DNA from: Rhizobium sp. CF080
GTDB taxonomy: Bacteria > Pseudomonadota > Alphaproteobacteria > Rhizobiales > Rhizobiaceae
Reading direction: 5' to 3'
DNA: 64,000 bases
NCBI RefSeq assembly: GCF_000282095.2
Contig: NZ_AKKC02000009.1
Span: 310,001-374,000 of the forward strand
The notes beneath the pieces are model-generated. The model searched no databases. It saw nothing but the letters and a program-made list of their open reading frames with translations, and was not told the origin of the DNA. Below are positions 1 to 64,000 of this stretch, piece after piece (the first letter of the stretch is position 1; every line of letters begins with the position of its first letter). The position numbers were made by a program, and so were the translations under genes.

Positions 1-18
1 ACCATCAGTTCTCTCCCG

Positions 19-687
19 TCAAAGCGGGTTAATCGCCATCGCTTCCTGGAACTTCGAGCTGTTCACGTCCCGGCTGACCCGGTGGAATTGGAGCAGGTTG
101 TCGAGATGGTGCTTGAGCAGCTCGGTGGCCTGCGGAACGGCCGTCCCGGCGGAGAGCCAGTCGTCATAATATTCCGGGTCGAGGATAACTGGCTGCCGGC
201 TGTGCAACTGCTTCATCGGCTCCTCCGCCTCGGCCGTCAGGATCGTGCAGCTCGTGATGCCAAGCGCCTCGTTGTGCGCCCACAGGCCGGCGAATGAGAA
301 GGGCGCCTCACCTGGTTGAAAGATAAACCATGGATCTTTCTTCCCGTCCTCTGGCGATACGGTCCATTCGTAAAAGCCATCGGCTGGTATCAGGCAGCGG
401 CGCATTTTGAAGGCATCGCGAAACGCGGGCGTCGTTGGCGCGGTCTCGCTCCGGGCATTGAAAAGGGTCGCCTTCGGTATCTCCTTGGCCCAATGAGGCA
501 CAAGCCACCAGCGGCCTTCATCGACCACTTGGTTGCCCTCTTTGTCGTGACGGACGAACAGCACGTTCTGGGTCGGCGCGATGTTGTATCGTGGTTCGGT
601 GTTGCGCCCGCGGTCATTATCTAGCCTCAGGCGGTAAAGCCGATGGACTTCCGACCAAGGAAGGTGATGGGTAAAGCGGCCGCACAT
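19..687 (-). CDS. SOS response-associated peptidase (SRAP/YedK/HMCES family)
   Basis: A 222-residue protein, the usual length for SRAP proteins. The family crosslinks through Cys2 to abasic sites in single-stranded DNA and so protects them from strand cleavage. The N-terminus reads M-C-G-R-F-T, so Cys2 becomes the N-terminal nucleophile once Met is removed. Also visible are the family segments NIAPTQ (about residue 35), NARSET, and a C-L-I-P-A-D-G-F-Y-E-W block with the active-site Glu. The usual H-x-R-M-P motif is here H-S-R-Q-P, a mild variation. The gene is divergent from an ATP-dependent DNA ligase across 67 bp, a repair-gene context. I saw no clear alphaproteobacterial LexA site between them. 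Confidence 0.93.
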   Translation of the reverse strand: MCGRFTHHLPWSEVHRLYRLRLDNDRGRNTEPRYNIAPTQNVLFVRHDKEGNQVVDEGRWWLVPHWAKEIPKATLFNARSETAPTTPAFRDAFKMRRCLIPADGFYEWTVSPEDGKKDPWFIFQPGEAPFSFAGLWAHNEALGITSCTILTAEAEEPMKQLHSRQPVILDPEYYDDWLSAGTAVPQATELLKHHLDNLLQFHRVSRDVNSSKFQEAMAINPL

Positions 688-754
688 CGGTCTCTCCTCC
701 TGCTCGACAAACGGCGATACCGTATATTAAGCATCCTCTGATGCAATACGGGAC

Positions 755-1810
755 ATGTCCAAGCGCCCGCGCAAGCCTTCGAAGCCGTTGCTCATAGACG
801 AGAACCTGCCCCTGCAGAGCCGGCGGGTTCGCCGCCGTGATCCAGAGCAGCCGCATCTTCCCTTCGATCCCATGCCCGATCGTGTGGAACCGTGCCTGGC
901 GTTGCTGAAGAGCAAGCCGCCCCAGGGTGACGAGTGGTCCTACGAGATCAAATGGGACGGATATCGGATCGCGGTGCATATCGAGCCCAACCGGATCCGC
1001 ATCATCACCCGCGGCGGCCATGATTGGACGCATCGTTTTCCTGGAATCGCTGATGCCGCAAAGGCGCTTGGCCCCGTCACGATGATCCTCGACGGGGAGG
1101 CGGTCATGCTCGACGAGCAGGGCCGGTCGGATTTCGGTCTGCTGCAGAAGTCCTTGGGCGCTTCGGGCAAGGCGGCCGGCAAGCTGCCGTCTCGGGATTC
1201 GATCCTCTATGCCTTCGATCTCCTCTACCTCGACGGACACGATCTGCGTGGGCTGGAATACTCCGCTCGCCGGCATCTGCTCGAAGATGCTCTGGATGAG
1301 CCAGGCGGGACGATCAGGGTCTCGGAAGAGTTCAACGCCGACCCGGATGATCTTCTCGCCCACGCATGCAGGCTGGGCTTGGAAGGGATCATCGCCAAGC
1401 ATCGCGACCGGCCATACCGGTCCGGCCGTACGGGCGACTGGCTGAAGATCAAGTGCATCCAGAGCGACAGCTTCGCGATCATCGGCTACGAGCCGTCAAC
1501 GGCGCTTCCCGGCGCAATCGCCAGCCTTCTGCTAGGCGCCCGGTACCGCGACGGCTACAAGTACGTCGGCAGTGTCGGGACCGGCTTCAAGCATGACGAG
1601 GCTCGACGGCTGAAGAAGATGCTCGACAAAATCAAGACGAGGCTGCCGGTTGACAAGGTCCCGGGCAAAAACCTGGTGATGACCGGGCCGATGTATGTCG
1701 CGGAAATTGAATACCGCGCATGGACGAATGACGGGAAGCTCCGCCATGCTTCGTTCAAGGGGTTGCGCGATCCTGACGACGTCTCGGAGATTTACCGGCT
1801 CCCGGGCTGA
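755..1810 (+). CDS. ATP-dependent DNA ligase, LigD ligase-domain type
   Basis: A 351-residue ATP-dependent ligase with an adenylation domain followed by an OB-fold. Motif I is KWDGYR with the nucleotidyl-accepting Lys at about residue 66. Motif III is in ILDGEAV, motif IV in EGIIAK and motif V in WLKIK. No polymerase or phosphoesterase domain of full-length LigD is present, so this is a stand-alone ligase of the type found as extra copies in Rhizobiales. Such ligases are linked to Ku-dependent end joining or accessory nick sealing; no ku gene lies in the window. The N-terminal ~35 residues are Lys/Arg/Pro-rich. It is divergent from the SRAP gene and converges on the A+T-rich peptidase gene with a 20 bp gap. 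Confidence 0.93.
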   Translation: MSKRPRKPSKPLLIDENLPLQSRRVRRRDPEQPHLPFDPMPDRVEPCLALLKSKPPQGDEWSYEIKWDGYRIAVHIEPNRIRIITRGGHDWTHRFPGIADAAKALGPVTMILDGEAVMLDEQGRSDFGLLQKSLGASGKAAGKLPSRDSILYAFDLLYLDGHDLRGLEYSARRHLLEDALDEPGGTIRVSEEFNADPDDLLAHACRLGLEGIIAKHRDRPYRSGRTGDWLKIKCIQSDSFAIIGYEPSTALPGAIASLLLGARYRDGYKYVGSVGTGFKHDEARRLKKMLDKIKTRLPVDKVPGKNLVMTGPMYVAEIEYRAWTNDGKLRHASFKGLRDPDDVSEIYRLPG

Positions 1811-1830
1811 AAGTTCGAGAAATCGCAGCT

Positions 1831-3120
1831 CTAAAAATGGGGTGAAGTGCCTGCCAGCCATGCGCCTGCCGACGCTTGTCTTTTCACCCTCTGATCGTTG
1901 AGCAACCCCATCTTTCTCAGTTTAATTTCGATCATTTGCTTTGAAGCCTCAAACTCTATCGACAGCAGTGTGAGAAACTTGTAATACACCAACAAGTTAT
2001 CCTGCTGATCATCTACGAAGATGAAGCCGAGGCCTCTGTATTTGATCCCGAGTTGAAGCCTGAATCTCGCCATTGCGAAGATGAACGCTCTATCCGGCAG
2101 GATAAGATCCGCTGAAAAGGCATTCGCCTGGAACTCAAGCCGGTCATAATTTAAGGGGTTTGAAGCCTCGCTGCTTATTTCCAGGTCTCGTTCTAGAATG
2201 GTTTCTGACCGCAAATAGTTCTGATGCCGTAAGCAGAAGTGTCCAATCTCGTGACCGATCGTAAAGCGCTGTTGATTGCTGTCTTGGTGTGAGTTTATCT
2301 CAATCGTGTTGAGGTCGAAGTTCGCTGAGCCCAAAATTTGGGCGCCGTCAGCACCCCTAATCACGCTGTTTGTGAACCTCAAATCAATGCCGAGCATCAG
2401 GCAGATCTTAGCCAGATCGACTGGACCAGCCTCATATTCGATCTGTTTCAGAATTTCCTCTGTCGCTTTCTTTATATCTTCAGCAGCGATGTACGGGACA
2501 GAAACCCGTGGGCTCCCGCTAACAGATTGGGTGGCCTCGTAGCCTGGCTCGAGGCTCGCCAGGAATTCTGCAACTGTGCCGAAGTAATTGCCCTCACAAT
2601 AAGCAGAGAATTTCAGCGGCTTGGCGATGCCTTCGCCCCGAAAGATCTGTGACTTCACAGAGTGGGTGTCGAGGAAAGAACGACCCTTGCGGTCGACGAC
2701 GATCTCCGCTCCGCGCTCGTCATATTTCGCGATGCCCAAGCCTCTGCTTTCGGCAACGTTGCGAGCACCCGATTGCAGCTTGGATGAAACGACCATTACG
2801 CCTTTGTGCCGGTTCGGAAATATCTCTTTGAGTTTGTCCGAAAATTCCCTGACGCGGTCTTCCGGTACGGCCCCAGCATAGTTTTTACATTCAAAGACAG
2901 CAAAGAAATGCGGTTTCTGCCGTCCTGGGTGGTATAATTCGATCACAACATCGAACTCGACGGGAGCGCCTCTGTCCCTGGAGGGGTATTTTTTCTTTCG
3001 GAGGATTTTACACTTCCCGTGCGGATATATGCCGAAGACTTCCTCCTCCCGGCTTTGCTGGTCGACAAGATATTTATAGAACTCATCTTCGAGCTTATCG
3101 CCCTTTTCGGTGGAATTCAC
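1831..3120 (-). CDS. Restriction-endonuclease-like domain fused to ImmA/IrrE-family metallopeptidase
   Basis: A 429-residue, two-domain protein. Residues ~1-150 resemble an Mrr-like PD-(D/E)XK nuclease fold: G-x-x-L-E-D-E-F near the start, then an acidic residue at Asp57 and an E-C-K triad at 77-79. Residues ~205-350 form a COG2856 (ImmA/IrrE) zinc peptidase, with HEIGH at 290-294 as two ligands and catalytic Glu, and E-F-Q-A-N near 329-333 as the third ligand. ImmA-type peptidases cleave XRE-family repressors, but no helix-turn-helix is present here. The gene is clearly more A+T-rich than its neighbours, suggesting horizontal acquisition. Substrate, nuclease activity and role (defence or regulation) are unknown. 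Confidence 0.85.
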   Translation of the reverse strand: MNSTEKGDKLEDEFYKYLVDQQSREEEVFGIYPHGKCKILRKKKYPSRDRGAPVEFDVVIELYHPGRQKPHFFAVFECKNYAGAVPEDRVREFSDKLKEIFPNRHKGVMVVSSKLQSGARNVAESRGLGIAKYDERGAEIVVDRKGRSFLDTHSVKSQIFRGEGIAKPLKFSAYCEGNYFGTVAEFLASLEPGYEATQSVSGSPRVSVPYIAAEDIKKATEEILKQIEYEAGPVDLAKICLMLGIDLRFTNSVIRGADGAQILGSANFDLNTIEINSHQDSNQQRFTIGHEIGHFCLRHQNYLRSETILERDLEISSEASNPLNYDRLEFQANAFSADLILPDRAFIFAMARFRLQLGIKYRGLGFIFVDDQQDNLLVYYKFLTLLSIEFEASKQMIEIKLRKMGLLNDQRVKRQASAGAWLAGTSPHF

Positions 3121-3270
3121 GACTCATCCTCGACGTGGCAACCGGAGGATGATCATCCAATTCTTTTCGCTTGTTGGCTATCGCAACCTCGGTGTAGTGA
3201 ATTGACGACCCGATTTGCCCACTGTTAATCCGTCAGTTCGCGGTGGCAGACGGTATGTCCGCGAGGATAT

Positions 3271-3507
3271 TCACTCCAGATTCCGCTTTAGCGCCTTCAG
3301 CAGCGCGTCGAGCTCTGCGTTCGAGCCATGCGCCAGCACCAGGTTATCCGCCACCTCGATGATAGCAGTCAGCACTTCGGTCTCTTCCCATCCCGCTTTA
3401 ACCGCGGCCTGTATCAGATCCTGAATCGGGATCTCGACCGCCATCTGGCAAAGGAGGTGGCGGTTCTCGTCGCCAGGCGGGACGGTTGGTGGAGGGATGT
3501 CGGTCAT
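3271..3507 (-). CDS. Small hypothetical protein (78 aa)
   Basis: Product not recognised as a named family. It has a Pro-rich N-terminus followed by a helical region (roughly residues 25-78) with acidic and Leu-rich character, and no signal peptide or membrane segment. G+C content and codon use match the bulk of the window, unlike the A+T-rich gene downstream of it on the same strand. It lies 21 bp downstream of another small gene on the same strand, so the two are probably cotranscribed. No function can be assigned. Confidence 0.6.
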   Translation of the reverse strand: MTDIPPPTVPPGDENRHLLCQMAVEIPIQDLIQAAVKAGWEETEVLTAIIEVADNLVLAHGSNAELDALLKALKRNLE

Positions 3508-3528
3508 GGTATGACGCCCCGACGAGCA

Positions 3529-3771
3529 CTATTCCAGCTCGGGAATTTCTCCGCTCTGGAAGAGCACGACCGGCGGTCCATACTCACCGATGGCTGGGTC
3601 TGCGTCCCTGCTCCAGGCTACAACGCCATCATATTGGTCTGCCATCATGCGGGCGTCCCGTTTGGCTCGCTCTTCGTTGTCGACTTGGCGGGGATCAAAT
3701 GCGGGGATGAGGTTACCCTCGTCATCTTTTGTGAATGCGGCCAGAACAATGAGTTTCCCCGATGTCGACAT
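3529..3771 (-). CDS. Small hypothetical protein (80 aa)
   Basis: Soluble 80-residue protein starting MSTSGKLIVLAAF. It resembles small stress-associated proteins of rhizobia in size and style, but I cannot name a domain. The frame is open upstream to 3816, but the extra N-terminal residues look unlike the rest of the protein, so the ATG at 3771 is preferred. It has a hydrophobic N-terminal beta-strand-like stretch, a charged centre (DNEERAKRDARMMADQ) and an acidic C-terminus. It is followed after 21 bp by the 78-residue gene on the same strand and is probably transcribed with it. Confidence 0.6.
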   Translation of the reverse strand: MSTSGKLIVLAAFTKDDEGNLIPAFDPRQVDNEERAKRDARMMADQYDGVVAWSRDADPAIGEYGPPVVLFQSGEIPELE

Positions 3772-4022
3772 TGGCTTCCTCCATTTTGTCGGCTGCGCGG
3801 CGCAACCTAACCTCATGATAGTCGCTTATCGCGCGGCTCAAGGCAATCTGCCACGTTCCTAGTATGATCTCGTCATGTTCCCCGTGTCGGCTGTTGTGAC
3901 CACTACGGCCTCCCGCTACCATTCAATCCCATCGCAACCAGTCAGCACGCCGTTCCAGTCAGCATGACACAATCACCGGCTGCCTAAGCGAGCTGTTGGT
4001 GCCTGCCTGCTGGCTTTCGCCG

Positions 4023-5426
4023 CTAGGAGTCCGAGAAGCCGAATGGTGCATCTGTTCGCCGAAAGGTGTCGGCGAGGATTTGACGTCCGATCGGCGGCTC
4101 TGATCGTGCCGAACACTCGCTGCGATGACAGAGGCGGCAGCCGATCCCGATCGGTGTCGGGGTTTCGTTTGAGGTGCGAGCGCGATTGTAGATCAGCCGC
4201 TCCGCATGTTGCGCCTCGCAGACCAGGGCGACGGCGCGTTCCACATGCGGCTGGCCATAGGCGCCGCCGCCGGAACTCACGGTTCTGGCAATGGAGAAGA
4301 AGCGCTGACCGTCGGGCAGCTCGAGCCACTGTGTGACGACCCGACGCGGCGTCGAGAACACTTGATGGACCGTCCAGAGAGGACAGCCGCCCCCATGGCG
4401 GGCGAAAGGAAAGGTGCCGCTGTTCAGCCTTTTCGAGACGTTGCCCGCGGCATCGACGCGAATGAAGAAGAACGGAACGCGTTCCTGCCCCGGCTTCTGA
4501 AGGGTCGTCATCCGGTGGGCGGTCTGCTCGAAGCTCGTCCCGAACTGCCGGGCGAGAGCCTCGACATCGTAGCCCCGCGCTTCGACCGCGCGGGCAAATT
4601 CAGCATAGGGCATCAGGAGAGCCGCGGCACAATAGGCCGCGAGGGCCCGGTGACCCAGCCGACGCGAGTTTTCATTCTGGAACTTGCCCTCGGTGAGGGC
4701 GAGCTGGATATCCTGTTCAAACTCCAGATAGGCAAGCTGCTGCGCCAGCTGAAAGTTCTGACTTGCAACATCCAGCACATCGCTCAGCAGGATCTCTTTT
4801 CGATGCCAATCCAGCCTGCGGACAGAGCCGGTCATGACCTCTGGCGGCATGCGCCTTACCCGAAGATTGTGATGCTGCTTGAGATAACCGACGAGACCGC
4901 CGCTTTCTCCGATCCTGACGGCGAGTTTTTCTGCTGCCGCATCAAGTAGGGGAAAGCAATTTCGTCGCGCTGACAGGAAGCTTCGAACTGCGGCGACCGG
5001 ATCAGAGGGGCTCTCGGGAGCCTCGGTGGAAGACCTCTGATTGAGGTCCGCCAGTGCGAACTGTTCTTCCTTGTAAGCGAGGTGCAGCCTGAGCAGCGCT
5101 TCCGCAAACCCCGGGAAGCTGCTCGCCACGTCGCCAATTTCCAATGCGTCAAAGTCGATGTCGCCGAGGATCGGGTCCCGCACGACGGATTGCAGACGAG
5201 CGACCATGTCGCGGCCGGAATCGTCGGCAAATTCGGAAAAATCGATCTTGTAGGTTTTGGCGAGACGCAGAAGCATTTCCGCCGTGACGGGGCGCTGGTT
5301 TCGCTCCATCAGCGCGATGTAGGACGGCGATATCTCCAGATCCAACGCCATGTTCGCCTGCGTCAGGCCCAGATCTCGCCGAAGACGCCGCAATCGCGGA
5401 CCTAAATAGACACCGTGCTTATCCAT
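4023..5426 (-). CDS. ScfR/RamB-type short-chain acyl-CoA regulator (XRE HTH + IrrE-like domain)
   Basis: A 467-residue regulator. An XRE helix-turn-helix occupies about residues 8-62 (R-R-D-L-G-L-T-Q ... S-P-S-Y-I-A-L-M-E). A long middle region of the IrrE-like type follows but lacks an HExxH motif. The C-terminus has a Cys-rich block (C-R-L-C-H-R-S-E-C) typical of the DUF2083 end of this family. RamB/ScfR proteins control glyoxylate-shunt and propionate genes in response to short-chain acyl-CoA. Position supports that role, because it is divergent from isocitrate lyase. The ATG at 5426 is chosen because it gives the normal family length and begins immediately before the HTH. The frame stays open upstream as an antisense shadow of aceA. 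Confidence 0.9.
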   Translation of the reverse strand: MDKHGVYLGPRLRRLRRDLGLTQANMALDLEISPSYIALMERNQRPVTAEMLLRLAKTYKIDFSEFADDSGRDMVARLQSVVRDPILGDIDFDALEIGDVASSFPGFAEALLRLHLAYKEEQFALADLNQRSSTEAPESPSDPVAAVRSFLSARRNCFPLLDAAAEKLAVRIGESGGLVGYLKQHHNLRVRRMPPEVMTGSVRRLDWHRKEILLSDVLDVASQNFQLAQQLAYLEFEQDIQLALTEGKFQNENSRRLGHRALAAYCAAALLMPYAEFARAVEARGYDVEALARQFGTSFEQTAHRMTTLQKPGQERVPFFFIRVDAAGNVSKRLNSGTFPFARHGGGCPLWTVHQVFSTPRRVVTQWLELPDGQRFFSIARTVSSGGGAYGQPHVERAVALVCEAQHAERLIYNRARTSNETPTPIGIGCRLCHRSECSARSEPPIGRQILADTFRRTDAPFGFSDS

Positions 5427-5442
5427 ACATGGCATTACAACA

Positions 5443-5461
5443 TTACAAACGTTTTTTGTAA
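5443..5461. promoter_or_regulatory. Inverted-repeat operator between scfR-type gene and aceA
   Basis: A perfect 7-5-7 inverted repeat, TTACAAA-CGTTT-TTTGTAA, lies in the 123 bp divergent intergenic region. The left arm is preceded by a related CATTACAA copy at 5434-5440, so the motif is partly iterated. A+T content is high relative to the flanks. ScfR/RamB regulators bind short T/A-rich sites next to their own gene and the target glyoxylate gene, so this is the best candidate site. That assignment is inference from position and symmetry. Confidence 0.6.
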
Positions 5462-5549
5462 AGTTTGACAACGTGACACCGAAGTCACTCGCTTTTCCGC
5501 GGGGCGGGGATAATTTCTCTCGCAGTGCAAAAAGATTTGCGGAGGAACC

Positions 5550-7136
5550 ATGTCGTATCAGAATCAGGTTGAGAATGCGGGCAAGATTATCCGGAGTGAC
5601 TGGACGGGCGTCACCGCAGAAGCTGTCGCGCGGATGCGGTTGCAGAACCGTTTCCAGACGGGACTGGATATCGCCCGCTACACCGCGGCGATCATGCGAA
5701 AGGACATGGAGGCCTATGACGCCGACCCTTCGAAATACACCCAGTCGCTCGGTTGCTGGCACGGCTTCATCGGCCAGCAGAAGCTGATCTCGATCAAGAA
5801 GCATTTCGGCACGACCGACCGCCGCTACCTTTATCTGTCGGGCTGGATGGTTGCCGCGTTGCGTTCCGAATTCGGTCCGCTGCCGGACCAGTCCATGCAC
5901 GAAAAGACCAGCGTCCCGGCGTTGATCGGGGAACTCTACACGTTCCTGCGTCAAGCGGATGCGCGCGAGCTGGGCATGCTGTTCCGCGAGGTTGATGCGG
6001 CACGCGAGGCTGGGGACCAAGTCAAGGAAAAGCAGCTTCTGCACGCGGTCGACAATTACCAGACGCATGTCGTTCCGGTCATCGCCGATATCGACGCTGG
6101 CTTCGGCAACGCAGAGGCGACCTATCTGCTTGCCAAAAAGATGATCGAGGCCGGTGCCTGCGCGCTGCAGATCGAGAACCAGGTTTCGGACGAGAAGCAA
6201 TGCGGCCATCAGGACGGCAAGGTCACGGTTCCACATGAGGATTTCGTCGCGAAAATCCGTGCCTGCCGCTATGCGTTCCTGGAACTGGGCATCGACGACG
6301 GCATCATCGTCGCCCGCACGGATTCACTCGGCGCGGGCCTGACAAAGCAGATCGCCTTCAGCCGCGAGCCGGGTGACATCGGCGATCTCTACAATTCGTT
6401 CCTGGATTGCGAAGACGTCAACGATCTGGCGAGCCTCAACGGCGATGTCATCATCAATCGCGATGGCAAGCTGGTGCGCCCGAAGCGCCTGGCGTCGAAC
6501 CTCTATCAGTTCCGCGAGGGAACGGGTGCTGACCGCTGCGTTCTCGACTGCGTCAACGCCCTGAAGAACGGCGCCGACCTGCTGTGGATCGAAACGGAAA
6601 AGCCGCATATCGAGCAGATCGCTTCGATGGTCGATCGTGTCCGCGAGACCGTGCCCAACGCCAAGCTGGTCTACAATAATTCGCCGTCCTTCAACTGGAC
6701 ACTGAACTTCCGCCAGCAGGTCTTCGACACCTGGCAGAAGGAAGGCAAGGATGTCTCCGCCTATGATCGCGCGAGGTTGATGAGCGTCGATTACGACGGA
6801 ACGGAACTGGGCCTTGAGGCCGACGAAAAGATCCGTACCTTCCAGCGCGACGCGTCCAAGCGGGCCGGCATCTTCCATCACCTGATCACGCTGCCGACCT
6901 ATCACACGGCGGCATTGTCCACCGACAATCTCGCCAGGGAATATTTCGGCGAGGCGGGAATGCTCGGCTATGTCGCCAACGTCCAGCGCAAGGAGATCCG
7001 CGAGGGTATCGCCTGCGTCAAGCACCAGAATATGGCCGGCTCCGATCTCGGTGACGATCATAAGGAATACTTCGCCGGCGAAGCCGCGCTCAAGGCTGGC
7101 GGTTCTCACAACACCATGAACCAGTTCGCGGCTTAA
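5550..7136 (+). CDS. aceA: Isocitrate lyase (long form, 528 aa)
   Basis: Cleaves isocitrate to glyoxylate and succinate, the first step of the glyoxylate shunt, for growth on acetate and fatty acids. The active-site loop reads E-K-Q-C-G-H with the nucleophilic Cys at about 218. The Mg-binding segment IADIDAGFGN (178-187) precedes it and the N-S-P-S-F-N-W block lies near the C-terminal third. At 528 residues this is the longer bacterial isocitrate lyase type known from pseudomonads rather than the ~430-residue type of many rhizobia. A GGAGG ribosome site at 5540-5544 fixes the start. Regulation is probably by the divergent ScfR-type protein. Confidence 0.97.
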   Translation: MSYQNQVENAGKIIRSDWTGVTAEAVARMRLQNRFQTGLDIARYTAAIMRKDMEAYDADPSKYTQSLGCWHGFIGQQKLISIKKHFGTTDRRYLYLSGWMVAALRSEFGPLPDQSMHEKTSVPALIGELYTFLRQADARELGMLFREVDAAREAGDQVKEKQLLHAVDNYQTHVVPVIADIDAGFGNAEATYLLAKKMIEAGACALQIENQVSDEKQCGHQDGKVTVPHEDFVAKIRACRYAFLELGIDDGIIVARTDSLGAGLTKQIAFSREPGDIGDLYNSFLDCEDVNDLASLNGDVIINRDGKLVRPKRLASNLYQFREGTGADRCVLDCVNALKNGADLLWIETEKPHIEQIASMVDRVRETVPNAKLVYNNSPSFNWTLNFRQQVFDTWQKEGKDVSAYDRARLMSVDYDGTELGLEADEKIRTFQRDASKRAGIFHHLITLPTYHTAALSTDNLAREYFGEAGMLGYVANVQRKEIREGIACVKHQNMAGSDLGDDHKEYFAGEAALKAGGSHNTMNQFAA

Positions 7137-7149
7137 TCACGGCGGCAAA

Positions 7150-7186
7150 CGGTCGGGGGCGCGCAGGAGGAGGCGCGCCCCGACCG
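7150..7186 (+). terminator. Hairpin downstream of aceA
   Basis: A strong G+C-rich stem follows the aceA stop by 13 bp. CGGTCGGGG-(G)-CGCG pairs with CGCGCCCCGACCG across a ~10 nt loop, with one bulged G. No T-run follows, so it may act as a transcript-stabilising hairpin or a weak terminator rather than a classical one. Confidence 0.5.
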
Positions 7187-7428
7187 CGCTAGGCAACACG
7201 GCCGGGCGCCAAACACGTAGGCGAGCCGGGCGACACGACTGGAATAGAAGGTGTTCGCTTGGTTTGCTGCCCGACCTACTATTCAGTCCTAGCGCAACCA
7301 GTCTTAGCGTGCGACTTTTCGGAGCAGCGTCGACATTTCCGGCGGTTAGCGGATATTTCTCATCGCCGTCTCCGCTTTCCCTCAGAAATTCCCTTCGAAT
7401 TCCCTGCCGAAATGTCCGTCAATCTCGG
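7187..7428. other. Gene-free region between aceA and the AraC-family gene
   Basis: Beyond the aceA hairpin, this stretch shows no convincing coding frame, repeat or tRNA. It contains the 3' flanks of two convergent genes. I see nothing else supportable. Confidence 0.5.
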
Positions 7429-7974
7429 TCAGTTGTACAGAACGGCGGCCGTCTCGCGGTTGTTTTGTCCGGACCTTTCAAGCCACATCTGCTTTCGCCA
7501 TGCATGTGGGGCAATCCCGTACAGGCGGCGGAAACTGTTGGTGAGGTGTGCCTGATCGGTCATGCCGCAGTCGACCGCGATCTGGCAGAGTGGTTCATTG
7601 GTGTCGGTCATCATCCGGCAGGCCAGTTCCATGCGCTTGCGAGTGACGTATTTGTGCGGTGTTTCGCCGAAGCTTGCCTTGAAGGCGCGCTGGAAGTGGC
7701 CGGCGCTCAGGTTGCAGAGAGCTGCCAAGTCTTCGACGCGGATCGTCGAGCGGAGATAGACTTCGACATAGGCCTGCACATTGCGCATCTGCCAGGGCGC
7801 CAGGCCGCCAGCGGCTGTTTGGCAGGGGGCGGATCCGGGTTGATCGGGGCCTCGCATGACCTGCCTGGTGGCAAGCCCCTCGAGATTGATCTCCGACGTC
7901 CGATATCCTGAAACGCCGTCGCGCTTCGTCGAAAGGTTGGCTGGCTGTGCCTTCGCGGGCTGTGGGAACTGCAT
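7429..7974 (-). CDS. AraC-family transcriptional regulator (short form)
   Basis: A 181-residue protein that is mostly a C-terminal AraC/XylS DNA-binding domain (about residues 72-165). Both helix-turn-helices can be seen: V-E-D-L-A-A-L-C-N-L-S-A-G-H-F-Q-R-A-F and then the I-A-V-D-C-G-M-T-D-Q-A-H-L-T-N-S-F-R-R segment. The ~70-residue N-terminus is too short for a normal sensor cupin domain, so an effector may not be bound. It stands alone between aceA and the sugar-acid locus, and its target is unknown. Confidence 0.9.
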   Translation of the reverse strand: MQFPQPAKAQPANLSTKRDGVSGYRTSEINLEGLATRQVMRGPDQPGSAPCQTAAGGLAPWQMRNVQAYVEVYLRSTIRVEDLAALCNLSAGHFQRAFKASFGETPHKYVTRKRMELACRMMTDTNEPLCQIAVDCGMTDQAHLTNSFRRLYGIAPHAWRKQMWLERSGQNNRETAAVLYN

Positions 7975-8218
7975 CCTAAGTCTCCTTCACTCTTAGTGTG
8001 CTTCGTCTCGGGCGGCGCGACATCGAAGGGCTTTGAGCCAGTGGGGGCGACTGGAAGGTCCCTGCCTGCTGGTGTCGATGACCGGAGTCTAACCCCGATG
8101 CAGCCGGCGGGACTATTCGACATGAGGGCTGATCCCCCTATCCAAAGGTATGACCGAGACGCCGTGGAGTTGTCCGGCTACCTCTGCGGGTCACGTCTCT
8201 ATCCCGTGGACATAGCAA
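7975..8218. other. Gene-free region upstream of the AraC-family gene
   Basis: This stretch, together with the terminator palindrome that follows it, forms a ~340 bp gap. It should hold the AraC-family gene promoter on the minus strand. No convincing open frame, tRNA or repeat was found. Confidence 0.45.
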
Positions 8219-8248
8219 AAGGCTCCGGAGCGATCGCTCCGGAGCCTT
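8216..8248 (-). terminator. Palindromic terminator of the dehydratase/IclR unit
   Basis: A perfect 30 bp palindrome lies at 8219-8248, with the arm AAGGCTCCGGAGCGA and its exact complement. Read on the minus strand it is followed by TTTT. It lies 67 bp beyond the stop of the minus-strand enolase-superfamily gene, so it fits an intrinsic terminator for that unit. Confidence 0.75.
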
Positions 8249-8315
8249 GTATTCAGGCTGGGTTCCTATTGCGTGCGGCGGCGCGAGAGACGCGATGTGC
8301 GGCCTGAGGCCTGGC

Positions 8316-9512
8316 TCAATCGAAGAACGCCAGGTCGTCTTCGGACAGATAGCGCTTGGCCTTTTCGGGCACGAGGTCGACGCCCATGCCAGGCCGGTCG
8401 ATGACGTCGATGAAGCCGTCCCTGACGATCGTCTCCGGCAGGCCTTCGACGATGTCGTACCACCAGGCGGGGTCGCCGGTCGTGTATTCGAAGGCGACGA
8501 AATTGTTGGGGAGGGTGGCCGAGACCTGGATGAGGGCGGCGAGGCCGAGCAAGCCGTTCGCCGTTCCATGCGGCGCCATCAGGATCGAATGCAGGTCGGC
8601 ATATTCGGCGATCCATTTCAGTTCGGCGATGCCGCCGACATCGGCCGGGTCGGGACCGACCACATGGACCGCCTGGCCCTCGATCAGCTCCTTGAAGTTC
8701 TGCCGCAGATAGATCTGCTCGCCGGTATGGATCGGCGTCGTGCTCGTGCGGGTCAGTTCGCGATAGATGCCGGCGTTGACCCAGGGCGTATAGTCTCCCG
8801 AGAGCAGGTCTTCGACCCAGAGAAGATTGTAGGGTTCCAGCATGCGCACCAGCCGGATCGCGTCCGGAAGCATCCAGCCAGGCCCGCAATCGAGCGCGAG
8901 CCCGATGCCGTCGCCGGCGACTTCCTTCATCGCGGCGACGCAATCGACGAAATGCCGCAGGCCCTTTTCGGTGATCGGGCCGCGATCGAGCGCCCCGTGG
9001 AAGGGGCTCGCGTTCGGCTCGTGATAGTAAAAATTCTCGATCGCCCGTTTCATCGGCGAATGGAAGCCGATCGGTTGCTTGATGATGGTGAAGCCTTCGG
9101 GGAGCGCCATCATCTTCTTCAGGTCGTCGGCGAGGTCCTCCGGCCGGTGGTCGGCCAGCGGGAAGCGGATAGAACCGTTGTAGACGCGCACGCGGTCGCG
9201 CACCTTGCCGCCGAGAAGCTTGTAGACGGGCACGTTGGCGGCCTTGCCGGCAATGTCCCACAGCGCCATCTCGATGATACTGACGGCGGATCCCCAGGGC
9301 TTGAAGCCACCGCGCTGGCGGATCTTCAGCATGACGCGCTCGACATTGGTCGGGTCCTCGCCGATCAATGCCTCGCGGAAGGCGAGGATATGGGTCTTCA
9401 GGTAAGGCTTCCAGGTTTCAGCCTGGCCGTAGCCCGAAATGCCCTCGTCGGTGACGATCCGCACGATCGGGCTTTTGCCGATGACCGCGCATTTGAGATC
9501 GACGATCTTCAT
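8316..9512 (-). CDS. Enolase-superfamily (mandelate racemase/muconate lactonizing) sugar-acid dehydratase
   Basis: A 398-residue protein with an N-terminal capping domain and C-terminal TIM barrel. Recognisable elements are a catalytic Lys in I-I-K-Q-P, metal ligands in L-A-L-D-C-G, W-V-E-D-L and H-T-G-E-Q, and a late His in M-A-P-H-G-T-A-N-G. This residue pattern suggests abstraction of a proton alpha to a carboxylate followed by dehydration of an aldonic or uronic acid. The exact substrate cannot be read from sequence. It follows the iclR-type gene on the same strand by 30 bp, so the two form an operon. It is one of two paralogous superfamily members in the locus. Confidence 0.88.
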   Translation of the reverse strand: MKIVDLKCAVIGKSPIVRIVTDEGISGYGQAETWKPYLKTHILAFREALIGEDPTNVERVMLKIRQRGGFKPWGSAVSIIEMALWDIAGKAANVPVYKLLGGKVRDRVRVYNGSIRFPLADHRPEDLADDLKKMMALPEGFTIIKQPIGFHSPMKRAIENFYYHEPNASPFHGALDRGPITEKGLRHFVDCVAAMKEVAGDGIGLALDCGPGWMLPDAIRLVRMLEPYNLLWVEDLLSGDYTPWVNAGIYRELTRTSTTPIHTGEQIYLRQNFKELIEGQAVHVVGPDPADVGGIAELKWIAEYADLHSILMAPHGTANGLLGLAALIQVSATLPNNFVAFEYTTGDPAWWYDIVEGLPETIVRDGFIDVIDRPGMGVDLVPEKAKRYLSEDDLAFFD

Positions 9513-9542
9513 TTTTCCTCCCAGTCGACGTTTCGGTCCTGA

Positions 9543-10325
9543 TCAGACCGGCATTGCTTCGCTCATCGCCCGCGCCGCATCGATGGCGGCAAGCCGGATC
9601 TCCTCCATGCGGCTCGCCTCCGCGCCGGCCAGATAGGGAATGCTGATCGCCGCGACCACCCGCCCGGTCCTGTCCCGCACCGGGGCGGCAAAGGCCTGGA
9701 TGCTCGGCGCGTTCTCGCCCCTGTCCTGCGCCCAGCCCAGCCGCTTGATGCGGGTCAGTTCGGTCATCAGCCGTTTCGGATCGGTCAGCGATTTGGGCGT
9801 ATAGGCAACCAGCGGCTTTGCGAGCCAGGCGGCCAGCTCTTCGGGCGGCAGATGCGCCAGCAGCATCTTGCTGGCGGCGCCGGCATGGATCGGCATGCGC
9901 TGGCCTGGTGCCACCGTCAGAGCATATTGCCGACGGCCTTGCGCCGCTGCCAGAACCAGAATGCCGTCCTGATCGATGACCGACAGCTTGCTGCCTTCGC
10001 CGATCTCGGCCGAGAGCTTGTCTAGGAAGGGCTGCGCAAAGGCCGCGAGGTCGATCTCGCTGACGCCGCTTGCGACATGCGAGGCAAGCGACAGCAGCCG
10101 CCGCCCCAGATGATAGGCGCCCGCATCGTCCCTGCGGACCATGTCGTGGCCCTGCAGTGTGTTGACGATGCGATAGATGGTCGTGCGGGGCAGGGAGAGC
10201 AGGGCAGTCAGCTCCCGGATCGTGGCGCCGTTCGGCCGCCGCTCCAGTTGCCCGAGGACATCCATCATCCGGTCGATGACCGGGATCGTGTACTTCGACG
10301 CGCCGGCGTCACTCATTTGATCCAT
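9543..10325 (-). CDS. IclR-family transcriptional regulator
   Basis: A 260-residue regulator with an N-terminal winged helix (about residues 10-70: P-V-I-D-R-M-M-D-V-L-G-Q-L ... G-A-T-I-R-E-L-T-A-L-L-S-L-P-R-T-T-I-Y-R) and a C-terminal IclR effector domain ending R-A-M-S-E-A. The ATG at 10325 is preferred over an upstream frame extension that runs into the divergent promoter region. IclR proteins usually sense a pathway sugar acid or aromatic and control adjacent operons. It is divergent from the rraA-like operon and is the only local regulator, so it probably controls the whole 8.3-20.3 kb locus. Confidence 0.93.
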   Translation of the reverse strand: MDQMSDAGASKYTIPVIDRMMDVLGQLERRPNGATIRELTALLSLPRTTIYRIVNTLQGHDMVRRDDAGAYHLGRRLLSLASHVASGVSEIDLAAFAQPFLDKLSAEIGEGSKLSVIDQDGILVLAAAQGRRQYALTVAPGQRMPIHAGAASKMLLAHLPPEELAAWLAKPLVAYTPKSLTDPKRLMTELTRIKRLGWAQDRGENAPSIQAFAAPVRDRTGRVVAAISIPYLAGAEASRMEEIRLAAIDAARAMSEAMPV

Positions 10326-10340
10326 GGAATATGTTCGTCG

Positions 10341-10370
10341 TTGACAATCGGTTCGGCATCTTCCTATCAT
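10341..10370 (+). promoter_or_regulatory. Sigma70-like promoter of the rraA-VOC-dehydratase operon
   Basis: TTGACA at 10341-10346 and TATCAT at 10365-10370 are separated by 18 bp, upstream of the rraA-like gene. The decamer TTGACAATCG beginning here recurs at 12859-12868 before uxuA. Confidence 0.55.
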
Positions 10371-10376
10371 GCATTA

Positions 10377-10395
10377 TTGAACTTCGGAAGTTCAA
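10377..10395. promoter_or_regulatory. Probable IclR operator (perfect inverted repeat)
   Basis: TTGAACTTC-G-GAAGTTCAA is a perfect 9-1-9 inverted repeat between the divergent iclR-type and rraA-type genes, just after the candidate -10 element. Position and symmetry suit a repressor site. It overlaps the 12-mer TTCAAATATGAA at 10391-10402, which is found again upstream of uxuA. Confidence 0.65.
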
Positions 10396-10470
10396 ATATG
10401 AATTTGCTTGGTATTCTTTTGGAGGGATGAGCAGGTTCGAATTGGGTTTCTGCTGGAGGAGGCAGACCAC

Positions 10471-11166
10471 ATGGACAGAGATTCCGCAGCGATCGCGGCA
10501 AAGGCCGCGCGCTTCAACAAGCTCTACACCGCTGCCGTCTACGACATTCTCGACGAAATGGGGCTTCCGCATCAATGCATGGATCTCGACATCCGGGCGC
10601 TGGATCGCGGCATGCGGATCGCCGGACCCGCCTTCACCGTCGCCTGTACGGCGGACATGCGCACCGACGACGAATACGACAATGAAGAGGTGAAGACCTT
10701 CACCTTCTTCCGGCGGATGTATTCCGGCTGCGTCGTGCTGATTTCGGCGGCCGGGGAGCGCAAGGCCGGTCACTGGGGCGAGCTGATGAGCACCGGCGCG
10801 AAGAGCAAGGGTGCGGTCGGCGTCGTTGTCGATGGCGGCATCCGCGACGGCAATATCCTGATGGGCATGGAGAACTGGCCCGTCTTCACCCGCTATCTTT
10901 CCCCGATCGAATCCCGACAGCGAACCCGTATCAGCGGCATCGAGGTGCCGATCGCCGTCACCGGTACCCTGACCTCGCAGATACGGGTCGATCCCGGCGA
11001 CTGGATCTTCGGCGATATGGACGGCGTGATCGTCATTCCCGCCGACAAGGTGGATGCGGTGCTCGACCGCGCCGAAGAGATCATGGGCATAGAGAACCGC
11101 TCGCGCAACGAGATCCGTGCGGGCGCCGACGTTGCCGATGTCTATGCCAAATACGGCCGCCTCTAA
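10471..11166 (+). CDS. RraA-like protein (HMG/CHA aldolase family)
   Basis: A 231-residue protein of the RraA/4-hydroxy-4-methyl-2-oxoglutarate aldolase fold. The diagnostic V-D-G-G-I-R-D motif is present in the middle, followed by a V-P-I-A-V-T-G block and D-G-V-I-V-I-P. Family enzymes are metal-dependent aldolases or oxaloacetate decarboxylases acting on 2-keto acids; some relatives only inhibit RNase E. In this catabolic setting, aldol cleavage of a 2-keto sugar acid is the likely job. The ATG at 10471 is chosen because GGAGGAGG lies just upstream, and an upstream in-frame ATG overlaps the operator. It is the first gene of a + strand operon. Confidence 0.85.
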   Translation: MDRDSAAIAAKAARFNKLYTAAVYDILDEMGLPHQCMDLDIRALDRGMRIAGPAFTVACTADMRTDDEYDNEEVKTFTFFRRMYSGCVVLISAAGERKAGHWGELMSTGAKSKGAVGVVVDGGIRDGNILMGMENWPVFTRYLSPIESRQRTRISGIEVPIAVTGTLTSQIRVDPGDWIFGDMDGVIVIPADKVDAVLDRAEEIMGIENRSRNEIRAGADVADVYAKYGRL

Positions 11167-11180
11167 CCGGAGACATTCTC

Positions 11181-11618
11181 ATGCTGACCGTTTCGTCGAT
11201 CGCCCATGTGGCCATTCGCGTCAAGGATATCGATCGTACCCTCGACTTCTATGTCAACAAGCTCGGCTTTTCCGAAATGATGCGCCTCGACCGCGAGGGC
11301 CGGCTCTGGCTGGTCTATCTGCGCATCACCGATGATCAGTATCTCGAAATCTTCCCGGAAGGCGAGGGCGACAAGGCGGCCGAGCGCGAGGCGGTCGGTT
11401 ACAATCATCTGTGCCTTGCCGTGCCGGATATCCAGAAGACCGTGGCCGAACTCGATGCGCTCGGCATCGAGCGCATCCGGCCGACAATCAAGGCGGCCGA
11501 CAACAACTGGCAGACCTGGATCGAGGATCCGGACGGGCACCGCATCGAGTTGATGCAGATGGCCGATGACAGCCTGCAGTTCGAGGCGATCAAGCGGCTG
11601 AAGGCGCAGGCCCGATAG
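11181..11618 (+). CDS. VOC-superfamily (glyoxalase/bleomycin-resistance fold) protein
   Basis: A 145-residue single-domain VOC protein with two beta-alpha-beta-beta-beta modules. Metal-ligand positions look intact: H-V-A-I-R-V at the N-terminus, Y-L-E-I-F in the first module, Y-N-H-L-C-L at the start of the second and H-R-I-E-L near the end. Such proteins are lactoylglutathione lyases, epimerases or dioxygenases; the substrate is unknown. It sits 14 bp after the RraA-like gene and ~50 bp before a dehydratase, so a pathway isomerase or epimerase is a reasonable inference. Confidence 0.85.
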   Translation: MLTVSSIAHVAIRVKDIDRTLDFYVNKLGFSEMMRLDREGRLWLVYLRITDDQYLEIFPEGEGDKAAEREAVGYNHLCLAVPDIQKTVAELDALGIERIRPTIKAADNNWQTWIEDPDGHRIELMQMADDSLQFEAIKRLKAQAR

Positions 11619-11668
11619 TCATAGGCAAATAACGAGGGGGCAGGCACCGGCCTGCCAGGAGGAACCTC

Positions 11669-12847
11669 ATGAGGATCGTGCAGCAGAAGATCTTTGTTGC
11701 GAATGTGTCCCGCACCAATTTCGTCTTCGTCAAACTCTATACGGATGAGGGCTACGAAGGTGTCGGCGAGGCGACGCTGGAGTGGAAGACGAAGACCATC
11801 GTATCGGCGCTGGAAGAGCTTGAGCGCGTGCTGATCGGCCGCAATCCGTTCGAGGTCGATGCGATCGTCGAGCAGTTGCACCGGGACTCCTATTGGCGGA
11901 CGGGGGCCGTGTTCCGCACGGCGCTCGGCGCCATCGAAGCGGCTCTGCTGGACATCAAGGGCAAGGCGCTCGGCGTGCCGGTCTTCGAGCTGCTCGGCGG
12001 CAAATACCGGGATCGCGTCGAATGCTACGCCAATCATTGGTTCTTCGGCGCGGTGACGCCCGATCAATATGCCGAGAATGCGCGCAAGGCCGTCGCCATG
12101 GGCTACCGCGCCCTCAAATGGGATCCTTTCGACGTCGCCGACCTGGAAATGAACCGCAAGCAGCGCCGCCAGACGATCGATATCGTCGCGGCTGTCCGCG
12201 ATGCGGTCGGCCCCGATGTCGACCTGATGCTCGACGTCCACGGCCGGCTCAACGTGCCGACGGCGATCGCCATGTGCCGGGAACTGGCGCCTTTTGACCT
12301 GAGGTGGATCGAGGAGCCGACGCCACCCGAGAGCATCGATGCGCTGGTGGATGTGCGCGAGAAAAGCCCGGTGCCGATTGCTGCCGGTGAGCGCTGGTAC
12401 GAGCCCGGCAAGTTCCTCGAGGCGCTGAACAAGAAGGCGGTCGATATCCTGCAGCCGGACGTCTCGCATGCGGGCGGGCTCGGAGAAACGAAGCGCATTT
12501 CGCATATGGCGCATCACCATCTGATCCCGATCGCGCCGCATAATCCGGTCGGTCCGGTGATGAACGCGATGACGCTGCATATGTCTGTCGCCATCCCGAA
12601 TTTCTCGATCTTCGAGACCGTTTCGGTGGATGTGCCGTGGCGCAAGGAACTGGTGCGGGAAACCCTGCAGTTCGAGGACGGGGCAATCCTGGCGCCGACC
12701 GCGCCGGGGCTCGGGGTGGAACTCATCGAGGAGGCCTGCGGCCGCTACCCTTATGCGCCCTACAATGTGCCGCTGTTCGACGGCAGCATGAACACCAGCG
12801 GCGTTGCCACGGGCGCGGCAACGCTGAAGGACGGCACACGCTCATGA
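11669..12847 (+). CDS. Enolase-superfamily dehydratase, galactonate-dehydratase-like
   Basis: A 392-residue mandelate racemase/MLE-family enzyme with features of D-galactonate/aldonate dehydratases. The DVH motif (L-M-L-D-V-H-G-R) supplies a metal-ligand Asp plus the catalytic His typical of galactonate dehydratase. It is followed by R-W-I-E-E-P, A-A-G-E-R-W and the general-base His in I-A-P-H-N-P-V-G. Expected chemistry is removal of water from an aldonate to give a 2-keto-3-deoxy acid. The C-terminal tail after about residue 365 is Thr/Gly/Ala-rich. It differs from the first superfamily member at 8.3 kb, which lacks DVH. An internal promoter lies between this gene and uxuA. Confidence 0.9.
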   Translation: MRIVQQKIFVANVSRTNFVFVKLYTDEGYEGVGEATLEWKTKTIVSALEELERVLIGRNPFEVDAIVEQLHRDSYWRTGAVFRTALGAIEAALLDIKGKALGVPVFELLGGKYRDRVECYANHWFFGAVTPDQYAENARKAVAMGYRALKWDPFDVADLEMNRKQRRQTIDIVAAVRDAVGPDVDLMLDVHGRLNVPTAIAMCRELAPFDLRWIEEPTPPESIDALVDVREKSPVPIAAGERWYEPGKFLEALNKKAVDILQPDVSHAGGLGETKRISHMAHHHLIPIAPHNPVGPVMNAMTLHMSVAIPNFSIFETVSVDVPWRKELVRETLQFEDGAILAPTAPGLGVELIEEACGRYPYAPYNVPLFDGSMNTSGVATGAATLKDGTRS

Positions 12848-12858
12848 GGCCGGAACAA

Positions 12859-12918
12859 TTGACAATCGAGGCTTCTTGGCGCAAGTTATATTGCGAATTG
12901 GCGACATTCAAATATGAA
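12859..12918 (+). promoter_or_regulatory. Promoter/operator region of the uxuA-ABC operon, copy of the rraA control region
   Basis: TTGACAATCG (12859-12868) and TTCAAATATGAA (12907-12918) repeat exactly two motifs of the rraA promoter region (10341-10350 and 10391-10402). Their spacing is almost the same, 48 versus 50 bp. The intervening sequence also shares a TATTG-x-GAA-like core. This supports common control of the two units, most likely by the local IclR-type protein. Confidence 0.6.
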
Positions 12919-12959
12919 CTAGCCGGCGGCAAAGCCGGGCGTCAATCGGGGAGGGTAAC

Positions 12960-14093
12960 GTGCGGGTAGGTCTGACCCTGTTCGGCGATCATCTGTCGGA
13001 GGATGGCGCGCGTTATGCGAGCCAGCTCGGCGTCGGCGATGTCGTCGTTCACCTGACCCAATATGCCCGCAACGCCGATAACAGCGCATACCGTAACGGC
13101 GGTGTCGGCCCCATCAATGGCGAATGCATCGACGTGCCGCTCTGGACATACGACCATATGGCCGGCGTCGTCGCGATGCTGGCAAGGCACGGGCTCAAGG
13201 TCGCGGCGATGGAAAACCTGTCGCCGAATTTCTGGTCGGACATCCTGCTGGACGGGCCGAAGAAACACGAGCAGATGGACGGGTTGAAGCAGCTCGTCCG
13301 CGACGCCGGAAGAGCGGGCATCCCGGTCATCGGCTACAATTTTTCGATTGCCGGGGTCTGGGGCTGGCAGCGCAAGCGTGTCGCCCGGGGCGGGGCGATG
13401 ACCGCGGTGTTCTTCGGCGACGAATTCGATACGGACACGCCGATGCCGGACGGAATGCTCTGGAACATGCGGTACCGCGATCCCATCGCAGGGGCTGCGC
13501 CGATCAGCGTCAGCGAGCGGGATCTCTGGTCGCGCCTCGAATGGTTCCTGAAGGAACTCGTGCCTGTCGCGGAAAAGGCGAATGTCCGGCTGGCGGCCCA
13601 TCCCGACGATCCGCCGGTGGAGCGGCTGCGCGGCAATGCGCGTCTCGTCAACGCCCACGCGAAATACCAGCGGCTGCTGGACATCGCGCCGAGCCCGGCC
13701 AACGCGCTGGAGTTCTGCGTCGGTTCGCTGCAGGAAATGGTCGATGGCGACGTCTACGAAACGACCCGCCATTTCGCGCGACTGGGCGCGATTGCTTATG
13801 TGCATTTCCGCAACGTCCGCGGCAAGGTCCCCCACTATGTCGAGACCTTCGTCGATGATGGCGATGTCGAGATGGCGGAAATCGTTCGGGTCCTGAGGGA
13901 CGAGGGTTTTGACGGGGTGATGGTTCCCGATCACGTCCCCGATCTCGATTGCCCGGCCCCGTGGCATGCGGGCAATGCCTATACGATCGGCTTCATGAAG
14001 GCCCTGACAATGAACGCCCATGCGCTGGGGCCGGCGCGTTCGCAGGATGTCGCGCATTTTGGGAGAGCAAGGCAGGCCGCAGCATCGCGGTGA
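12960..14093 (+). CDS. uxuA: Mannonate dehydratase (UxuA family)
   Basis: A 377-residue xylose-isomerase-like TIM barrel of the UxuA family, which converts D-mannonate to 2-keto-3-deoxygluconate. Family segments seen are A-A-M-E-N-L-S-P, G-Y-N-F-S, A-A-H-P-D-D-P-P (metal ligand His/Asp region), H-F-R-N-V-R-G and V-P-D-H-V-P near the end. Start is GTG at 12960, after a G-A-G-G ribosome site. The last ~40 residues after G-N-A-Y-T-I-G-F-M-K-A are atypical, Ala/Arg-rich tail. It follows its own promoter and precedes the ABC transporter genes, linking uptake to dehydration. Confidence 0.88.
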   Translation: MRVGLTLFGDHLSEDGARYASQLGVGDVVVHLTQYARNADNSAYRNGGVGPINGECIDVPLWTYDHMAGVVAMLARHGLKVAAMENLSPNFWSDILLDGPKKHEQMDGLKQLVRDAGRAGIPVIGYNFSIAGVWGWQRKRVARGGAMTAVFFGDEFDTDTPMPDGMLWNMRYRDPIAGAAPISVSERDLWSRLEWFLKELVPVAEKANVRLAAHPDDPPVERLRGNARLVNAHAKYQRLLDIAPSPANALEFCVGSLQEMVDGDVYETTRHFARLGAIAYVHFRNVRGKVPHYVETFVDDGDVEMAEIVRVLRDEGFDGVMVPDHVPDLDCPAPWHAGNAYTIGFMKALTMNAHALGPARSQDVAHFGRARQAAASR

Positions 14094-14151
14094 ACCAATC
14101 CGGTGGAGGCCGGTCGGGAAAAGTGCGGCATGGAGCCGTGCGGAGGAGGAG

Positions 14152-15372
14152 ATGATGATGAAATTCAAGACGCTGGCCGTCATGGCCACGGCAATGACGA
14201 TGCTGACGAGCGGCGTGGCACTGGCCGGCGAGGTCGTCTGGTGGACGCCTAACTTCAACGAGGCGCGGGCACGCGAGCTCGTCACCAAGTTCGAACAGGC
14301 TAATCAGGGCATCAAGGTCAAGCTCGAGATCACCACGACCGACGGCCTGCCGCAGCGCGTCCTGACCGCCCTGCAATCCGGTGCCGCACCCGACATCATC
14401 GACGTCCAGCACGCCTGGGTGAACGGTTATGCCCAGAACGGCCTGGTCGTTGCGGTCGATGACGTGTTGAAGGACCGCGAGGACTATATTCCCGCGTCGC
14501 TGGATTATGGCACCTGGAACAGCAAGCTCTGGGCCATTCCGTATCGCATCGAGACCCATGCGGTCATCTATAACAAAGGCGCGTTCAAGGATGCCGGCCT
14601 CGATCCGGCCAAGCCGCCGCAGACCTGGGACGAACTGGTTGCCGCTGCCAAGACGCTGTCGAAGGGCAAGGTTTCCGGTTTTGCCATCACCGGTGGCGGT
14701 GAAGTCGGCAATACGATCTTCCGGTCGCTGCCCTTCATCTGGATGAACGGAGGCGATATCATCTCTGCGGATGGCAAGAAGGCGGTCGTCAACCAGCCGG
14801 CGGCCGTGGCTGCGGTCAAGTTCTATACGGACTTCTTCAAGAACAAGCAGTCGCCGGCCTCGACGCTCGAAAACGACGGCACCGCAAACCGCCGGCTGTT
14901 CATTGCCGAGACGGTTGCCGCCTATCAGTCCGGCCAGTTCGACGTCGCGTCGATCAAGAAGGAAAATCCGAAAATCGATATCGGCGTGATGCAGATCCCG
15001 CATCCGGCAGGCAAGCCGACCGCCGCACTCCTCGGCGGCTGGAGTTTCGTCATCCCGTCCTCGGCCAAGAACCAGACCGAGGCCAAGAAACTCGTCGCGT
15101 TCCTTGCCGAGGCGCCGAACCAGGGCGCTCTGACGGATACGTTCCCGGCTCGCAAATCCGCCATGTCGCTGCCGCGCTTCAGCGACCCGATCCTGACGGT
15201 GTTCAAGGAAATGCTGCCCTATGGCCGCGCCGCGCCGAACAACAAGAACTGGGTGCAGATCACTCAGGCCTATTTCGACGGCATCCAGCGCATCCTTCTC
15301 GGTGACGAGGACGTGCAGAAGGCCATGGACGGAGCAGCCAAGGACATCCAGGCGCTGCTCGACCAGAAATAG
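14152..15372 (+). CDS. Carbohydrate ABC transporter substrate-binding protein (CUT1)
   Basis: A ~406-residue periplasmic binding protein of the extracellular solute-binding family 1. It has a signal peptide of about 24 residues ending G-V-A-L-A before mature G-E-V-V-W-W-T-P. The body has the usual D-I-I-D-V-Q, Y-N-K-G-A-F and P-A-R-K-S segments. Three consecutive ATG codons (14152, 14155, 14158) follow a GGAGGAGG site, so the exact start is uncertain by two residues; frame extension upstream overlaps uxuA and is not coding-like. With the next two permeases and the ATPase at 18 kb it forms a full importer for the sugar or sugar acid used by this locus. Confidence 0.92.
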   Translation: MMMKFKTLAVMATAMTMLTSGVALAGEVVWWTPNFNEARARELVTKFEQANQGIKVKLEITTTDGLPQRVLTALQSGAAPDIIDVQHAWVNGYAQNGLVVAVDDVLKDREDYIPASLDYGTWNSKLWAIPYRIETHAVIYNKGAFKDAGLDPAKPPQTWDELVAAAKTLSKGKVSGFAITGGGEVGNTIFRSLPFIWMNGGDIISADGKKAVVNQPAAVAAVKFYTDFFKNKQSPASTLENDGTANRRLFIAETVAAYQSGQFDVASIKKENPKIDIGVMQIPHPAGKPTAALLGGWSFVIPSSAKNQTEAKKLVAFLAEAPNQGALTDTFPARKSAMSLPRFSDPILTVFKEMLPYGRAAPNNKNWVQITQAYFDGIQRILLGDEDVQKAMDGAAKDIQALLDQK

Positions 15373-15448
15373 CTGTGCCCATCACTCCGGGGAAAACACC
15401 TTTCCCCGGAGCATGAATTCCACCCGATGTCGTTCAAGGAACCCGCAG

Positions 15449-16309
15449 ATGGACCGCAATTCGACGGGCCTCGTTTTCGTATTGCCGGCGCTGATCGTGC
15501 TGGCGATGCTGATCGCCTATCCCGTTGCCTATACCGGTCTGTTGAGTGTGACCGACAGGCAGGGCGCCTTTGTCGGCCTCACCAATTTCAAGGCGGTGCT
15601 TTCGGCCCGCGCCACACCGCAGGCATTCTGGAACACTATCTGGTTCGTCGGCGGCTCGATCGTCTTCCAGGTCATCCTCGGGACGGCAACCGCCATCCTG
15701 CTCAACCAGAACTTCATCGGCCGCGGCATCGTGCGCTCGATCACGCTCATTCCCTGGGTCGTTCCGGGCATTGTCGCGGCGACCACCTGGGCATGGATGT
15801 TCCATACGGAATTCGGCATCATCAACTATATGATGACCGGTTCCGGCATCATTCCGGAGCCGATCGGCTGGCTGACCAACGGCAATACCGTGATGCCGGT
15901 GCTGATCGCCATCAACGTCTGGAAGCTCTTCCCCTTCGTGGCGATCATGGTGCTGGCCGGCCTGCAGTCGATCCCCAACGACCTTTATGAAGCCGCGCGC
16001 GTCGACGGCGCCAATTTCTGGCAGGAAGTCCGCTTCATCATGATCCCGCAGGTGCGGTCCGTCATCGTGGCGGTGACCCTGCTCCTGGTGATCTGGGGCC
16101 TCAATTCGATCACCATCATCTATGCGATCACCCGCGGCGGGCCGGCCAACCGGACGCTGATCACGCCGATCCAGATTTTCCGCCTGGCGTTCGAAAGCAC
16201 CCAGTTCAACCAGGCGGCAGCGCTTTCGGTGATCTTCTTCGCCGTCGCGCTCGTCATCGTCATCATCTACATCAGGGCGCTCGCCTCGACGCCGGGAGAG
16301 GCCAAATGA
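15449..16309 (+). CDS. Sugar ABC transporter permease (MalF/UgpA type)
   Basis: A 286-residue inner-membrane permease with about six transmembrane helices. It carries the binding-protein-dependent transport EAA loop E-A-A-R-V-D-G-A in the second half. The start is placed at the ATG at 15449 (MDRNSTGLVF), because the first membrane helix begins directly after it; the frame is open further upstream but the extra sequence is out of character. A 75 bp gap follows the binding-protein gene, and the stop overlaps the next permease by ATGA. Confidence 0.92.
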   Translation: MDRNSTGLVFVLPALIVLAMLIAYPVAYTGLLSVTDRQGAFVGLTNFKAVLSARATPQAFWNTIWFVGGSIVFQVILGTATAILLNQNFIGRGIVRSITLIPWVVPGIVAATTWAWMFHTEFGIINYMMTGSGIIPEPIGWLTNGNTVMPVLIAINVWKLFPFVAIMVLAGLQSIPNDLYEAARVDGANFWQEVRFIMIPQVRSVIVAVTLLLVIWGLNSITIIYAITRGGPANRTLITPIQIFRLAFESTQFNQAAALSVIFFAVALVIVIIYIRALASTPGEAK

Positions 16310-17154
16310 GCGACGCCAGCACCCTCAAGAGAACGGGCCTGCCGCTGCCGATCACCATCATCGGCGCGGTGATCGTCGTCCTCATCTGCCTCTTCCCGTT
16401 CATGTGGATGGGCGTCTCGTCGATCAAGACGCTGCCGGAGCTCTATACCGTTCCGCCGATCTGGTGGCCGGAGACGCCGACGCTCGGCAACTATTACAAG
16501 GTCCTCTTCGAGAGCAATATTCCGCGCTATTTCCTCAACAGCGTCATCATTTCCGTCGGCTCCACGTTCCTGGCGCTGATCCTGGCGATCTTTGCGTCCT
16601 ATGGCTTTGCGCGTTTCGATTTTCGCGGAAAACCGCTGCTGCAGAGTTTCGTGCTGATCGGCCAGCTCTTGCCGACAGCGGCGATCATCGTGCCGCTGTT
16701 CATCACGCTGCGGGTGCTCGGCCTCGTGAACACCTACTGGGGCCTGATCCTCGTCTACATGATCATTACCCTGCCGCTCTCGGTCTGGATGCTGACCTCC
16801 TATTTCAAGGCGATCCCGGTGGAGCTCGAGGAGGCGGCGATCATCGACGGGTCGTCGCGGCTCGGCATCCTCTTCCGCATCACGCTGCCGCTGTCGACGC
16901 CCGGCATCGTCGCGGTCATCGTCTATGCCTTCGTCACCACCTGGAACGAGTTCGTCTTCGCGCTTTGCTTTGCGACCGACTCCTCTGTGAAGACCCTGCC
17001 GATCGGACTTGCGGAATTCTCCACCGAGTTCAACACCGACTGGGGTGCGGTCATGGCCGCCTCGGTCGTCATGACGCTGCCGATCGCGATGCTGTTCTTC
17101 TCGATGCAGCGGCTGTTCGTCGGTGGCCTCACCGCTGGCGCCACGAAAGGATAA
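16306..17154 (+). CDS. Sugar ABC transporter permease (MalG/UgpE type)
   Basis: A 282-residue second permease subunit with six predicted membrane helices and the EAA loop E-E-A-A-I-I-D-G-S. It overlaps the preceding permease by four bases (ATGA), a sign of translational coupling. The residues F-P-F-M-W-M near the N-terminus and the W-G-A-V-M-A-A motif near the end are typical of the CUT1 G-type subunit. Confidence 0.93.
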   Translation: MSDASTLKRTGLPLPITIIGAVIVVLICLFPFMWMGVSSIKTLPELYTVPPIWWPETPTLGNYYKVLFESNIPRYFLNSVIISVGSTFLALILAIFASYGFARFDFRGKPLLQSFVLIGQLLPTAAIIVPLFITLRVLGLVNTYWGLILVYMIITLPLSVWMLTSYFKAIPVELEEAAIIDGSSRLGILFRITLPLSTPGIVAVIVYAFVTTWNEFVFALCFATDSSVKTLPIGLAEFSTEFNTDWGAVMAASVVMTLPIAMLFFSMQRLFVGGLTAGATKG

Positions 17155-17156
17155 TC

Positions 17157-17969
17157 ATGAGCGACAAAACCATCCCCAGATTGGGCCTCGGCACCTATGG
17201 CAGGACCGGCAGCGAGGGCGTTGCCGCCCTCCTGAAGGCCATCGAGATCGGCTACCGCCATCTCGATACCGCCCAGAGCTACAATACCGAACAGCCTGTC
17301 GGAGAGGCGGTGCGCCGCTCCGGCCTGCCGCGCGGCGATTTCTTCATCACTACCAAGGTGGCCGATACCCGCCTCGACACCGCGCAGTTCATGCCCTCGG
17401 TCCGCGAGAGCCTCGATACGATCGGCGTCGACCAGGTGGATCTGCTTTTGATCCACTGGCCTTCCCATAAGGATGCCGTGCCGTTCGATGACTACATGAC
17501 GGCGCTCGTCGAAGCGCAGCAAAAGGGTTATGCGCGCCTGATCGGCGTTTCCAACTACCCGATCGCGCTGCTCGAAAAGGCACGTTCCCTGGTCGGGAAG
17601 GATACACTCGCCACCAACCAGGTCGAGATCCACCCCTATCTGCAGTCACCGAAGCTTGTCGCCTATGCGCGAAAGATCGGCCTGCCGCTCACCGCCTATC
17701 AGCCGCTCGCCAAGGGCGAGATCGCCAGCGATCCGGTTCTCAAGCGGATCGCCGAGAAACATGGGACAACGGTCGCGGCCGTCGCGCTCGCCTTCCTGAT
17801 CGGGGAGGGGCATATCGTCATTCCGGCCTCCGGCAGCGAGGCCAATCTTCGCGCCAATTTCGCGGCCCTTAACGTCTCATTGGACGAGGCTGACATGGCG
17901 GAGATCCGCAAGCTTGATCGCGGCTATCGCCGCATCAATCCCGAAAAATCCCCCGGTTGGGATGACTGA
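17157..17969 (+). CDS. Aldo/keto reductase
   Basis: A 270-residue (beta/alpha)8 NADPH-dependent reductase. The catalytic tetrad is complete: Asp37, Tyr42, Lys67 and His100 (H-L-D-T-A-Q-S-Y, T-T-K-V, L-L-I-H-W). The cofactor-binding segment near the end reads I-P-A-S-G-S instead of the commoner I-P-K-S, so the Lys is replaced by Ala, which may alter cofactor preference. The ATG at 17157 lies 2 bp after the permease stop. In this operon it probably interconverts an aldehyde or keto sugar with its alcohol before dehydration. Confidence 0.92.
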   Translation: MSDKTIPRLGLGTYGRTGSEGVAALLKAIEIGYRHLDTAQSYNTEQPVGEAVRRSGLPRGDFFITTKVADTRLDTAQFMPSVRESLDTIGVDQVDLLLIHWPSHKDAVPFDDYMTALVEAQQKGYARLIGVSNYPIALLEKARSLVGKDTLATNQVEIHPYLQSPKLVAYARKIGLPLTAYQPLAKGEIASDPVLKRIAEKHGTTVAAVALAFLIGEGHIVIPASGSEANLRANFAALNVSLDEADMAEIRKLDRGYRRINPEKSPGWDD

Positions 17970-17990
17970 CATCATGAATGGAGTTGCCCC

Positions 17991-19046
17991 TTGGGTTCGG
18001 TGACCATCAGACAGGCGCGCAAGAGCTATGGCGCGCTGGAAGTCCTGCACGGCGTTTCGGTCGATATCGCCAATGGCGAGTTCGTGGTGCTGGTCGGACC
18101 GTCCGGCTGCGGCAAGTCCACCCTGTTGCGGATGATCGCAGGGCTGGAAGCCATCAGCGGCGGCGAGATCGCCATCGACGGCAGAGTGGTCAATTCGCTC
18201 GCTCCGAAGGAGCGCGACATCGCCATGGTGTTCCAGTCCTATGCGCTCTATCCGCACATGACCGTGGAAGCCAATATGGGCTTTTCGCTGCGGCTTGCCG
18301 GCGCGCCGAAGCAGGAGATTTCCGCGCGCGTCGCGGACGCCGCGCGGATATTGGGGCTTGAACCCTATCTGAAACGCTACCCGCGCCACCTCTCGGGTGG
18401 CCAGCGCCAGCGTGTGGCGATGGGGCGAGCAATGGTACGCAAACCGAAGGTCTTCCTGTTCGACGAACCGCTATCCAATCTCGACGCCAAGCTGCGCGTG
18501 CAGATGCGCTCCGAGATCAAGCAGAACCATCATCGTCTGAAGACGACGACCGTCTATGTGACCCATGACCAGATCGAGGCGATGACCATGGCCGATCGCA
18601 TCGTCGTCATGAACGGCGGCGTCATCGAGCAGGTCGGTTCGCCGCTCGATCTCTACGACAGGCCGGCCAACCTGTTCGTCGCCGGTTTCATCGGGTCGCC
18701 GAGCATGAACGTGATCGGCGGCAGACTTGAGAACGGGATTTTTGCGACTTCCGACGGGACGTCCGTTGCGGTTCCCAATGTCGCCTCTCTCGGCAATCGG
18801 GCACTCCATATGGGGTTCCGGCCCGAACATCTTACCCTCGACGACAACGGCCTGCGCGCGGAGATCATAACCGTCGAGCCAACCGGCTCGGAGACCCAGG
18901 TCGTCATGCGGCTGGCGGGCTACGAGGTGACCGGCGTCTTCCGCGAGCGCATCATGAAACTGCCAGGCGATACCATCTCCGTCAGCATTGATGTCGCACG
19001 CGCCCACCTCTTCGATCCCGAGACGGGCCAACGCCTGGAGGCTTGA
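17991..19046 (+). CDS. ABC transporter ATP-binding protein (UgpC/MalK/MsmX type)
   Basis: A 351-residue CUT1 ATPase. Walker A is G-P-S-G-C-G-K-S-T, the signature L-S-G-G-Q-R-Q-R-V, Walker B V-F-L-F-D-E-P, and the C-terminal ~110 residues form the TOBE/regulatory domain. The start is TTG at 17991, chosen because GGAG (17980-17983) is 7 bp upstream; a GTG at 18000 would be too far from it. It energises the permeases encoded 1-2 kb upstream, and the aldo/keto reductase gene lies between. Confidence 0.93.
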
Positions 19047-19048
19047 CG

Positions 19049-19549
19049 ATGAATGCGATCCTCGGCGGCGGAACGCACTTGCTGCAGATCTGCTTCGTGA
19101 CGCACACCTTGGAGGAGTCGGCCGGCTGGTTCGCGCGATTGACCGGCTTGCCCTTGCCGCCGCTCAGCTATGCCGCCGAGCGGGACAAGGCGCAGGCGAT
19201 CTATGATGGTCGTCCCGCGCGGGTCGGATGCCGGATCATGATGTTCCATTTCGACAATATCGACCTCGAATTCATCGAGCCCGGCCCGGAGCCCAGCGCC
19301 TGGCGCGATCTCCTGGAGCGCAAAGGCCCGGGTTTCCACCACATCGCCTTCAAGACCCGGAACCTGACGCGCGACACTGTCGAGCTTGAAAAGGCGGGCC
19401 ACAGCCTCATCCAGCGCGGCGAGTTCCAGAGCGGCACCGGACGTTATGCCTATTTCGGCGCAGAGGACGTGCTTGGCGGATTGATCGAACTGCTGGAATA
19501 CGACCGCGATAAAGAGAAGCAGAACCGCGATAAAGAGAAGCAGAATTGA
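19049..19549 (+). CDS. VOC-superfamily protein with duplicated charged C-terminal tail
   Basis: A 166-residue glyoxalase-fold protein with methylmalonyl-CoA-epimerase-like features (H-T-L-E-E-S-A ... D-L-E-F-I-E-P-G ... F-H-H-I-A-F). The metal-ligand His/Glu positions look present. Oddly, the last residues repeat R-D-K-E-K-Q-N twice, encoded by a perfect 21 bp tandem duplication. The start at 19049 is just after the upstream ATPase stop. It sits between transporter and isomerase genes; the substrate is unknown. Confidence 0.85.
   Translation: MNAILGGGTHLLQICFVTHTLEESAGWFARLTGLPLPPLSYAAERDKAQAIYDGRPARVGCRIMMFHFDNIDLEFIEPGPEPSAWRDLLERKGPGFHHIAFKTRNLTRDTVELEKAGHSLIQRGEFQSGTGRYAYFGAEDVLGGLIELLEYDRDKEKQNRDKEKQN
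19504..19545 (+). repeat. 21 bp perfect tandem duplication at the end of a VOC gene
   Basis: Two identical 21 bp units (19504-19524 and 19525-19545), beginning CCGCGATAAAGAG, extend the reading frame by exactly seven codons immediately before the stop. The unit length keeps the frame. Confidence 0.95.
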
Positions 19550-19560
19550 GCGAGATCCGC

Positions 19561-20319
19561 ATGACCTATCCGATTTCCTACCAGCTTTATTCCTCCCGCA
19601 ATTTCCCGCCGCTGTTCGACCAGTTCCTCGAACTTAAATCCTTCGGCTACGACGCGATCGAACCCTGGCTGCCGGCCTACGAGGCGGATCCGAAGGCCTT
19701 CCGGCAGGCGCTCGACGATGCCGGCCTCAAATGCCATTGCTTCCACATGCCATTGAAGGGGCTGGTCAACGAGCCCAATCGCTTCATCGATATCGCGTTG
19801 GCGCTCGGCGCGACGATCATGATCCCGCCCTATGTAGTGCCGGAGGAGCGGGGCACGACGGCCGAATACTGGCGCCGGCTCGGGACGCAGCTTGCCGAGG
19901 GTGCCGCGATCGCCGCCGGACAAGGCCTGAAGGTGGCCTGGCACAATCACGATTTCGAATTCTGCCCGATGGTGGATGGCTCGCGCCCCATCGATCATAT
20001 CTTTGAAGGTGCGGGCGATGGCGTCTGGTTCGAGATCGATTGCGGCTGGATCACCCGCGCCGGCGGCGACCCGGCGGCGGAACTTCGAAAATTCGCGGAT
20101 CGCATCATCGCCATCCAGGTAAAGGACATGGCGCCGGCCGGGACGACCATCGACGACGGCTGGGCGCCGACCGGCTCCGGCATCATCGACTGGCCGAGCC
20201 TCGTGCCTTTGTTCCGCAAGACCAAGGCCGAGCATATTGTCACGGAACACGACAATCCGAGCGACTGGCGCCAGTTTGCCAGGAACTCGATCGACTACAT
20301 CAAGGGGCTGGGGCTGTGA
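19561..20319 (+). CDS. Sugar phosphate isomerase/epimerase (xylose-isomerase-like TIM barrel)
   Basis: A ~252-residue AP-endonuclease-2/xylose-isomerase-like protein. Metal-binding residues are seen in W-H-N-H-D-F-E-F, F-E-I-D-C-G-W, I-Q-V-K-D-M and V-T-E-H-D-N. Enzymes of this family epimerise or isomerise ketoses, keto-acids or inositol derivatives. The ATG at 19561 is used; a TTG at 19546 overlapping the previous stop is an alternative. It is the last gene of the sugar-acid operon. Confidence 0.87.
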   Translation: MTYPISYQLYSSRNFPPLFDQFLELKSFGYDAIEPWLPAYEADPKAFRQALDDAGLKCHCFHMPLKGLVNEPNRFIDIALALGATIMIPPYVVPEERGTTAEYWRRLGTQLAEGAAIAAGQGLKVAWHNHDFEFCPMVDGSRPIDHIFEGAGDGVWFEIDCGWITRAGGDPAAELRKFADRIIAIQVKDMAPAGTTIDDGWAPTGSGIIDWPSLVPLFRKTKAEHIVTEHDNPSDWRQFARNSIDYIKGLGL

Positions 20320-20509
20320 GCTGCAGCGAACTGATCGCGCTCCCAAGTGACGCGTATTGCCCGGCTGCTAGTTGCTGTCCGGGCAGAACGACTGGGAGAC
20401 CGGGTCCCGGCTGCGATAAAAGTTCAGTGCCGACCAGATAAATAGAACAGTATTTCTCTAGATTTTGTGCCCGTCTGTTAGCCTGCGCTCTCCATTCGAG
20501 GAGAGACTA

Positions 20510-21865
20510 ATGACGACCAGACCGGGACAGATCAAACTTGGGGCCTTTCTCTACCCCACCGGGCACCACATAGCGGCATGGCGACATCCTGAAGCGCAGG
20601 CGGATGCGGGGTCGAATTTCGCCCACTATGCCGGGCTGGCGCAAGCGGCCGAGGCGGCGAAGTTCGATCTGGTCTTCATGGCCGACGGTGTCGGCACCCG
20701 CGGCACGGATATCGATGCGCTGAGCCGGACCGCTCAACGCTATGTGGCGCAGTTCGAGCCGATCACGCTTCTGTCGGCGCTTGCCGCGCTCACCCGCAAT
20801 ATCGGCTTCGTCGCGACCGCCTCCACCTCCTACAACGAGCCCTATCACATCGCCCGCAAGTTCGCCTCGCTCGACCATATCAGCGGCGGCCGCGCCGGCT
20901 GGAACCTCGTCACTTCGGCGAGCGACCACGAGGCGCATAATTTCGGCCGCGACGAACACTACGCCCATGCGGAACGCTACGAACGGGCCGAGGAATTCGC
21001 CGATGTCGTGCGCGGGCTCTGGGATACGTTCGAGGAAGACTCGTTCCCACGCGACAAGCAAAGCGGGATCTTCTTCGATCCGGCCAAGCAGCATGTCCTC
21101 AACCACAAGGGCAAGCATTTCAAGGTGCGGGGACCGCTGAATGTTTCGCGCGCGCCGCAGGGGCACCCGGTCCTGGTGCAGGCGGGTGCGTCGGAGCCGG
21201 GTAAGGAGCTCGCGGCGCGAACCGCCGAAGTCGTCTTCACCGCCCATCAGACCATCGAGGATGCCAAGGCGTTTTATGCCGACCTCAAGGGCCGGATGGC
21301 GAAATACGGCCGCAGCCGCGACGAGCTGAAGGTCATGCCCGGCATCTTCCCGGTGATCGGCCGGACGGAGGAGGAGGCGCAGGAGAAGTTCCAGCAGATC
21401 CAGGACCTCATCCACCCGGTGGTCGGCCTTTCGCTGCTGAACGGCATGGCCGACGGTGTCGACCTCTCGCAATACCCGGTCGATGGCCCGGTTCCGGACG
21501 TGCCGGAAACCAACAATTCGAAGAGCCGGCAGAGGCTGCTGCTTGATCTCGCCCGGCGCGAGAACCTGACGATACGCCAGCTCTATCTGCGCATCGCCGG
21601 TGCGCGTGGCCACTGGCAGATCGTCGGCACGCCGACCCAGATCGCCGACCAGATGGAGGCGTGGTTCCACGAGGAAGCCGCCGACGGGTTCAACGTCATG
21701 CCGCCGCATCTGCCCGTCGGACTTACCGATTTCATCGAACTGGTCCTGCCGGAACTGCGCCGCCGCGGCCTGTTCCGCAACGAATACGAGGGGGGCACGC
21801 TGCGTGAAAACCTCGGCCTCCGGATACCGCGTCATCCGGCCCGCACCCAGATTGCCGCAGAATAG
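20510..21865 (+). CDS. LLM-class flavin-dependent monooxygenase (NtaA/SnaA/DszA family)
   Basis: A 451-residue FMNH2-dependent oxygenase of the nitrilotriacetate/dibenzothiophene-sulfone monooxygenase family. Typical segments are F-L-Y-P-T-G-H-H near the start, A-S-T-S-Y-N-E-P-Y and G-R-A-G-W-N-L-V-T-S, Y-xx-A-E-R-Y and P-V-L-V-Q-A-G-A-S-E-P-G. A GGAGAG site precedes the ATG at 20510. It is cotranscribed with ssuB-A-C-C (9 bp to ssuB), which points to oxidation of an organosulfur or related imported compound. A separate flavin reductase gene is not in the window. Confidence 0.9.
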   Translation: MTTRPGQIKLGAFLYPTGHHIAAWRHPEAQADAGSNFAHYAGLAQAAEAAKFDLVFMADGVGTRGTDIDALSRTAQRYVAQFEPITLLSALAALTRNIGFVATASTSYNEPYHIARKFASLDHISGGRAGWNLVTSASDHEAHNFGRDEHYAHAERYERAEEFADVVRGLWDTFEEDSFPRDKQSGIFFDPAKQHVLNHKGKHFKVRGPLNVSRAPQGHPVLVQAGASEPGKELAARTAEVVFTAHQTIEDAKAFYADLKGRMAKYGRSRDELKVMPGIFPVIGRTEEEAQEKFQQIQDLIHPVVGLSLLNGMADGVDLSQYPVDGPVPDVPETNNSKSRQRLLLDLARRENLTIRQLYLRIAGARGHWQIVGTPTQIADQMEAWFHEEAADGFNVMPPHLPVGLTDFIELVLPELRRRGLFRNEYEGGTLRENLGLRIPRHPARTQIAAE

Positions 21866-21874
21866 GAAGAGACG

Positions 21875-22711
21875 ATGAGCAAAGGCCCGCATATCCAGAT
21901 CCGCAACGTCACACGGCAATTCCAGGTGAACGGCGGAAGCCTGACCGCGCTCGACGATGTCAGCCTCGACGTTGCGGAGGGCGAATTCGTGACGATCGTC
22001 GGCGCCAGCGGCTGCGGAAAGTCGACGCTGCTGCGTCTCGGCGCGGGACTCGACACGACCTACAAGGGCGCGATCAACCATGCGGGCGAGCCGGTGGACG
22101 GGCCGAGCCTCGACAGGGGCATGGTGTTCCAGGAACCACGGCTTTTCCCCTGGCTGACAATCGAGCGCAATATTGCTCTGGGACTGGAAAACTCCGGCCT
22201 TCCGAAGGGCGAGAAGAAGGCCCTTGTCGAGCAGCATCTGGAACTCGTCGGCCTGACCGGTTTTGCGAAAGCCTATCCGCACCAGCTCTCCGGCGGCATG
22301 GCGCAGCGGGCCGGCATCGCCCGCGGTCTCGTCAACCGGCCGAACGTGCTTTTCCTCGACGAGCCCTTCGGCGCGCTCGACGCGATCACCAAGACCCGCC
22401 TGCAGGACGAGTTGCAGGAAATCTGGGCCAAGGAGCGCATCACCATGGTGCTGGTGACGCATGATGTGGACGAGGCCGTCTATCTCGGTGACCGCGTGGT
22501 GATCATGTCGCCGCGGCCGGGCCGCATCCGTGAGATCGTTCCGGTCGGATTGCCGCGGCCGCGGGTTCGCACATCCGCGGCGCTGGTCCAGGTGCGCAAC
22601 CGTGTCCTCGACAGCCTCAACAACACCACCCAGCCCGTTCCGCAACAGGCGGCCCGCAATATCGGCGAATCCTCGCCGGCGCTCAGGCCCGTCATCGCAG
22701 CCGTCGGCTGA
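21875..22711 (+). CDS. ssuB: Aliphatic sulfonate/taurine-type ABC transporter ATP-binding protein
   Basis: A 278-residue ATPase of the SsuB/TauB family: Walker A G-A-S-G-C-G-K-S-T, Q-loop F-Q-E-P-R-L-F-P-W typical of this family, signature L-S-G-G-M-A-Q-R, Walker B V-L-F-L-D-E-P-F-G-A-L-D. It has a longer than usual C-terminal tail of about 35 residues. It lies between the flavin monooxygenase and the binding-protein gene. Confidence 0.9.
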   Translation: MSKGPHIQIRNVTRQFQVNGGSLTALDDVSLDVAEGEFVTIVGASGCGKSTLLRLGAGLDTTYKGAINHAGEPVDGPSLDRGMVFQEPRLFPWLTIERNIALGLENSGLPKGEKKALVEQHLELVGLTGFAKAYPHQLSGGMAQRAGIARGLVNRPNVLFLDEPFGALDAITKTRLQDELQEIWAKERITMVLVTHDVDEAVYLGDRVVIMSPRPGRIREIVPVGLPRPRVRTSAALVQVRNRVLDSLNNTTQPVPQQAARNIGESSPALRPVIAAVG

Positions 22712-22734
22712 TCGCATCAACTATGGAGAAACCC

Positions 22735-23808
22735 ATGAAACTGACATCCATTTTGCGTCTGGCCGCGGGCATTGCCTTTGCCGGATTGCTCACCATCTCG
22801 GCCCGCGCCGAAGATCCGCTGGTCATCCATGTCGGTTATGCGGCGATCGGCGTCGACAACCGCCCGTTCTCGGAAGGCACCTCGGCCGCCACCGCCCGCG
22901 CCGGCGAGTTTCTCGAAAAGGAATTCGCCAATGATCCGAACGTCAAGATCGAGTGGACCTTCTTCAAGGGTGCCGGTCCGGCGGTGAACGAAGGTTTCGC
23001 CAACGATCAGCTCGATTTCGCCTATCAGGGCGACCTGCCGTCGCTGATCGGCCGCGCGACTGGGCTGAAGACCAAGTATCTGCTGGCCAGCGGGGCCCGC
23101 AAGCCGCTCTATCTCGCTGTCGCCAAGGATAGCGGCATCCAGAAAATCGAGGATCTGAAGGGCCGCAAGATCGCCCTGCAGCGCGGCACCAACGGCCATC
23201 TCGCCGCCATCAAGATTCTGGAAGCCCACGGGCTGAAGGAGCGTGACGTCCAGGTCGTCAACCTCGACAGCGCTGCGACCGTTGCAGCCCTCACCAGCAA
23301 GGATATCGACGCTGCCTTTGGCGATACGCAGCTTATCAACCTTGCTGCAAAAGGCTCCGCCGACGTCATCTACACGACCAAGGGCGACGATCCCCGCTTC
23401 GGCCGCAATGCCGGCATCATCGGGCGTCAGGCGTTCATCGACGCACATCCGGAGATCACCCAGCGCGTCGTCGATGCTTTCGTGAAGGCGGCCCAGTGGT
23501 CGTCAGACGAGCCGAACCGCGCTGCACTCTTCGAACTGTGGCACAAGTCCGGAACGCCGGTCCCGATCCTGGAAGAATATTTCAGCAAGGACACGCTGGC
23601 CTATCGCAACTCGCCGCTGATCGACGACCTGCTGACCTCGCAATACGCGGAGCAGGCGGTGAAGAGCAAGGAATTCGAGCTGGTCCGCCGCGACATCGAT
23701 CTTCAGGGATGGTTCGAACCGAAATATCTCAACAGCGCCCTGCAGCGGCTTGGCCTCCAGAAATTCTGGCAGCCCTATGGCGCCGACGGCAAGCCCGCTG
23801 CGTCGTAA
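22735..23808 (+). CDS. ssuA: Sulfonate-type ABC transporter substrate-binding protein (SsuA/NrtT family)
   Basis: A 357-residue periplasmic protein with a signal peptide (M-K-L-T ... L-T-I-S-A-R-A). The mature part begins E-D-P-L-V-I-H-V-G-Y and has the family K-I-A-L-Q-R-G-T block and the N-D-Q-L-D-F-A-Y segment. The ATG at 22735 follows GGAGAA and is preferred to an ATG 12 bases upstream. The ligand is unknown, probably a sulfonate or other organosulfur given the neighbours. Confidence 0.9.
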   Translation: MKLTSILRLAAGIAFAGLLTISARAEDPLVIHVGYAAIGVDNRPFSEGTSAATARAGEFLEKEFANDPNVKIEWTFFKGAGPAVNEGFANDQLDFAYQGDLPSLIGRATGLKTKYLLASGARKPLYLAVAKDSGIQKIEDLKGRKIALQRGTNGHLAAIKILEAHGLKERDVQVVNLDSAATVAALTSKDIDAAFGDTQLINLAAKGSADVIYTTKGDDPRFGRNAGIIGRQAFIDAHPEITQRVVDAFVKAAQWSSDEPNRAALFELWHKSGTPVPILEEYFSKDTLAYRNSPLIDDLLTSQYAEQAVKSKEFELVRRDIDLQGWFEPKYLNSALQRLGLQKFWQPYGADGKPAAS

Positions 23809-23838
23809 TCCGACCAAGAGTGATACGAGGAAGCGGGC

Positions 23839-24657
23839 ATGGCCGCGATTTCTGAGACCTCCGGCCATGCCGGCCCCCGTTTCTCCTGGCCGTCGCGCAA
23901 GCGCATCGGTATCGGGCTGACGGCCTTCATCCTGCCGGTCGCACTCCTGGTGCTCTGGTGGGTCGCCTCCGACAGGGGCTGGCTGGCGGAGCAGATCCTG
24001 CCGTCGCCGGTTTTCGTCTACGAGACGGCGCGCGACATGATCGCCAGCGGCGAGATCCTCTACCATACGGCGGTCAGCCTGCGCCGTGTCGTCATCGGCT
24101 TTGCGATCGGGGCGGCGCTGGGCCTGAGCCTGGGCGTCGCCATGGGGCTTTCCGAAAGGGTCGAGGACTACGTCAAGCCGCTCTTCCTTGCCTTCGCGCA
24201 GATCCCGACGCTCGGCTGGATCCCGCTTCTGATGCTGCTCGTCGGCATCGACGAAACGCTGAAGATCATCGTCATTGCCAAGGGTGCCCTGGTGCCCATG
24301 GCGCTGAACACCTTCACCGGCATCCGCAACGTCTCACCGCGCTATCTGGAAGTCGGGCACGCGCTTCGCTTCAGCCGCTGGCAGCGGCTGCGGTTGATCG
24401 TCCTGCCGGGCGCCGTCCCCTCGATCTTCACCGGCATCCGCTACGGCCTGACCCATTCCTGGACGTCGCTCGTCGGCGTCGAGTTGCTCGCCTCGTCTGA
24501 GGGGCTTGGCTACCTGCTCGTCTGGGGTCGGCAGATGTTCTGGCTGGATACCGTGATCGTCGCGATGATCGCCATCGGTCTCGTCGGTTTCATCATGGAC
24601 AAGAGCCTGAACAACACCGAAACGCTGATCCAGCGTTGGAAGAAGGGGGAGGCCTGA
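23839..24657 (+). CDS. ssuC: ABC transporter permease (SsuC family), first copy
   Basis: A 272-residue membrane permease with about six helices and the family loop (Y-L-E-V-G-H-A-L-R-F, then L-P-G-A-V-P-S-I-F-T-G-I-R). It starts 30 bp after the binding-protein gene. It is one of two adjacent, clearly diverged SsuC-type subunits, so the transporter may use a heterodimeric channel rather than the usual homodimer. Confidence 0.92.
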   Translation: MAAISETSGHAGPRFSWPSRKRIGIGLTAFILPVALLVLWWVASDRGWLAEQILPSPVFVYETARDMIASGEILYHTAVSLRRVVIGFAIGAALGLSLGVAMGLSERVEDYVKPLFLAFAQIPTLGWIPLLMLLVGIDETLKIIVIAKGALVPMALNTFTGIRNVSPRYLEVGHALRFSRWQRLRLIVLPGAVPSIFTGIRYGLTHSWTSLVGVELLASSEGLGYLLVWGRQMFWLDTVIVAMIAIGLVGFIMDKSLNNTETLIQRWKKGEA

Positions 24658-24658
24658 T

Positions 24659-25438
24659 ATGGTGACCACCACATCGCAAGCCGTCCGGTTCCGCCGCGGC
24701 ATCACGCTGCCGATCCTGCTCCTCGTCGTCTGGGAAGTGTCAAACCGGACGGGCATCGTCGATCCCCGCTTCCTTCCGTCGCTGGAAGAGGTGGTGCGGG
24801 CGGCAAAACGCGAGCTGATCGACAATGACCTCCTCGGGGACCTCAGTTTCAGCTTGATGCGCAACATTGCCGGTTTCCTGATCGGTGGCGTCGTCGGCAT
24901 CGGTTTCGCGACCGTTCTCGCCCTGTCGCGGATTGCCGACCGGCTGGTCATGCCGACGTTCAATGCGCTGAAACAGATCTCGCTGCTGGCCTGGATCCCC
25001 CTGATCTCGGTATGGTTCGGCTTCGGCGAACAGGCGAAGATCGTATTCGTGGCGCTCGCGGCGTTCATCCCGATCGTGCTCAATACGTATGACGGCATGC
25101 GGGCGGCCCCCGACGACCTGATCGAGGTCGGCCGCGCCCTGAAATTCAACGGGCGGCAACGCGCGCTTCGCATCTACCTGCCGTCGGCCATGCCGTCGAT
25201 CGCGACCGGCGTGCATCTCGGCCTGATCTATTCCTGGCTTGCAACCGTCGGCGCGGAATATTTCCTGGCGGTCGGCCCAGGCATCGGCGGTCTGGTGATT
25301 GCCGGCCGCGAGCGCTTCGACATGGCCATGGTCATGGTCGGCGTCATCATCCTCGGCCTCGTCGGTTTTACGCTGAACCGTCTGGCCTATTCGCTCGAAT
25401 CCTATCTGCTCCGCTGGCGACCGAAGCAGAATGCTTGA
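24659..25438 (+). CDS. ABC transporter permease (SsuC family), second copy
   Basis: A 259-residue SsuC-type permease beginning 1 bp after the first. Membrane helices and the loop I-E-V-G-R-A-L-K-F ... L-P-S-A-M-P-S-I-A-T-G are conserved relative to its neighbour, but the sequences differ throughout, so this is an old duplication. It is last in the operon and is followed by a strong terminator. Confidence 0.92.
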   Translation: MVTTTSQAVRFRRGITLPILLLVVWEVSNRTGIVDPRFLPSLEEVVRAAKRELIDNDLLGDLSFSLMRNIAGFLIGGVVGIGFATVLALSRIADRLVMPTFNALKQISLLAWIPLISVWFGFGEQAKIVFVALAAFIPIVLNTYDGMRAAPDDLIEVGRALKFNGRQRALRIYLPSAMPSIATGVHLGLIYSWLATVGAEYFLAVGPGIGGLVIAGRERFDMAMVMVGVIILGLVGFTLNRLAYSLESYLLRWRPKQNA

Positions 25439-25460
25439 TCTTCTTTCACCCTGAAACGCA

Positions 25461-25489
25461 AAAGCCGCCGGTTCGTCACCGGCGGCTTT
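25461..25489. terminator. Bidirectional terminator between convergent ssu units
   Basis: A perfect 11 bp stem, AAAGCCGCCGG and its complement, flanks a 7 nt loop. It is bounded by AAA and TTT so it can act in both directions. It lies between the convergent permease (stop 25438) and ssuD-like (stop 25515) genes. Confidence 0.85.
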
Positions 25490-25514
25490 GGCTTTGAGGA
25501 ACGGCTGTTTCGCC

Positions 25515-26585
25515 TCAGCGGCGCAGAAGCGGAAGCAACTGATCGCCCTGCCGTTCGATCTCTCGGAGATAGGGCGTGTCGGAGAGCACGAAATGGGTGA
25601 TGCCAAGATCCTCATATTTGCGCAGCGAACGGGCGACGTCCTCGGCCGAGCCGACAAGCCAGGTCGTGCCGGCGCCGCCGCCGCCGAATTTTCCGGGCGC
25701 GGTGTAGAGGTTGTCGTCGAGAACATCGCCGCGCTCGTGCAGTTCGAGCAGTCGCCGCTGCCCGATGGCGACCGGCTTTCCATGGTCGTTCCAGTTGCCG
25801 CTCTTGCCCTTGGCCATCTCGGCGACCCTCGCCTCGGCATCGGCCCAGGCCTGTTCGGTCGTATCGCGGACAAGCGTGGTAATGCGCAAGCCGAATTCCA
25901 GCGGAGGAAGATCACGGTCGAGCTGCCGGCTCAACGTCTTGAGATTTTCGATCCTCTCGCGCACGCCGTCCAGAGGTTCGCCCCAGAAGAGCTGAACATC
26001 GGCCTCCGTCGCAGCCACCCGTTCGGCGGCCTCCGACGCGCCGCCGAAATAAAGCTTGGGGTGCTTGCGATCGCCGCGGACCTGGATGCGGGGCTCGATG
26101 GTAGACCCGGCCACCTGGAAATGATCGCCGGCACAGGTGACGTTTTCTTCGGTCCACAGCCTGCGAACGAGCCGCATGAATTCCTTGGTGCGGGCATAAC
26201 GGTGAGCCTGATCGCCCTCGCTATCGCCGTAGGCAGCCAGATTGTCCTGGCCGGAGACGATATTGACCCGCACGCGGCCGCCGCTGAGGTGGTCCAGCGT
26301 CGCTGCGGCGGAGGCGAAATTCGCCGGGCGCCAATAGCCCGGGCGGATCGCGATCAGTGGCTCGAACGTGGTGGTGCGGGCGACAAGGGCGGTCGCGATG
26401 GTGAACGTATCCGGCCGGCCCCAGCCGGTGCCGACGAGCGCGCCTTTCCAGCCATGCTGCTCCAGCGCCCTGGCGTGGCTGGTCAGCGTGTCCAGGCTGT
26501 TGTGGTTCTCGACGGCGGCGTCTCCGCGATGGCCGGCTTTGACGTCGTTCGGGATGTACCAGAGAAACTCGGAATTGCTGCTCAT
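25515..26585 (-). CDS. ssuD: FMNH2-dependent alkanesulfonate monooxygenase (SsuD-like)
   Basis: A 356-residue LLM-class flavin monooxygenase of the SsuD family, which releases sulfite from alkanesulfonates. Visible features include the N-terminal F-L-W-Y-I-P-N-D, R-P-G-Y-W-R-P-A-N-F-A-S-A, G-G-R-V-R-V-N-I-V-S-G and the family end D-T-P-Y-L-R-E-I-E-R. The ATG at 26585 is preferred to a GTG 15 bases upstream. It converges on the ssu operon and follows an SDR and an amidase on the same strand, forming a second arm of the organosulfur locus. Confidence 0.87.
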   Translation of the reverse strand: MSSNSEFLWYIPNDVKAGHRGDAAVENHNSLDTLTSHARALEQHGWKGALVGTGWGRPDTFTIATALVARTTTFEPLIAIRPGYWRPANFASAAATLDHLSGGRVRVNIVSGQDNLAAYGDSEGDQAHRYARTKEFMRLVRRLWTEENVTCAGDHFQVAGSTIEPRIQVRGDRKHPKLYFGGASEAAERVAATEADVQLFWGEPLDGVRERIENLKTLSRQLDRDLPPLEFGLRITTLVRDTTEQAWADAEARVAEMAKGKSGNWNDHGKPVAIGQRRLLELHERGDVLDDNLYTAPGKFGGGGAGTTWLVGSAEDVARSLRKYEDLGITHFVLSDTPYLREIERQGDQLLPLLRR

Positions 26586-26667
26586 GTGATCGGCCTGCAC
26601 TTATAAAGGTTGAAATGAGGGAATGGCGAAGAGGTGGCGAAAGCCGGTCGGGTCCGAGACGGAGCCA

Positions 26668-27444
26668 TCAGACGACGATCGGATTGAGGGCGCCATCCAT
26701 GCCGATCACCACGCCGGTGACATAACTTGCCTTCGACGAGCTCAGGAATGTTACCACGTTGGCGATTTCCTCAGGCGTTGCCATGCGGCCGAGGGGGATG
26801 CGCTGGACCATCTTTTCGAGCGCCGCCTGTTCGCTGATGCCGTGGAGAGCCGCTTCCGCCCGGAGACCTTCGGTCACCCGTTCGGTTTCGGTATTGCCGG
26901 GATTGATGCCGATGATCCGCAGGCCGCTGGCGGCATAGGCGTTTGCAAGGCCGACTGTCGCCAGCATCAGCGCCGCATTGGCAGCCCCGCCCGGAAGGTG
27001 GATCGGCGAGGCGACCTTGCCGCCGCCGCCGATGACGTTGACGATCACGCCCGTCCGGCGGGCAGCCATCCGTTTGACGACGGGGTCGATGACGTTGATG
27101 TAGGAGAAATACTTGGCGTCCATTGCGGAGCGCCAGTGTGCCGGACTGAGGTCCTGCGGCGGCGTGCGCCGTGCAGCGCCGGCGCAGTTGACGAGGATAT
27201 CGAGCGCCCCGACTTCGGCTTCGATCTTGTCGACGAGGGCAAGTGCCTCTTTTTCCGATGTCAGGTCGGCGGCAAAGCCGAGGGCGCCGGGAAGCTCAGC
27301 CAGGGCAGCATCGACATTCACTTTGGCGCGCGAACAGATGACGACCCGGGCTCCTTCGGACAGGAGAGATTGCGCACAGGCGAGGCCGATGCCTTTGGAG
27401 CCGCCGGTGATCAGTGCCGTCTTGCCGTTCAAATCGAGTTGCAT
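26668..27444 (-). CDS. SDR-family protein lacking the usual Tyr-x3-Lys catalytic pair
   Basis: A 258-residue Rossmann-fold protein. The cofactor motif T-G-G-S-K-G-I-G and the N-C-A-G motif are intact. Where a classical SDR has Y-x-x-x-K-A-A-L, this protein reads L-P-G-G-A-A-N-A-A-L, so both the catalytic Tyr and Lys are missing, and the upstream Ser position is in a G-G-G-G run. Some SDR subfamilies share this G-G-A-A-N feature, so it is likely a family trait. It may use different acid-base residues or be non-reductive. It lies between amidase and ssuD-like genes. Confidence 0.85.
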   Translation of the reverse strand: MQLDLNGKTALITGGSKGIGLACAQSLLSEGARVVICSRAKVNVDAALAELPGALGFAADLTSEKEALALVDKIEAEVGALDILVNCAGAARRTPPQDLSPAHWRSAMDAKYFSYINVIDPVVKRMAARRTGVIVNVIGGGGKVASPIHLPGGAANAALMLATVGLANAYAASGLRIIGINPGNTETERVTEGLRAEAALHGISEQAALEKMVQRIPLGRMATPEEIANVVTFLSSSKASYVTGVVIGMDGALNPIVV

Positions 27445-27670
27445 AGGTACGCCGCTTCCCTGAAAATACAGGCAAGAAGCTAGGTCTTCGGGGATTTCCG
27501 GACAAGCAATAGGCAACTGCCGTGATCCCGGTTACGGGGAAACGGTTCCTTAGTTAGCCCCGTGGAGAGACAACTCTTCTATGCGATGAGCCTGCGCGCA
27601 CTTTCGCGGCTTTGCCGGCAGGCGATGTCTGCCGGAAGATGATCCGGCGCCATTGCTCGCCCTGCCATTC

Positions 27671-29050
27671 CTACCCGCGAATGGTCTCCTCATATGCCAT
27701 CGCGGCCTGCAGCAGCGCTTCGTCACGGTTGGCATTGGCCGACAGAAGGAAGCCGACCGGCATGTCGGCATCGCCGGTGCCGCAGGGGATGGAGACGCCG
27801 CACCAGTCGAGGAAATTGCCGAAGCCGGTATTGCGCAGTGTCTTGCCGTTGGTGGCAAAGAACAGTTCGTCATCCTTTTCGAGCGGCGCGATCGGGGGTG
27901 CCACGTGCGCGACCGAGGGCATGGCGACAAACCGGTCGCCGACCAGGGCCTCGGTTTCGGCGATCATCCGGGCGCGGTTTTCGACGATGGCGATATAGTC
28001 CGGCAGGCTGGTCTTTTCGCCAAGGCGCGTGCGGGCCACCACCCGGTGGTCCATCTCGTCGGCATCCGGGCCTGCCAGTTTTTCCCGATGCAGGACGAAG
28101 GCTTCGGCGGTGACCATCGGACCGTATTTGACCATCAGCTTCGGGAGTTCGTCGAAGGTCGGGAAGGCGAGGCGGGTGATCTTGGCTCCCGCCTTGGCAA
28201 GCCGCTCGATCGCAGCTTCGAAGGCAGCCATGACGCCCGGCTCGGCGCCGTCGAGGACGATGTTGGTCGGGATGACGATATCGAGGGGTTGGGCCGGCCG
28301 GCGTTCCGTCGGCGGTGACGCGAGCCCGCGCATGGCCGCATCCACCCACACCGCGTCCTGCACCGTGCGGCAGAGGGGGCCGAGCGAATCGAGGCTGGTC
28401 GCCAGCGGATAGACGCCGTCCATGAGGTAGCGTCCGCGGGTCGCCTTGTAGCCGACGATGCCGTTGAAGCCGGCGGGAATACGGATCGAGCCGCCCGTAT
28501 CGGTGCCCATGGCGACCGGCACCAGACCTGCCGCGACCGCGACGCCGGAACCGGAGGAGGAGCCGCCGGGAATGCGGGGCGCATCCTTGCCATGGGGATT
28601 ATGGGGCGTGCCGTAATGCGGATTGATGCCGATGCCGGAAAAGGCGAATTCGCTCATATTGGTGCGACCGATGGCGATCATGCCGGCCTGTTTCAGCAGA
28701 TCGACGATCGCGGCGTCCCTGGTTGCGGGGGCGGCCTTCTTCAGCACTTTCGAGCCGGCGGTGGTCGGCAGGCCTTCGATGTCGAACAGGTCCTTCCAGG
28801 CGATCGGAATGCCGTCGAGCAGGCCAAGCGAGCGGCCTTCCTTGAGGCGCTTGGAGGCGGCATGGGCTTCCGCAACGGCGCGGTCTTCGAGCAGCGATAT
28901 GAACACGGCCCTGTCCGGATAGGCCTTGATGCCTGATAGCACCGATTCCGTCACCTCGATCGGGTCGATCTTGCCCATCTGGATGAGCGCGGAAAGCTCG
29001 GCGATCGACATCGCTCCAAAGGATTTCGTCACGGCAGTCATTCTCCTCAT
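27671..29050 (-). CDS. Amidase (amidase-signature family)
   Basis: A 459-residue amidase-signature hydrolase. The Ser-cisSer-Lys triad is visible as the Lys in I-A-W-K-D-L-F, the G-G-S-S-S-G-S-G motif and the T-D-T-G-G-S-I-R-I-P nucleophile block. Close to GatA length, but no gatB/gatC neighbours exist here, so it is a stand-alone amidase of unknown substrate. ATG at 29050 or 29041 are both possible starts. It heads the minus-strand series amidase-SDR-ssuD. Confidence 0.9.
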   Translation of the reverse strand: MRRMTAVTKSFGAMSIAELSALIQMGKIDPIEVTESVLSGIKAYPDRAVFISLLEDRAVAEAHAASKRLKEGRSLGLLDGIPIAWKDLFDIEGLPTTAGSKVLKKAAPATRDAAIVDLLKQAGMIAIGRTNMSEFAFSGIGINPHYGTPHNPHGKDAPRIPGGSSSGSGVAVAAGLVPVAMGTDTGGSIRIPAGFNGIVGYKATRGRYLMDGVYPLATSLDSLGPLCRTVQDAVWVDAAMRGLASPPTERRPAQPLDIVIPTNIVLDGAEPGVMAAFEAAIERLAKAGAKITRLAFPTFDELPKLMVKYGPMVTAEAFVLHREKLAGPDADEMDHRVVARTRLGEKTSLPDYIAIVENRARMIAETEALVGDRFVAMPSVAHVAPPIAPLEKDDELFFATNGKTLRNTGFGNFLDWCGVSIPCGTGDADMPVGFLLSANANRDEALLQAAMAYEETIRG

Positions 29051-29126
29051 TCCGTTACTGGCGGGTCACAGATGTATCGGATATTTTGGCGATGGGTAGA
29101 GGATTTATCGGCTCCGCTTGCGGCAT

Positions 29127-29152
29127 GGAACTTCCCGCATATCCGCGAAGTT
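29127..29152 (+). promoter_or_regulatory. Weak EcfG-like promoter candidate before the small lipoprotein
   Basis: GGAAC (29127-29131), 17 bp, then AGTT (29149-29152), 45 bp before the lipoprotein ATG. It departs from the CGTT consensus at the first base, so the support is only partial. Confidence 0.3.
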
Positions 29153-29197
29153 CAGTGAGTCCACCGCGTCAGCGGGACATCGGGAAGGATCAGCCCC

Positions 29198-29500
29198 ATG
29201 AGAAACATCATCGCCATCGCCGGTCTCGTGATCGCGCTTGCCGGCTGCAGCACGGACGGCGGCGGCACCACCGGAGCAATCGACATCGGGCCGGGCATCC
29301 GGCCGATCCCCGGCAGCATCACCTATGGCGGCCAGCCGCGCACCAAGCTCACCAAGGCGCCGATCGGCAGCGTCGTGCCGCACGAGTTCCGCAACGAACT
29401 CGGCCAGCGGGTCGAGGAAAACTACCTCATCCAGCCGGACCGCAGCCTCAAGCTGGTCAACCGGCGGATCTATCGCGATCCGTTCGGGATCGACGATTGA
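29198..29500 (+). CDS. Small putative lipoprotein (100 aa)
   Basis: Not assigned to a named family. The N-terminus is a short signal with lipobox L-A-G-C at residues ~14-17, so the mature protein should be lipid-anchored at Cys17. The mature part is Gly/Ile/Pro-rich at first, then basic, and ends R-D-P-F-G-I-D-D. It resembles small envelope lipoproteins of rhizobia. A GGAAGGA-like ribosome site lies just upstream. It converges on the glycerophosphodiester phosphodiesterase gene with a 6 bp gap. Confidence 0.7.
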   Translation: MRNIIAIAGLVIALAGCSTDGGGTTGAIDIGPGIRPIPGSITYGGQPRTKLTKAPIGSVVPHEFRNELGQRVEENYLIQPDRSLKLVNRRIYRDPFGIDD

Positions 29501-29506
29501 CCTGCT

Positions 29507-30361
29507 TCAGCTGCCGATCCGTGCCCAGGCGCGCTCGGTGGCGACCGGCTCGTCGGTGGTGACCTGATCCGGCTTTAGCGCCATCAGGGCCGCGAAGTTG
29601 CTCGCCTCGGCTTCGTCGAAACCGGCATCCGGGTTCTTGAGATTGAAGGTCCAGGCATCGACGAGCTTGCCGGCATCGTGGCAGAGGCCGATCAGGTCGA
29701 GTCCGTCCTTGGCGGCCTGCAGCACCAGTTGCCAGGCGAGATAGATCGTGTCCGGCTCGGTCGGGCCCGCGATATCTGCGCGCAGATCGGTTTCCACGGC
29801 CTTGAGGCCCCGGTGCCGATAGATCTCGACGAGCTTGTCGGTCGGATCGATGCCGCGCTTGAGGCCCGGCAGCCTTTGCCTGACGGCGACGATGAGATCG
29901 AGATCGGCGCCGCTGACGATGATCGAGGAGCCGGCGCCGGTGAAATGGTCGGCGAGATGGTCCATGCCGTGCGCGCCGATCACCGCAAGTTCGTCCTTCA
30001 TGTCGAACTGCAGCAGGGCATCCGGATGGGCGGTCCGAAGCATTGTCGCAAGATCCTCGCTGAGAATCGGCGGATGGCCGCCCTCCAGCAGCGTCAGGCT
30101 GCGGATAACTTCGGGCGGAGCCTCGCGGATGAGGCCATGGCCGGTGGTTTCGCCTTCAAGCTCCTCGTCGTGCAGGACGACGAAACCGCCATCGGCGCGG
30201 ACGCGCAGGTCGAGTTCGGTCGAGGCGCCGAGACGGAAACCCTCCGCAATGACGCCCGCCGAAAACAAGGGGTCTTTGAAGCTGCGGCGCAGGCGATGCC
30301 ACTTCAGCCGGGTGAAATGGCCCTGATGGGCGATACCGAGGCCTGAAAATTCTGAAGCCAT
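29507..30361 (-). CDS. Glycerophosphodiester phosphodiesterase family protein (variant HQG motif)
   Basis: A 284-residue TIM-barrel protein of the GDPD family, which hydrolyses glycerophosphodiesters to glycerol 3-phosphate and an alcohol. The metal and catalytic residues E-L-D-L and V-V-L-H-D-E are present with E-T-T-G-H-G following. The usual N-terminal H-R-G motif is A-H-Q-G here, replacing an active-site Arg by Gln, and the normal P-E-N-T segment is absent. Activity may be changed or lost. ATG at 30361 gives the usual short N-terminus. Confidence 0.85.
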   Translation of the reverse strand: MASEFSGLGIAHQGHFTRLKWHRLRRSFKDPLFSAGVIAEGFRLGASTELDLRVRADGGFVVLHDEELEGETTGHGLIREAPPEVIRSLTLLEGGHPPILSEDLATMLRTAHPDALLQFDMKDELAVIGAHGMDHLADHFTGAGSSIIVSGADLDLIVAVRQRLPGLKRGIDPTDKLVEIYRHRGLKAVETDLRADIAGPTEPDTIYLAWQLVLQAAKDGLDLIGLCHDAGKLVDAWTFNLKNPDAGFDEAEASNFAALMALKPDQVTTDEPVATERAWARIGS

Positions 30362-30565
30362 GAAATTCCGTCTCATGTGGATGGCGGCGATTCGATCGAT
30401 GCCAGACTATTGTTTTGGAGCGGCCTGCCATAGATCGATGACAGAAGTTTCGCGCCGAGCCTCAAAAGCGGAGATTGCCGCCCGTCAGGGAACGGCTTGT
30501 TATAGAGACTTGCCGGATAGTATTCCGAAAACGCATCTTGTCTCCTGTCACGAAAGGCAGATTCC

Positions 30566-30985
30566 ATGTCCTATGACGCGAATTGGGCGCCGCTTTCTCC
30601 CATCAGCACCGGCCTGCGCGGCCGTTGCCCGCGCTGCGGCCAGGGGCATCTGTTCAATGGGTTCCTGTCGATGCGGCCGGCTTGCGAGGTCTGCGGCCTT
30701 GATTATTCCTTCGCCGACCCGGGAGACGGTCCCGCCTTCTTCGTCATGTGCTTCGGCTGCATCCCGAGCATCGCGCTTGCCGTGTGGATCGAGACCAGCT
30801 TCCAGCCTCCGTTCTGGGTGCATCTCCTGATCTCGCTTCCCTTCCTGCTCCTCACGTGCCTTGCGCCGATGCGGCCGCTGAAGGGCTGGCTGGTGGCGAG
30901 CCAGTATTTCTACAAGGCGGGGCCAGGCAAGGTCGACAAGGACCAGGGCCCAACGCCCCCCGGCGACAGCCGGGACGGCGGCTGA
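30566..30985 (+). CDS. DUF983 family membrane protein
   Basis: A 139-residue DUF983 protein. A zinc-ribbon-like C-P-R-C-G ... C-E-V-C-G pair precedes D-P-G-D-G-P-A-F-F, then two membrane helices (about residues 60-105). Such proteins are common in alphaproteobacteria near cytochrome oxidase or envelope genes, and their function is unknown. The C-terminal tail is hydrophilic (Gly/Asp/Pro/Lys). Confidence 0.88.
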   Translation: MSYDANWAPLSPISTGLRGRCPRCGQGHLFNGFLSMRPACEVCGLDYSFADPGDGPAFFVMCFGCIPSIALAVWIETSFQPPFWVHLLISLPFLLLTCLAPMRPLKGWLVASQYFYKAGPGKVDKDQGPTPPGDSRDGG

Positions 30986-31084
30986 CCGGCACCAAAAAGT
31001 CCGGGTTCCGGAAAGGCTTTGCCCGCTGGCGAGGAACAATTTTCTCCCAGAACCATTCGGCAGGTGACAATTAAGGAGCCTGCA

Positions 31085-31333
31085 ATGTCCAATGCCGATG
31101 AAATCGAAATGGAAGTGCGCCGAAGGTCGCTCGCGGTCGAAGGTGTCATGCTCATGCTGATCGATGGTCTGGCCGCCCGCGGCACCATTTCGGTGGACGA
31201 GGCCGAAGACATGCTGCGGATCCTGTCGAAGAGCTCGGACACCTCTGCGGCAAGGGCTTCCAGTTCGCTCCGGATCGTCGGCCAGCTGAAACGCTTGCGC
31301 CGCGGCGATGGAGCCGTGACTCCCGGGGTGTGA
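31085..31333 (+). CDS. Small hypothetical protein (82 aa)
   Basis: An 82-residue soluble helical protein starting MSNADEIEMEVRRRS. No family is recognised. ATG at 31085 follows an A-A-G-G-A-G ribosome site. Upstream, GGAAC (31033-31037) followed after 16 bp by CATT is a poor EcfG-like match only. It lies between the DUF983 gene and a stress-type SDR gene. Confidence 0.6.
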   Translation: MSNADEIEMEVRRRSLAVEGVMLMLIDGLAARGTISVDEAEDMLRILSKSSDTSAARASSSLRIVGQLKRLRRGDGAVTPGV

Positions 31334-31412
31334 ATTCAAGCAAGTGCGATGCAACCACGGAAGGCGCGGTTCGACGCGCCTTCTCTTTTTTCGGTTATGC
31401 CTTTTTTGACCG

Positions 31413-31437
31413 GGAACATCTCCAGTCGGGGCCAGTT
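31413..31437 (+). promoter_or_regulatory. EcfG-like promoter candidate before the stress-type SDR
   Basis: GGAAC at 31413-31417, 16 bp, AGTT at 31434-31437, followed 41 bp later by the GTG start of the SDR gene. The -10 differs from CGTT in its first base only. Confidence 0.5.
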
Positions 31438-31478
31438 GGGGAGCTTCGTCAAGAACTTTCGAGAACAAGGAATTCTCC

Positions 31479-32336
31479 GTGGCTCAGTATCCCAGTCCGC
31501 CGTTTCCCGAACAGCAGCAGCCGATGCCGGGCTTTACCGGACGCATGGATCCGGTGCCGGATCATGGCGAGTTATCCTATCGCGGTTCCGGCCGGCTGGC
31601 CGGCAAGAGGGCGGTGATTACCGGTGGCGACAGCGGTATCGGCCGGGCTGTCGCGATCGCCTATGCGCGTGAGGGTGCCGATGTGCTGATTTCCTATCTC
31701 GACGAACACGAGGATGCCGAAGACACCAGGCGCGTTGTCGAAGAGGCCGGCCGCAAGGCGGTGCTGGTGCCGGGCGACATCAAGACCGCGGCGCATTGCC
31801 GGTCGATCATCGACAAGGCTGTCCAGGCGTTTGGCGGCATCGATATTCTCGTCAACAATGCCGCCCATCAGGCCACGTTTTCCGACATTGGAGACATCAG
31901 CGACGAGGAATGGGAGCTGACCTTCCAGGTCAATATCCATGCGATGTTCTATCTCACCAAGGCGGCGGTTCCCCACATGAAGCCGGGCAGTGCCATCATC
32001 AACACCGCCTCGATCAATTCCGACAGTCCGAACCCGACGCTGCTCGCCTATGCGACCACCAAGGGCGCGATCCAGAATTTCACGGCCGGCCTGGCTCAGC
32101 TGCTGGCCGAAAAGGGCATCCGCGCCAATACGGTCGCGCCGGGACCGATCTGGACGCCGCTGATCCCCTCCACCATGACGGAAGACCGGGTGAAGAATTT
32201 CGGCAAGCAGGTGCCGATGAAACGCCCGGGCCAGCCTGCCGAGCTCGCGACGGCCTATGTGATGCTCGCCGATCCGCTTTCCAGCTACGTTTCCGGCGCG
32301 ACGATCGCCGTCACCGGCGGCAAGCCGATCCTGTAG
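31479..32336 (+). CDS. SDR-family oxidoreductase, general-stress-protein-39-like
   Basis: A 285-residue SDR with a ~40-residue N-terminal extension (P-F-P-E-Q-Q-Q-P-M-P-G-F-T-G-R-M) typical of the YhdF/YghA-type stress dehydrogenases. The T-G-G-D-S-G-I-G cofactor motif is intact, Asp-Ile region and N-N-A-A follow, and the catalytic Ser and A-Y-A-T-T-K (Tyr/Lys) are present. Start is GTG at 31479. Substrate unknown; related proteins are annotated as general stress or glucose-1-dehydrogenase-like. A near-consensus EcfG promoter precedes it. Confidence 0.9.
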   Translation: MAQYPSPPFPEQQQPMPGFTGRMDPVPDHGELSYRGSGRLAGKRAVITGGDSGIGRAVAIAYAREGADVLISYLDEHEDAEDTRRVVEEAGRKAVLVPGDIKTAAHCRSIIDKAVQAFGGIDILVNNAAHQATFSDIGDISDEEWELTFQVNIHAMFYLTKAAVPHMKPGSAIINTASINSDSPNPTLLAYATTKGAIQNFTAGLAQLLAEKGIRANTVAPGPIWTPLIPSTMTEDRVKNFGKQVPMKRPGQPAELATAYVMLADPLSSYVSGATIAVTGGKPIL

Positions 32337-32361
32337 TTCTGCTCTCCTCCCGCGAAAACAG

Positions 32362-32391
32362 CGGCGGCGTGGCTCACGCCGCCGTTCCTGT
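32362..32391. terminator. Hairpin between convergent SDR and small gene
   Basis: A 10 bp perfect stem, CGGCGGCGTG and its complement, with a 3 nt loop (32362-32384). On the minus strand TTTT follows shortly after, and on the plus strand TTCC then TTT. It can serve both convergent genes. Confidence 0.7.
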
Positions 32392-32411
32392 TTGGCGAGA
32401 TGCCTCTTTTG

Positions 32412-32696
32412 TCAGGTGCGGCGGCCGACTTCCCGCGCCAGATCCTCGAAACAGCATTTCGTGCCCTGTTCGCTCGCCTCGTTGGCCAGAAGCAGGAGCC
32501 GGATCGGGAAGGCGATCGCCTTCTGGTGGGAAGTCGAGACGGCGAGGGGCTTGTCGTCGGCAAGCACCGTGCGTTCGGCCGCCTGCAGGGCGCCCTGGAT
32601 TTCTTCATGGGAGAGGACGCCTTTTTCAACCAGAAGCCGGTTGATCGCGGCAACGGCGAGATAGAGGCCTTCGAGCTGCGGATTGGCGGTGTTCAT
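32412..32696 (-). CDS. Small hypothetical protein (94 aa), coupled to ndh
   Basis: A 94-residue soluble helical protein (M-N-T-A-N-P-Q-L-E-G-L-Y-L-A-V). No family is named with confidence. Its ATG at 32696 overlaps the ndh stop (ATGA), so it is translationally coupled to the NADH dehydrogenase gene. It has a single Cys pair near the C-terminus (K-C-C-F-E). A regulatory or structural partner of Ndh is possible but is inference only. Confidence 0.65.
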   Translation of the reverse strand: MNTANPQLEGLYLAVAAINRLLVEKGVLSHEEIQGALQAAERTVLADDKPLAVSTSHQKAIAFPIRLLLLANEASEQGTKCCFEDLAREVGRRT

Positions 32697-34021
32697 GTCT
32701 CGGTCCTTTGCGTGGAAGACGGCACGGAGGTGGCGGCATTTTCGTCGATCAGCCGGGCGCCGCGCTGCTGGGTCAGGTAACGCCAGATCCATTGGACGCT
32801 GACGAGCAGGCGTTTTTCGAAATTGACCAGCAGGTAGACGTGGACGAGCGCCCAGAGGAACCAGGCGAGCCGGCCCTTCAGCGTCCACTTGCCGAAGTCG
32901 AAGATCGCCGCATCGCGGCCGATGACGGCGGTGTTGCCCCGATTGTGGAAGTGGAACGGCTCGGCCGGCTTGCCGTCAAGGAGTTTCGCCCGCAGCGCCT
33001 TGCCGAGGTACTGGCCCTGCTGCTTGGCGACCTGGGCTAGGGCCGGCAGCGGCTTGCCGTCCTCGGCAAGGCCCAGCGCCGTATCGCCGATCGCAAAAAT
33101 ATCCGGAAAGCCGGTGATGGAGAGGTCCGGTTCGACCGGAATGCGCCCGCCTGCCTTGCCTTCGATGCCGAGCCATCTGGCCGAGGGCGAGGCTTTGACG
33201 CCCGCACCCCAGATGACGCAGCTGGTGCGGAAACGCTGCGAGCCGGCGATGACCTCGTCCTTGGTGACAGATTCCACGGCCAGATTGGTCATCACCTCGA
33301 CGCCGGCCTTTTCCAGGGCCTTCATGGCATATTGGGTGAGGTTGTCGGGAAAGGTGGCGAGAATCTTCGGGCCGGCCTCGATGAGGATGACCCGCATGTG
33401 ATCCGGCTCCAGCTTGCGGAAGTCGCGGGCGATCATGAAATGACCGAGCTCGGCGATCGCGCCCGCCATTTCCACGCCGGTTGGACCGCCACCGATGATG
33501 ACGCTGGTGAGGAGCGCCTTTTTCTCCTCCGGATCGTGGGAAAGCTCGGCCTTCTCGAAGGCGAGCAGCAGGCGCTGGCGGATCAGCCGTGCCTCGTGAA
33601 TGGTCTTCAGCCCCGGAGCCCAGGCGCGCCAGTCGTCGTGGCCGAAATAGTTGTAATCCGAGCCGGTGGCGATGACGAGGCGGTCGTAGGGGACGGTGGA
33701 GCCGTTATCGAGCGTCACGGTTTTGCCCACCGCGTCGACGCCGGTGACTTCCGCCAGCATCACGTTGATGTTCTTGAAGCGCCCGAGCGTGCGGCGGATC
33801 GGCTCCGATATGTCGGCGGGAGACAGCGCGGCGGTCGCGACCTGATAGAGAAGCGGCTGGAAGAGATTGTGGTTGCGCCGGTCGATGACCGTCACGTCGA
33901 TGGCGCTGTTGCCGAGCGCGCCGGCAGTCGCAAGCCCGCCGAAACCGGCGCCGACGATGACGATGTGTGGTGGTTTGGTTTCGCCGCCCGCCATGCCGTT
34001 CTGAGAATTCTCACCCGCCAT
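32693..34021 (-). CDS. ndh: Type II NADH:quinone dehydrogenase-like flavoprotein
   Basis: A 442-residue NAD(P)/FAD oxidoreductase of the NDH-2 family. Two Rossmann dinucleotide motifs appear: I-V-G-A-G-F-G-G-L (FAD) near residue 20 and V-I-I-G-G-G-P-T-G-V-E-M (NADH) near 170. The quinone-site region A-Q-V-A-K-Q-Q-G lies later and a C-terminal hydrophobic segment F-L-W-A-L-V-H-V-Y-L-L-V may bind the membrane. It transfers electrons from NADH to quinone without pumping protons. A candidate EcfG promoter is upstream on the minus strand. Confidence 0.9.
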   Translation of the reverse strand: MAGENSQNGMAGGETKPPHIVIVGAGFGGLATAGALGNSAIDVTVIDRRNHNLFQPLLYQVATAALSPADISEPIRRTLGRFKNINVMLAEVTGVDAVGKTVTLDNGSTVPYDRLVIATGSDYNYFGHDDWRAWAPGLKTIHEARLIRQRLLLAFEKAELSHDPEEKKALLTSVIIGGGPTGVEMAGAIAELGHFMIARDFRKLEPDHMRVILIEAGPKILATFPDNLTQYAMKALEKAGVEVMTNLAVESVTKDEVIAGSQRFRTSCVIWGAGVKASPSARWLGIEGKAGGRIPVEPDLSITGFPDIFAIGDTALGLAEDGKPLPALAQVAKQQGQYLGKALRAKLLDGKPAEPFHFHNRGNTAVIGRDAAIFDFGKWTLKGRLAWFLWALVHVYLLVNFEKRLLVSVQWIWRYLTQQRGARLIDENAATSVPSSTQRTET

Positions 34022-34068
34022 TATGTCCCACCCTGTTGGCGGAGCAGAACTCCGCTGGACGCTCGTTC

Positions 34069-34093
34069 AACACACGCCAGGCCTGTTTGTTCC
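34069..34093 (-). promoter_or_regulatory. EcfG-like promoter candidate upstream of ndh
   Basis: Read on the minus strand: GGAAC (34093-34089), 16 bp, TGTT (34072-34069), 47 bp before the ndh start. It shares a palindromic GTTCCGG/CCGGAAC element with the divergent plus-strand promoter of the first microprotein gene. Confidence 0.45.
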
Positions 34094-34107
34094 GGGCATG
34101 TTTCACC

Positions 34108-34132
34108 GGAACCTTTTACGCCTGTCGCCGTT
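34108..34132 (+). promoter_or_regulatory. EcfG (RpoE2)-type promoter before microprotein gene
   Basis: GGAAC (34108-34112), 16 bp spacer, CGTT (34129-34132): an exact match to the alphaproteobacterial general stress sigma factor consensus. The ATG of the first 24-residue protein is 30 bp downstream with an AAAGGAGA ribosome site between. Confidence 0.8.
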
Positions 34133-34161
34133 CAATTTCACGACATCAAAAGGAGAACGTC

Positions 34162-34236
34162 ATGAACAGCATCGTTTGGTTGGTCGGCGCGGTCGTCATT
34201 GTCATCGCCGTGCTGAATCTCGTCGGGTTTGCTTGA
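34162..34236 (+). CDS. 24-residue membrane microprotein, copy 1
   Basis: A complete 24-codon frame reading M-N-S-I-V-W-L-V-G-A-V-V-I-V ... ending G-F-A. Almost all residues are hydrophobic, which fits one transmembrane helix with virtually no soluble domain. It has a strong AAAGGAGA ribosome site 7 bases upstream and an exact EcfG-type promoter. A near-identical second copy follows 64 bp later, which supports real coding. Such short hydrophobic proteins are known in rhizobia but lack a described role. Possible functions are membrane-stress adaptation or regulation of a membrane partner (inference). Confidence 0.75.
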   Translation: MNSIVWLVGAVVIVIAVLNLVGFA

Positions 34237-34300
34237 TTTATTGAATGAATCCAATCGGAAGCCTTGCTTCCACCTGGTGTGAACTGAAAAGGAGACAGTC

Positions 34301-34375
34301 ATGAACAGCATCGTATGGCTCGTTGGAGCCGTCGTCATCGTTCTCGCCGTTCTGTCCTTCATCGGCATAGCCTGA
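34301..34375 (+). CDS. 24-residue membrane microprotein, copy 2
   Basis: Tandem paralogue of the preceding gene: the first 14 residues are identical, and differences are limited to the C-terminal half (I/L, N-L-V-G-F versus S-F-I-G-I). It starts at 34301 after A-A-A-A-G-G-A-G-A, the same ribosome-site context as copy 1. No separate EcfG motif was found before it, so it is probably cotranscribed. A strong terminator follows 26 bp after the stop, closing the two-gene unit. Confidence 0.75.
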   Translation: MNSIVWLVGAVVIVLAVLSFIGIA

Positions 34376-34401
34376 TCGGTGAGAAGCAAAGCTGGAGAAT
34401 C

Positions 34402-34440
34402 AATAAGGCGCCGTCCCCTAAGGATCGGCGCCTTATTTTT
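34402..34440 (+). terminator. Intrinsic terminator of the microprotein unit
   Basis: A 12 bp perfect stem (AATAAGGCGCCG and its complement, 34402-34413 and 34426-34437) with a 12 nt loop and a run of T ending at 34440. It also lies before the end of treY on the opposite strand, and could serve both. Confidence 0.9.
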
Positions 34441-34469
34441 GTGGGCGGCTCTTTCGACGTGTCGGCGGA

Positions 34470-37013
34470 TCATTCCGCCAGCAGAAGCGCGAAGGGGTGA
34501 TCGGCGAACACCCCGTTGATCGTGATGTGGTCCTTGGGGTCGATCACCTTGCCGGTGCAGACGTCGCGGTAGCGGCGATGGCCCAGCTGTTCGGGCAGGG
34601 CGATCTCGGTTTCCGCCCAGCGTTCGGAGCGTGAGGGGGCAAACCCAGTGTGGAGCGCGCTGAACACCAGCCGCGGGACGATGACGATGAAGGCATCGTC
34701 CATGTCGGCGCGGGCGAAGGCAATGACGTTGTCGGCGCGCTTGCCCGATGCCGCGAGGGGGAGGTATTCGCCCCTGCGAAACAGTGTCGGTGCCTCTTGG
34801 CGAACGCGCAGCAGGGTGGCGATGACATGCTGTTTCAGCCGGCCGCTCAGCCATTCTTCCTCCTGCGTGGAGGTCAGTTTTTCCCTCTCCGACAGCCGTT
34901 GCTGTAGCATGTCGAAATCCGGTTCGCGGCGGTTGTCCGGGTCGACGAGGCTCAAGTCGAGGCTTTCGCTGCCCTGGTAGATATCCGGCACGCCGGGGGC
35001 CGCCAGCTTGATGATCGTCTGGGCGATGCCGTTTACCAGGCCGGCGCGGATGAACGGGCCGAGCGTGTCGGCGAAGTCCGTGAGAAAAGCCTGGTTGTCA
35101 GGGGAGAGGAGCGTGCGGGCATAGTCCATGACCGCCTTCTCGTAGGCTTCGTTGGGATCGCCCCAGTTGGTACGCAGTTTTGCCTCACGCAGCGCCTTTT
35201 CGACATAGGCGAGGAAACGTGTCTCCAGCGCTTTCAGGCCTGCCGCGTCTTCCCCGTAGAGATCGTTCGGCCATGCGCCGGCCAGCGCCTGGTAGAGCAT
35301 CCATTCGACAGCCGGCTCCGGCGCCGGGCCGTCATCAAGTACCTGTACAGAGTGGCCGTTGATCTTGCGCCAGCGGGTCACGGCATCGGCCCAGAGCTCG
35401 GGTGCCTCGGTGATCGCGTAGAGCCGGGCGCGGGCATCCTCGCCGCGCTTGGTGTCATGGGTCGAGGTGCCGGACAGCGCATCGGGCTGCTTTTCCAGCC
35501 GCGTCCGCATTTCCGTGTGGAAACGGTCGAGAGAGAAGGGGCGGGGCAGGGGCTCGGCTCCGACCTCGTTCAGCGCCAGCGCCATGTGCTGCCGGAAGAA
35601 CAGCGTGTCCTCCACCGATTTTGCCATCAGCGGACCGGTGAGCTGCTGGAACCGGGTGCGGAAGATCGACGCCTTGCCGCCCGCCGCTTGTTCGACATCG
35701 CCGACCAGGATGCGTTCGAGGAAGGCGAGCGCCGTATCCTCCGGCGGGTTCGGGCCGTTGCGCACCTTGTCGAGAACCTTTGCCAGCATCTCCCGGCCCT
35801 CGGGCGGAATGCCCTCCCGCGTGCCATAGGTGCGGTAGACCGGGAAGGTGACCAGCAGCTCCCGCAGCGCCGACTTCACAGCCGCTTCCGAGAGGGCGGA
35901 TTCGCGGTCCTCGGTGGGCTGGATCTGCATCGCGATATTCAAGAGCGTCGAGACCTCGCCGGCGAAATTGTTGTCGGCCATCAAGAGTTTCGCGGCCCGC
36001 AGCTCGGCTTCCATATCGACCGGCCGGCCGGCAACCTTTTCATACGCGCCTCGAAGGTCGTCCAGCTTTCGGCCATCGACCAGCGCGTCACTCACGGCTG
36101 CGATGAACTCGTAACCCGTCGTGCCGGAGATCGGCCAGTCGGCCGGGATCTGCTCGCCCTCGCCAAGGATCTTTTCGACGGTGATGTAGCAGTCCGGCCC
36201 GGCCTCGTGCCGCAGGCGCTCAAGATAACCCTTCGGGTCGGCAAGGCCGTCGACATGATCGACGCGCAGCCCATCGACCTTGCCGCTATGGACGAGTTCG
36301 AGGATCAGCCGGTGGGTATCGTCGAACACGGTGCCGTCCTCCACCCGCATGCCGGCAAGCCCGGTGATCTCGAAGAAACGGCGGTAAGAGAGTTCGCGGG
36401 GCGCATCCCGCCAGGACATCAGCCGGTAGGGCTGCTGGTCGTGCAGTTTGGCAATCGCGGCGCGATCGGTAACTTTCAGCACCTCTTCCTGGCGGCCGGC
36501 GTAACTCGCCGGTGCCAGCGGATAAAGCGTGTCGTAGTAGGCGAGCGCGGGCTTGCCGGTCTTCGGATCAGCCTTGAGGGAAATCTCCCCGGCTTCCACT
36601 ACCTTCTCAAACGTATCGCCGAGGAAGGGCAGGGTCAGGGATCTGGTCCAGTCGATATCGAAATGGCGGGCATATCTGCTCTTCTCGCCATTCTCGACGA
36701 CATCGCGCCACCAGGGATTTTCGAGCGATGCGGCCATGTGGTTCGGGACGATGTCGAGGATCAGGCCAAGGCCTTCGGCCTTCAATGCCTTCACCATCCG
36801 CTCGAAACCGTCGCGGCCGCCGATCGCTGGGTCGATCTCGTTGGCGTCGGTCACGTCGTAGCCGTGGGTGGAACCGGTCGTGGCGGTGAAGATCGGCGAG
36901 GCGTAGAGGTGGCTGATGCCGAGCCGCTTCAGATAGGGCACCAGGCTGCTTGCCCGATCGAAGGTCATGCCGTTGCGGAACTGGATGCGATAGGTGGCGG
37001 TCGGAATCATCAT
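34470..37013 (-). CDS. treY: Malto-oligosyltrehalose synthase
   Basis: An 847-residue GH13-family enzyme that isomerises the reducing-end maltose of malto-oligosaccharides to trehalose. Family segments seen are T-Y-R-I-Q-F-R-N-G-M at the N-terminus, I-L-D-I-V-P-N-H-M-A, the catalytic region G-L-R-V-D-H-V-D-G-L-A-D-P and a T-S-T-H-D-T-K-R-G-E-D motif. The start overlaps the treZ stop (ATGA), so the pair is translationally coupled. It makes maltooligosyl-trehalose, which TreZ then cleaves. Confidence 0.95.
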   Translation of the reverse strand: MMIPTATYRIQFRNGMTFDRASSLVPYLKRLGISHLYASPIFTATTGSTHGYDVTDANEIDPAIGGRDGFERMVKALKAEGLGLILDIVPNHMAASLENPWWRDVVENGEKSRYARHFDIDWTRSLTLPFLGDTFEKVVEAGEISLKADPKTGKPALAYYDTLYPLAPASYAGRQEEVLKVTDRAAIAKLHDQQPYRLMSWRDAPRELSYRRFFEITGLAGMRVEDGTVFDDTHRLILELVHSGKVDGLRVDHVDGLADPKGYLERLRHEAGPDCYITVEKILGEGEQIPADWPISGTTGYEFIAAVSDALVDGRKLDDLRGAYEKVAGRPVDMEAELRAAKLLMADNNFAGEVSTLLNIAMQIQPTEDRESALSEAAVKSALRELLVTFPVYRTYGTREGIPPEGREMLAKVLDKVRNGPNPPEDTALAFLERILVGDVEQAAGGKASIFRTRFQQLTGPLMAKSVEDTLFFRQHMALALNEVGAEPLPRPFSLDRFHTEMRTRLEKQPDALSGTSTHDTKRGEDARARLYAITEAPELWADAVTRWRKINGHSVQVLDDGPAPEPAVEWMLYQALAGAWPNDLYGEDAAGLKALETRFLAYVEKALREAKLRTNWGDPNEAYEKAVMDYARTLLSPDNQAFLTDFADTLGPFIRAGLVNGIAQTIIKLAAPGVPDIYQGSESLDLSLVDPDNRREPDFDMLQQRLSEREKLTSTQEEEWLSGRLKQHVIATLLRVRQEAPTLFRRGEYLPLAASGKRADNVIAFARADMDDAFIVIVPRLVFSALHTGFAPSRSERWAETEIALPEQLGHRRYRDVCTGKVIDPKDHITINGVFADHPFALLLAE

Positions 37014-38821
37014 GCGGCGTCTCCCGCGGTTCCGGCGCGGACGAGGACGGAATTGGGCGGCAGGTCCTTCACCTGTTCAGGCCATGCAAAGATCACCTTG
37101 CCGGGCATGTCCGGCAGCGCCTGCGCCTTCTCGCCGATATTGATCGCCATCGAGAGCGTGCCTTTCGGAAAATTCCACGATACGGCAAGGAAACCCCTGT
37201 CGGTCCTCAGCACCTTGCCGGAGCGACCGCCCGCGGAGCCGAGCAGGGGGACGACGATCTCCCGCCGCAGCTTCAGCAGCGTCCTCGTCAATTCCAGCCA
37301 GTCCTTGCCATTAGCCGATTCCAGCTTCTTCCAGTCGAGCCTCGATACATCGAAGGTCTTTCTGGCGTTCGGGTCGGGAACGGTCTCACCCTCGTGGCCG
37401 GCATGGCCTTCAAACTCCCGGCGGCGGCCATCGCGCACCGCTTTCGCGAGATCGCCATGGAAATCGGTGAAGAACAGGAAGGGGTTGGTCTCGCCATATT
37501 CCTCGCCCATGAAGAGGAGCGGGATATGCGGCGAGAGGAGAAGCATGGCGAGCAGCGACTTCACCTTGTCGGGGCCGGCGAGTTCGATCAGCCTTTCGCC
37601 CTCGGCGCGGTTGCCGACCTGGTCGTGGTTCTGGATGAAATCGACGAAGGCGACCGGCGGCTGATCGAGGCTCGAAACGCCTCGCTTTTTGCGGCTCTGG
37701 TGCGAGACCTCGCCCTGATAGGCAAAACCTTCGGCGAGCGCCCGCGCCACCAGCTTCTCAGGTTCCTTTGCGAAGTCCCTGTAGTAGCCATGCGTTTCGC
37801 CGGTCGCAAAAACGTGCGCTGCGTTGTGGAGGTCGTCGTTCCATTCGGCGGTGAAGAGCGGCGCCTTGCCGTCCTCGTCGCGGGGATGCAGGAAAGTGAC
37901 GTTGCGGGCGTCCTCGGTCGTCAGATGGATGGCGCGTTCGGGGATCTCGGCGCGGATGCGTTCGGCGATCTCGACCAGTACATGTTTTTCCGATGAATCC
38001 TCGATCTGGTCGATGGCGTCGAAACGCAGCCCGTCTAGGTGGAATTCTTCCAGCCAGTAGAGCGCGCATTCGGTGATGTAACGCCGCACCGGCTCGACGT
38101 CATACGCGATCGCAGCGCCCCAGGGCGTCATCTTTTGCCTGTGGAAGAAGTCGGGCGCCAGAAGCGGCAGATAATTGCCTTCCGGGCCGAAATGGTTGAG
38201 CACGAGGTCAAGCACCACCGTCAGCCCATGACCATGGGCGGCGTCGATAAACGCCTTGAAATCCTCCGGCGCGCCGTAGGCGGCATGTGGCGCATAGAGG
38301 AGAACGCCGTCATAACCCCAGCCGCGATTGCCGCCGAAATGGGCGACCGGCATGACCTCGATCATGGTGACGCCCATTTCGGCGAGATGGGGCAGCTTGT
38401 CGATCGCGGCGCGGAACGTGCCTTGCTCGGTAAAGGTGCCGATATGGATTTCGTAGACGACCGTTTCCTCCCAGGGTTGGCCCTGCCATTCGGGATGCTG
38501 CCATGTGTAGCTGGTCGGATCGATCACCAGCGAGGGACCGTTGACGCTGTCCTTCTGGCCGCGCGAGGCAGGATCGGGCACCACCATGCCGTCGGCGAGC
38601 ACATAGGCATATTCCGCTCCGGGAGCGATGCCGGTGGCGAGCAGCTCGAACCAGCCGTCGTCGGTGCGGGTCATTTCCGTATCGTCGCCGTTCAGCCTCA
38701 GCGTTACGCTCTTCTGGCCCGGTGCCCAGAGCCGGAACCGCACCTCGCCGGCAGCGACATATTCGGCTCCCCATGTCTTTGGAAACGCCCGATACTCGGT
38801 GACGGCATTGAGTTCCGACAT
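37010..38821 (-). CDS. treZ: Malto-oligosyltrehalose trehalohydrolase
   Basis: A 603-residue GH13 enzyme with an N-terminal CBM48-like domain (W-G-A-E-Y ... V-R-F-R-L-W-A-P), then the catalytic barrel with the D-G-L-R-F-D-A-I-D nucleophile segment and H-L-T-T-E-D. It releases free trehalose from the TreY product. The ATG at 38821 is preferred because an exact EcfG promoter lies 33 bp upstream; a longer frame would run through that promoter. No treX, glgP or treS gene is in the window. Confidence 0.95.
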   Translation of the reverse strand: MSELNAVTEYRAFPKTWGAEYVAAGEVRFRLWAPGQKSVTLRLNGDDTEMTRTDDGWFELLATGIAPGAEYAYVLADGMVVPDPASRGQKDSVNGPSLVIDPTSYTWQHPEWQGQPWEETVVYEIHIGTFTEQGTFRAAIDKLPHLAEMGVTMIEVMPVAHFGGNRGWGYDGVLLYAPHAAYGAPEDFKAFIDAAHGHGLTVVLDLVLNHFGPEGNYLPLLAPDFFHRQKMTPWGAAIAYDVEPVRRYITECALYWLEEFHLDGLRFDAIDQIEDSSEKHVLVEIAERIRAEIPERAIHLTTEDARNVTFLHPRDEDGKAPLFTAEWNDDLHNAAHVFATGETHGYYRDFAKEPEKLVARALAEGFAYQGEVSHQSRKKRGVSSLDQPPVAFVDFIQNHDQVGNRAEGERLIELAGPDKVKSLLAMLLLSPHIPLLFMGEEYGETNPFLFFTDFHGDLAKAVRDGRRREFEGHAGHEGETVPDPNARKTFDVSRLDWKKLESANGKDWLELTRTLLKLRREIVVPLLGSAGGRSGKVLRTDRGFLAVSWNFPKGTLSMAINIGEKAQALPDMPGKVIFAWPEQVKDLPPNSVLVRAGTAGDAA

Positions 38822-38853
38822 GCTGGTCAGCCCCTGGTTGAGAGAGACCGGCA

Positions 38854-38878
38854 AACGGTCGAAGTCGCTTCCGGTTCC
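38854..38878 (-). promoter_or_regulatory. EcfG (RpoE2)-type promoter of treZY
   Basis: On the minus strand GGAAC (38878-38874), 16 bp, CGTT (38857-38854), an exact consensus match with the -10 about 32 bp before the treZ ATG. Trehalose synthesis is a known output of the alphaproteobacterial general stress response. Confidence 0.85.
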
Positions 38879-39009
38879 ATTGTGGGGCACGGGCGCAATA
38901 AAATTGCGCGGGGGAGCAACAAATAACAAGTTCCAGGGAGTGGTCGGCGGCCCGGTTCAGTCCTAATTTAGTAAGTATATGCAGGCGGTTTCGGGGAGGA
39001 GATCAGTGC

Positions 39010-40140
39010 ATGCTGACTGAGGAGGAAGAGCTTATCCGCTCGACTGCCGCGGAGTTTTCCCGGGAGGTCTTGAAACCGGGCGCGGCCGCGCGTGACAAGT
39101 CGCACGCGATCGAGCCGGACGTGCTGAAACAGCTCGGCGAGCTCGGTTTCCTCGGCATGCGGACGGCGGAGGAATGGGGCGGCGTCGGCTGTTCCTATGT
39201 CGCCTATGCGAGCGCGCTGATGGAGATCGCGGCGGGCGACGGCGCGGTCTCGACGCTGGTCAGCGTCCACAATTCTCCGGTCTGCTCCCTCCTCGACATG
39301 CATGCTTCCGACGACCAGAAGGAACGGTTCCTCAGGCCGCTCGCCGAAGGCCGCCATATCGGCGCCTTTGCGCTGACCGAGGCCGATACCGGCTCGGATG
39401 CCGCCGCCATCCGCACCCGCGCGGTGAGGGACGGCAGCGACTATGTCATCAACGGCTCGAAGATGTTCATTACCTCCGGCAAGATCGCCGGCACGGTGAT
39501 CATCTTCGCGGTTACCGATCCCAGCGCCGGCAAGCGCGGCATCTCCGCCTTCGTCACCGCGACGGATGTGCCTGGATTTTCGATCTCCAAGGTCGAGGAC
39601 AAGCTCGGCCAGAAGGCTTCGGACACCGCGGCCCTGATGTTCGACAATATGCGCGTTCCCGAAAGCCAGCGGATCGGTGCCGAAGGCGCCGGTTTGAAGA
39701 TCGCGCTGTCGGGGCTGGAGGCGGGCCGGATCGGCATCGCAGCCCAATGCGTCGGCATGGCGCAGGCCGCCTTCGACGTGGCGCTCACCTATGCCAAGGA
39801 GCGCAAGACTTTTGGAAAGCTGCTTCTCGACCACCAGGCGGTCGCCTTTCGGCTGGCGGATGCAAAAACCCAGATCGAGGCGGCGCGGCAGCTCGTGCTG
39901 CATGCGGCAAGGCTGAAGGATCGCGGCGAGCCCTGCCTGGACGAGGCCTGCATGGCAAAACTGTTTGCCTCCGAAATGGCGGAAAAGGTCTGTTCGGCGG
40001 CGATCCAGACGCTCGGCGGCTACGGCTATATTTCCGATTTCCCGGTCGAGCGCATCTATCGCGATGTCCGCGTCTGCCAGATCTACGAGGGCACGTCCGA
40101 CATCCAGAAGATCATCATCGCCCGCGGCCTGGCGAACTGA
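39010..40140 (+). CDS. Acyl-CoA dehydrogenase family protein
   Basis: A 376-residue acyl-CoA dehydrogenase, oxidising short or branched acyl-CoA thioesters with FAD and electron-transferring flavoprotein. Visible are [11 protein letters not shown], the F-I-T-S-G-K-I-A-G substrate-site segment, V-E-D-K-L-G and the catalytic-Glu motif I-Y-E-G-T-S-D-I-Q near the end. It heads the series acd-SDR-bkd, so isobutyryl- or 2-methylbutyryl-CoA from valine, isoleucine or leucine is the likely substrate. ATG at 39010 has an A-G-G-A-G region nearby. Confidence 0.93.
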
Positions 40141-40151
40141 GGAGGACGGGC

Positions 40152-40919
40152 ATGCGCATAGACGGCGGAAACTTTCTGGTGACCGGCGCCGCTTCCGGCC
40201 TTGGTCTCGCGACAGCTAAAATGCTTGTCGAAGCTGGCGGTTGCGTGGCTTTGCTCGACCTTGATGAAACGAGCGGTCGGGCAAAAGCCGAGGAGCTCGG
40301 CAAGGGCACGATCTTCGTGAAGACGGATGTCCGCAGCGGCGAAGCGGTCGAGAATGCGGTCGCCCGCGCGGAGGCCGCCAACGGCCCGATCCACGGGGCC
40401 ATCTGCTGCGCCGGCATCGCGCCGTCGGAAAAGGTGCTCGGCAAACAGGGCGTCCATGCGCTGGAAAGCTTTGCCCGGGCGCTGGAGATCAACACGATCG
40501 GCACGTTCAACGTGATCCGGCTGGCGGCGCAGGCGATCACGAGAACCGAGCCGAACGAGGAGGGCGAGCGCGGCGTGCTGGTCGCCACCGCCTCGGTCGC
40601 CGCCTATGACGGGCAGATCGGGCAGGCGGCCTATTCTGCGTCCAAGGCGGCGGTGGCCGGCATGACGCTGCCGATCGCCCGGGAACTGGCCCGCGACGGC
40701 ATCCGCATGATGACGATCGCGCCCGGCATATTCGAGACGCCGATGATGGCCGGATTTTCCGACGAGGTGCGTGCCTCGTTGGCCAAATCGGTGCCGTTTC
40801 CGCCGCGGCTCGGGCGTCCGGCCGAATTCGCGCGGCTGGTGCGCGACATTATCGAAAACCCGATGCTGAACGGCGAAGTGATCCGCCTCGACGGAGCGCT
40901 GCGGATGGCGCCGCGTTGA
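40152..40919 (+). CDS. SDR, 3-hydroxyacyl-CoA dehydrogenase type 2-like
   Basis: A 255-residue classical SDR with the T-G-A-A-S-G-L-G cofactor motif, C-A-G-I-A-P and an intact S-Y-K triad (A-S-V-A-A-Y, then Y-S-A-S-K). The sequence pattern [14 protein letters not shown] at the end is typical of 17-beta-HSD10/3-hydroxy-2-methylbutyryl-CoA dehydrogenase-like enzymes. It follows the acyl-CoA dehydrogenase by 11 bp, consistent with isoleucine-type oxidation of 2-methylacyl-CoA derivatives. Confidence 0.92.
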
Positions 40920-40933
40920 ACGACTGATTTTGA

Positions 40934-42190
<1,257 letters not shown>

Positions 42191-42221
42191 GGATGGCTGT
42201 TCTTAGATGTCTTCGCCCTTG

Positions 42222-42350
42222 GCTCCCCCTCATCCGCCTGCCGGCACCTTCTCCCCGCTGGGGAGAAGAGGATATGCCGCGCGGCCTCCGATCCTCCTCT
42301 CCCCAGCGGGGAGAGGGTGGCCGAGCAAAGCGGAGGCCGGGTGAGGGGGC
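42222..42350. repeat. Nested-hairpin intergenic repeat inside the bkd operon
   Basis: A ~129 bp palindromic element. The outer ends (GCTCCCCCTCATCCG and C-G-G-G-T-G-A-G-G-G-G-G-C) are imperfect inverted copies. Inside are two perfect hairpins, TTCTCCCC-GCT-GGGGAGAA and CTCTCCCC-AGC-GGGGAGAG, which are themselves complementary. The same architecture is found at 61597-61771. It resembles the RIME-type mosaic elements of Rhizobiaceae and is probably non-coding. Confidence 0.85.
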
Positions 42351-42407
42351 TGCTTGCTCCGGCCTTGAGATCGCTTGTTCCGGCGTTTCAGCATCGGAGG
42401 CCCTCCC

Positions 42408-43421
42408 ATGCCGCGCATGACGATGATTGAGGCGATCCGCAGTGCCATGGACGTCTCCATGGAGCGCGACGACGACGTGGTCGTGTTCGGTGAGGATGTC
42501 GGCTATTTCGGCGGCGTCTTCCGCGGCACGCAGGGCCTGCAGCAGAAATACGGCAAGACGCGCTGCTTCGATGCGCCGATCAACGAATCCGGCATCGTGG
42601 GTGCCGCGATCGGCATGGCGGCCTATGGGCTGAAACCCTGCGTCGAGATTCAGTTCGCCGATTACATGTATCCGGCCTACGACCAGCTCACCCAGGAAGC
42701 GGCGCGGCTGCGCTATCGCTCCAACGGCGATTTCACCTGTGGCATCACCGTGCGGATGCCAACCGGCGGCGGCATCTTTGGCGGGCAGACGCACAGCCAG
42801 AGCCCGGAGGCGCTGTTCACCCATGTCTGCGGATTGCAGGTGGTGGTGCCCTCCAATCCCTATGATGCCAAGGGCCTGCTGATCGCCTCGATCGAGAACC
42901 CGGATCCGGTGATTTTTCTCGAACCGAAGCGGCTCTATAACGGCCCGTTCGATGGCCATCACGACCGGCCGGTGACATCCTGGGCCGGGCATCCGCTCGG
43001 CGAGGTGCCGGCAGAGCACTATGTCGTGCCGCTGGGCAAGGCCGTGGTGCGGCGGCCTGGTTCGGCGGTCACCGTGCTCGCCTACGGCACGATGGTGCAT
43101 GTGGCCGAAGCGACTGCTGAGGAGACCGGCATCGATGCCGAGGTGATCGACCTGCGCACCCTGATGCCGCTCGATCTCGACACCATTGTCACCTCGGTGA
43201 AGAAGACCGGTCGGTGCCTGGTGGTGCACGAGGCGACGCTCACCTCCGGCTTTGGCGCGGAGCTGGCGGCGCTGGTGCAGGAGCATTGCTTCTACCATCT
43301 CGAAGCGCCGGTCATCCGGGTTGCCGGCTGGGACACACCTTATCCGCATGCGCAGGAGTGGGATTATTTTCCCGGGCCGGCCCGCGTCGGCCGGGCGCTG
43401 CGCGACATGATGGAGGCCTGA
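42408..43421 (+). CDS. bkdA2: Branched-chain 2-oxoacid dehydrogenase E1 beta subunit
   Basis: A 337-residue E1-beta (transketolase central and C-terminal type) beginning M-P-R-M-T-M-I-E-A-I-R-S. The conserved N-terminal G-E-D-V-G-Y-F-G-G-V-F-R and the C-terminal V-H-E-A-T-L-T-S-G-F-G-A-E blocks are seen. A GGAGG site precedes ATG 42408. It ends 3 bp before bkdB. Confidence 0.95.
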   Translation: MPRMTMIEAIRSAMDVSMERDDDVVVFGEDVGYFGGVFRGTQGLQQKYGKTRCFDAPINESGIVGAAIGMAAYGLKPCVEIQFADYMYPAYDQLTQEAARLRYRSNGDFTCGITVRMPTGGGIFGGQTHSQSPEALFTHVCGLQVVVPSNPYDAKGLLIASIENPDPVIFLEPKRLYNGPFDGHHDRPVTSWAGHPLGEVPAEHYVVPLGKAVVRRPGSAVTVLAYGTMVHVAEATAEETGIDAEVIDLRTLMPLDLDTIVTSVKKTGRCLVVHEATLTSGFGAELAALVQEHCFYHLEAPVIRVAGWDTPYPHAQEWDYFPGPARVGRALRDMMEA

Positions 43422-43424
43422 GAC

Positions 43425-44744
43425 ATGGCGGAAAAGCTCATCAAGCTGCCGGATGTCGGCGAAGGTGTCGCGGAAGCCGAACTGGTGGAATGGCACGTCA
43501 ACGTCGGCGATCTTGTGCGTGAGGACATGGTGCTCGCCGCGGTGATGACCGGCAAGGCGACTGTCGAGATCCCGTCGCCTGTGGATGGCGAGGTAACCTT
43601 CCGGTACGGCGAGATCGGCGACGTGATCGCCACCGGCACCGTCATCCTCAAGATCAGGATCGCGGGCGAGGGCGCTGGCGACGAAGAAGAGATCGAGGGC
43701 GGCGATAGCGGGGAGGAGCCACGGGTCAAGCCGGCTATTCCGCCCGTTGCAGCTCTCGAACAGGCATCTGAGAAAAAGGTTGAACCTCTTAAACCAAAAG
43801 CTGAGATCGCCGCATCACCACCCGTCGCCAAGGCTCTGCCCCATGCCGCCGGTGCACCCCGCGCCGAAGGTGAGAAGCCGCTGGCGCCGCCGGCCGTGCG
43901 TCTCCGGGCGAAAGAGGCAGGCATCGATCTTCGGCAGGTCCCGGGCACAGGTCCGGCGGGCCGCATCACCCATGAGGATCTGGATGCTTTCCTGAACAGC
44001 CAGCCCGGCAGCGGGGCAATCGCTGCCGGGCTGCAGCCGAACAAGGCGGTGCAGGAGGTCAAGGTCGTCGGCCTGCGCCGTCGCATCGCCGAGAAGATGG
44101 CGCTGTCGAAATCCCGCATTCCCCACATCACCTATGTGGAGGAGATCGACATGACCGCGCTCGAAGAGCTGCGGACCCGGATGAACGGCACCCAGAAGCC
44201 GGGCCGCCCGAAACTCACCATCCTGCCCTTCCTGATGCGGGCGATGGTGAAGGCGATCGCCGAGCAGCCGGGCATCAACGCGCTTTACGACGACGAGGCC
44301 GGCATCATCCGCCACTATGGCGGGGTGCATATCGGCATCGCGGCGCAGACGCCATCGGGCCTCGTCGTGCCGGTAGTCAAGCACGCCGAGGCGCGCGACA
44401 TCTTCGACTGCGCCCACGAGGTGGCCCGGCTCAGCGATGCCGCCAAGAACGGCACGGCCCTGCGCGAGGAACTGTCGGGCTCGACGATCACCATCAGTTC
44501 GCTTGGCGCCATGGGCGGCATCGTCTCGACGCCGGTCATCAACCATCCGGAAGTGGCGATCATCGGCGTCAACAAGCTCGCCGTCCGGCCCCATTGGGAC
44601 GGGGCGCAGTTCGTGCCGCGCAAGATGATGAACCTGTCCTCCAGCTTCGATCACCGGGTGATCGACGGCTGGGATGCCGCGACTTTCGTGCAGCGCCTGA
44701 AGGCGCTGATGGAAACGCCGGCGCTAATCTTCGTCGAGGAGTGA
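43425..44744 (+). CDS. bkdB: Dihydrolipoamide acyltransferase (BCKDH E2)
   Basis: A 439-residue E2. The N-terminal lipoyl domain has its lipoylated Lys in M-T-G-K-A-T-V-E-I (about residue 42); the more usual M-T-D-K-A is changed to G-K. A long Ala/Pro/Glu/Lys-rich linker (about 85-155) precedes the peripheral-subunit-binding domain (P-A-V-R-L-R-A-K-E-A-G-I-D), then the catalytic domain with H-R-V-I-D-G-W. It is the core of the complex. Confidence 0.95.
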   Translation: MAEKLIKLPDVGEGVAEAELVEWHVNVGDLVREDMVLAAVMTGKATVEIPSPVDGEVTFRYGEIGDVIATGTVILKIRIAGEGAGDEEEIEGGDSGEEPRVKPAIPPVAALEQASEKKVEPLKPKAEIAASPPVAKALPHAAGAPRAEGEKPLAPPAVRLRAKEAGIDLRQVPGTGPAGRITHEDLDAFLNSQPGSGAIAAGLQPNKAVQEVKVVGLRRRIAEKMALSKSRIPHITYVEEIDMTALEELRTRMNGTQKPGRPKLTILPFLMRAMVKAIAEQPGINALYDDEAGIIRHYGGVHIGIAAQTPSGLVVPVVKHAEARDIFDCAHEVARLSDAAKNGTALREELSGSTITISSLGAMGGIVSTPVINHPEVAIIGVNKLAVRPHWDGAQFVPRKMMNLSSSFDHRVIDGWDAATFVQRLKALMETPALIFVEE

Positions 44745-44759
44745 GGTGAGAGAAAAACA

Positions 44760-46178
44760 ATGAAAGAGATCACCTGCAAGCTCCTCGTCATCGGGGCCGG
44801 TCCGGGAGGCTATGTCTGCGCCATCCGGGCCGGCCAGTTGGGGGTCGACACCGTCATCGTCGAAATGGCGAAGCCGGGCGGCACCTGCCTCAATATCGGC
44901 TGCATTCCCTCCAAGGCGATCATCCATGCGGCCGACGATTTCGCGAAGACCGTCGCTATGGCGGCCGGCAAAAATGCCATGGGCATCAAGGCCGACAATC
45001 CGGCCATCGACCTTGCCAAAACCATGGCCTGGAAGGACGGCATTACCGGCCGGCTGACGCTCGGTGTTGCGGGCCTGCTGAAGAAGGCCGGCGTCAAGAT
45101 CGTCGTCGGTCGGGCAAAATTCCGGGACGGCAAGACGGTCGCGGTGGAGACCGAAACCGGCGAACAGGTCATCCGCGCCGAAAATATCGTTATCGCCACG
45201 GGGTCGGCGCCGGTCGAGCTGCCGATGCTACCGTTCGGGGGCTTGGCATCGCCTTCCGGGGCTAAGGTGATTTCCTCGACCGGTGCGCTGTCCCTGACCG
45301 AGGTGCCCGCGAGGCTGGCTGTGGTTGGCGCCGGTTATATCGGTCTGGAGCTCGGGCTTGCATTCGCCAAACTCGGAGCGAAGGTGACGATCGTCGAGGC
45401 GCTCGACCGCATCCTGCCGCTCTACGATACGCAGCTCACCCAGCCGGTCGCCAAACGGTTGGCGGCCTTGGGCGTCGAGGTTTTGCTCGGCACCAAGGTC
45501 AAGGGCATGTCCTCGAACGGCGAGGCGCTGCTGGCGGAGACCGGCTCGGGCGAGGAAAGGCGCATCGCCGCCGACAAGATCCTCGTCACGGTTGGGCGCA
45601 AGCCGGTCACCGAAGGCTGGGGTCGGGAGGAACTGGAACTCGACATGGACGGTCGGTTCCTTCGGATCGACGAACAGTGCCGCACCTCGATGCGCGGCAT
45701 CTATGCGGTCGGCGACGTGACCGGCGAGCCGATGCTGGCGCACCGGGCGATGGTGCAGGGCGAGATGGTGGCGGAGATCGTTTCCGGCAAACGCCGCGCC
45801 TGGGACAAACGGGCCATTCCCGCCGTCTGCTTCACCGACCCGGAAATCGTCTCGGTGGGCCTGTCCCCGGACGAGGCGAAGGCGGCGGGCCGCGAGATCA
45901 AGATCGGGCAGTTCCCGTTTTCCGCCAATGGCCGGGCGATGACGCTGTCGGCGGAGGAGGGCTTCGTGCGGGTCGTGGCGCGGGCCGACAATCACCTGGT
46001 GCTCGGCATCCAAGGTGTCGGGGCGGGGATTTCCGAACTCTCGGCGGCGTTCTCGCTGGCGATCGAGATGGGGGCGAGGTTGGAAGATATCGCGGGGACG
46101 ATCCATGCCCACCCGACGCAGTCGGAGGCGTTTGCTGAGGCGGCGCTGAAGGCGCTGGGGCATGCGCTGCATATCTGA
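44760..46178 (+). CDS. lpdV: Dihydrolipoamide dehydrogenase (E3)
   Basis: A 472-residue flavoprotein disulfide reductase. The redox Cys pair is in G-G-T-C-L-N-I-G-C-I-P-S-K, the NAD motif in V-V-G-A-G-Y-I-G-L-E and the acid-base His in H-A-H-P-T-Q-S-E near the C-terminus. It reoxidises the lipoyl groups of BkdB. It closes the bkd operon with a 15 bp gap from bkdB. Confidence 0.96.
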   Translation: MKEITCKLLVIGAGPGGYVCAIRAGQLGVDTVIVEMAKPGGTCLNIGCIPSKAIIHAADDFAKTVAMAAGKNAMGIKADNPAIDLAKTMAWKDGITGRLTLGVAGLLKKAGVKIVVGRAKFRDGKTVAVETETGEQVIRAENIVIATGSAPVELPMLPFGGLASPSGAKVISSTGALSLTEVPARLAVVGAGYIGLELGLAFAKLGAKVTIVEALDRILPLYDTQLTQPVAKRLAALGVEVLLGTKVKGMSSNGEALLAETGSGEERRIAADKILVTVGRKPVTEGWGREELELDMDGRFLRIDEQCRTSMRGIYAVGDVTGEPMLAHRAMVQGEMVAEIVSGKRRAWDKRAIPAVCFTDPEIVSVGLSPDEAKAAGREIKIGQFPFSANGRAMTLSAEEGFVRVVARADNHLVLGIQGVGAGISELSAAFSLAIEMGARLEDIAGTIHAHPTQSEAFAEAALKALGHALHI

Positions 46179-46246
46179 GCGGTTCGGCGTCAAGTCGCCG
46201 TGGACACCCGGATCACCGCGGGGTACTCGTGTGAGAAACGGGGGCG

Positions 46247-46600
46247 ATGATGAAGAAACTGCTTGCGATATGCTTCTCGTGCATGCTCGTGCCGGCAGCG
46301 GCGCTTGCCGAAACGCGTTGCGGCTGGCTGATCAATCCGACGCCCCGCAACTGGACGCTGATCGATGCCCAGAACGAATGGCTGAGCATGCTTCAGGGCG
46401 GCTACGAAGCCAAAGGCATGGACAAGATCAAGGACATGGCCGAGGGCGAGCATGTGACGATAAACTACAGTCACGGCTACGCCTGCTTCTGCATGAACGT
46501 TTCGAGCGACAAGGACGGAAGCATCAAGCAGATTTTCTCCACCCGTCAGCTGCCCCTTTCAAAATGCCGACGCGATCCTGCACTCAGCGAGCCTAGATGA
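46247..46600 (+). CDS. DUF4087 secreted protein
   Basis: A 117-residue protein with a signal peptide (M-M-K-K-L-L-A-I-C-F ... A-A-A-L-A-E). The mature domain has four Cys residues (R-C-G-W ... Y-A-C-F-C-M ... S-K-C-R), suggesting disulfides, and matches DUF4087 (R-C-G-W-L-I-N-P-T-P-x-N-W-x-L). Likely periplasmic. Function unknown. ATG 46247 or 46250 are both possible. It lies between lpdV and the convergent metallophosphoesterase. Confidence 0.85.
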   Translation: MMKKLLAICFSCMLVPAAALAETRCGWLINPTPRNWTLIDAQNEWLSMLQGGYEAKGMDKIKDMAEGEHVTINYSHGYACFCMNVSSDKDGSIKQIFSTRQLPLSKCRRDPALSEPR

Positions 46601-46656
46601 ACAATTAGGCCTCTCGCCCGGTGTCCTGTCCAGAGGCGTTTGGTCGCGATAACGGA

Positions 46657-47412
46657 CTAAAGCTCGAGCAGCGCATACGGCTTCCCGCTCGGCTTCTCGA
46701 TATGCGAGGCGACGTTGTAGACAGGGGCGCCGCCCGGCGTCCTGCCTTCGTAGGTACCGCGATGCGCGTGGCCATGAACCACGGCTTTCACCGGAAACCG
46801 GTCGATAGTCTCGGCCAGCCGCGACGAGCCGAGAAACGGATAGATTTCCTCCGGCTCGCCGACCACGGTTTCGCGGATCGGCGCGTAGTGCAGAATGACC
46901 ATGGCCCGCTCCGAGCGGACCTGACGCAGCGCGTTTTCGAGCCGCATCGTTTCCTCGACGCTTTCGGTCACCATCGCCTTGATCGCCGGCTCGCCGAAGG
47001 AGCCGAGCATGTGCCGCCCGAAACCGCCCGCGAAACCCTTGGCGCCGGCGAAACCGACGCCATTGATCTCCACCGCCTGGCCCTCCAACAGGTTGATGCC
47101 GGCCTCCTTGAGGATATGGGTGACTTCTTCGACGCAGCCGCATTCGTAATCGTGATTGCCGAGAACGCCGACGATCGGGATGGAGCAGGCGCGCAGGTCG
47201 GAAGCCAGGATTTCCGCTTCCTTGACCTTGCCGAGGTCGGTGAGATCGCCGGTCAGGACGAGGATGTCGGCAGCCTGGGAAATCTCGGTGAACAGCTCCT
47301 TGTAGGATACCGTGCCGTGTTCCTTGACATGCAGGTCGCCCATGGCGGCGATCCTGAGTTTGCCGTTTACTTTCCTGGCAGCGTCGTTCTTCGCGTCGGT
47401 CGCTTTGCTCAC
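46657..47412 (-). CDS. Calcineurin-like metallophosphoesterase
   Basis: A 251-residue phosphoesterase with the five canonical motifs: G-D-L-H, T-G-D-L-T-D, G-N-H-D-Y, I-L-H-Y-A-P and G-H-A-H-R-G, which bind two metal ions. The substrate is unknown. Its start overlaps the stop of the nucleotidyltransferase gene (47409-47412), so the two proteins are probably made in a fixed ratio and act together. Confidence 0.93.
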   Translation of the reverse strand: MSKATDAKNDAARKVNGKLRIAAMGDLHVKEHGTVSYKELFTEISQAADILVLTGDLTDLGKVKEAEILASDLRACSIPIVGVLGNHDYECGCVEEVTHILKEAGINLLEGQAVEINGVGFAGAKGFAGGFGRHMLGSFGEPAIKAMVTESVEETMRLENALRQVRSERAMVILHYAPIRETVVGEPEEIYPFLGSSRLAETIDRFPVKAVVHGHAHRGTYEGRTPGGAPVYNVASHIEKPSGKPYALLEL

Positions 47413-48278
47413 GCCAAGCCTCCCTGGGCCATTTCCTCTTCGACGCCGTCACGAAGGTCGCCTTCGCCGCCCACGTCGGCAAAACCCCATTCCTTGACGT
47501 CGATCTCGAAATCCACCCGGCTGAACATGCGGCCGCGGCAGATCTTCATCTGCGGCAGCGGCAGTTCGCGCTGCGCCTTCAACCGGTCGAGCAGTTCGTC
47601 CAGCAGCCAGTCCGGCACCTTGTCGCGTTCGGTCGGGTAGATCCAGCGGAAGTTCAGGAGGTGGATCAGCAGCACCTCCCAATGCACTTCCATATGGTTC
47701 AGCAGTCGCTCCCAATCGATCTGGTCGTGGGCGCGCAGGATCATATGGACGATATCGCCGCCGTCGTAGCGGTGGCGGAGCTGCACGAAACATTTCGACC
47801 AGATGAGTTCGGTCGGCGCGATGATGCGCACCTTGTGGCCGTTCATCTCGATCTGGCGGGCGTTTTCGAACCAGGCGTCGCTGATCGGCATGGTGCCGTT
47901 CGAGGCGGCGAAGATGACGTCGAAGAAATGCCGGCCCTTCTTCACCTTGCCGAGCCAGCGGTCGTCCTCCACCTCGATATGATAACCCTTGTCCTTGAAG
48001 TGCGCGAGGATGCGGGCGTAGTCGCCGGCCTTGCAGAAGATGTCGAGATCCTTCGTCTGGCGGGTGATGCCCGTATAGGCGCTGATGGCGAACGTGCCGG
48101 CCAGCAGGAACGGGATATGGCAGTTGGCGAGATCCTCAACCGCCTCGGCGACAAAGGCTTCGGAATCCGCGTCGGCAAGCGTCGGCGCGGCCTTCACCTC
48201 CATCCCCGGCATGGTGTCGACCGGATGGGTGGCCTTCTCCCTCGGCAGGCTCTGCGCGGCATTCGCTTCGGCATTCAT
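47409..48278 (-). CDS. Nucleotidyltransferase-fold protein
   Basis: A 289-residue protein. The catalytic-type motif T-R-Q-T-K-D-L-D-I-F supplies the two Asp residues of a pol-beta-like nucleotidyltransferase, with a third Asp in the F-F-D-V-I-F segment. The region before it has the G-T-F-A-I-S-A-Y helix typical of such proteins. Substrate and nucleotide are not identifiable. ATG at 48278. It is translationally coupled to the metallophosphoesterase, and a minus-strand EcfG-like promoter candidate lies 34 bp upstream. Confidence 0.8.
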   Translation of the reverse strand: MNAEANAAQSLPREKATHPVDTMPGMEVKAAPTLADADSEAFVAEAVEDLANCHIPFLLAGTFAISAYTGITRQTKDLDIFCKAGDYARILAHFKDKGYHIEVEDDRWLGKVKKGRHFFDVIFAASNGTMPISDAWFENARQIEMNGHKVRIIAPTELIWSKCFVQLRHRYDGGDIVHMILRAHDQIDWERLLNHMEVHWEVLLIHLLNFRWIYPTERDKVPDWLLDELLDRLKAQRELPLPQMKICRGRMFSRVDFEIDVKEWGFADVGGEGDLRDGVEEEMAQGGLA

Positions 48279-48311
48279 TACGGGATCTCCGAATTTGGCT
48301 TCGCGCAGAGG

Positions 48312-48337
48312 AACACCCGGGCATGCCCGGAGGTTCC
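48312..48337 (-). promoter_or_regulatory. EcfG-like promoter candidate before the nucleotidyltransferase gene
   Basis: On the minus strand GGAAC (48337-48333), 17 bp, TGTT (48315-48312), about 33 bp before the start. The element sits within a near-perfect 28 bp palindrome with the core CCGGGCATGCCCGG, whose symmetry also gives GGAAC on the plus strand. Confidence 0.5.
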
Positions 48338-48389
48338 GCTTTGCGTCGTTTTCGAGATATGGGCTGTGTCAGCGCCTGGGGATTGTCGG

Positions 48390-48414
48390 GGAACCAAAGC
48401 CGCGATTGGCTGTT
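48390..48414 (+). promoter_or_regulatory. EcfG-like promoter of the DUF3008 gene
   Basis: GGAAC (48390-48394), 16 bp, TGTT (48411-48414), 31 bp before the DUF3008 ATG. Only the first -10 base differs from CGTT. Confidence 0.65.
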
Positions 48415-48445
48415 GGATTTGGTGTGCAAACTCGAGGAGGCAGAC

Positions 48446-48634
48446 ATGCCAGCGAAATCCAAGGCACAGCAGAAGGCGGCCGGCGCAGCACTTGCCGCCA
48501 AACGCGGGGACATCAAGAAGGGCGAACTTAAGGGCGCTTCGAAGGGCATGGAAAAGTCCATGAGCGAAAAGCAGCTCGAAGATTTCGCCTCGACCAAGCG
48601 CAAGGGCAAACCGGATCACGTCGCCCATCACTGA
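48446..48634 (+). CDS. DUF3008 family small basic protein (62 aa)
   Basis: A 62-residue highly charged protein (M-P-A-K-S-K-A-Q-Q-K-A-A-G-A-A-L ... F-A-S-T-K-R-K-G-K-P). This is the DUF3008 pattern, common in Rhizobiales and often stress-induced. Gly/Ala/Lys content suggests an intrinsically disordered, possibly nucleic-acid or desiccation-related protein, without proof. GAGGAGG ribosome site before ATG 48446. Confidence 0.88.
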   Translation: MPAKSKAQQKAAGAALAAKRGDIKKGELKGASKGMEKSMSEKQLEDFASTKRKGKPDHVAHH

Positions 48635-48684
48635 CGAGATGCCCGATTTGCCGAGACGCACTGATCGGCTTCCGGTCCGAGACC

Positions 48685-48709
48685 GGAACTTCGCGCAAAG
48701 ATAGGCGTT
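48685..48709 (+). promoter_or_regulatory. EcfG (RpoE2)-type promoter of a small unknown gene
   Basis: GGAAC (48685-48689), 16 bp, CGTT (48706-48709): an exact consensus match, 38 bp before the ATG at 48748. Confidence 0.8.
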
Positions 48710-48747
48710 TTTCGGAGCGCTCGTCTTTGCGTGGAGGAGGAAAAGTT

Positions 48748-48978
48748 ATGCCGCCTGAAGAACTCGATGCGACGCTGACGGCTTTGCCGCTGAGAATCGG
48801 CGTCTATGTTCCCGACGATCTGATGGAAGACTGGTTTGCGCCCGGCACGGGCATGAAGCCGGTGAGTGATGCCGCCCTGAAGGCCGCCGAGGCCTATGGG
48901 CGCCGCTTCGAATGCGAGTTCAAATATTATCCGGAGCGCATGGAAGGCGTTTTCTGGAAATGGGTTCCGGCCCTTTAG
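48748..48978 (+). CDS. Small hypothetical protein (76 aa), predicted stress gene
   Basis: A 76-residue acidic soluble protein (M-P-P-E-E-L-D-A-T-L-T-A-L-P-L-R ... G-V-F-W-K-W-V-P-A-L). No domain recognised. A GGAGGAGGAAAAG ribosome site lies directly before ATG 48748, and the exact EcfG promoter supports real expression as part of the general stress regulon. Confidence 0.75.
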   Translation: MPPEELDATLTALPLRIGVYVPDDLMEDWFAPGTGMKPVSDAALKAAEAYGRRFECEFKYYPERMEGVFWKWVPAL

Positions 48979-49213
48979 CCCTTTTCAGGCCTCGACGAGA
49001 CTTGAAAGTCGATGAGGCGCGCCGCGCCGCTAAAGATCGCTCTCCTCTCACCGAGGCCAAGCGGTCGGTCCGCCTATGGGCGCGGCGGCGCCTCATTCAA
49101 TGACAATCGCCTCAAGGGGCGGCACGTGGCTAAAACGATCGGGACGCCGCCGCCAGCCAGCTTCGCAAGGCCTGCCATCACGGTGAAATGCACGAGAAAA
49201 TGAAAGGTTCCTG
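48979..49213. other. Gene-free region downstream of the 76-residue gene
   Basis: No coding frame, RNA gene or repeat could be supported. The distal end leads into the hutX terminator hairpin. Confidence 0.4.
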
Positions 49214-49249
49214 GAAATGATTCGGACGCGTTATTTTTCGTCCGAATCA
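49214..49249 (-). terminator. Terminator hairpin of the hutX-hmuQ unit
   Basis: A perfect 11 bp stem, TGATTCGGACG and its complement, with a 10 nt loop, 27 bp beyond the hutX stop. On the minus strand it is followed by TTT. Confidence 0.65.
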
Positions 49250-49275
49250 CCAAAACTCATGGGATCGCCGGCGGG

Positions 49276-49797
49276 TCAGGCGGCGAAGCTGTCGCGCAGG
49301 GCCTCGAACTTCTGCAGCTGTCCGGCGATCAGTTCGCGTGCGGCATCCCGCTTTACGAAGACCTTGAACATTGCCGAACCCTTGGCATTCATGAACCATA
49401 CGGAGCAGGAACGGCGGCCGTGGAAGGCACGGTCGACGAAGGTCACCGAGGCGCAGTTATCCTTCTTGATGTGACCGCCGATCGGACTGTCGCCGTGAAT
49501 ATTGAACCAGCCATGGCCTTCGGAGCCGCCGGGCAGGGTGCCTTCGGCCTCCAGCACGATATCGTCGGTATGGACGATGAACAGGACTTCGCCCCAGGTC
49601 GTCATCTCGGCCCAGATATCCGCGAACTTCTCCTTGTCGGCGATGACCGCCGCGCCCTTGGGCAGGATTTCGAGGATCTCGGCGGGCGTCACGTCGGCAT
49701 TGGCGGCGATCGCCTCGACGACGCCGTCGGGCTTCTCCGCAAGGGCGGCGAGAGCCCGTTCGCGACGGTCCGGCTTGATTTCGGAAACGGCGTTCAT
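49276..49797 (-). CDS. hutX: Heme utilization cytosolic carrier protein HutX
   Basis: A 173-residue ChuX/HutX-family protein, thought to bind heme in the cytoplasm and hand it to a degrading enzyme. Family segments I-A-A-N-A-D-V-T-P-A-E-I-L, F-N-I-H-G-D-S-P-I-G-G-H-I and C-S-V-W-F-M-N-A-K-G are visible. It lies 7 bp downstream of the HmuQ-type gene on the same strand. Confidence 0.9.
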   Translation of the reverse strand: MNAVSEIKPDRRERALAALAEKPDGVVEAIAANADVTPAEILEILPKGAAVIADKEKFADIWAEMTTWGEVLFIVHTDDIVLEAEGTLPGGSEGHGWFNIHGDSPIGGHIKKDNCASVTFVDRAFHGRRSCSVWFMNAKGSAMFKVFVKRDAARELIAGQLQKFEALRDSFAA

Positions 49798-49804
49798 CAG
49801 GACC

Positions 49805-50152
49805 TCAGGCGGCAGCGTCGGCGCGCACGCCGTTCTTGTCTTCGTGGATGATCACTTCGAAACCTTCGAAATGCGGACCGGAGAGATATTCAACCTTGGC
49901 ACGGTTGTTGCCGGCATTCGCATGGGCGGCGCGGAACTGTTCCGACTTCGTCCAGGCCTGGAAGTCCTCGAAGGTTTCCCAGACGGTATGGGATGCGTAG
50001 AGGGTGTGATCCTCGGCCTTCGGGCCCTTGAGCATGTGGAATTCCACATAACCGGGCAGCTCGGCGAGGCGGCCCTGGCGGCCGCGCCAGATGGCTTCGA
50101 ACGCTTCTTCATAACCCGGCACGACGCGGAATCGGTTCATGGCGATATACAT
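49805..50152 (-). CDS. hmuQ: Heme-degrading monooxygenase, IsdG/HmuQ-like
   Basis: A 115-residue dimeric alpha/beta-barrel (antibiotic-biosynthesis-monooxygenase fold) protein. The Asn/Trp/His residues used by IsdG-type heme oxygenases are recognisable: N in M-N-R-F, T-V-W-E-T-F, and H in E-F-H-M. It opens the heme ring to release iron and sits with heme carriers and transport genes. Start ATG 50152 or 50140. Confidence 0.85.
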   Translation of the reverse strand: MYIAMNRFRVVPGYEEAFEAIWRGRQGRLAELPGYVEFHMLKGPKAEDHTLYASHTVWETFEDFQAWTKSEQFRAAHANAGNNRAKVEYLSGPHFEGFEVIIHEDKNGVRADAAA

Positions 50153-50315
50153 GGATAGTCCCTCACTTAAAGTTTCACTTTCGGCTCAAGATATCTGCGG
50201 CCGGTCCCCTTGAAAAGCCTAAAAAACTTGCGTAGTCAACTCAAGTTATCGCCGCAGGCCAGGCGGAACCGGGGCATATTGCGCGCCGGCTCGGGCAGAC
50301 AAGGAGTAGAGCATC
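50153..50315. promoter_or_regulatory. Divergent control region of hutX-hmuQ and hmuTUV
   Basis: A 163 bp intergenic region. It must drive both heme units. I looked for a RirA iron-responsive operator (TGA-N9-TCA) or an Irr box and did not find a convincing one. A short A-rich patch (T-G-A-A-A-A-G-C-C-T-A-A-A-A-A-A) occurs in the middle. Confidence 0.4.
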
Positions 50316-51200
50316 ATGGGGTCTTCCTTCACCGTGAGGGGGCTTTTCGCAGCCGTCCTCCTGGGCACCGGTCTCGTAGCGGGCGTTGCCTCTGCATCCG
50401 ACAAGGGCAATCCGGAGGCCAAGCGGATCGTCTCCATCGGCGGTACGATTACCGAGATCCTCTATGCGCTGGGCGCCGAGGATCGGATCGTAGCACGGGA
50501 CTCGACGAGCTTCTATCCGGCTGCGGCCAATTCCAAGCCGGATGTCGGCTATATGCGCGCCTTGTCTGCGGAAGGCATCCTCGGCCAGAAGCCCGATCTG
50601 ATCCTGATGGAACAGGATTCCGGCCCGCCGCCAGTCATCGAAATCCTCAAAGCCAGCGAAGTGCCGATGGTGGTCATCCCGACGCCGCCGAAGGCGGATG
50701 CGATCGGCAGGAAGATCCGTGACGTGGGCGCGGCCGTCGGGCTTTCCGAGAAGGCCGAAGCGCTTGCCGTCAAGACGGAAGACGGGCTGAAGAAGCTCGC
50801 CGCCGACGTCGCCAGGATTCCCGGGCCGAAGAAGAAGGTTCTGTTTGTGCTATCGCTGGCGAATGGCCGCGTCATGGCCGGCGGCGCGGATACGGAAGCA
50901 GGCGCGGTGATCGAAATAGCCGGCGGCGTCAATGCCGCGCCGACGATCAACGGCTACAAGCCGCTCGCCGACGAGGCGGTGATTGCCGCCCAGCCCGATG
51001 TCGTGCTTGCCATGTCCCGCGGCGACCATTCGATGACGCCGGCCCAGGTTTTTGCGGTTCCCTCGATGCAGACGACGCCGGCTGCCGCCAACAAGGCGCT
51101 GGTCACCATGGACGGCCTGCTGCTGCTCGGCTTTGGCCCGCGCACGCCGGAGGCTGCCCGTTCGCTTGCCGCGCAGATTTATCCCGGGGCGATCAACTGA
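50316..51200 (+). CDS. hmuT: Heme ABC transporter substrate-binding protein
   Basis: A 294-residue periplasmic binding protein with a signal peptide ending G-V-A-S-A-S. The mature part starts K-R-I-V-S-I-G-G-T-I-T-E-I-L-Y, and the tail carries the P-E-A-A-R-S-L-A segment typical of HmuT/BtuF-type proteins. AAGGAG ribosome site before ATG 50316. It binds heme and delivers it to HmuUV. Its stop overlaps hmuU (TGATG). Confidence 0.93.
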   Translation: MGSSFTVRGLFAAVLLGTGLVAGVASASDKGNPEAKRIVSIGGTITEILYALGAEDRIVARDSTSFYPAAANSKPDVGYMRALSAEGILGQKPDLILMEQDSGPPPVIEILKASEVPMVVIPTPPKADAIGRKIRDVGAAVGLSEKAEALAVKTEDGLKKLAADVARIPGPKKKVLFVLSLANGRVMAGGADTEAGAVIEIAGGVNAAPTINGYKPLADEAVIAAQPDVVLAMSRGDHSMTPAQVFAVPSMQTTPAAANKALVTMDGLLLLGFGPRTPEAARSLAAQIYPGAIN

Positions 51201-52288
51201 TGATGAAGGCGCTGGCGATGCCCTTCCGGCCGGCGGAGGATGGAGACCGGACGCGCCAGGGCGTCGTCGTGCTTCTTCTGCTGGCGGTGATGCTGTTTGT
51301 CGCATGCCTGCTTTCGCTCGGCATCGGCCCGACAGGTGTCGGCCTGCGCGATCTCTGGACCTACGCGACCGGCAACAGCGCCAGCCTCTCGACCCAGGAG
51401 CGGGTGATCCTCGAGGCGGTCCGTCTGCCGCGCACCGCGCTCGGCCTTCTGGTCGGCGCGGGCCTTGCCGTCTCCGGCGCGATGATGCAGGGCCTGTTCC
51501 GCAATCCGCTCGCCGATCCCGGCATTGTCGGCGTCACGTCCGGCGCGGGACTTGCCGCGGTCGCGGCGATCGTGCTCGGCAACGGCATTCTGGCGCCGGT
51601 CGCCATGGTGCTCGGCAATCAGTTCCTGCCGCTGATGGCCTTTTTCGGCGGCCTGTTTAACACCTGGATGCTCTACCTCATCGCCACCCGCGACGGACGG
51701 ACGTCGACGACGTCGCTGATCCTGTCGGGCATCGCGATCGGCGCGCTGTCGGCGGCACTGATGGGCCTGATGATCGTCATGGCCGACGACCGGCAGCTGC
51801 GCGACATCACCTTCTGGAGCCTCGGCTCGCTCGGCGGCGCCACGTTCGGCCGCGTATTGTCGATCCTGCCCTTCATCGGCGCGGTGATGATCATCATGCC
51901 CTTCGTGGCACGGGGTCTCGATGCGCTGGTGCTCGGCGACGCCGCCGCCTTTCACATGGGCATACCGGTGCAGCGGCTGAAGAAGATCGTCATCGTCGCG
52001 GTGGCCGCCGCCTGCGGCTCGACGGTTGCGGTCGCCGGCTCGATCGGTTTCGTCGGCATCGTCGTGCCGCATCTGCTGCGCCTCGTCATGGGGCCGTCGC
52101 ATCGTTTCCTGCTGCCCGGCTCGGCGCTCGGCGGAGGGGCACTGCTGCTGATTGCCGACAGCGTCGCGCGCACCGTGGCCGCTCCCGCGGAACTGCCGAT
52201 CGGCGTCATTACCGCTCTGTTCGGCGCTCCGGTCTTCCTCTTCCTGCTGCTCGGCAAGAACGGCATCACCATGCGGGACATGCCATGA
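51200..52288 (+). CDS. hmuU: Heme ABC transporter permease
   Basis: A 362-residue FecCD-family permease with about ten membrane helices. Characteristic motifs are R-L-P-R-T-A-L-G-L-L-V-G-A-G-L, Q-G-L-F-R-N-P-L-A-D-P and G-F-V-G-I-V-V-P-H-L-L-R. It overlaps both neighbours slightly, so the three genes are one operon. Confidence 0.95.
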   Translation: MMKALAMPFRPAEDGDRTRQGVVVLLLLAVMLFVACLLSLGIGPTGVGLRDLWTYATGNSASLSTQERVILEAVRLPRTALGLLVGAGLAVSGAMMQGLFRNPLADPGIVGVTSGAGLAAVAAIVLGNGILAPVAMVLGNQFLPLMAFFGGLFNTWMLYLIATRDGRTSTTSLILSGIAIGALSAALMGLMIVMADDRQLRDITFWSLGSLGGATFGRVLSILPFIGAVMIIMPFVARGLDALVLGDAAAFHMGIPVQRLKKIVIVAVAAACGSTVAVAGSIGFVGIVVPHLLRLVMGPSHRFLLPGSALGGGALLLIADSVARTVAAPAELPIGVITALFGAPVFLFLLLGKNGITMRDMP

Positions 52289-53067
52289 TTTCCGCAGAAC
52301 ACGTCACCGTCGCCCGCTCGGGCCGCAAACTGCTCGACAATGTCGGCATCGATCTAGAGCCGGGCAAGTTCACCGTCGTCATCGGCCCGAACGGCGCCGG
52401 AAAATCGACGCTGATGAAGGTGATCTCCGGCGAGATGAAGCCGGATATCGGCTTCGTCAGCTACCACGGCACCAGCGTCGATCTCTGCCAGCCGGTCGAG
52501 CTTGCCAAACGCCGGGCGGTGCTGCCGCAGGCGACGCAGCTCGCCTTCCCCTTCACCGCGCTCGAAATCGTCCGCATGGGGGCGGTGGCGCAAGGCGCGC
52601 TCAATCCGACCGAGCAGGCCCGCCAAGCCTTGTCACGCGTGGGCCTGCGCGGTTTCGAAAGCCGGCCCTATCCGTCGCTGTCGGGCGGCGAGCAGCAGCG
52701 GGTGCAATTCGCCCGTGCACTCGCGCAGGTGCCACAGCCGGTCACTGAGGGCGTGCCGCGAGCGCTGTTCCTCGACGAACCGACCGCCAGCCTCGACCTC
52801 GGACACCAGATCTCGGTGCTGGAAATCGCTCGCGATTTCGCCGCGGCCGGTGGTATCGTCCTCGCCATCCTGCACGACCTCAACCTGGCAGCGGAATTCG
52901 CCGACCATCTGGTGGTGCTCAACCACGGCCGGGTGGTGGCGGAAGGCGGCTGCATGGAAACCGTGAACGACGAGATCATCGCCAGCGTCTATGGCATCGC
53001 CGGCGCCGTTGGCCGCCTGCCGGCAGCCCACATCCCCTACGTCCTGCCGCAATCGCGGCACCGCTGA
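52285..53067 (+). CDS. hmuV: Heme ABC transporter ATP-binding protein
   Basis: A 260-residue ATPase with Walker A G-P-N-G-A-G-K-S-T, signature L-S-G-G-E-Q-Q-R-V and Walker B A-L-F-L-D-E-P-T-A-S-L-D. It starts 4 bases before the hmuU stop. Together HmuTUV import heme across the inner membrane. The outer-membrane receptor is not in this window. Confidence 0.95.
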   Translation: MISAEHVTVARSGRKLLDNVGIDLEPGKFTVVIGPNGAGKSTLMKVISGEMKPDIGFVSYHGTSVDLCQPVELAKRRAVLPQATQLAFPFTALEIVRMGAVAQGALNPTEQARQALSRVGLRGFESRPYPSLSGGEQQRVQFARALAQVPQPVTEGVPRALFLDEPTASLDLGHQISVLEIARDFAAAGGIVLAILHDLNLAAEFADHLVVLNHGRVVAEGGCMETVNDEIIASVYGIAGAVGRLPAAHIPYVLPQSRHR

Positions 53068-53079
53068 ACGTTCAGATGC

Positions 53080-53436
53080 TCATGTATCCGGCCGGGTGAC
53101 GATGAAGGTCGCCGAACCGAGCATCACCGCGGCCACCAGTGCCGCCCGCCACAGCGGCGGCGAGGTGCCGAACCAGAAGACCGCGTAACTGGCCGCCATC
53201 AACGAAATGGCGGCGATCTTCGCCTTCCTGGCGATCGCACCCTTTTCCCGCCAGTTGCGCAGTGACGGCCCGAATTTCGGGTGGTCGAGCAGCCACGCTT
53301 CCAGCCGCGGCGAGGAGCGGGCGAAACAGGCGACGGCGAGAAGCAGGAATGGCGTGGTGGGCAGGACAGGCAGGAAAGCCCCGACAATGCCGATTGCGAC
53401 GAACAGCCATCCGAGGGCGAGAAAGAGGAGACGCAT
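53080..53436 (-). CDS. YbaN family (DUF454) membrane protein
   Basis: A 118-residue DUF454 protein with three to four short membrane segments. The family pattern G-W-L-F-V-A-I-G-I-V-G-A-F-L-P-V-L-P-T-T-P-F-L-L-L-A is clear, followed by F-A-R-S-S-P-R-L. Function is not established. ATG 53436 is used instead of a longer frame because the upstream residues are unlike the family. Confidence 0.88.
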   Translation of the reverse strand: MRLLFLALGWLFVAIGIVGAFLPVLPTTPFLLLAVACFARSSPRLEAWLLDHPKFGPSLRNWREKGAIARKAKIAAISLMAASYAVFWFGTSPPLWRAALVAAVMLGSATFIVTRPDT

Positions 53437-53575
53437 GAAATGACCTATGGAATATCCTGAGTAGGATAGACAAGTTCGGAAGCGACGTCTCCACCCAAAT
53501 TTCTCGAGGTCGTCCGCCCTTCCCATTTAAGCGCCGCCGGTTATAGTGCCGCCGGCTTCAATAACCGCAGGGAAA

Positions 53576-54568
53576 ATGATGTCGCAGAAGAAAGTGCTCG
53601 TTGTCGGCGGGGCCGGCTATATCGGCTCCCATACATGCCTGGTGCTCGCCGAGCGGGGGTATCAGCCGATCGTCTTCGACAATCTCTCCAACGGGCATGC
53701 GGAATTCGTGCGCTGGGGTGAGCTGGAACAGGGCGATATCCGCGACCGCGCCCGGCTCGACGAGGTTTTTGCCAAGCACAAGCCGGATGCGGTTCTGCAT
53801 TTCGCAGCGCTGATCGAGGTGGGGGAATCGGTCAAGAACCCGGTCGCCTTCTACGACAACAATGTCATCGGGGCGCTGACGCTCTTGTCGGCGGCGATCG
53901 ATGCGGGCGTCAAGGCCTTCGTGTTTTCCTCGACCTGCGCCACCTACGGCCTGCCGGACCGCGTGCCGATGGACGAGACGCACAAACAGGCGCCGATCAA
54001 TCCATACGGCCGCACCAAGTTCATCATCGAGCAGGCGCTGAAGGATTACGGCACCTACAAGAATTTGAAGTCGGTGATGCTGCGCTATTTCAATGCCGCC
54101 GGCGCCGATTTCGAGGGCCGGATCGGCGAATGGCACACGCCGGAAACCCACGCCATTCCGCTCGCCATAGAGGCCGCGCTCGGCCGCCGTCAGGGGTTCA
54201 AGGTGTTCGGTGACGATTACGACACCCGCGACGGTACCTGCGTGCGCGATTATATCCACGTGCTTGACCTTGCCGACGCGCATGTGCGTGCAGTCGACTA
54301 CCTTCTCGCCGGCGGCGAGACGGTCGAACTCAACCTCGGCACCGGCACCGGCACCACCGTGAAGGAACTGCTTGCAGCGATTTCGGAGGTTTCCGGAAAA
54401 CCCTTCCCAGTGGACTATGTCGGCCGGCGCGAAGGTGATTCCACCTCGCTGGTTGCCAATAACGACAAGGCGCGGGCGGTGCTTGGCTGGGAGCCGAAAT
54501 ACAGCCTGAACGATATCATCCGTTCGGCCTGGGACTGGCATTCCCGCTCGAACCACCACGTCATCTAA
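53576..54568 (+). CDS. galE: UDP-glucose 4-epimerase
   Basis: A 330-residue extended SDR interconverting UDP-glucose and UDP-galactose. G-G-A-G-Y-I-G-S (NAD), the catalytic Ser/Thr and Y-G-R-T-K (Tyr/Lys), and the Y-F-N-A-A-G-A segment are all present. The start at 53576 or 53579 (two ATGs in a row) follows CAGGGA. Galactose is used for exopolysaccharide and LPS in rhizobia. Confidence 0.96.
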
Positions 54569-54578
54569 GGAACGGGAC

Positions 54579-55271
54579 ATGGCGGAAGGCGAGGTCAAGC
54601 TCGAGGAAAGCTGGAAGCTCGTGCTCGGGCAGGAATTCTCCGATCCCTATATGAGCGAGCTCAAGCACTTTCTCGTCGCCGAAAGGCAAGCGGGCAAGCG
54701 CATCTTCCCGAAAGGCTCGGAATATTTTCGCGCGCTCGACCTGACGCCGCTCGACGAGGTCAAGGTCGTCATCCTCGGCCAGGATCCGTATCACGGTTTC
54801 GGACAGGCGCATGGGCTTTGCTTTTCCGTCAAGCCCGGCGTGCGCATCCCGCCGTCGCTCGTCAACATCTACAAGGAGATGGAGACGGATCTCGGCATTC
54901 CGCCGGCCAAACACGGGTTCCTTGAACACTGGGCGGAGCAGGGCGTGCTGTTGCTGAACAGCGTGCTGACGGTCGAGGAAGGCAAGGCTGCTGCCCATCA
55001 AGGCAGGGGCTGGGAACGGTTTACCGACGCGGTGATCCGCGCTGTCAATGATGAATGCGACGGCGTCGTCTTCATCCTCTGGGGCTCCTATGCCCAGAAG
55101 AAAGCGGCCTTCGTCGATCAGCAGCGGCATCTGGTGCTGAAATCGGCGCATCCGTCGCCGCTGTCGGCGCATAACGGGTTTCTGGGCTCGCGTCCCTTCT
55201 CCAAGGCGAATGCCTATCTGCAGTCGATCGGCAAGGATCCGGTCGACTGGCGCCTGCCGGAACAAGCCTAA
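54579..55271 (+). CDS. ung: Uracil-DNA glycosylase
   Basis: A 230-residue family-1 UDG. The water-activating motif G-Q-D-P-Y-H-G and the [13 protein letters not shown] loop are intact, with [12 protein letters not shown]. It excises uracil from DNA. The gene begins 10 bp after galE, so they may be cotranscribed. Confidence 0.97.
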
Positions 55272-55412
55272 TTCTGTGAACGATTAACCAACGGTCGTCT
55301 ACGCAGAGTGAACAATGCGTTCGGATCGTCGCGTCTATCCAATTCCCGGTCGTTCCACCATCTTTACCTCAGAAAGCGGGCCGCACAGGCGGCTCCCAGA
55401 AAGGGGTTTAAA

Positions 55413-56345
55413 ATGCTCGACCAGATCAAAGGCCTCCACCACGTCACGTCGATGGCTGCCAGTGCCAGCACCAACAACAAGTTCTTTACCGATACGCTCG
55501 GCCTTCGCCGGGTCAAGAAGACCGTCAATTTCGACGCTCCGGATGTCTACCATCTCTATTACGGCGATGAAGTCGGTTCGCCCGGCTCCGTCATGACCTA
55601 TTTCCCGTTCCCGCATATCGCCCGCGGCCGTCAGGGCACCGGCGAAGTGGGCACCACGCTGTTCTCGGTTCCGGAAGGTTCGTTCGGTTTCTGGACCGAC
55701 CGCCTGACCAAAGCCGGCGCCGAAGGCATCAAGGCCGATACCGCATTCGGTGAAAACCGCCTGCATTTCGCCGGTCCCGATGGTGACGGTTTCGCGCTCG
55801 TCGAAGTCAAGGATGACGCCCGCAAGCAGTTCATCGGCAACGGCATTACCGAAGACCACGCGATCCGCGGTTTCCATTCCGCTTCGCTTCGTCTTCGCGA
55901 CGAAGGGGCGACCGCTGAGCTCCTGAAGTTCATGGGTTACAGCCAAGCCGACGCACAGGATGGCGTGACCCGCCTGGTCATGCCGGGCGGCAACGGCGCC
56001 GATGTCATCGACATCGAAACGATGCCGAACATTGCCCGCGCCAATCTCGGTGCTGGCTCGGTCCACCACATCGCCTTTGCCGTCGAGAACCGCGCAAAGC
56101 AGCTCGAAGTCCGCAAGGCGCTGATGGATACCGGCTACCAGGTCACTCCGGTCATCGACCGCGATTACTTCTGGGCGATCTATTTCCGCACGCCGGGTGG
56201 CGTGCTGTTCGAAATCGCCACCAACGAACCCGGCTTCGATCGCGACGAGGATACCGCTCATCTCGGTGAAGCCCTGAAGCTTCCCGCACAGCACGCCCAT
56301 CTGCGGGCAACGCTCGAACAACATCTCGAACCGCTGGACGCCTGA
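55413..56345 (+). CDS. Ring-cleaving dioxygenase / VOC protein, MhqO-like
   Basis: A 310-residue two-domain VOC protein of the MhqO/PcpA group. The repeats H-H-V-T ... H-L-Y-Y-G and H-S-A-S-L ... H-I-A-F-A-V show the duplicated metal-binding modules, with D-Y-F-W-A-I-Y-F-R-T-P-G-G-V-L-F-E-I near the end. Such proteins open hydroquinones or detoxify them. ATG 55413 follows AAAGGGG. It is cotranscribed with an alpha/beta hydrolase as in mhqO-mhqD pairs. Confidence 0.9.
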   Translation: MLDQIKGLHHVTSMAASASTNNKFFTDTLGLRRVKKTVNFDAPDVYHLYYGDEVGSPGSVMTYFPFPHIARGRQGTGEVGTTLFSVPEGSFGFWTDRLTKAGAEGIKADTAFGENRLHFAGPDGDGFALVEVKDDARKQFIGNGITEDHAIRGFHSASLRLRDEGATAELLKFMGYSQADAQDGVTRLVMPGGNGADVIDIETMPNIARANLGAGSVHHIAFAVENRAKQLEVRKALMDTGYQVTPVIDRDYFWAIYFRTPGGVLFEIATNEPGFDRDEDTAHLGEALKLPAQHAHLRATLEQHLEPLDA

Positions 56346-56372
56346 CCAGACGACGCGTCCAAGGAGACCATC

Positions 56373-56987
56373 ATGAGTTACGACAGTTATGTGCACCGGG
56401 CGCGCCCCGGTGCACCCGGAGCGCCGATCCTGTTCGTCTTCCACGGCACCGGCGGCGATGAAAACCAGTTCTTCGATTTCGGTGGCCGGCTGTTGCCGGG
56501 CGCCACGGTGATCTCGCCGCGCGGCGACATTTCCGAACACGGCGCGGCACGCTTTTTTAGGCGCAAGGCGGAAGGTGTCTACGATTGCGAGGATCTGGCA
56601 CGGGCGACCGAGCGGATGAGCGAATTCGTCGCCGCCAACCGCGAACGCTACGAATCTTCGACCGTGCTTGGCCTCGGTTTCTCGAACGGCGCGAACATTC
56701 TCGCCAATATCATGATCGAGAAGCCGGGCCTGTTCGATGCGGGCGTGCTGATGCATCCGCTGATCCCGTTCAAGCCGAAGGACCGCAAGCTCGAAGAGAA
56801 GGCGCATGTGTTGATTACGGCCGGCCAGCACGACCCGATCAGTTCCGTCGAGCAGACCACCGACCTCGCCGACTATTTCAGGAAGCAGGGTGACACGGTC
56901 ACTCTCGAATGGCATGGCGGCGGGCATGAGATCCGTCCGAACGAGATCGAAGCCGCCAAGAAATTCTTCGCGCCCTACGGCGCTTGA
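56373..56987 (+). CDS. Alpha/beta hydrolase, phospholipase/carboxylesterase (MhqD-like)
   Basis: A 204-residue serine hydrolase. The nucleophile is in G-F-S-N-G-A, and the acid and His of the triad are visible in T-A-G-Q-H-D-P and H-G-G-G-H-E-I. The oxyanion segment F-V-F-H-G-T-G-G-D-E-N is conserved. Placed 27 bp after the MhqO-like gene, where hydrolases of this family process quinone adducts. Confidence 0.92.
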   Translation: MSYDSYVHRARPGAPGAPILFVFHGTGGDENQFFDFGGRLLPGATVISPRGDISEHGAARFFRRKAEGVYDCEDLARATERMSEFVAANRERYESSTVLGLGFSNGANILANIMIEKPGLFDAGVLMHPLIPFKPKDRKLEEKAHVLITAGQHDPISSVEQTTDLADYFRKQGDTVTLEWHGGGHEIRPNEIEAAKKFFAPYGA

Positions 56988-57003
56988 CGCTCGAAATGAA
57001 AAT

Positions 57004-57034
57004 GCCCGGCTCCTCGATCGAGGGTCGGGCTTTT
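57004..57034 (+). terminator. Intrinsic terminator after the MhqD-like gene
   Basis: GCCCG and CGGGC arms enclose an inner palindrome CCTCGATCGAGG, and the hairpin is followed by TTTT. It lies 16 bp beyond the stop codon and before the convergent metallopeptidase. Confidence 0.8.
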
Positions 57035-57056
57035 CTGTTCCCTATTGGCCGGCTTC

Positions 57057-57977
57057 TTATTGGCGGGCGGTCGCCGTGCCGAACACGCGTGTCAGGGCCG
57101 GCTTTGCCTCGGAGGTTTTCTCCTCCGCGTCGTCGTCGTCGCTGCTGTCCTCGCCGTTGCGGAAATAGTTGGCGACCGTCTGCGTGTGCCACTGCATCAG
57201 CTCGTAGCAGTAGGTCACTTCCCGTTCGCTCGGCGACCAATAGGCATTCGGCTCGCCACATTCGGCGGCCGTCAGCTTGATGCCGTCGTCGAGCTTGTAG
57301 AGCCCGGAAAGAAGCTCGGCGAGGATATCCAGAACCTTCGCCGTCTTCGTCAGGTCCGCATAGTCCTCCAGCTCCTTGTCGTTCGGCTTCTTGTAGGTGA
57401 TCGTGAATTTGTTGTTCTGTCCGTCGGTCCGCTGATGCGGCTTCAGGACGCCGAACCAGCTGTCATGGGCTTTCAGGTATTCACCGACGCACTGCTTCCG
57501 GCGTTCCGCCGGAAATTCCAGGTTGTCGGCCGATTCCTTGAACTTCTCCGCATCCTTGCCGACCATCATGCAGACCATGCTGAAGGCGCGCTGGCGGTCC
57601 AGCGCGTGTACATCCCAAAGGGCCTGCTCCTCTTCAGCCGCCTCGCTGGCCTCGGCGGAAAACGTCCAGCCATCGACGGAGTCGGTCAGCGCCGTATCGA
57701 AAACCTCGTCGTCCGCCTCCAGCAGGAGTAGTGTGGAGAGCGTGTCCACGGCATCCTCCTCACGGCCAAGAACCGGCAGATTGAATTCCGAAACCAGCAT
57801 GTGTCCGGCTTCATGGAACAGGAAAAACAGTGCATTACCGAATGCGAACTCGACACTATCCTCGACCTGCTGCTTGGAAAGCCCTTGAAGGTCATCGGTG
57901 AGGGCTGTCGCTTGTGCGCCGGGCATCGGCAGCGCAAAAAAACCGAGAAGGGCGAAAGGGAGAAAGCTGCGTCGCAT
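57057..57977 (-). CDS. DUF4344 putative secreted zinc metallopeptidase
   Basis: A 306-residue protein with a signal peptide (M-R-R-S-F-L-P-F-A-L-L-G ... A-Q-A-T-A). The H-E-A-G-H motif lies in F-L-F-H-E-A-G-H-M-L, followed by an acidic E-E-D-A-V-D-T-L-S segment as possible third-ligand region, a layout typical of DUF4344. Its C-terminus is Glu/Asp-rich. Likely periplasmic peptidase of unknown substrate. Confidence 0.87.
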   Translation of the reverse strand: MRRSFLPFALLGFFALPMPGAQATALTDDLQGLSKQQVEDSVEFAFGNALFFLFHEAGHMLVSEFNLPVLGREEDAVDTLSTLLLLEADDEVFDTALTDSVDGWTFSAEASEAAEEEQALWDVHALDRQRAFSMVCMMVGKDAEKFKESADNLEFPAERRKQCVGEYLKAHDSWFGVLKPHQRTDGQNNKFTITYKKPNDKELEDYADLTKTAKVLDILAELLSGLYKLDDGIKLTAAECGEPNAYWSPSEREVTYCYELMQWHTQTVANYFRNGEDSSDDDDAEEKTSEAKPALTRVFGTATARQ

Positions 57978-58416
57978 CGGGCCTGTATGCCTTCTGAAAT
58001 CGATGTTGATCTGTTGCGTCGATGATCCAGGCGCTCAGGAGCTTCCCAAACCTTCTCGAGGTTGATTTACTCTATAACATCGAGCTTTTAAGGTGGGATG
58101 AAGCAGTATTGTTGCTGATCTATTTCGACAGGTTTTGCGAACATTTAAGGCTTGTTGGAATTTCCTTACTTTCGTTGGTAATCGAACTCCTAATGTTACA
58201 TCAGGATAGTCTCACGGAGCCAGGGTTGCCCGATCTATGGTGAGGCCTTCAGGAGGCTTCACCTCTCCGATAAATCCGATCTTCCACAATGCGGGTTGCC
58301 CAGCGATTGCACACGCAAGCGTGATGACCTGAGTGACAGAACGTCGCAGGTAGAGCGATTGTTGGTCGGCGCCAGAATATATACATGCCTATCATCAGCA
58401 CACTAGTTGTCCGGCC
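57978..58416. other. Gene-free A+T-richer region upstream of marR
   Basis: A 439 bp region with visibly lower G+C than its flanks. A 73-codon open frame at 58022-58243 lacks a plausible ribosome site and its composition is not gene-like. The region should contain the divergent promoters of the DUF4344 gene and the marR-emr operon. I see no RNA gene or repeat. Confidence 0.45.
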
Positions 58417-58869
58417 ATGCCCAACACAAACCCGACTCTCGGCTTTCTTTTGAATGACGTCGCCCGTCTGTTTCGAAAGCGCTTCGAACAGCGCGCGAAG
58501 CATATCGGCCTGACGCGCGCCCAGTGGCAGACGATCGCCTATCTCGCCCGCTGTGAAGGCATTCACCAGAAGGCGCTTGCCGAGCTTCTGGAGATCTCGC
58601 CGATCTCATTGATGCGGGTGCTCGACAACCTTGCGGAACGCGGCCTTATCGAGCGGCGCCCACACGAGACCGACCGGCGGATCACGCTGCTCTATACGAC
58701 CGAGAGTTCCAGGGCACTGCTGGACGACGGTCGCGAGCTTGGCGATGCGACGCGCAAGGATGCGCTCCAGAACATTTCGGACGCCGACCGCGCCCGTCTC
58801 TTTGAAATACTCGAACACATGAAATCCAACCTCGTAACAGCCTGCCGCGCGCCGGCCGACAAAGCTTAA
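58417..58869 (+). CDS. MarR-family transcriptional regulator
   Basis: A 150-residue MarR protein with a winged helix: L-T-R-A-Q-W-Q-T-I-A-Y-L-A-R-C-E, L-L-E-I-S-P-I-S-L-M-R-V-L-D-N-L recognition helix and R-R-P-H-E-T-D-R-R wing. It precedes the emrAB genes by 13 bp and presumably represses the efflux operon, with release by a toxic ligand. Confidence 0.93.
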   Translation: MPNTNPTLGFLLNDVARLFRKRFEQRAKHIGLTRAQWQTIAYLARCEGIHQKALAELLEISPISLMRVLDNLAERGLIERRPHETDRRITLLYTTESSRALLDDGRELGDATRKDALQNISDADRARLFEILEHMKSNLVTACRAPADKA

Positions 58870-58882
58870 AAGAAGTCCTCCC

Positions 58883-60040
58883 ATGACTGAGACCACCGCC
58901 CGTTCGCCTGAAACCAGCAATGTCACCGTTCTCGAAACGCCCGCTCCGGCAGCGCCCGAGCACAGCAAGGCGCGCAAGCGGCGCAGCCTGACGCGGCCAG
59001 TGCTTTTCGCGATGCTGCCGATCGCGCTCGTCGTCGGCGGTTATTATTATGTCGAGGGCGGTCAGATCATGTCGACCGACAATGCCTATCTGCAGGCGGA
59101 CATGATCGGCGTTTCGACCGATGTCGCCGGCACCGTTGCGTCCGTGGATGTGCACGAGAACCAGGAGGTAAGCCAGGGTCAGGTGCTCTTCACGCTGAAG
59201 CAGGACAGTTTCCGTATTGCGCTCGACGGCGCCAAGGCAAAACTCGGTGCGGCGCGCAACCAGCTCCTCAACCTGCAGGCCTCCTACAAGGAGTCGCTTG
59301 CCCAGATCGCCCAGGCGGAAGCCGACATTCCCTATTATCAGACCGTGCTCGAACGCCAGGAGCGTCTGATCTCCGGTTCGGCCGCCTCGCAGACGGCCTT
59401 AGACGACGCTAAACACAATCTCGACGCCGCCCACCAGAAGGTCGCGGTCGCCAAGGCGCAGGCTGATGCGACGCTCGCCCAGCTCGGCGGCAATGCCGAC
59501 CAGCCGATCGAGCAGAACCCGACCTATCTCGAAGCCCGGTCGGCGGTCGACGATGCGCAGCGCCAGTTCGACGACACGGTGGTGCGCGCGCCTTTCGATG
59601 GCATCGTCACCAATGTCAGCGCGCTTCAGGTCGGCAGCTATCTCGAAGCCGCCCAGCAGGGCTTCTCGCTGGTCTCGACGAAGAACATGTGGATTGCCGC
59701 CAATCCGAAGGAAACCGAGCTCACCTATATCAAGCCCGGTCAGCCGGTGACGATCAGCGTCGATACCTATCCGGGCGTCCAATGGACGGGCAAGGTCGCG
59801 AGCGTCAGCCCGGCCTCCGGCTCCAGCTTCGCGCTGCTTCCGGCGCAGAACACGTCCGGCAACTGGGTCAAGGTCGTGCAGCGCATTCCGATGCGTGTGT
59901 CGATCGATGACACGGCCGGCAAGCCGCCGCTGCGCGCCGGCATGAGCACGGTGGTCGATGTCGATACCGGCCACAAACGCGGCCTGCCGGAATTTGCCCA
60001 GAAGCTTCTCGATCATTCGTCGGCCTACGCCCATGAGTAG
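58883..60040 (+). CDS. emrA: HlyD-family membrane fusion protein (EmrA-type)
   Basis: A 385-residue periplasmic adaptor with one N-terminal membrane helix (P-V-L-F-A-M-L-P-I-A-L-V-V-G-G-Y-Y-Y-V), a barrel-sandwich/lipoyl-like part and a long coiled-coil (about residues 105-215). The conserved D-N-A-Y-L-Q-A-D-M and V-V-R-A-P-F-D-G-I-V segments are seen. It partners with EmrB; the outer-membrane component is not in the window. Confidence 0.93.
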   Translation: MTETTARSPETSNVTVLETPAPAAPEHSKARKRRSLTRPVLFAMLPIALVVGGYYYVEGGQIMSTDNAYLQADMIGVSTDVAGTVASVDVHENQEVSQGQVLFTLKQDSFRIALDGAKAKLGAARNQLLNLQASYKESLAQIAQAEADIPYYQTVLERQERLISGSAASQTALDDAKHNLDAAHQKVAVAKAQADATLAQLGGNADQPIEQNPTYLEARSAVDDAQRQFDDTVVRAPFDGIVTNVSALQVGSYLEAAQQGFSLVSTKNMWIAANPKETELTYIKPGQPVTISVDTYPGVQWTGKVASVSPASGSSFALLPAQNTSGNWVKVVQRIPMRVSIDDTAGKPPLRAGMSTVVDVDTGHKRGLPEFAQKLLDHSSAYAHE

Positions 60041-61577
60041 CGCGGCTTCACCAGCAGCGTCAGCTGTGGTGGCCAATCGCGGTGCGATCACAGCTTGCGT
60101 CATCCTGGCCGTCATCATGCAGGCGCTCGACACGACGATCGCCAACGTCGCGCTGCCCTATATCCAGGGCAGTGTTTCGGCCTCCGCCGACCAGATCAAC
60201 TGGGTGCTGACCTCCTATATCGTCGCCGCGGCAATCATGACGCCGCCGTCTGGCTTCCTCGCTGCCAAGTTCGGCCGCAAGCGGGTGCTGCTCGTCGCCA
60301 TCTTCGGCTTCGTCGCCGCCTCCGTCCTTTGCGGGCTTGCCCAGTCGCTGCCGCAGATCGTCGGCTTCCGCCTGCTGCAGGGCTTTTTTGGCGCGGCCCT
60401 CGTGCCGCTGTCGCAGGGCATCCTGCTCGATATCTATTCGGTCGAGGAACGCGGTTCGGCGATGGCGCTGTTCGGCGTCTCGGTCATGGTCGGGCCGGTG
60501 CTCGGCCCGGTCATCGGCGGCTGGCTCACCGACAATATCAGCTGGCGCTGGGTGTTCTACATCAACGTGCCGATCGGCATCCTGGCCTTGATGGGCATCA
60601 GCGTCTTCGTCAAGGAGACCAGGATCGACGCGCAGGCGAAGCTCGACTGGTTCGGCTTCGGCATGCTCAGTCTCGCGATCGCCTCGCTGCAGCTCTTCCT
60701 CGACCGCGGCCAGCAGCTCGACTGGTTCTCGTCGAGCGAGATCGTCGTCGAAGCCATGGTCTGCGCGGCCGCCTTCTATCTGCTGCTCGTCCACACGTTC
60801 ACGACGGAAAAGTCGTTCATCAACCCGCGCCTGTTCCTCGACCAGAATTTCACGGTCAGCATGATCTTCATCTTCGTGATCGGGGTGACCTATCTCGCCT
60901 CGCTCGCGCTGATGACGCCCTATCTGCAGTCGCTGATGGGCTATCCGGTGATCACCGCCGGTATCGTCATGGGGCCGCGCGGTCTCGGCACGATGGTCTG
61001 CATGTTCATGGTCGGGCGGCTGATCGGCAAGGTGGATACCCGCATCCTGCTGTTCTTCGGCCTCGCGATCACCGCCTGGGCGATGTATGACATGATGAGC
61101 TGGACGCCGGACGTCTCGCAATGGACGATCGTCTATGTCGGTTTCATCCAGGGCGCCGGCCTTGGCTTCCTCTTCGTGCCGCTGACGACGATCGCCTTCG
61201 CGACGCTGCCCGCGCATATGCGCGGCGACGGGACCGGTCTTTACAACCTGTCGCGCAATATCGGCTCCAGCGTCGGCATTGCTGTCGTCTCGGCGCTGCT
61301 GGTGGAGAATGTCCAGCGCAACCATGCGGACCTCGTCAGCTACGTGACGCCGTTCAACCATGCTTTCCAGGCAAAGGCGGCGGCGGGCCTCGACCCGACG
61401 ACAGTTGCCGGCGCCTCGGCACTCGACGGCATCATTACGCTGCAGTCGACGATCATCGCCTATATGGACGATTTCAAGCTGCTGATGATCATGTCGCTTG
61501 CGGTGATGCCGCTGCTGCTCGTGCTGCGCAAGCCTGCCAAGGCGCCGGCTGTGGATCACAGCGTGGCGATGGAATAG
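60033..61577 (+). CDS. emrB: MFS drug transporter, DHA2 (EmrB-type)
   Basis: A 514-residue major facilitator protein with about 14 membrane helices. The D-T-T-I-A-N-V-A-L-P-Y-I-Q-G motif in helix 1, the cytoplasmic G-R-K-R-V-L motif A and motif C-like G-P-V-L-G-P-V-I-G-G-W are present. ATG 60033 overlaps the end of emrA by 8 bases. It is a proton-driven drug exporter, operating as a complex with EmrA. Confidence 0.94.
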   Translation: MSSAASPAASAVVANRGAITACVILAVIMQALDTTIANVALPYIQGSVSASADQINWVLTSYIVAAAIMTPPSGFLAAKFGRKRVLLVAIFGFVAASVLCGLAQSLPQIVGFRLLQGFFGAALVPLSQGILLDIYSVEERGSAMALFGVSVMVGPVLGPVIGGWLTDNISWRWVFYINVPIGILALMGISVFVKETRIDAQAKLDWFGFGMLSLAIASLQLFLDRGQQLDWFSSSEIVVEAMVCAAAFYLLLVHTFTTEKSFINPRLFLDQNFTVSMIFIFVIGVTYLASLALMTPYLQSLMGYPVITAGIVMGPRGLGTMVCMFMVGRLIGKVDTRILLFFGLAITAWAMYDMMSWTPDVSQWTIVYVGFIQGAGLGFLFVPLTTIAFATLPAHMRGDGTGLYNLSRNIGSSVGIAVVSALLVENVQRNHADLVSYVTPFNHAFQAKAAAGLDPTTVAGASALDGIITLQSTIIAYMDDFKLLMIMSLAVMPLLLVLRKPAKAPAVDHSVAME

Positions 61578-61596
61578 GCCTTTTCTCGACCTCGTG

Positions 61597-61771
61597 GCTG
61601 CCCCTCATCCCCCTGCCGGGACCTTCTCCCCGTTTTAACGGGGAGAAGGACGCAAGCGGCATGCTCCCATTTCTCTCCGGGCAGTGTTTAGGCTGCGCAA
61701 GGTGGTGCGGCATATCTCTTCTCCCCGTCCATACGGGGAGAAGGTGGCGGCAGCCGGATGAGGGGCAAAGC
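61597..61771. repeat. Nested-hairpin intergenic repeat, second copy
   Basis: Outer inverted ends (GCTGCCCCTCATCC and a complementary end at 61753-61771) enclose two perfect hairpins, CCTTCTCCCCGTT-TT-AACGGGGAGAAGG (61622-61649) and CTTCTCCCCGT-CCAT-ACGGGGAGAAG. The ends and hairpin arms match the element at 42222-42350; the loops and centre differ. It lies between emrB and the ALDH gene. Confidence 0.85.
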
Positions 61772-61862
61772 TCCACATGCAAACGCCTCCTTCGGGCTTG
61801 CGAGGCAAATGACGATGGCTGATAGTGGTGCGATCACGTCTCTGGCTCTCCGGAGGTTTCCC

Positions 61863-63290
61863 ATGAGCAACCACCTGAAATTCTTCATCGACGGCGCCTG
61901 GGTGGAGCCTGCCATCCCGGTCGCGCTCGACGTCATCGACCCGTCCACCGAAGAGGCGTATACGCGGATCGCACTCGGCTCCAAGGCGGATGTGGACAAG
62001 GCCGTCGCAGCCGCCAGGGCGGCGTTTCCCGCCTTCTCGCAATGGTCGAAGGAGGAGCGCCTGGCGCTGCTTCGCCGCATCCTTGCCGAATACGAAAAGC
62101 GTTATGAGGATATCGCTCAGGCCGTCTCCCAGGAAATGGGCGCGCCGATCGCCTTTGCCCGCGATGCCCAGGCCGCGGCCGGCAAGGGGCATATGATCGC
62201 CACCATCGAGGCGCTGGAAGCCTACGAGTTCACCGAGGCGCGCGGTACGACCATGGTGGTCAAGGAGCCGATCGGCGTCTGCGCGCTGATTACACCCTGG
62301 AACTGGCCGCTCAACCAGATCGTCTGCAAGGTGGCGCCGGCGATTGCCGCCGGCTGCACCATGGTGCTCAAACCCTCCGAGATCGCGCCGATCAGCGGTA
62401 TCATCTTCGCCGAGGTGATGGAGGCAGCAGGCACGCCGAAGGGCGTCTTCAATCTCGTCAACGGCACCGGGCCGGACGTGGGCCAGGTGATGGCCGGCCA
62501 TCCGGATGTCGACATGGTCTCCTTCACCGGCTCGACCCGCGCCGGCGTGATCGTCGCCAAGACCGCCGCCGACACGGTGAAGCGGGTGGCCCAAGAACTC
62601 GGCGGCAAGTCGCCGAATATCATCCTGGCTGACGCGGAGTTCGAAAAGGCGGTGGCGGACGGCGTGACTGCCTGCTTTGGCAATTCCGGCCAGTCCTGCG
62701 ATGCGCCGACCCGCATGCTGGTGCCGGCCGGGCGTCACGACGAGGCGCTTCAGGTCGCCAAGGCTGCGGCCGAAAAACTCAAGACTGGCGATCCGTGTGA
62801 GGACGGTATCGATCTCGGCCCGGTGGTGAGCCGAGTCCAGTTCGACAAGATCCAGCGGCTGATTGAGGCGGGCATCGCCGAAGGTGCGACGCTGGTCACC
62901 GGCGGCCCCGGTCGGCCGGAAAATCTCAACCGCGGCTACTACATCCGCCCGACCGTGTTCGGAAACGTCACCAACGACATGACCATCGCGCGAGAAGAAA
63001 TCTTCGGGCCGGTCCTGTCGATCCTCTCTTACGAGACGGAGGAAGAGGCGATCGAGATCGCCAACGACACGCCCTATGGGCTTGCGGCCTATGTCCAGTC
63101 CGGTGATATCGGCCATGCCCGCAAGGTGGCGGCACGGTTGCGCGCCGGCTCGGTCTTCATCAACTATCCCGAATGGGATCTCTTCGCGCCCTTCGGCGGC
63201 TTCAAGCAGTCCGGCAACGGCCGCGAATATGCCGACTGGGCCATTCACGACTTCCTCGAAATCAAGGGTATCGTCGGTTATGGCGTTTAA
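61863..63290 (+). CDS. Aldehyde dehydrogenase family protein
   Basis: A 475-residue NAD(P)-dependent aldehyde dehydrogenase. T-P-W-N-W-P-L and K-P-S-E (cofactor side), F-T-G-S-T, E-L-G-G-K-S-P (general base Glu) and the catalytic Cys in G-Q-S-C-D-A are present. ATG 61863 is chosen over upstream frame extension because a GGAGG site precedes it and the upstream part overlaps the repeat element. It overlaps the next gene by 11 bases. Confidence 0.94.
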   Translation: MSNHLKFFIDGAWVEPAIPVALDVIDPSTEEAYTRIALGSKADVDKAVAAARAAFPAFSQWSKEERLALLRRILAEYEKRYEDIAQAVSQEMGAPIAFARDAQAAAGKGHMIATIEALEAYEFTEARGTTMVVKEPIGVCALITPWNWPLNQIVCKVAPAIAAGCTMVLKPSEIAPISGIIFAEVMEAAGTPKGVFNLVNGTGPDVGQVMAGHPDVDMVSFTGSTRAGVIVAKTAADTVKRVAQELGGKSPNIILADAEFEKAVADGVTACFGNSGQSCDAPTRMLVPAGRHDEALQVAKAAAEKLKTGDPCEDGIDLGPVVSRVQFDKIQRLIEAGIAEGATLVTGGPGRPENLNRGYYIRPTVFGNVTNDMTIAREEIFGPVLSILSYETEEEAIEIANDTPYGLAAYVQSGDIGHARKVAARLRAGSVFINYPEWDLFAPFGGFKQSGNGREYADWAIHDFLEIKGIVGYGV

Positions 63291-63672
63291 GACCTTCAAC
63301 CCGCCGTCCGTCCGCAAGCCGTTCGGCGGCTACAATCACGGCCTGTTGGTGCCGCCGGGTGCGAGCCTGCTCGTTACCTCCGGCCAGCTCGGTATCTCGC
63401 CCGAGGACAAGATCCCGCCGGATGTGGCGGGCCAGGCCGAGCTCTGCTTCAAGGCGATCGGCGCCATTCTCGAAGAAGCGGACATGACTTACGCGGACGT
63501 CATCCGCATTTCCGGCTTCGTCACCAGCCGTGAGGATTTTCCCGCCTATATGGCGGCGCGTGACCGTTTCACACTCGACCCGAAACCGGTCTCGACCCTG
63601 ATCGTCGTCGGCGGCTTTACCCGTGCCGAATTCCTGGTCGAAGTGGAAGTGACGGCGGCGAAGGTGTTTTGA
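63280..63672 (+). CDS. RidA/YjgF-family protein
   Basis: A 130-residue RidA-family protein. The family segments L-V-T-S-G-Q-L-G, R-I-S-G-F-V-T and S-T-L-I-V-V-G-G-F are present. Most members hydrolyse reactive enamine/imine intermediates. The Arg normally found near position 105 in strict RidA is replaced in this sequence by the S-T-L-I-V region, suggesting a RidA-like subgroup. Overlap with the ALDH gene implies coupled translation and perhaps a shared aromatic or amino-acid degradation role. Confidence 0.85.
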   Translation: MAFKTFNPPSVRKPFGGYNHGLLVPPGASLLVTSGQLGISPEDKIPPDVAGQAELCFKAIGAILEEADMTYADVIRISGFVTSREDFPAYMAARDRFTLDPKPVSTLIVVGGFTRAEFLVEVEVTAAKVF

Positions 63673-63877
63673 AGCAACGCCGAATAGAAATTTTACTCCG
63701 GCGCGAGTCGCATCAGGAAAATTCCTCGGTATTCAGTGTTTATTGATCACATAATTGTTTTATTGGGGCGACAGCTGCCGTATTCGTGATTTGCGTTGAA
63801 TATCGTCCTCGATTTTAAATATTCCTTGAGCTGAATGGGGTATCGCTTGCTCTAGGGTTTTTTATCGGGGATTTTCT

Positions 63878-64000
63878 ATGCGTCGTATCGTAATGGGAGC
63901 CATGGCGCTCTTCTGTGCGCAATTTCTCGCGCCCGCTGCTTTTTCTGCAAGCCTTGTTGCCAGCGTCAGCCTGTCGTCGCAGACCATGACCGTCGAGAGG
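63878..64000 (+). CDS. Probable L,D-transpeptidase, 5' end only
   Basis: Only the first 41 codons lie in the window. A signal peptide (M-R-R-I-V-M-G-A-M-A-L-F ... A-F-S-A-S) is followed by L-V-A-S-V-S-L-S-S-Q-T-M-T-V, which is characteristic of the first strands of rhizobial YkuD-type L,D-transpeptidases. The catalytic H-x-x-S-H-G-C region is beyond the window, so function is provisional. The 205 bp upstream region is A+T-rich. Confidence 0.6.
   Translation, partial: MRRIVMGAMALFCAQFLAPAAFSASLVASVSLSSQTMTVER

What the first reader, a model, noticed from the sequence alone, without database searches (positions are those of the whole stretch)
31413..48709. Locally concentrated EcfG (general stress) promoters driving known and uncharacterised genes
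Seen in sequence: three exact GGAAC-N16-CGTT matches at 34108-34132 (microprotein), 38854-38878 minus (treZ) and 48685-48709 (76-residue gene). Near matches with a changed first -10 base occur before DUF3008 (48390, TGTT), the nucleotidyltransferase gene (48337 minus, N17, TGTT), ndh (34093 minus, TGTT) and the GSP39-like SDR (31413, AGTT). Distances from -10 to start are mostly 30-48 bp, which is consistent. Established: this is the consensus of the alphaproteobacterial sigma factor EcfG/RpoE2, and trehalose synthesis is a known member of its regulon. Inference: the unknown small genes here are stress effectors.
Basis: partly seen in the sequence, partly recalled or inferred. Interest (0 to 1): 0.8.

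Follow-up and report, generated by a model that had tools for sequence, protein, structure and literature searches.

The report
Stress-gene island with hidden 24-residue proteins
A 20-kb stretch of a Neorhizobium-type genome carries a cluster of conserved promoters for the bacterium's general stress switch, and one of them drives a pair of 24-residue hydrophobic proteins, apparently too short for gene finders, whose relatives turn up in many other bacteria, often behind the same kind of promoter.

Summary
All three exact GGAAC-N16-CGTT sites and four near matches are present; a further site, at 29127, was missed. Exact-match counts alone prove nothing (3 in the window, 1.02 expected; 114 in the genome, reversed control 109). 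Two other tests carry the claim. The relaxed motif is concentrated: 9 sites in 29-49 kb, none in the other 44 kb, about 1 expected per 20 kb. Across orthologues GGAAC and GTT stay fixed while the spacer drifts: among all dyads counted, GGAAC/GTT ranks first (84 of 144 upstream regions; next 24). The genome has phyR, nepR, ecfG and EcfG-like paralogues.

The notable part is the "microprotein": a tandem pair of 24-residue, single-span hydrophobic proteins conserved at the protein level. The family matched all 57 genus genomes searched and reaches other orders and classes. Of 99 leading copies fetched, 66 have the motif within 140 bp; the reversed control has none. It has no Pfam or NCBIfam model and no listed gene in one S. 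meliloti record.

EcfG control is well supported but inferred. "Stress effectors" is plausible; what the microprotein does is unknown, most likely a stress-induced small membrane subunit. The 76-residue gene's promoter is confined to close relatives.

The parts
29127..29152 (+).
   Evidence: motif before 5 of 7 dereplicated orthologues
29198..29500 (+). 100-residue ORF of unknown family
   Evidence: orthologues in relatives; no NCBIfam model at E up to 0.01; Pfam not run
31413..31437 (+). EcfG-type promoter, N16, AGTT
   Evidence: 9 of 9 dereplicated orthologues
31479..32336 (+). SDR oxidoreductase
   Evidence: Pfam adh_short_C2
34069..34093 (-). EcfG-type promoter, N16, TGTT, for ndh
   Evidence: relaxed motif in 9 of 9 orthologues listed, but only 2 of 2 after dereplication
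32693..34021 (-).
   Evidence: Pfam Pyr_redox_2
34108..34132 (+). EcfG-type promoter, exact GGAAC-N16-CGTT, for the microprotein pair
   Evidence: 17 of 17 in the window plus 16 relatives; 12 of 12 dereplicated
34162..34236 (+). microprotein 1, 24 residues, one hydrophobic span
   Evidence: pN/pS 0.06 among sequences picked by a peptide pattern
34301..34375 (+). microprotein 2, tandem paralogue, 24 residues
   Evidence: pN/pS 0.12, same caveat
34402..34440 (+). intrinsic terminator-like hairpin plus T run, between microprotein 2 and the convergent treY
   Evidence: fold -24 kcal/mol, z -4.5; the consensus scanner did not flag it
38854..38878 (-). EcfG-type promoter, exact, for treZY
   Evidence: CGTT motif within 150 bp in 16 of 16 relatives with Neorhizobium-type treZ, 3 of 31 other Alphaproteobacteria (16 of 31 relaxed) and 0 of 33 Enterobacterales
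37010..38821 (-). treZ
   Evidence: ATG at 38821; alpha-amylase domain
34470..37013 (-). treY
   Evidence: alpha-amylase domain; next to treZ in relatives
48312..48337 (-). EcfG-type promoter, N17, TGTT, with a palindromic spacer
   Evidence: 12 of 17 dereplicated orthologues
47409..48278 (-). uncharacterised nucleotidyltransferase (PF14907)
46657..47412 (-). metallophosphoesterase, overlaps the nucleotidyltransferase gene; no motif of its own (0 of 5)
48390..48414 (+). EcfG-type promoter, N16, TGTT
   Evidence: 24 of 25 dereplicated orthologues
48446..48634 (+). DUF3008 protein, 62 residues
48685..48709 (+). EcfG-type promoter, exact, before the 76-residue gene
   Evidence: only 7 of 22 dereplicated orthologues; 6 of 21 loci
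48748..48978 (+). 76-residue protein, no known family, no PDB fold match

Best explanation
Window 29-49 kb is a general-stress-response island. At least seven transcription units (29198 gene, SDR, ndh, microprotein pair, treZY, nucleotidyltransferase-phosphoesterase, DUF3008) each carry their own EcfG-type promoter, and in the closest relatives the 76-residue gene does too. Under stress PhyR would free EcfG from NepR (established mechanism, recalled) and EcfG would switch the units on together (inferred). The shortest unit runs from the 34108 promoter through two 24-residue hydrophobic microproteins to a terminator-like hairpin. The microproteins belong to a widespread family for which I found no name. 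Most likely they insert as single helices in the inner membrane and accumulate as a small accessory subunit that packs against a larger membrane protein or complex to adjust it under stress. Shown: sites, conservation of motif and peptide, distribution. Inferred: EcfG dependence, translation, membrane insertion. Guess: the accessory-subunit role, about 0.45 on its own; the confidence given below is for the island, its EcfG control and the microproteins being real membrane proteins, not for that role.
For: Promoters: dyad GGAAC/GTT in 84 of 144 dereplicated upstream regions, next dyad 24; microprotein 12/12, treZ 11/11, SDR 9/9, DUF3008 24/25, nucleotidyltransferase 12/17, 29198 gene 5/7, ndh 2/2, 76-residue gene 7/22; other genes 0/5, 0/6, 0/4, 0/4, 0/4 and treY 2/16. 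GSR core with ECF sigma factor, NepR, PhyR and an HWE kinase. Microprotein: 57 of 57 genus genomes, 142 of 346 in the family sample, 87 of 347 in the order sample, 20 of 289 in the class sample. Relaxed EcfG motif within 140 bp before 66 of 99 leading copies in fetched loci, reversed control 0 of 99; before the leading copy in 15 of 19 named genomes that have the family (these partly overlap the unnamed ones). pN/pS 0.06 and 0.12. Co-occurrence with NepR: 16 of 19 carriers against 31 of 269 non-carriers. Among 78 distinct peptides no charged residue at positions 4-22, only Y or W at position 6, and M1, G9, V12, L18, G22 invariant. S. meliloti copy behind GGAAC-N16-CGTT at -25.
Against: No expression, start-site or mutant data. 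The exact motif is not in excess in the whole genome. 33 of 99 leading copies lack the motif; copies outside the class exist (9 genomes), and the two I read showed no EcfG motif, nor did one further same-class copy, so EcfG control is not intrinsic to the family. The fetched loci are the best-scoring matches, not a random sample. The pN/pS sets were chosen with a peptide pattern, which holds pN down. No constant neighbour that would name a partner. Conservation is not confined to one helix face (moment test 0.15). Paralogues 41% identical to EcfG mean the responsible sigma factor is not identified.
Confidence: 0.85

Rival explanations
1. The 24-residue proteins are hydrophobic toxins of the type I toxin-antitoxin sort, induced by stress to depolarise the membrane or force dormancy.
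For: Size, hydrophobicity and tandem copies resemble such toxins (resemblance recalled).
Against: Family spread over many genera with invariant residues; no Rfam family at gathering score in 29000-49300; no sigma-70-like promoter for an antisense RNA in 33900-34600 (a weak test); the -10 ends 29 bp from the start, leaving little leader for RNA control.
Confidence: 0.12
2. The transcript is a regulatory RNA and the ORF is incidental.
For: S. [quoted passage not shown]
Against: Variable columns by codon position are 9, 0 and 20 of 24 (microprotein 1) and 9, 2 and 22 of 24 (microprotein 2), pN/pS 0.06 and 0.12, with the caveat that sequences were picked by a peptide pattern; 78 distinct peptides share invariant residues; the stretch of microprotein 1 folds no better than shuffles (186 of 200 shuffles at least as stable). 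Length 24 in 123 of 130 copies is weaker evidence, because where several starts were possible I took the ATG giving the length nearest 24.
Confidence: 0.04
3. The promoters are read by another ECF sigma factor, or by an EcfG paralogue, rather than by the EcfG next to NepR.
For: Two paralogues 41% identical (C9:553583, C12:354065) and five more distant hits; in Rhizobium etli EcfG1 and EcfG2 have different regulons (PMC3892343, passages).
Against: The motif equals the one reported for R. etli EcfG1, GGAAC-N16-CGTT, and fits the S. melonis EcfG motif GGAAC-N17-20-GTT.
Confidence: 0.15
4. Chance matches in G+C-rich DNA.
For: Exact-motif counts are near the controls in window and genome.
Against: Density, position and conservation.
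Confidence: 0.01

Closest known systems
EcfG / RpoE2 regulons (Rhizobium etli, Sinorhizobium meliloti, Sphingomonas melonis)
   Same: Motif, spacing and GSR core; trehalohydrolase gene EcfG-dependent in S. melonis (PMC6599016, passages)
   Different: Here several units sit together as an island, and one encodes a microprotein family that did not appear in the passages I read of PMC3616915, PMC3892343 and PMC6599016
S. meliloti small proteins of Hadjeras et al. 2023, SEP6 (PMC10117765, passages)
   Same: SEP6 is under 30 residues, has a predicted transmembrane helix, was detected predominantly in P100 and is conserved in Hyphomicrobiales
   Different: Its sequence is in supplements I could not open; identity with this family is unproved
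Small single-span accessory proteins of membrane complexes (CydX, KdpF, AcrZ, MgtS; recalled)
   Same: Length class, one hydrophobic helix, strong conservation
   Different: No partner operon here; no sequence relationship tested
Type I toxins such as TisB, Ibs, Ldr (recalled)
   Same: Hydrophobic, very short, tandem copies
   Different: Wide conservation, stress sigma promoter close to the start, no antisense RNA found in a weak test

Membership tests
EcfG-dependent promoter | GGAAC -35, 16-17 bp, (C)GTT -10 | tested here: met
EcfG-dependent promoter | position and conservation in front of orthologous genes | tested here: met
   for the 76-residue gene only 7 of 22 orthologues; ndh rests on 2 dereplicated regions
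EcfG-dependent promoter | cognate sigma, anti-sigma and PhyR in the genome | tested here: met
EcfG-dependent promoter | start site just after the -10 and loss of expression in an ecfG mutant | not testable with these tools
   needs RNA data
translated small protein | purifying selection at codon level | tested here: met
   pN/pS 0.061 (33 sequences), 0.122 (31); sequences were selected by a peptide pattern, so the values are biased low
single-span membrane protein | hydrophobic helix of about 19 residues without charge | tested here: met
   no D, E, K, R or H at positions 4-22 in 78 of 78 peptides; no dedicated predictor was available
single-span membrane protein | membrane localisation | not testable with these tools
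   needs a tagged protein
type I toxin | antisense RNA antitoxin | tested here: inconclusive
   no Rfam family; no sigma-70-like site
type I toxin | toxicity on overexpression | not testable with these tools
   needs experiment
known Pfam or NCBIfam family (microprotein) | profile match | tested here: not met
   copy 1, Pfam, E up to 0.1; both copies, NCBIfam, E up to 0.01

The most novel reading that the evidence does not exclude
A 24-residue membrane protein, systematically missed because it is shorter than the usual 30-codon floor of gene finders, is a core output of the alphaproteobacterial general stress response and works as a stress-switched subunit of a conserved membrane complex.
Probability: 0.35. 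Interest if true: 0.85.

Novelty: new member of a known kind. Interest (0 to 1): 0.62.

Why it matters
In S. meliloti 150 of the 202 genes raised by rpoE2 overexpression lacked a predicted function (PMC3616915, passages), and what the general stress response does at the membrane is open. A very short protein, present in all 57 genomes of this genus searched and common across related families, often behind an EcfG-type promoter, is a concrete and easily deleted candidate. It also suggests that annotation with a 30-codon floor hides members of this regulon.

Tried and rejected
Rejected: exact-motif counting as proof (no excess). The idea that Neorhizobium acquired treZY from Enterobacterales and then gained the promoter: the treZ tree puts the Enterobacterales inside the Neorhizobium-type clade, so transfer the other way with loss of the promoter fits better (quick tree, SH-aLRT only, midpoint root, built from the best 80 hits, one of them dropped). 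A helix-face argument for the microprotein: moment test 0.15. A constant genomic partner: neighbours vary. A fold match for the 76-residue protein: model pLDDT 85.5, no PDB match below E 0.001. tblastn of the 24-mer against plasmids: no match, probably because so short a query cannot reach the E-value limit there. Literature strings of the peptide: 0 papers; DUF3008: 0 papers. The first upstream alignment of the 76-residue gene did not turn minus-strand loci round and was redone.

Weak points: the 20 comparison stretches were set by me at round coordinates after seeing the exact-site list, and none holds an exact site, so they understate the background; I used the whole-genome count instead. 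In one search, L155 and L182 are same-genus copies inside the family and order groups, L168 and L178 are the same place, and start codons were chosen nearest to 24 residues. In one search the sequences were chosen by a peptide pattern. Orthologue starts not covered by the tblastn match were extrapolated or, beyond residue 25 or 6, dropped. The genus, family, order, class and phylum samples overlap and each includes the window's own genome. The species of G handles is not told; Neorhizobium is inferred from named neighbours.
Full report
WHAT WAS CLAIMED AND WHAT IS THERE. All seven are present. Their -10 ends lie 29-47 bp before starts with sensible genes behind them. A relaxed search adds 29127-29152 +, before a 100-codon ORF, and 48310 +, the mirror half of a palindrome. 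The treZ start is the ATG at 38821; treZ and treY overlap by four bases.

CHANCE. The exact motif is not enriched as such: 3 in the window against 1.02 in shuffles (11 of 100 reach 3), 114 in the genome against 109 for the reversed pattern. The relaxed motif GGAAC-N17/18-GTT occurs 348 times against 293 for its control, so most sites in the genome are background. What is unusual is the clustering: 9 of the window's 9 relaxed sites (two of them halves of one palindrome) lie in 29001-49000, where 0.99 are expected; Poisson P is 1e-6, 4e-4 after 352 bins. Other clusters exist, with 13 relaxed sites in C9:537500-556500 and 8 in C12:22000-38000; both stretches were fetched because they held exact sites.

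CONSERVATION. I collected upstream regions of thirteen window genes plus microprotein 1 from relatives, dereplicated them below 80% ungapped identity, and counted every 5-mer/3-mer dyad at that spacing. GGAAC/GTT leads with 84 of 144 regions; the next dyads reach 24. By gene: microprotein 12 of 12, treZ 11 of 11, SDR 9 of 9, DUF3008 24 of 25, nucleotidyltransferase 12 of 17, 29198 gene 5 of 7, ndh 2 of 2, 76-residue gene 7 of 22. Genes without an assigned promoter: phosphoesterase 0 of 5, amidase 0 of 6, acyl-CoA dehydrogenase 0 of 4, bkdA 0 of 4, DUF4087 0 of 4, treY 2 of 16. For treZ the CGTT form lies within 150 bp in 16 of 16 relatives of the Neorhizobium type, in 3 of 31 other Alphaproteobacteria (16 of 31 for the relaxed form) and in 0 of 33 Enterobacterales. 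The first base of the -10 varies between and within genes, which fits the published S. melonis motif GGAAC-N17-20-GTT (PMC6599016, passages); R. etli EcfG1 uses GGAAC-N16-CGTT (PMC3892343, passages).

REGULATOR. The genome holds NepR beside an ECF sigma factor, a PhyR with sigma-like and receiver domains, and an HWE histidine kinase, with motif sites in that region too. Two paralogues 41% identical to this sigma factor and five more distant hits exist; one, at C9:553583, has an N17 CGTT site just upstream at C9:553499. Which sigma factor reads which promoter is not decided here.

ARRANGEMENT. In nine relatives (L050-L053, L059, L075, L076, L080, L082) the nucleotidyltransferase and phosphoesterase genes lie directly before treZ, with DUF3008 beyond (positions). 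In the window a block of about 7.6 kb (39010-46600: acyl-CoA dehydrogenase, four genes of a branched-chain-type 2-oxoacid dehydrogenase, DUF4087) lies between them, and the same wide spacing is seen in L044, L045, L047-L049 and L060. That the block is a later insertion is inference.

THE MICROPROTEIN PAIR. At 34162 and 34301 lie two 24-codon ORFs with ribosome-binding-site-like sequences, giving MNSIVWLVGAVVIVIAVLNLVGFA and MNSIVWLVGAVVIVLAVLSFIGIA. A strong hairpin with a T run follows at 34402 (-24 kcal/mol, z -4.5), though the consensus scanner missed it; a hairpin before a T run was found after the last copy in 9 of 16 relatives. Microprotein 1 with its motif at -28 to -31 is in the window and all 16 relatives with Neorhizobium-type treZ; microprotein 2 was found by the pattern in 11 of those 16. 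33 different DNA sequences of microprotein 1 give 8 peptides, pN/pS 0.061; 31 of microprotein 2 give 14, pN/pS 0.122. These sequences were picked with a peptide pattern, which lowers pN; the variable third positions (20 and 22 of 24) against second positions (0 and 2) still point to coding.

DISTRIBUTION. A profile of the pair matched 57 of 57 genus genomes (limit E 0.1, weakest best match 3.6e-12) and 142 of 346 in the family sample, 58 of 109 genera. A wider profile matched 87 of 347 in the order sample, 20 of 289 in the class sample and 29 of 299 in the phylum sample, 9 of them outside the class; all samples include the window's own genome and overlap. In named genomes it matched 19 of 25 Alphaproteobacteria and 0 of 6 Enterobacterales; 15 of those 19 have the motif within 140 bp of a leading copy. 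In the 99 loci L124-L222 (best-scoring matches) 130 copies were read, 123 of 24 residues (start chosen nearest 24). Of 99 leading copies 66 have the relaxed motif within 140 bp (genus 26 of 30, family 12 of 24, order 17 of 26, class 11 of 19); the reversed control has 0 of 99. In the 69 from the wider searches the observed 40 compares with a mean of 0.53 for letter permutations, the highest being 10 (CGGAA/GTT). In the class sample, carriers other than the window's genome have NepR in 16 of 19 cases, non-carriers in 31 of 269 (Fisher 1.5e-11, not corrected for relatedness). Two copies outside the class and one more within it, read, lack the motif.

ANNOTATION AND LITERATURE. No Pfam match (copy 1) and no NCBIfam match (both copies). 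In the S. meliloti Ak57 record CP090106 the homologue sits between two DUF1236 genes behind GGAAC-N16-CGTT at -25, and no listed gene covers it (the PLSDB table is incomplete). PMC10117765 states that 30 residues is the shortest annotated ORF of S. meliloti (passages); that gene finders commonly stop at 30 codons is recalled. The same paper reports SEP6, under 30 residues with a predicted transmembrane helix, predominantly in P100 and conserved in Hyphomicrobiales (passages). It may be this family; I could not see the sequence. Searches for peptide strings (0 papers) and for combined terms showed no paper naming the family in the listings I saw.

THE OTHER SMALL GENES. DUF3008 has the motif before 24 of 25 dereplicated orthologues. 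The 76-residue protein is in 21 of 36 genus genomes and 0 of 24 others of the order that were searched, well conserved, and predicted as a small alpha-beta fold (pLDDT 85.5) without a PDB match below E 0.001. Its EcfG site is confined to the closest relatives, though in several others (L013-L017, L019, L021, L022) the gene still follows DUF3008 closely, so read-through from the DUF3008 promoter is possible there.

HOW IT PROBABLY WORKS. Stress signal, PhyR phosphorylation, release of EcfG from NepR (established, recalled), then coordinated firing of these promoters (inferred). Trehalose made by TreYZ protects the cytoplasm (known role, recalled). The microproteins should insert into the inner membrane: no charged residue at positions 4-22 in 78 of 78 distinct peptides, an aromatic residue at position 6, M1, G9, V12, L18 and G22 invariant, and Arg the commonest last residue, 42 of 78. 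The invariant glycines suggest helix packing against a partner, but conservation does not fall on one face and no partner gene was seen to travel with them, so the accessory-subunit role is a guess at about 0.45; bulk membrane effects about 0.2, toxin about 0.12, remainder unknown.

Noticed in passing
34470-38821 (treZY); loci L044-L123: Enterobacterales treZ nests inside the Neorhizobium-type rhizobial clade, which suggests transfer from Rhizobiaceae to Enterobacterales with loss of the EcfG promoter: CGTT motif within 150 bp of 16 of 16 rhizobial copies of this type, relaxed motif in 0 of 33 enteric ones (a wider look to 300 bp shows two distant relaxed matches).
   Followed up: partly
48310-48337: Palindromic spacer (CCGGGCATGCCCGG core) within the EcfG-like site before the nucleotidyltransferase gene, partly kept in relatives; perhaps an additional operator.
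   Followed up: no
39010-46600: Acyl-CoA dehydrogenase, branched-chain-type 2-oxoacid dehydrogenase genes and a DUF4087 gene separate the nucleotidyltransferase-phosphoesterase genes from treZ here but not in nine relatives.
   Followed up: partly
L024 (G000:C9:537500-556500): A denser set of 13 relaxed EcfG motifs in 19 kb, including one just before an EcfG-like paralogue.
   Followed up: partly
L269 (S. meliloti Ak57 CP090106), 2979-5039: Four exact GGAAC-N16-CGTT sites within about 2 kb, around two DUF1236 genes and the microprotein homologue.
   Followed up: partly
46657-48278: Uncharacterised nucleotidyltransferase overlapping a metallophosphoesterase gene, under a conserved EcfG-type promoter; possible modify/demodify pair, function unknown.
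   Followed up: no
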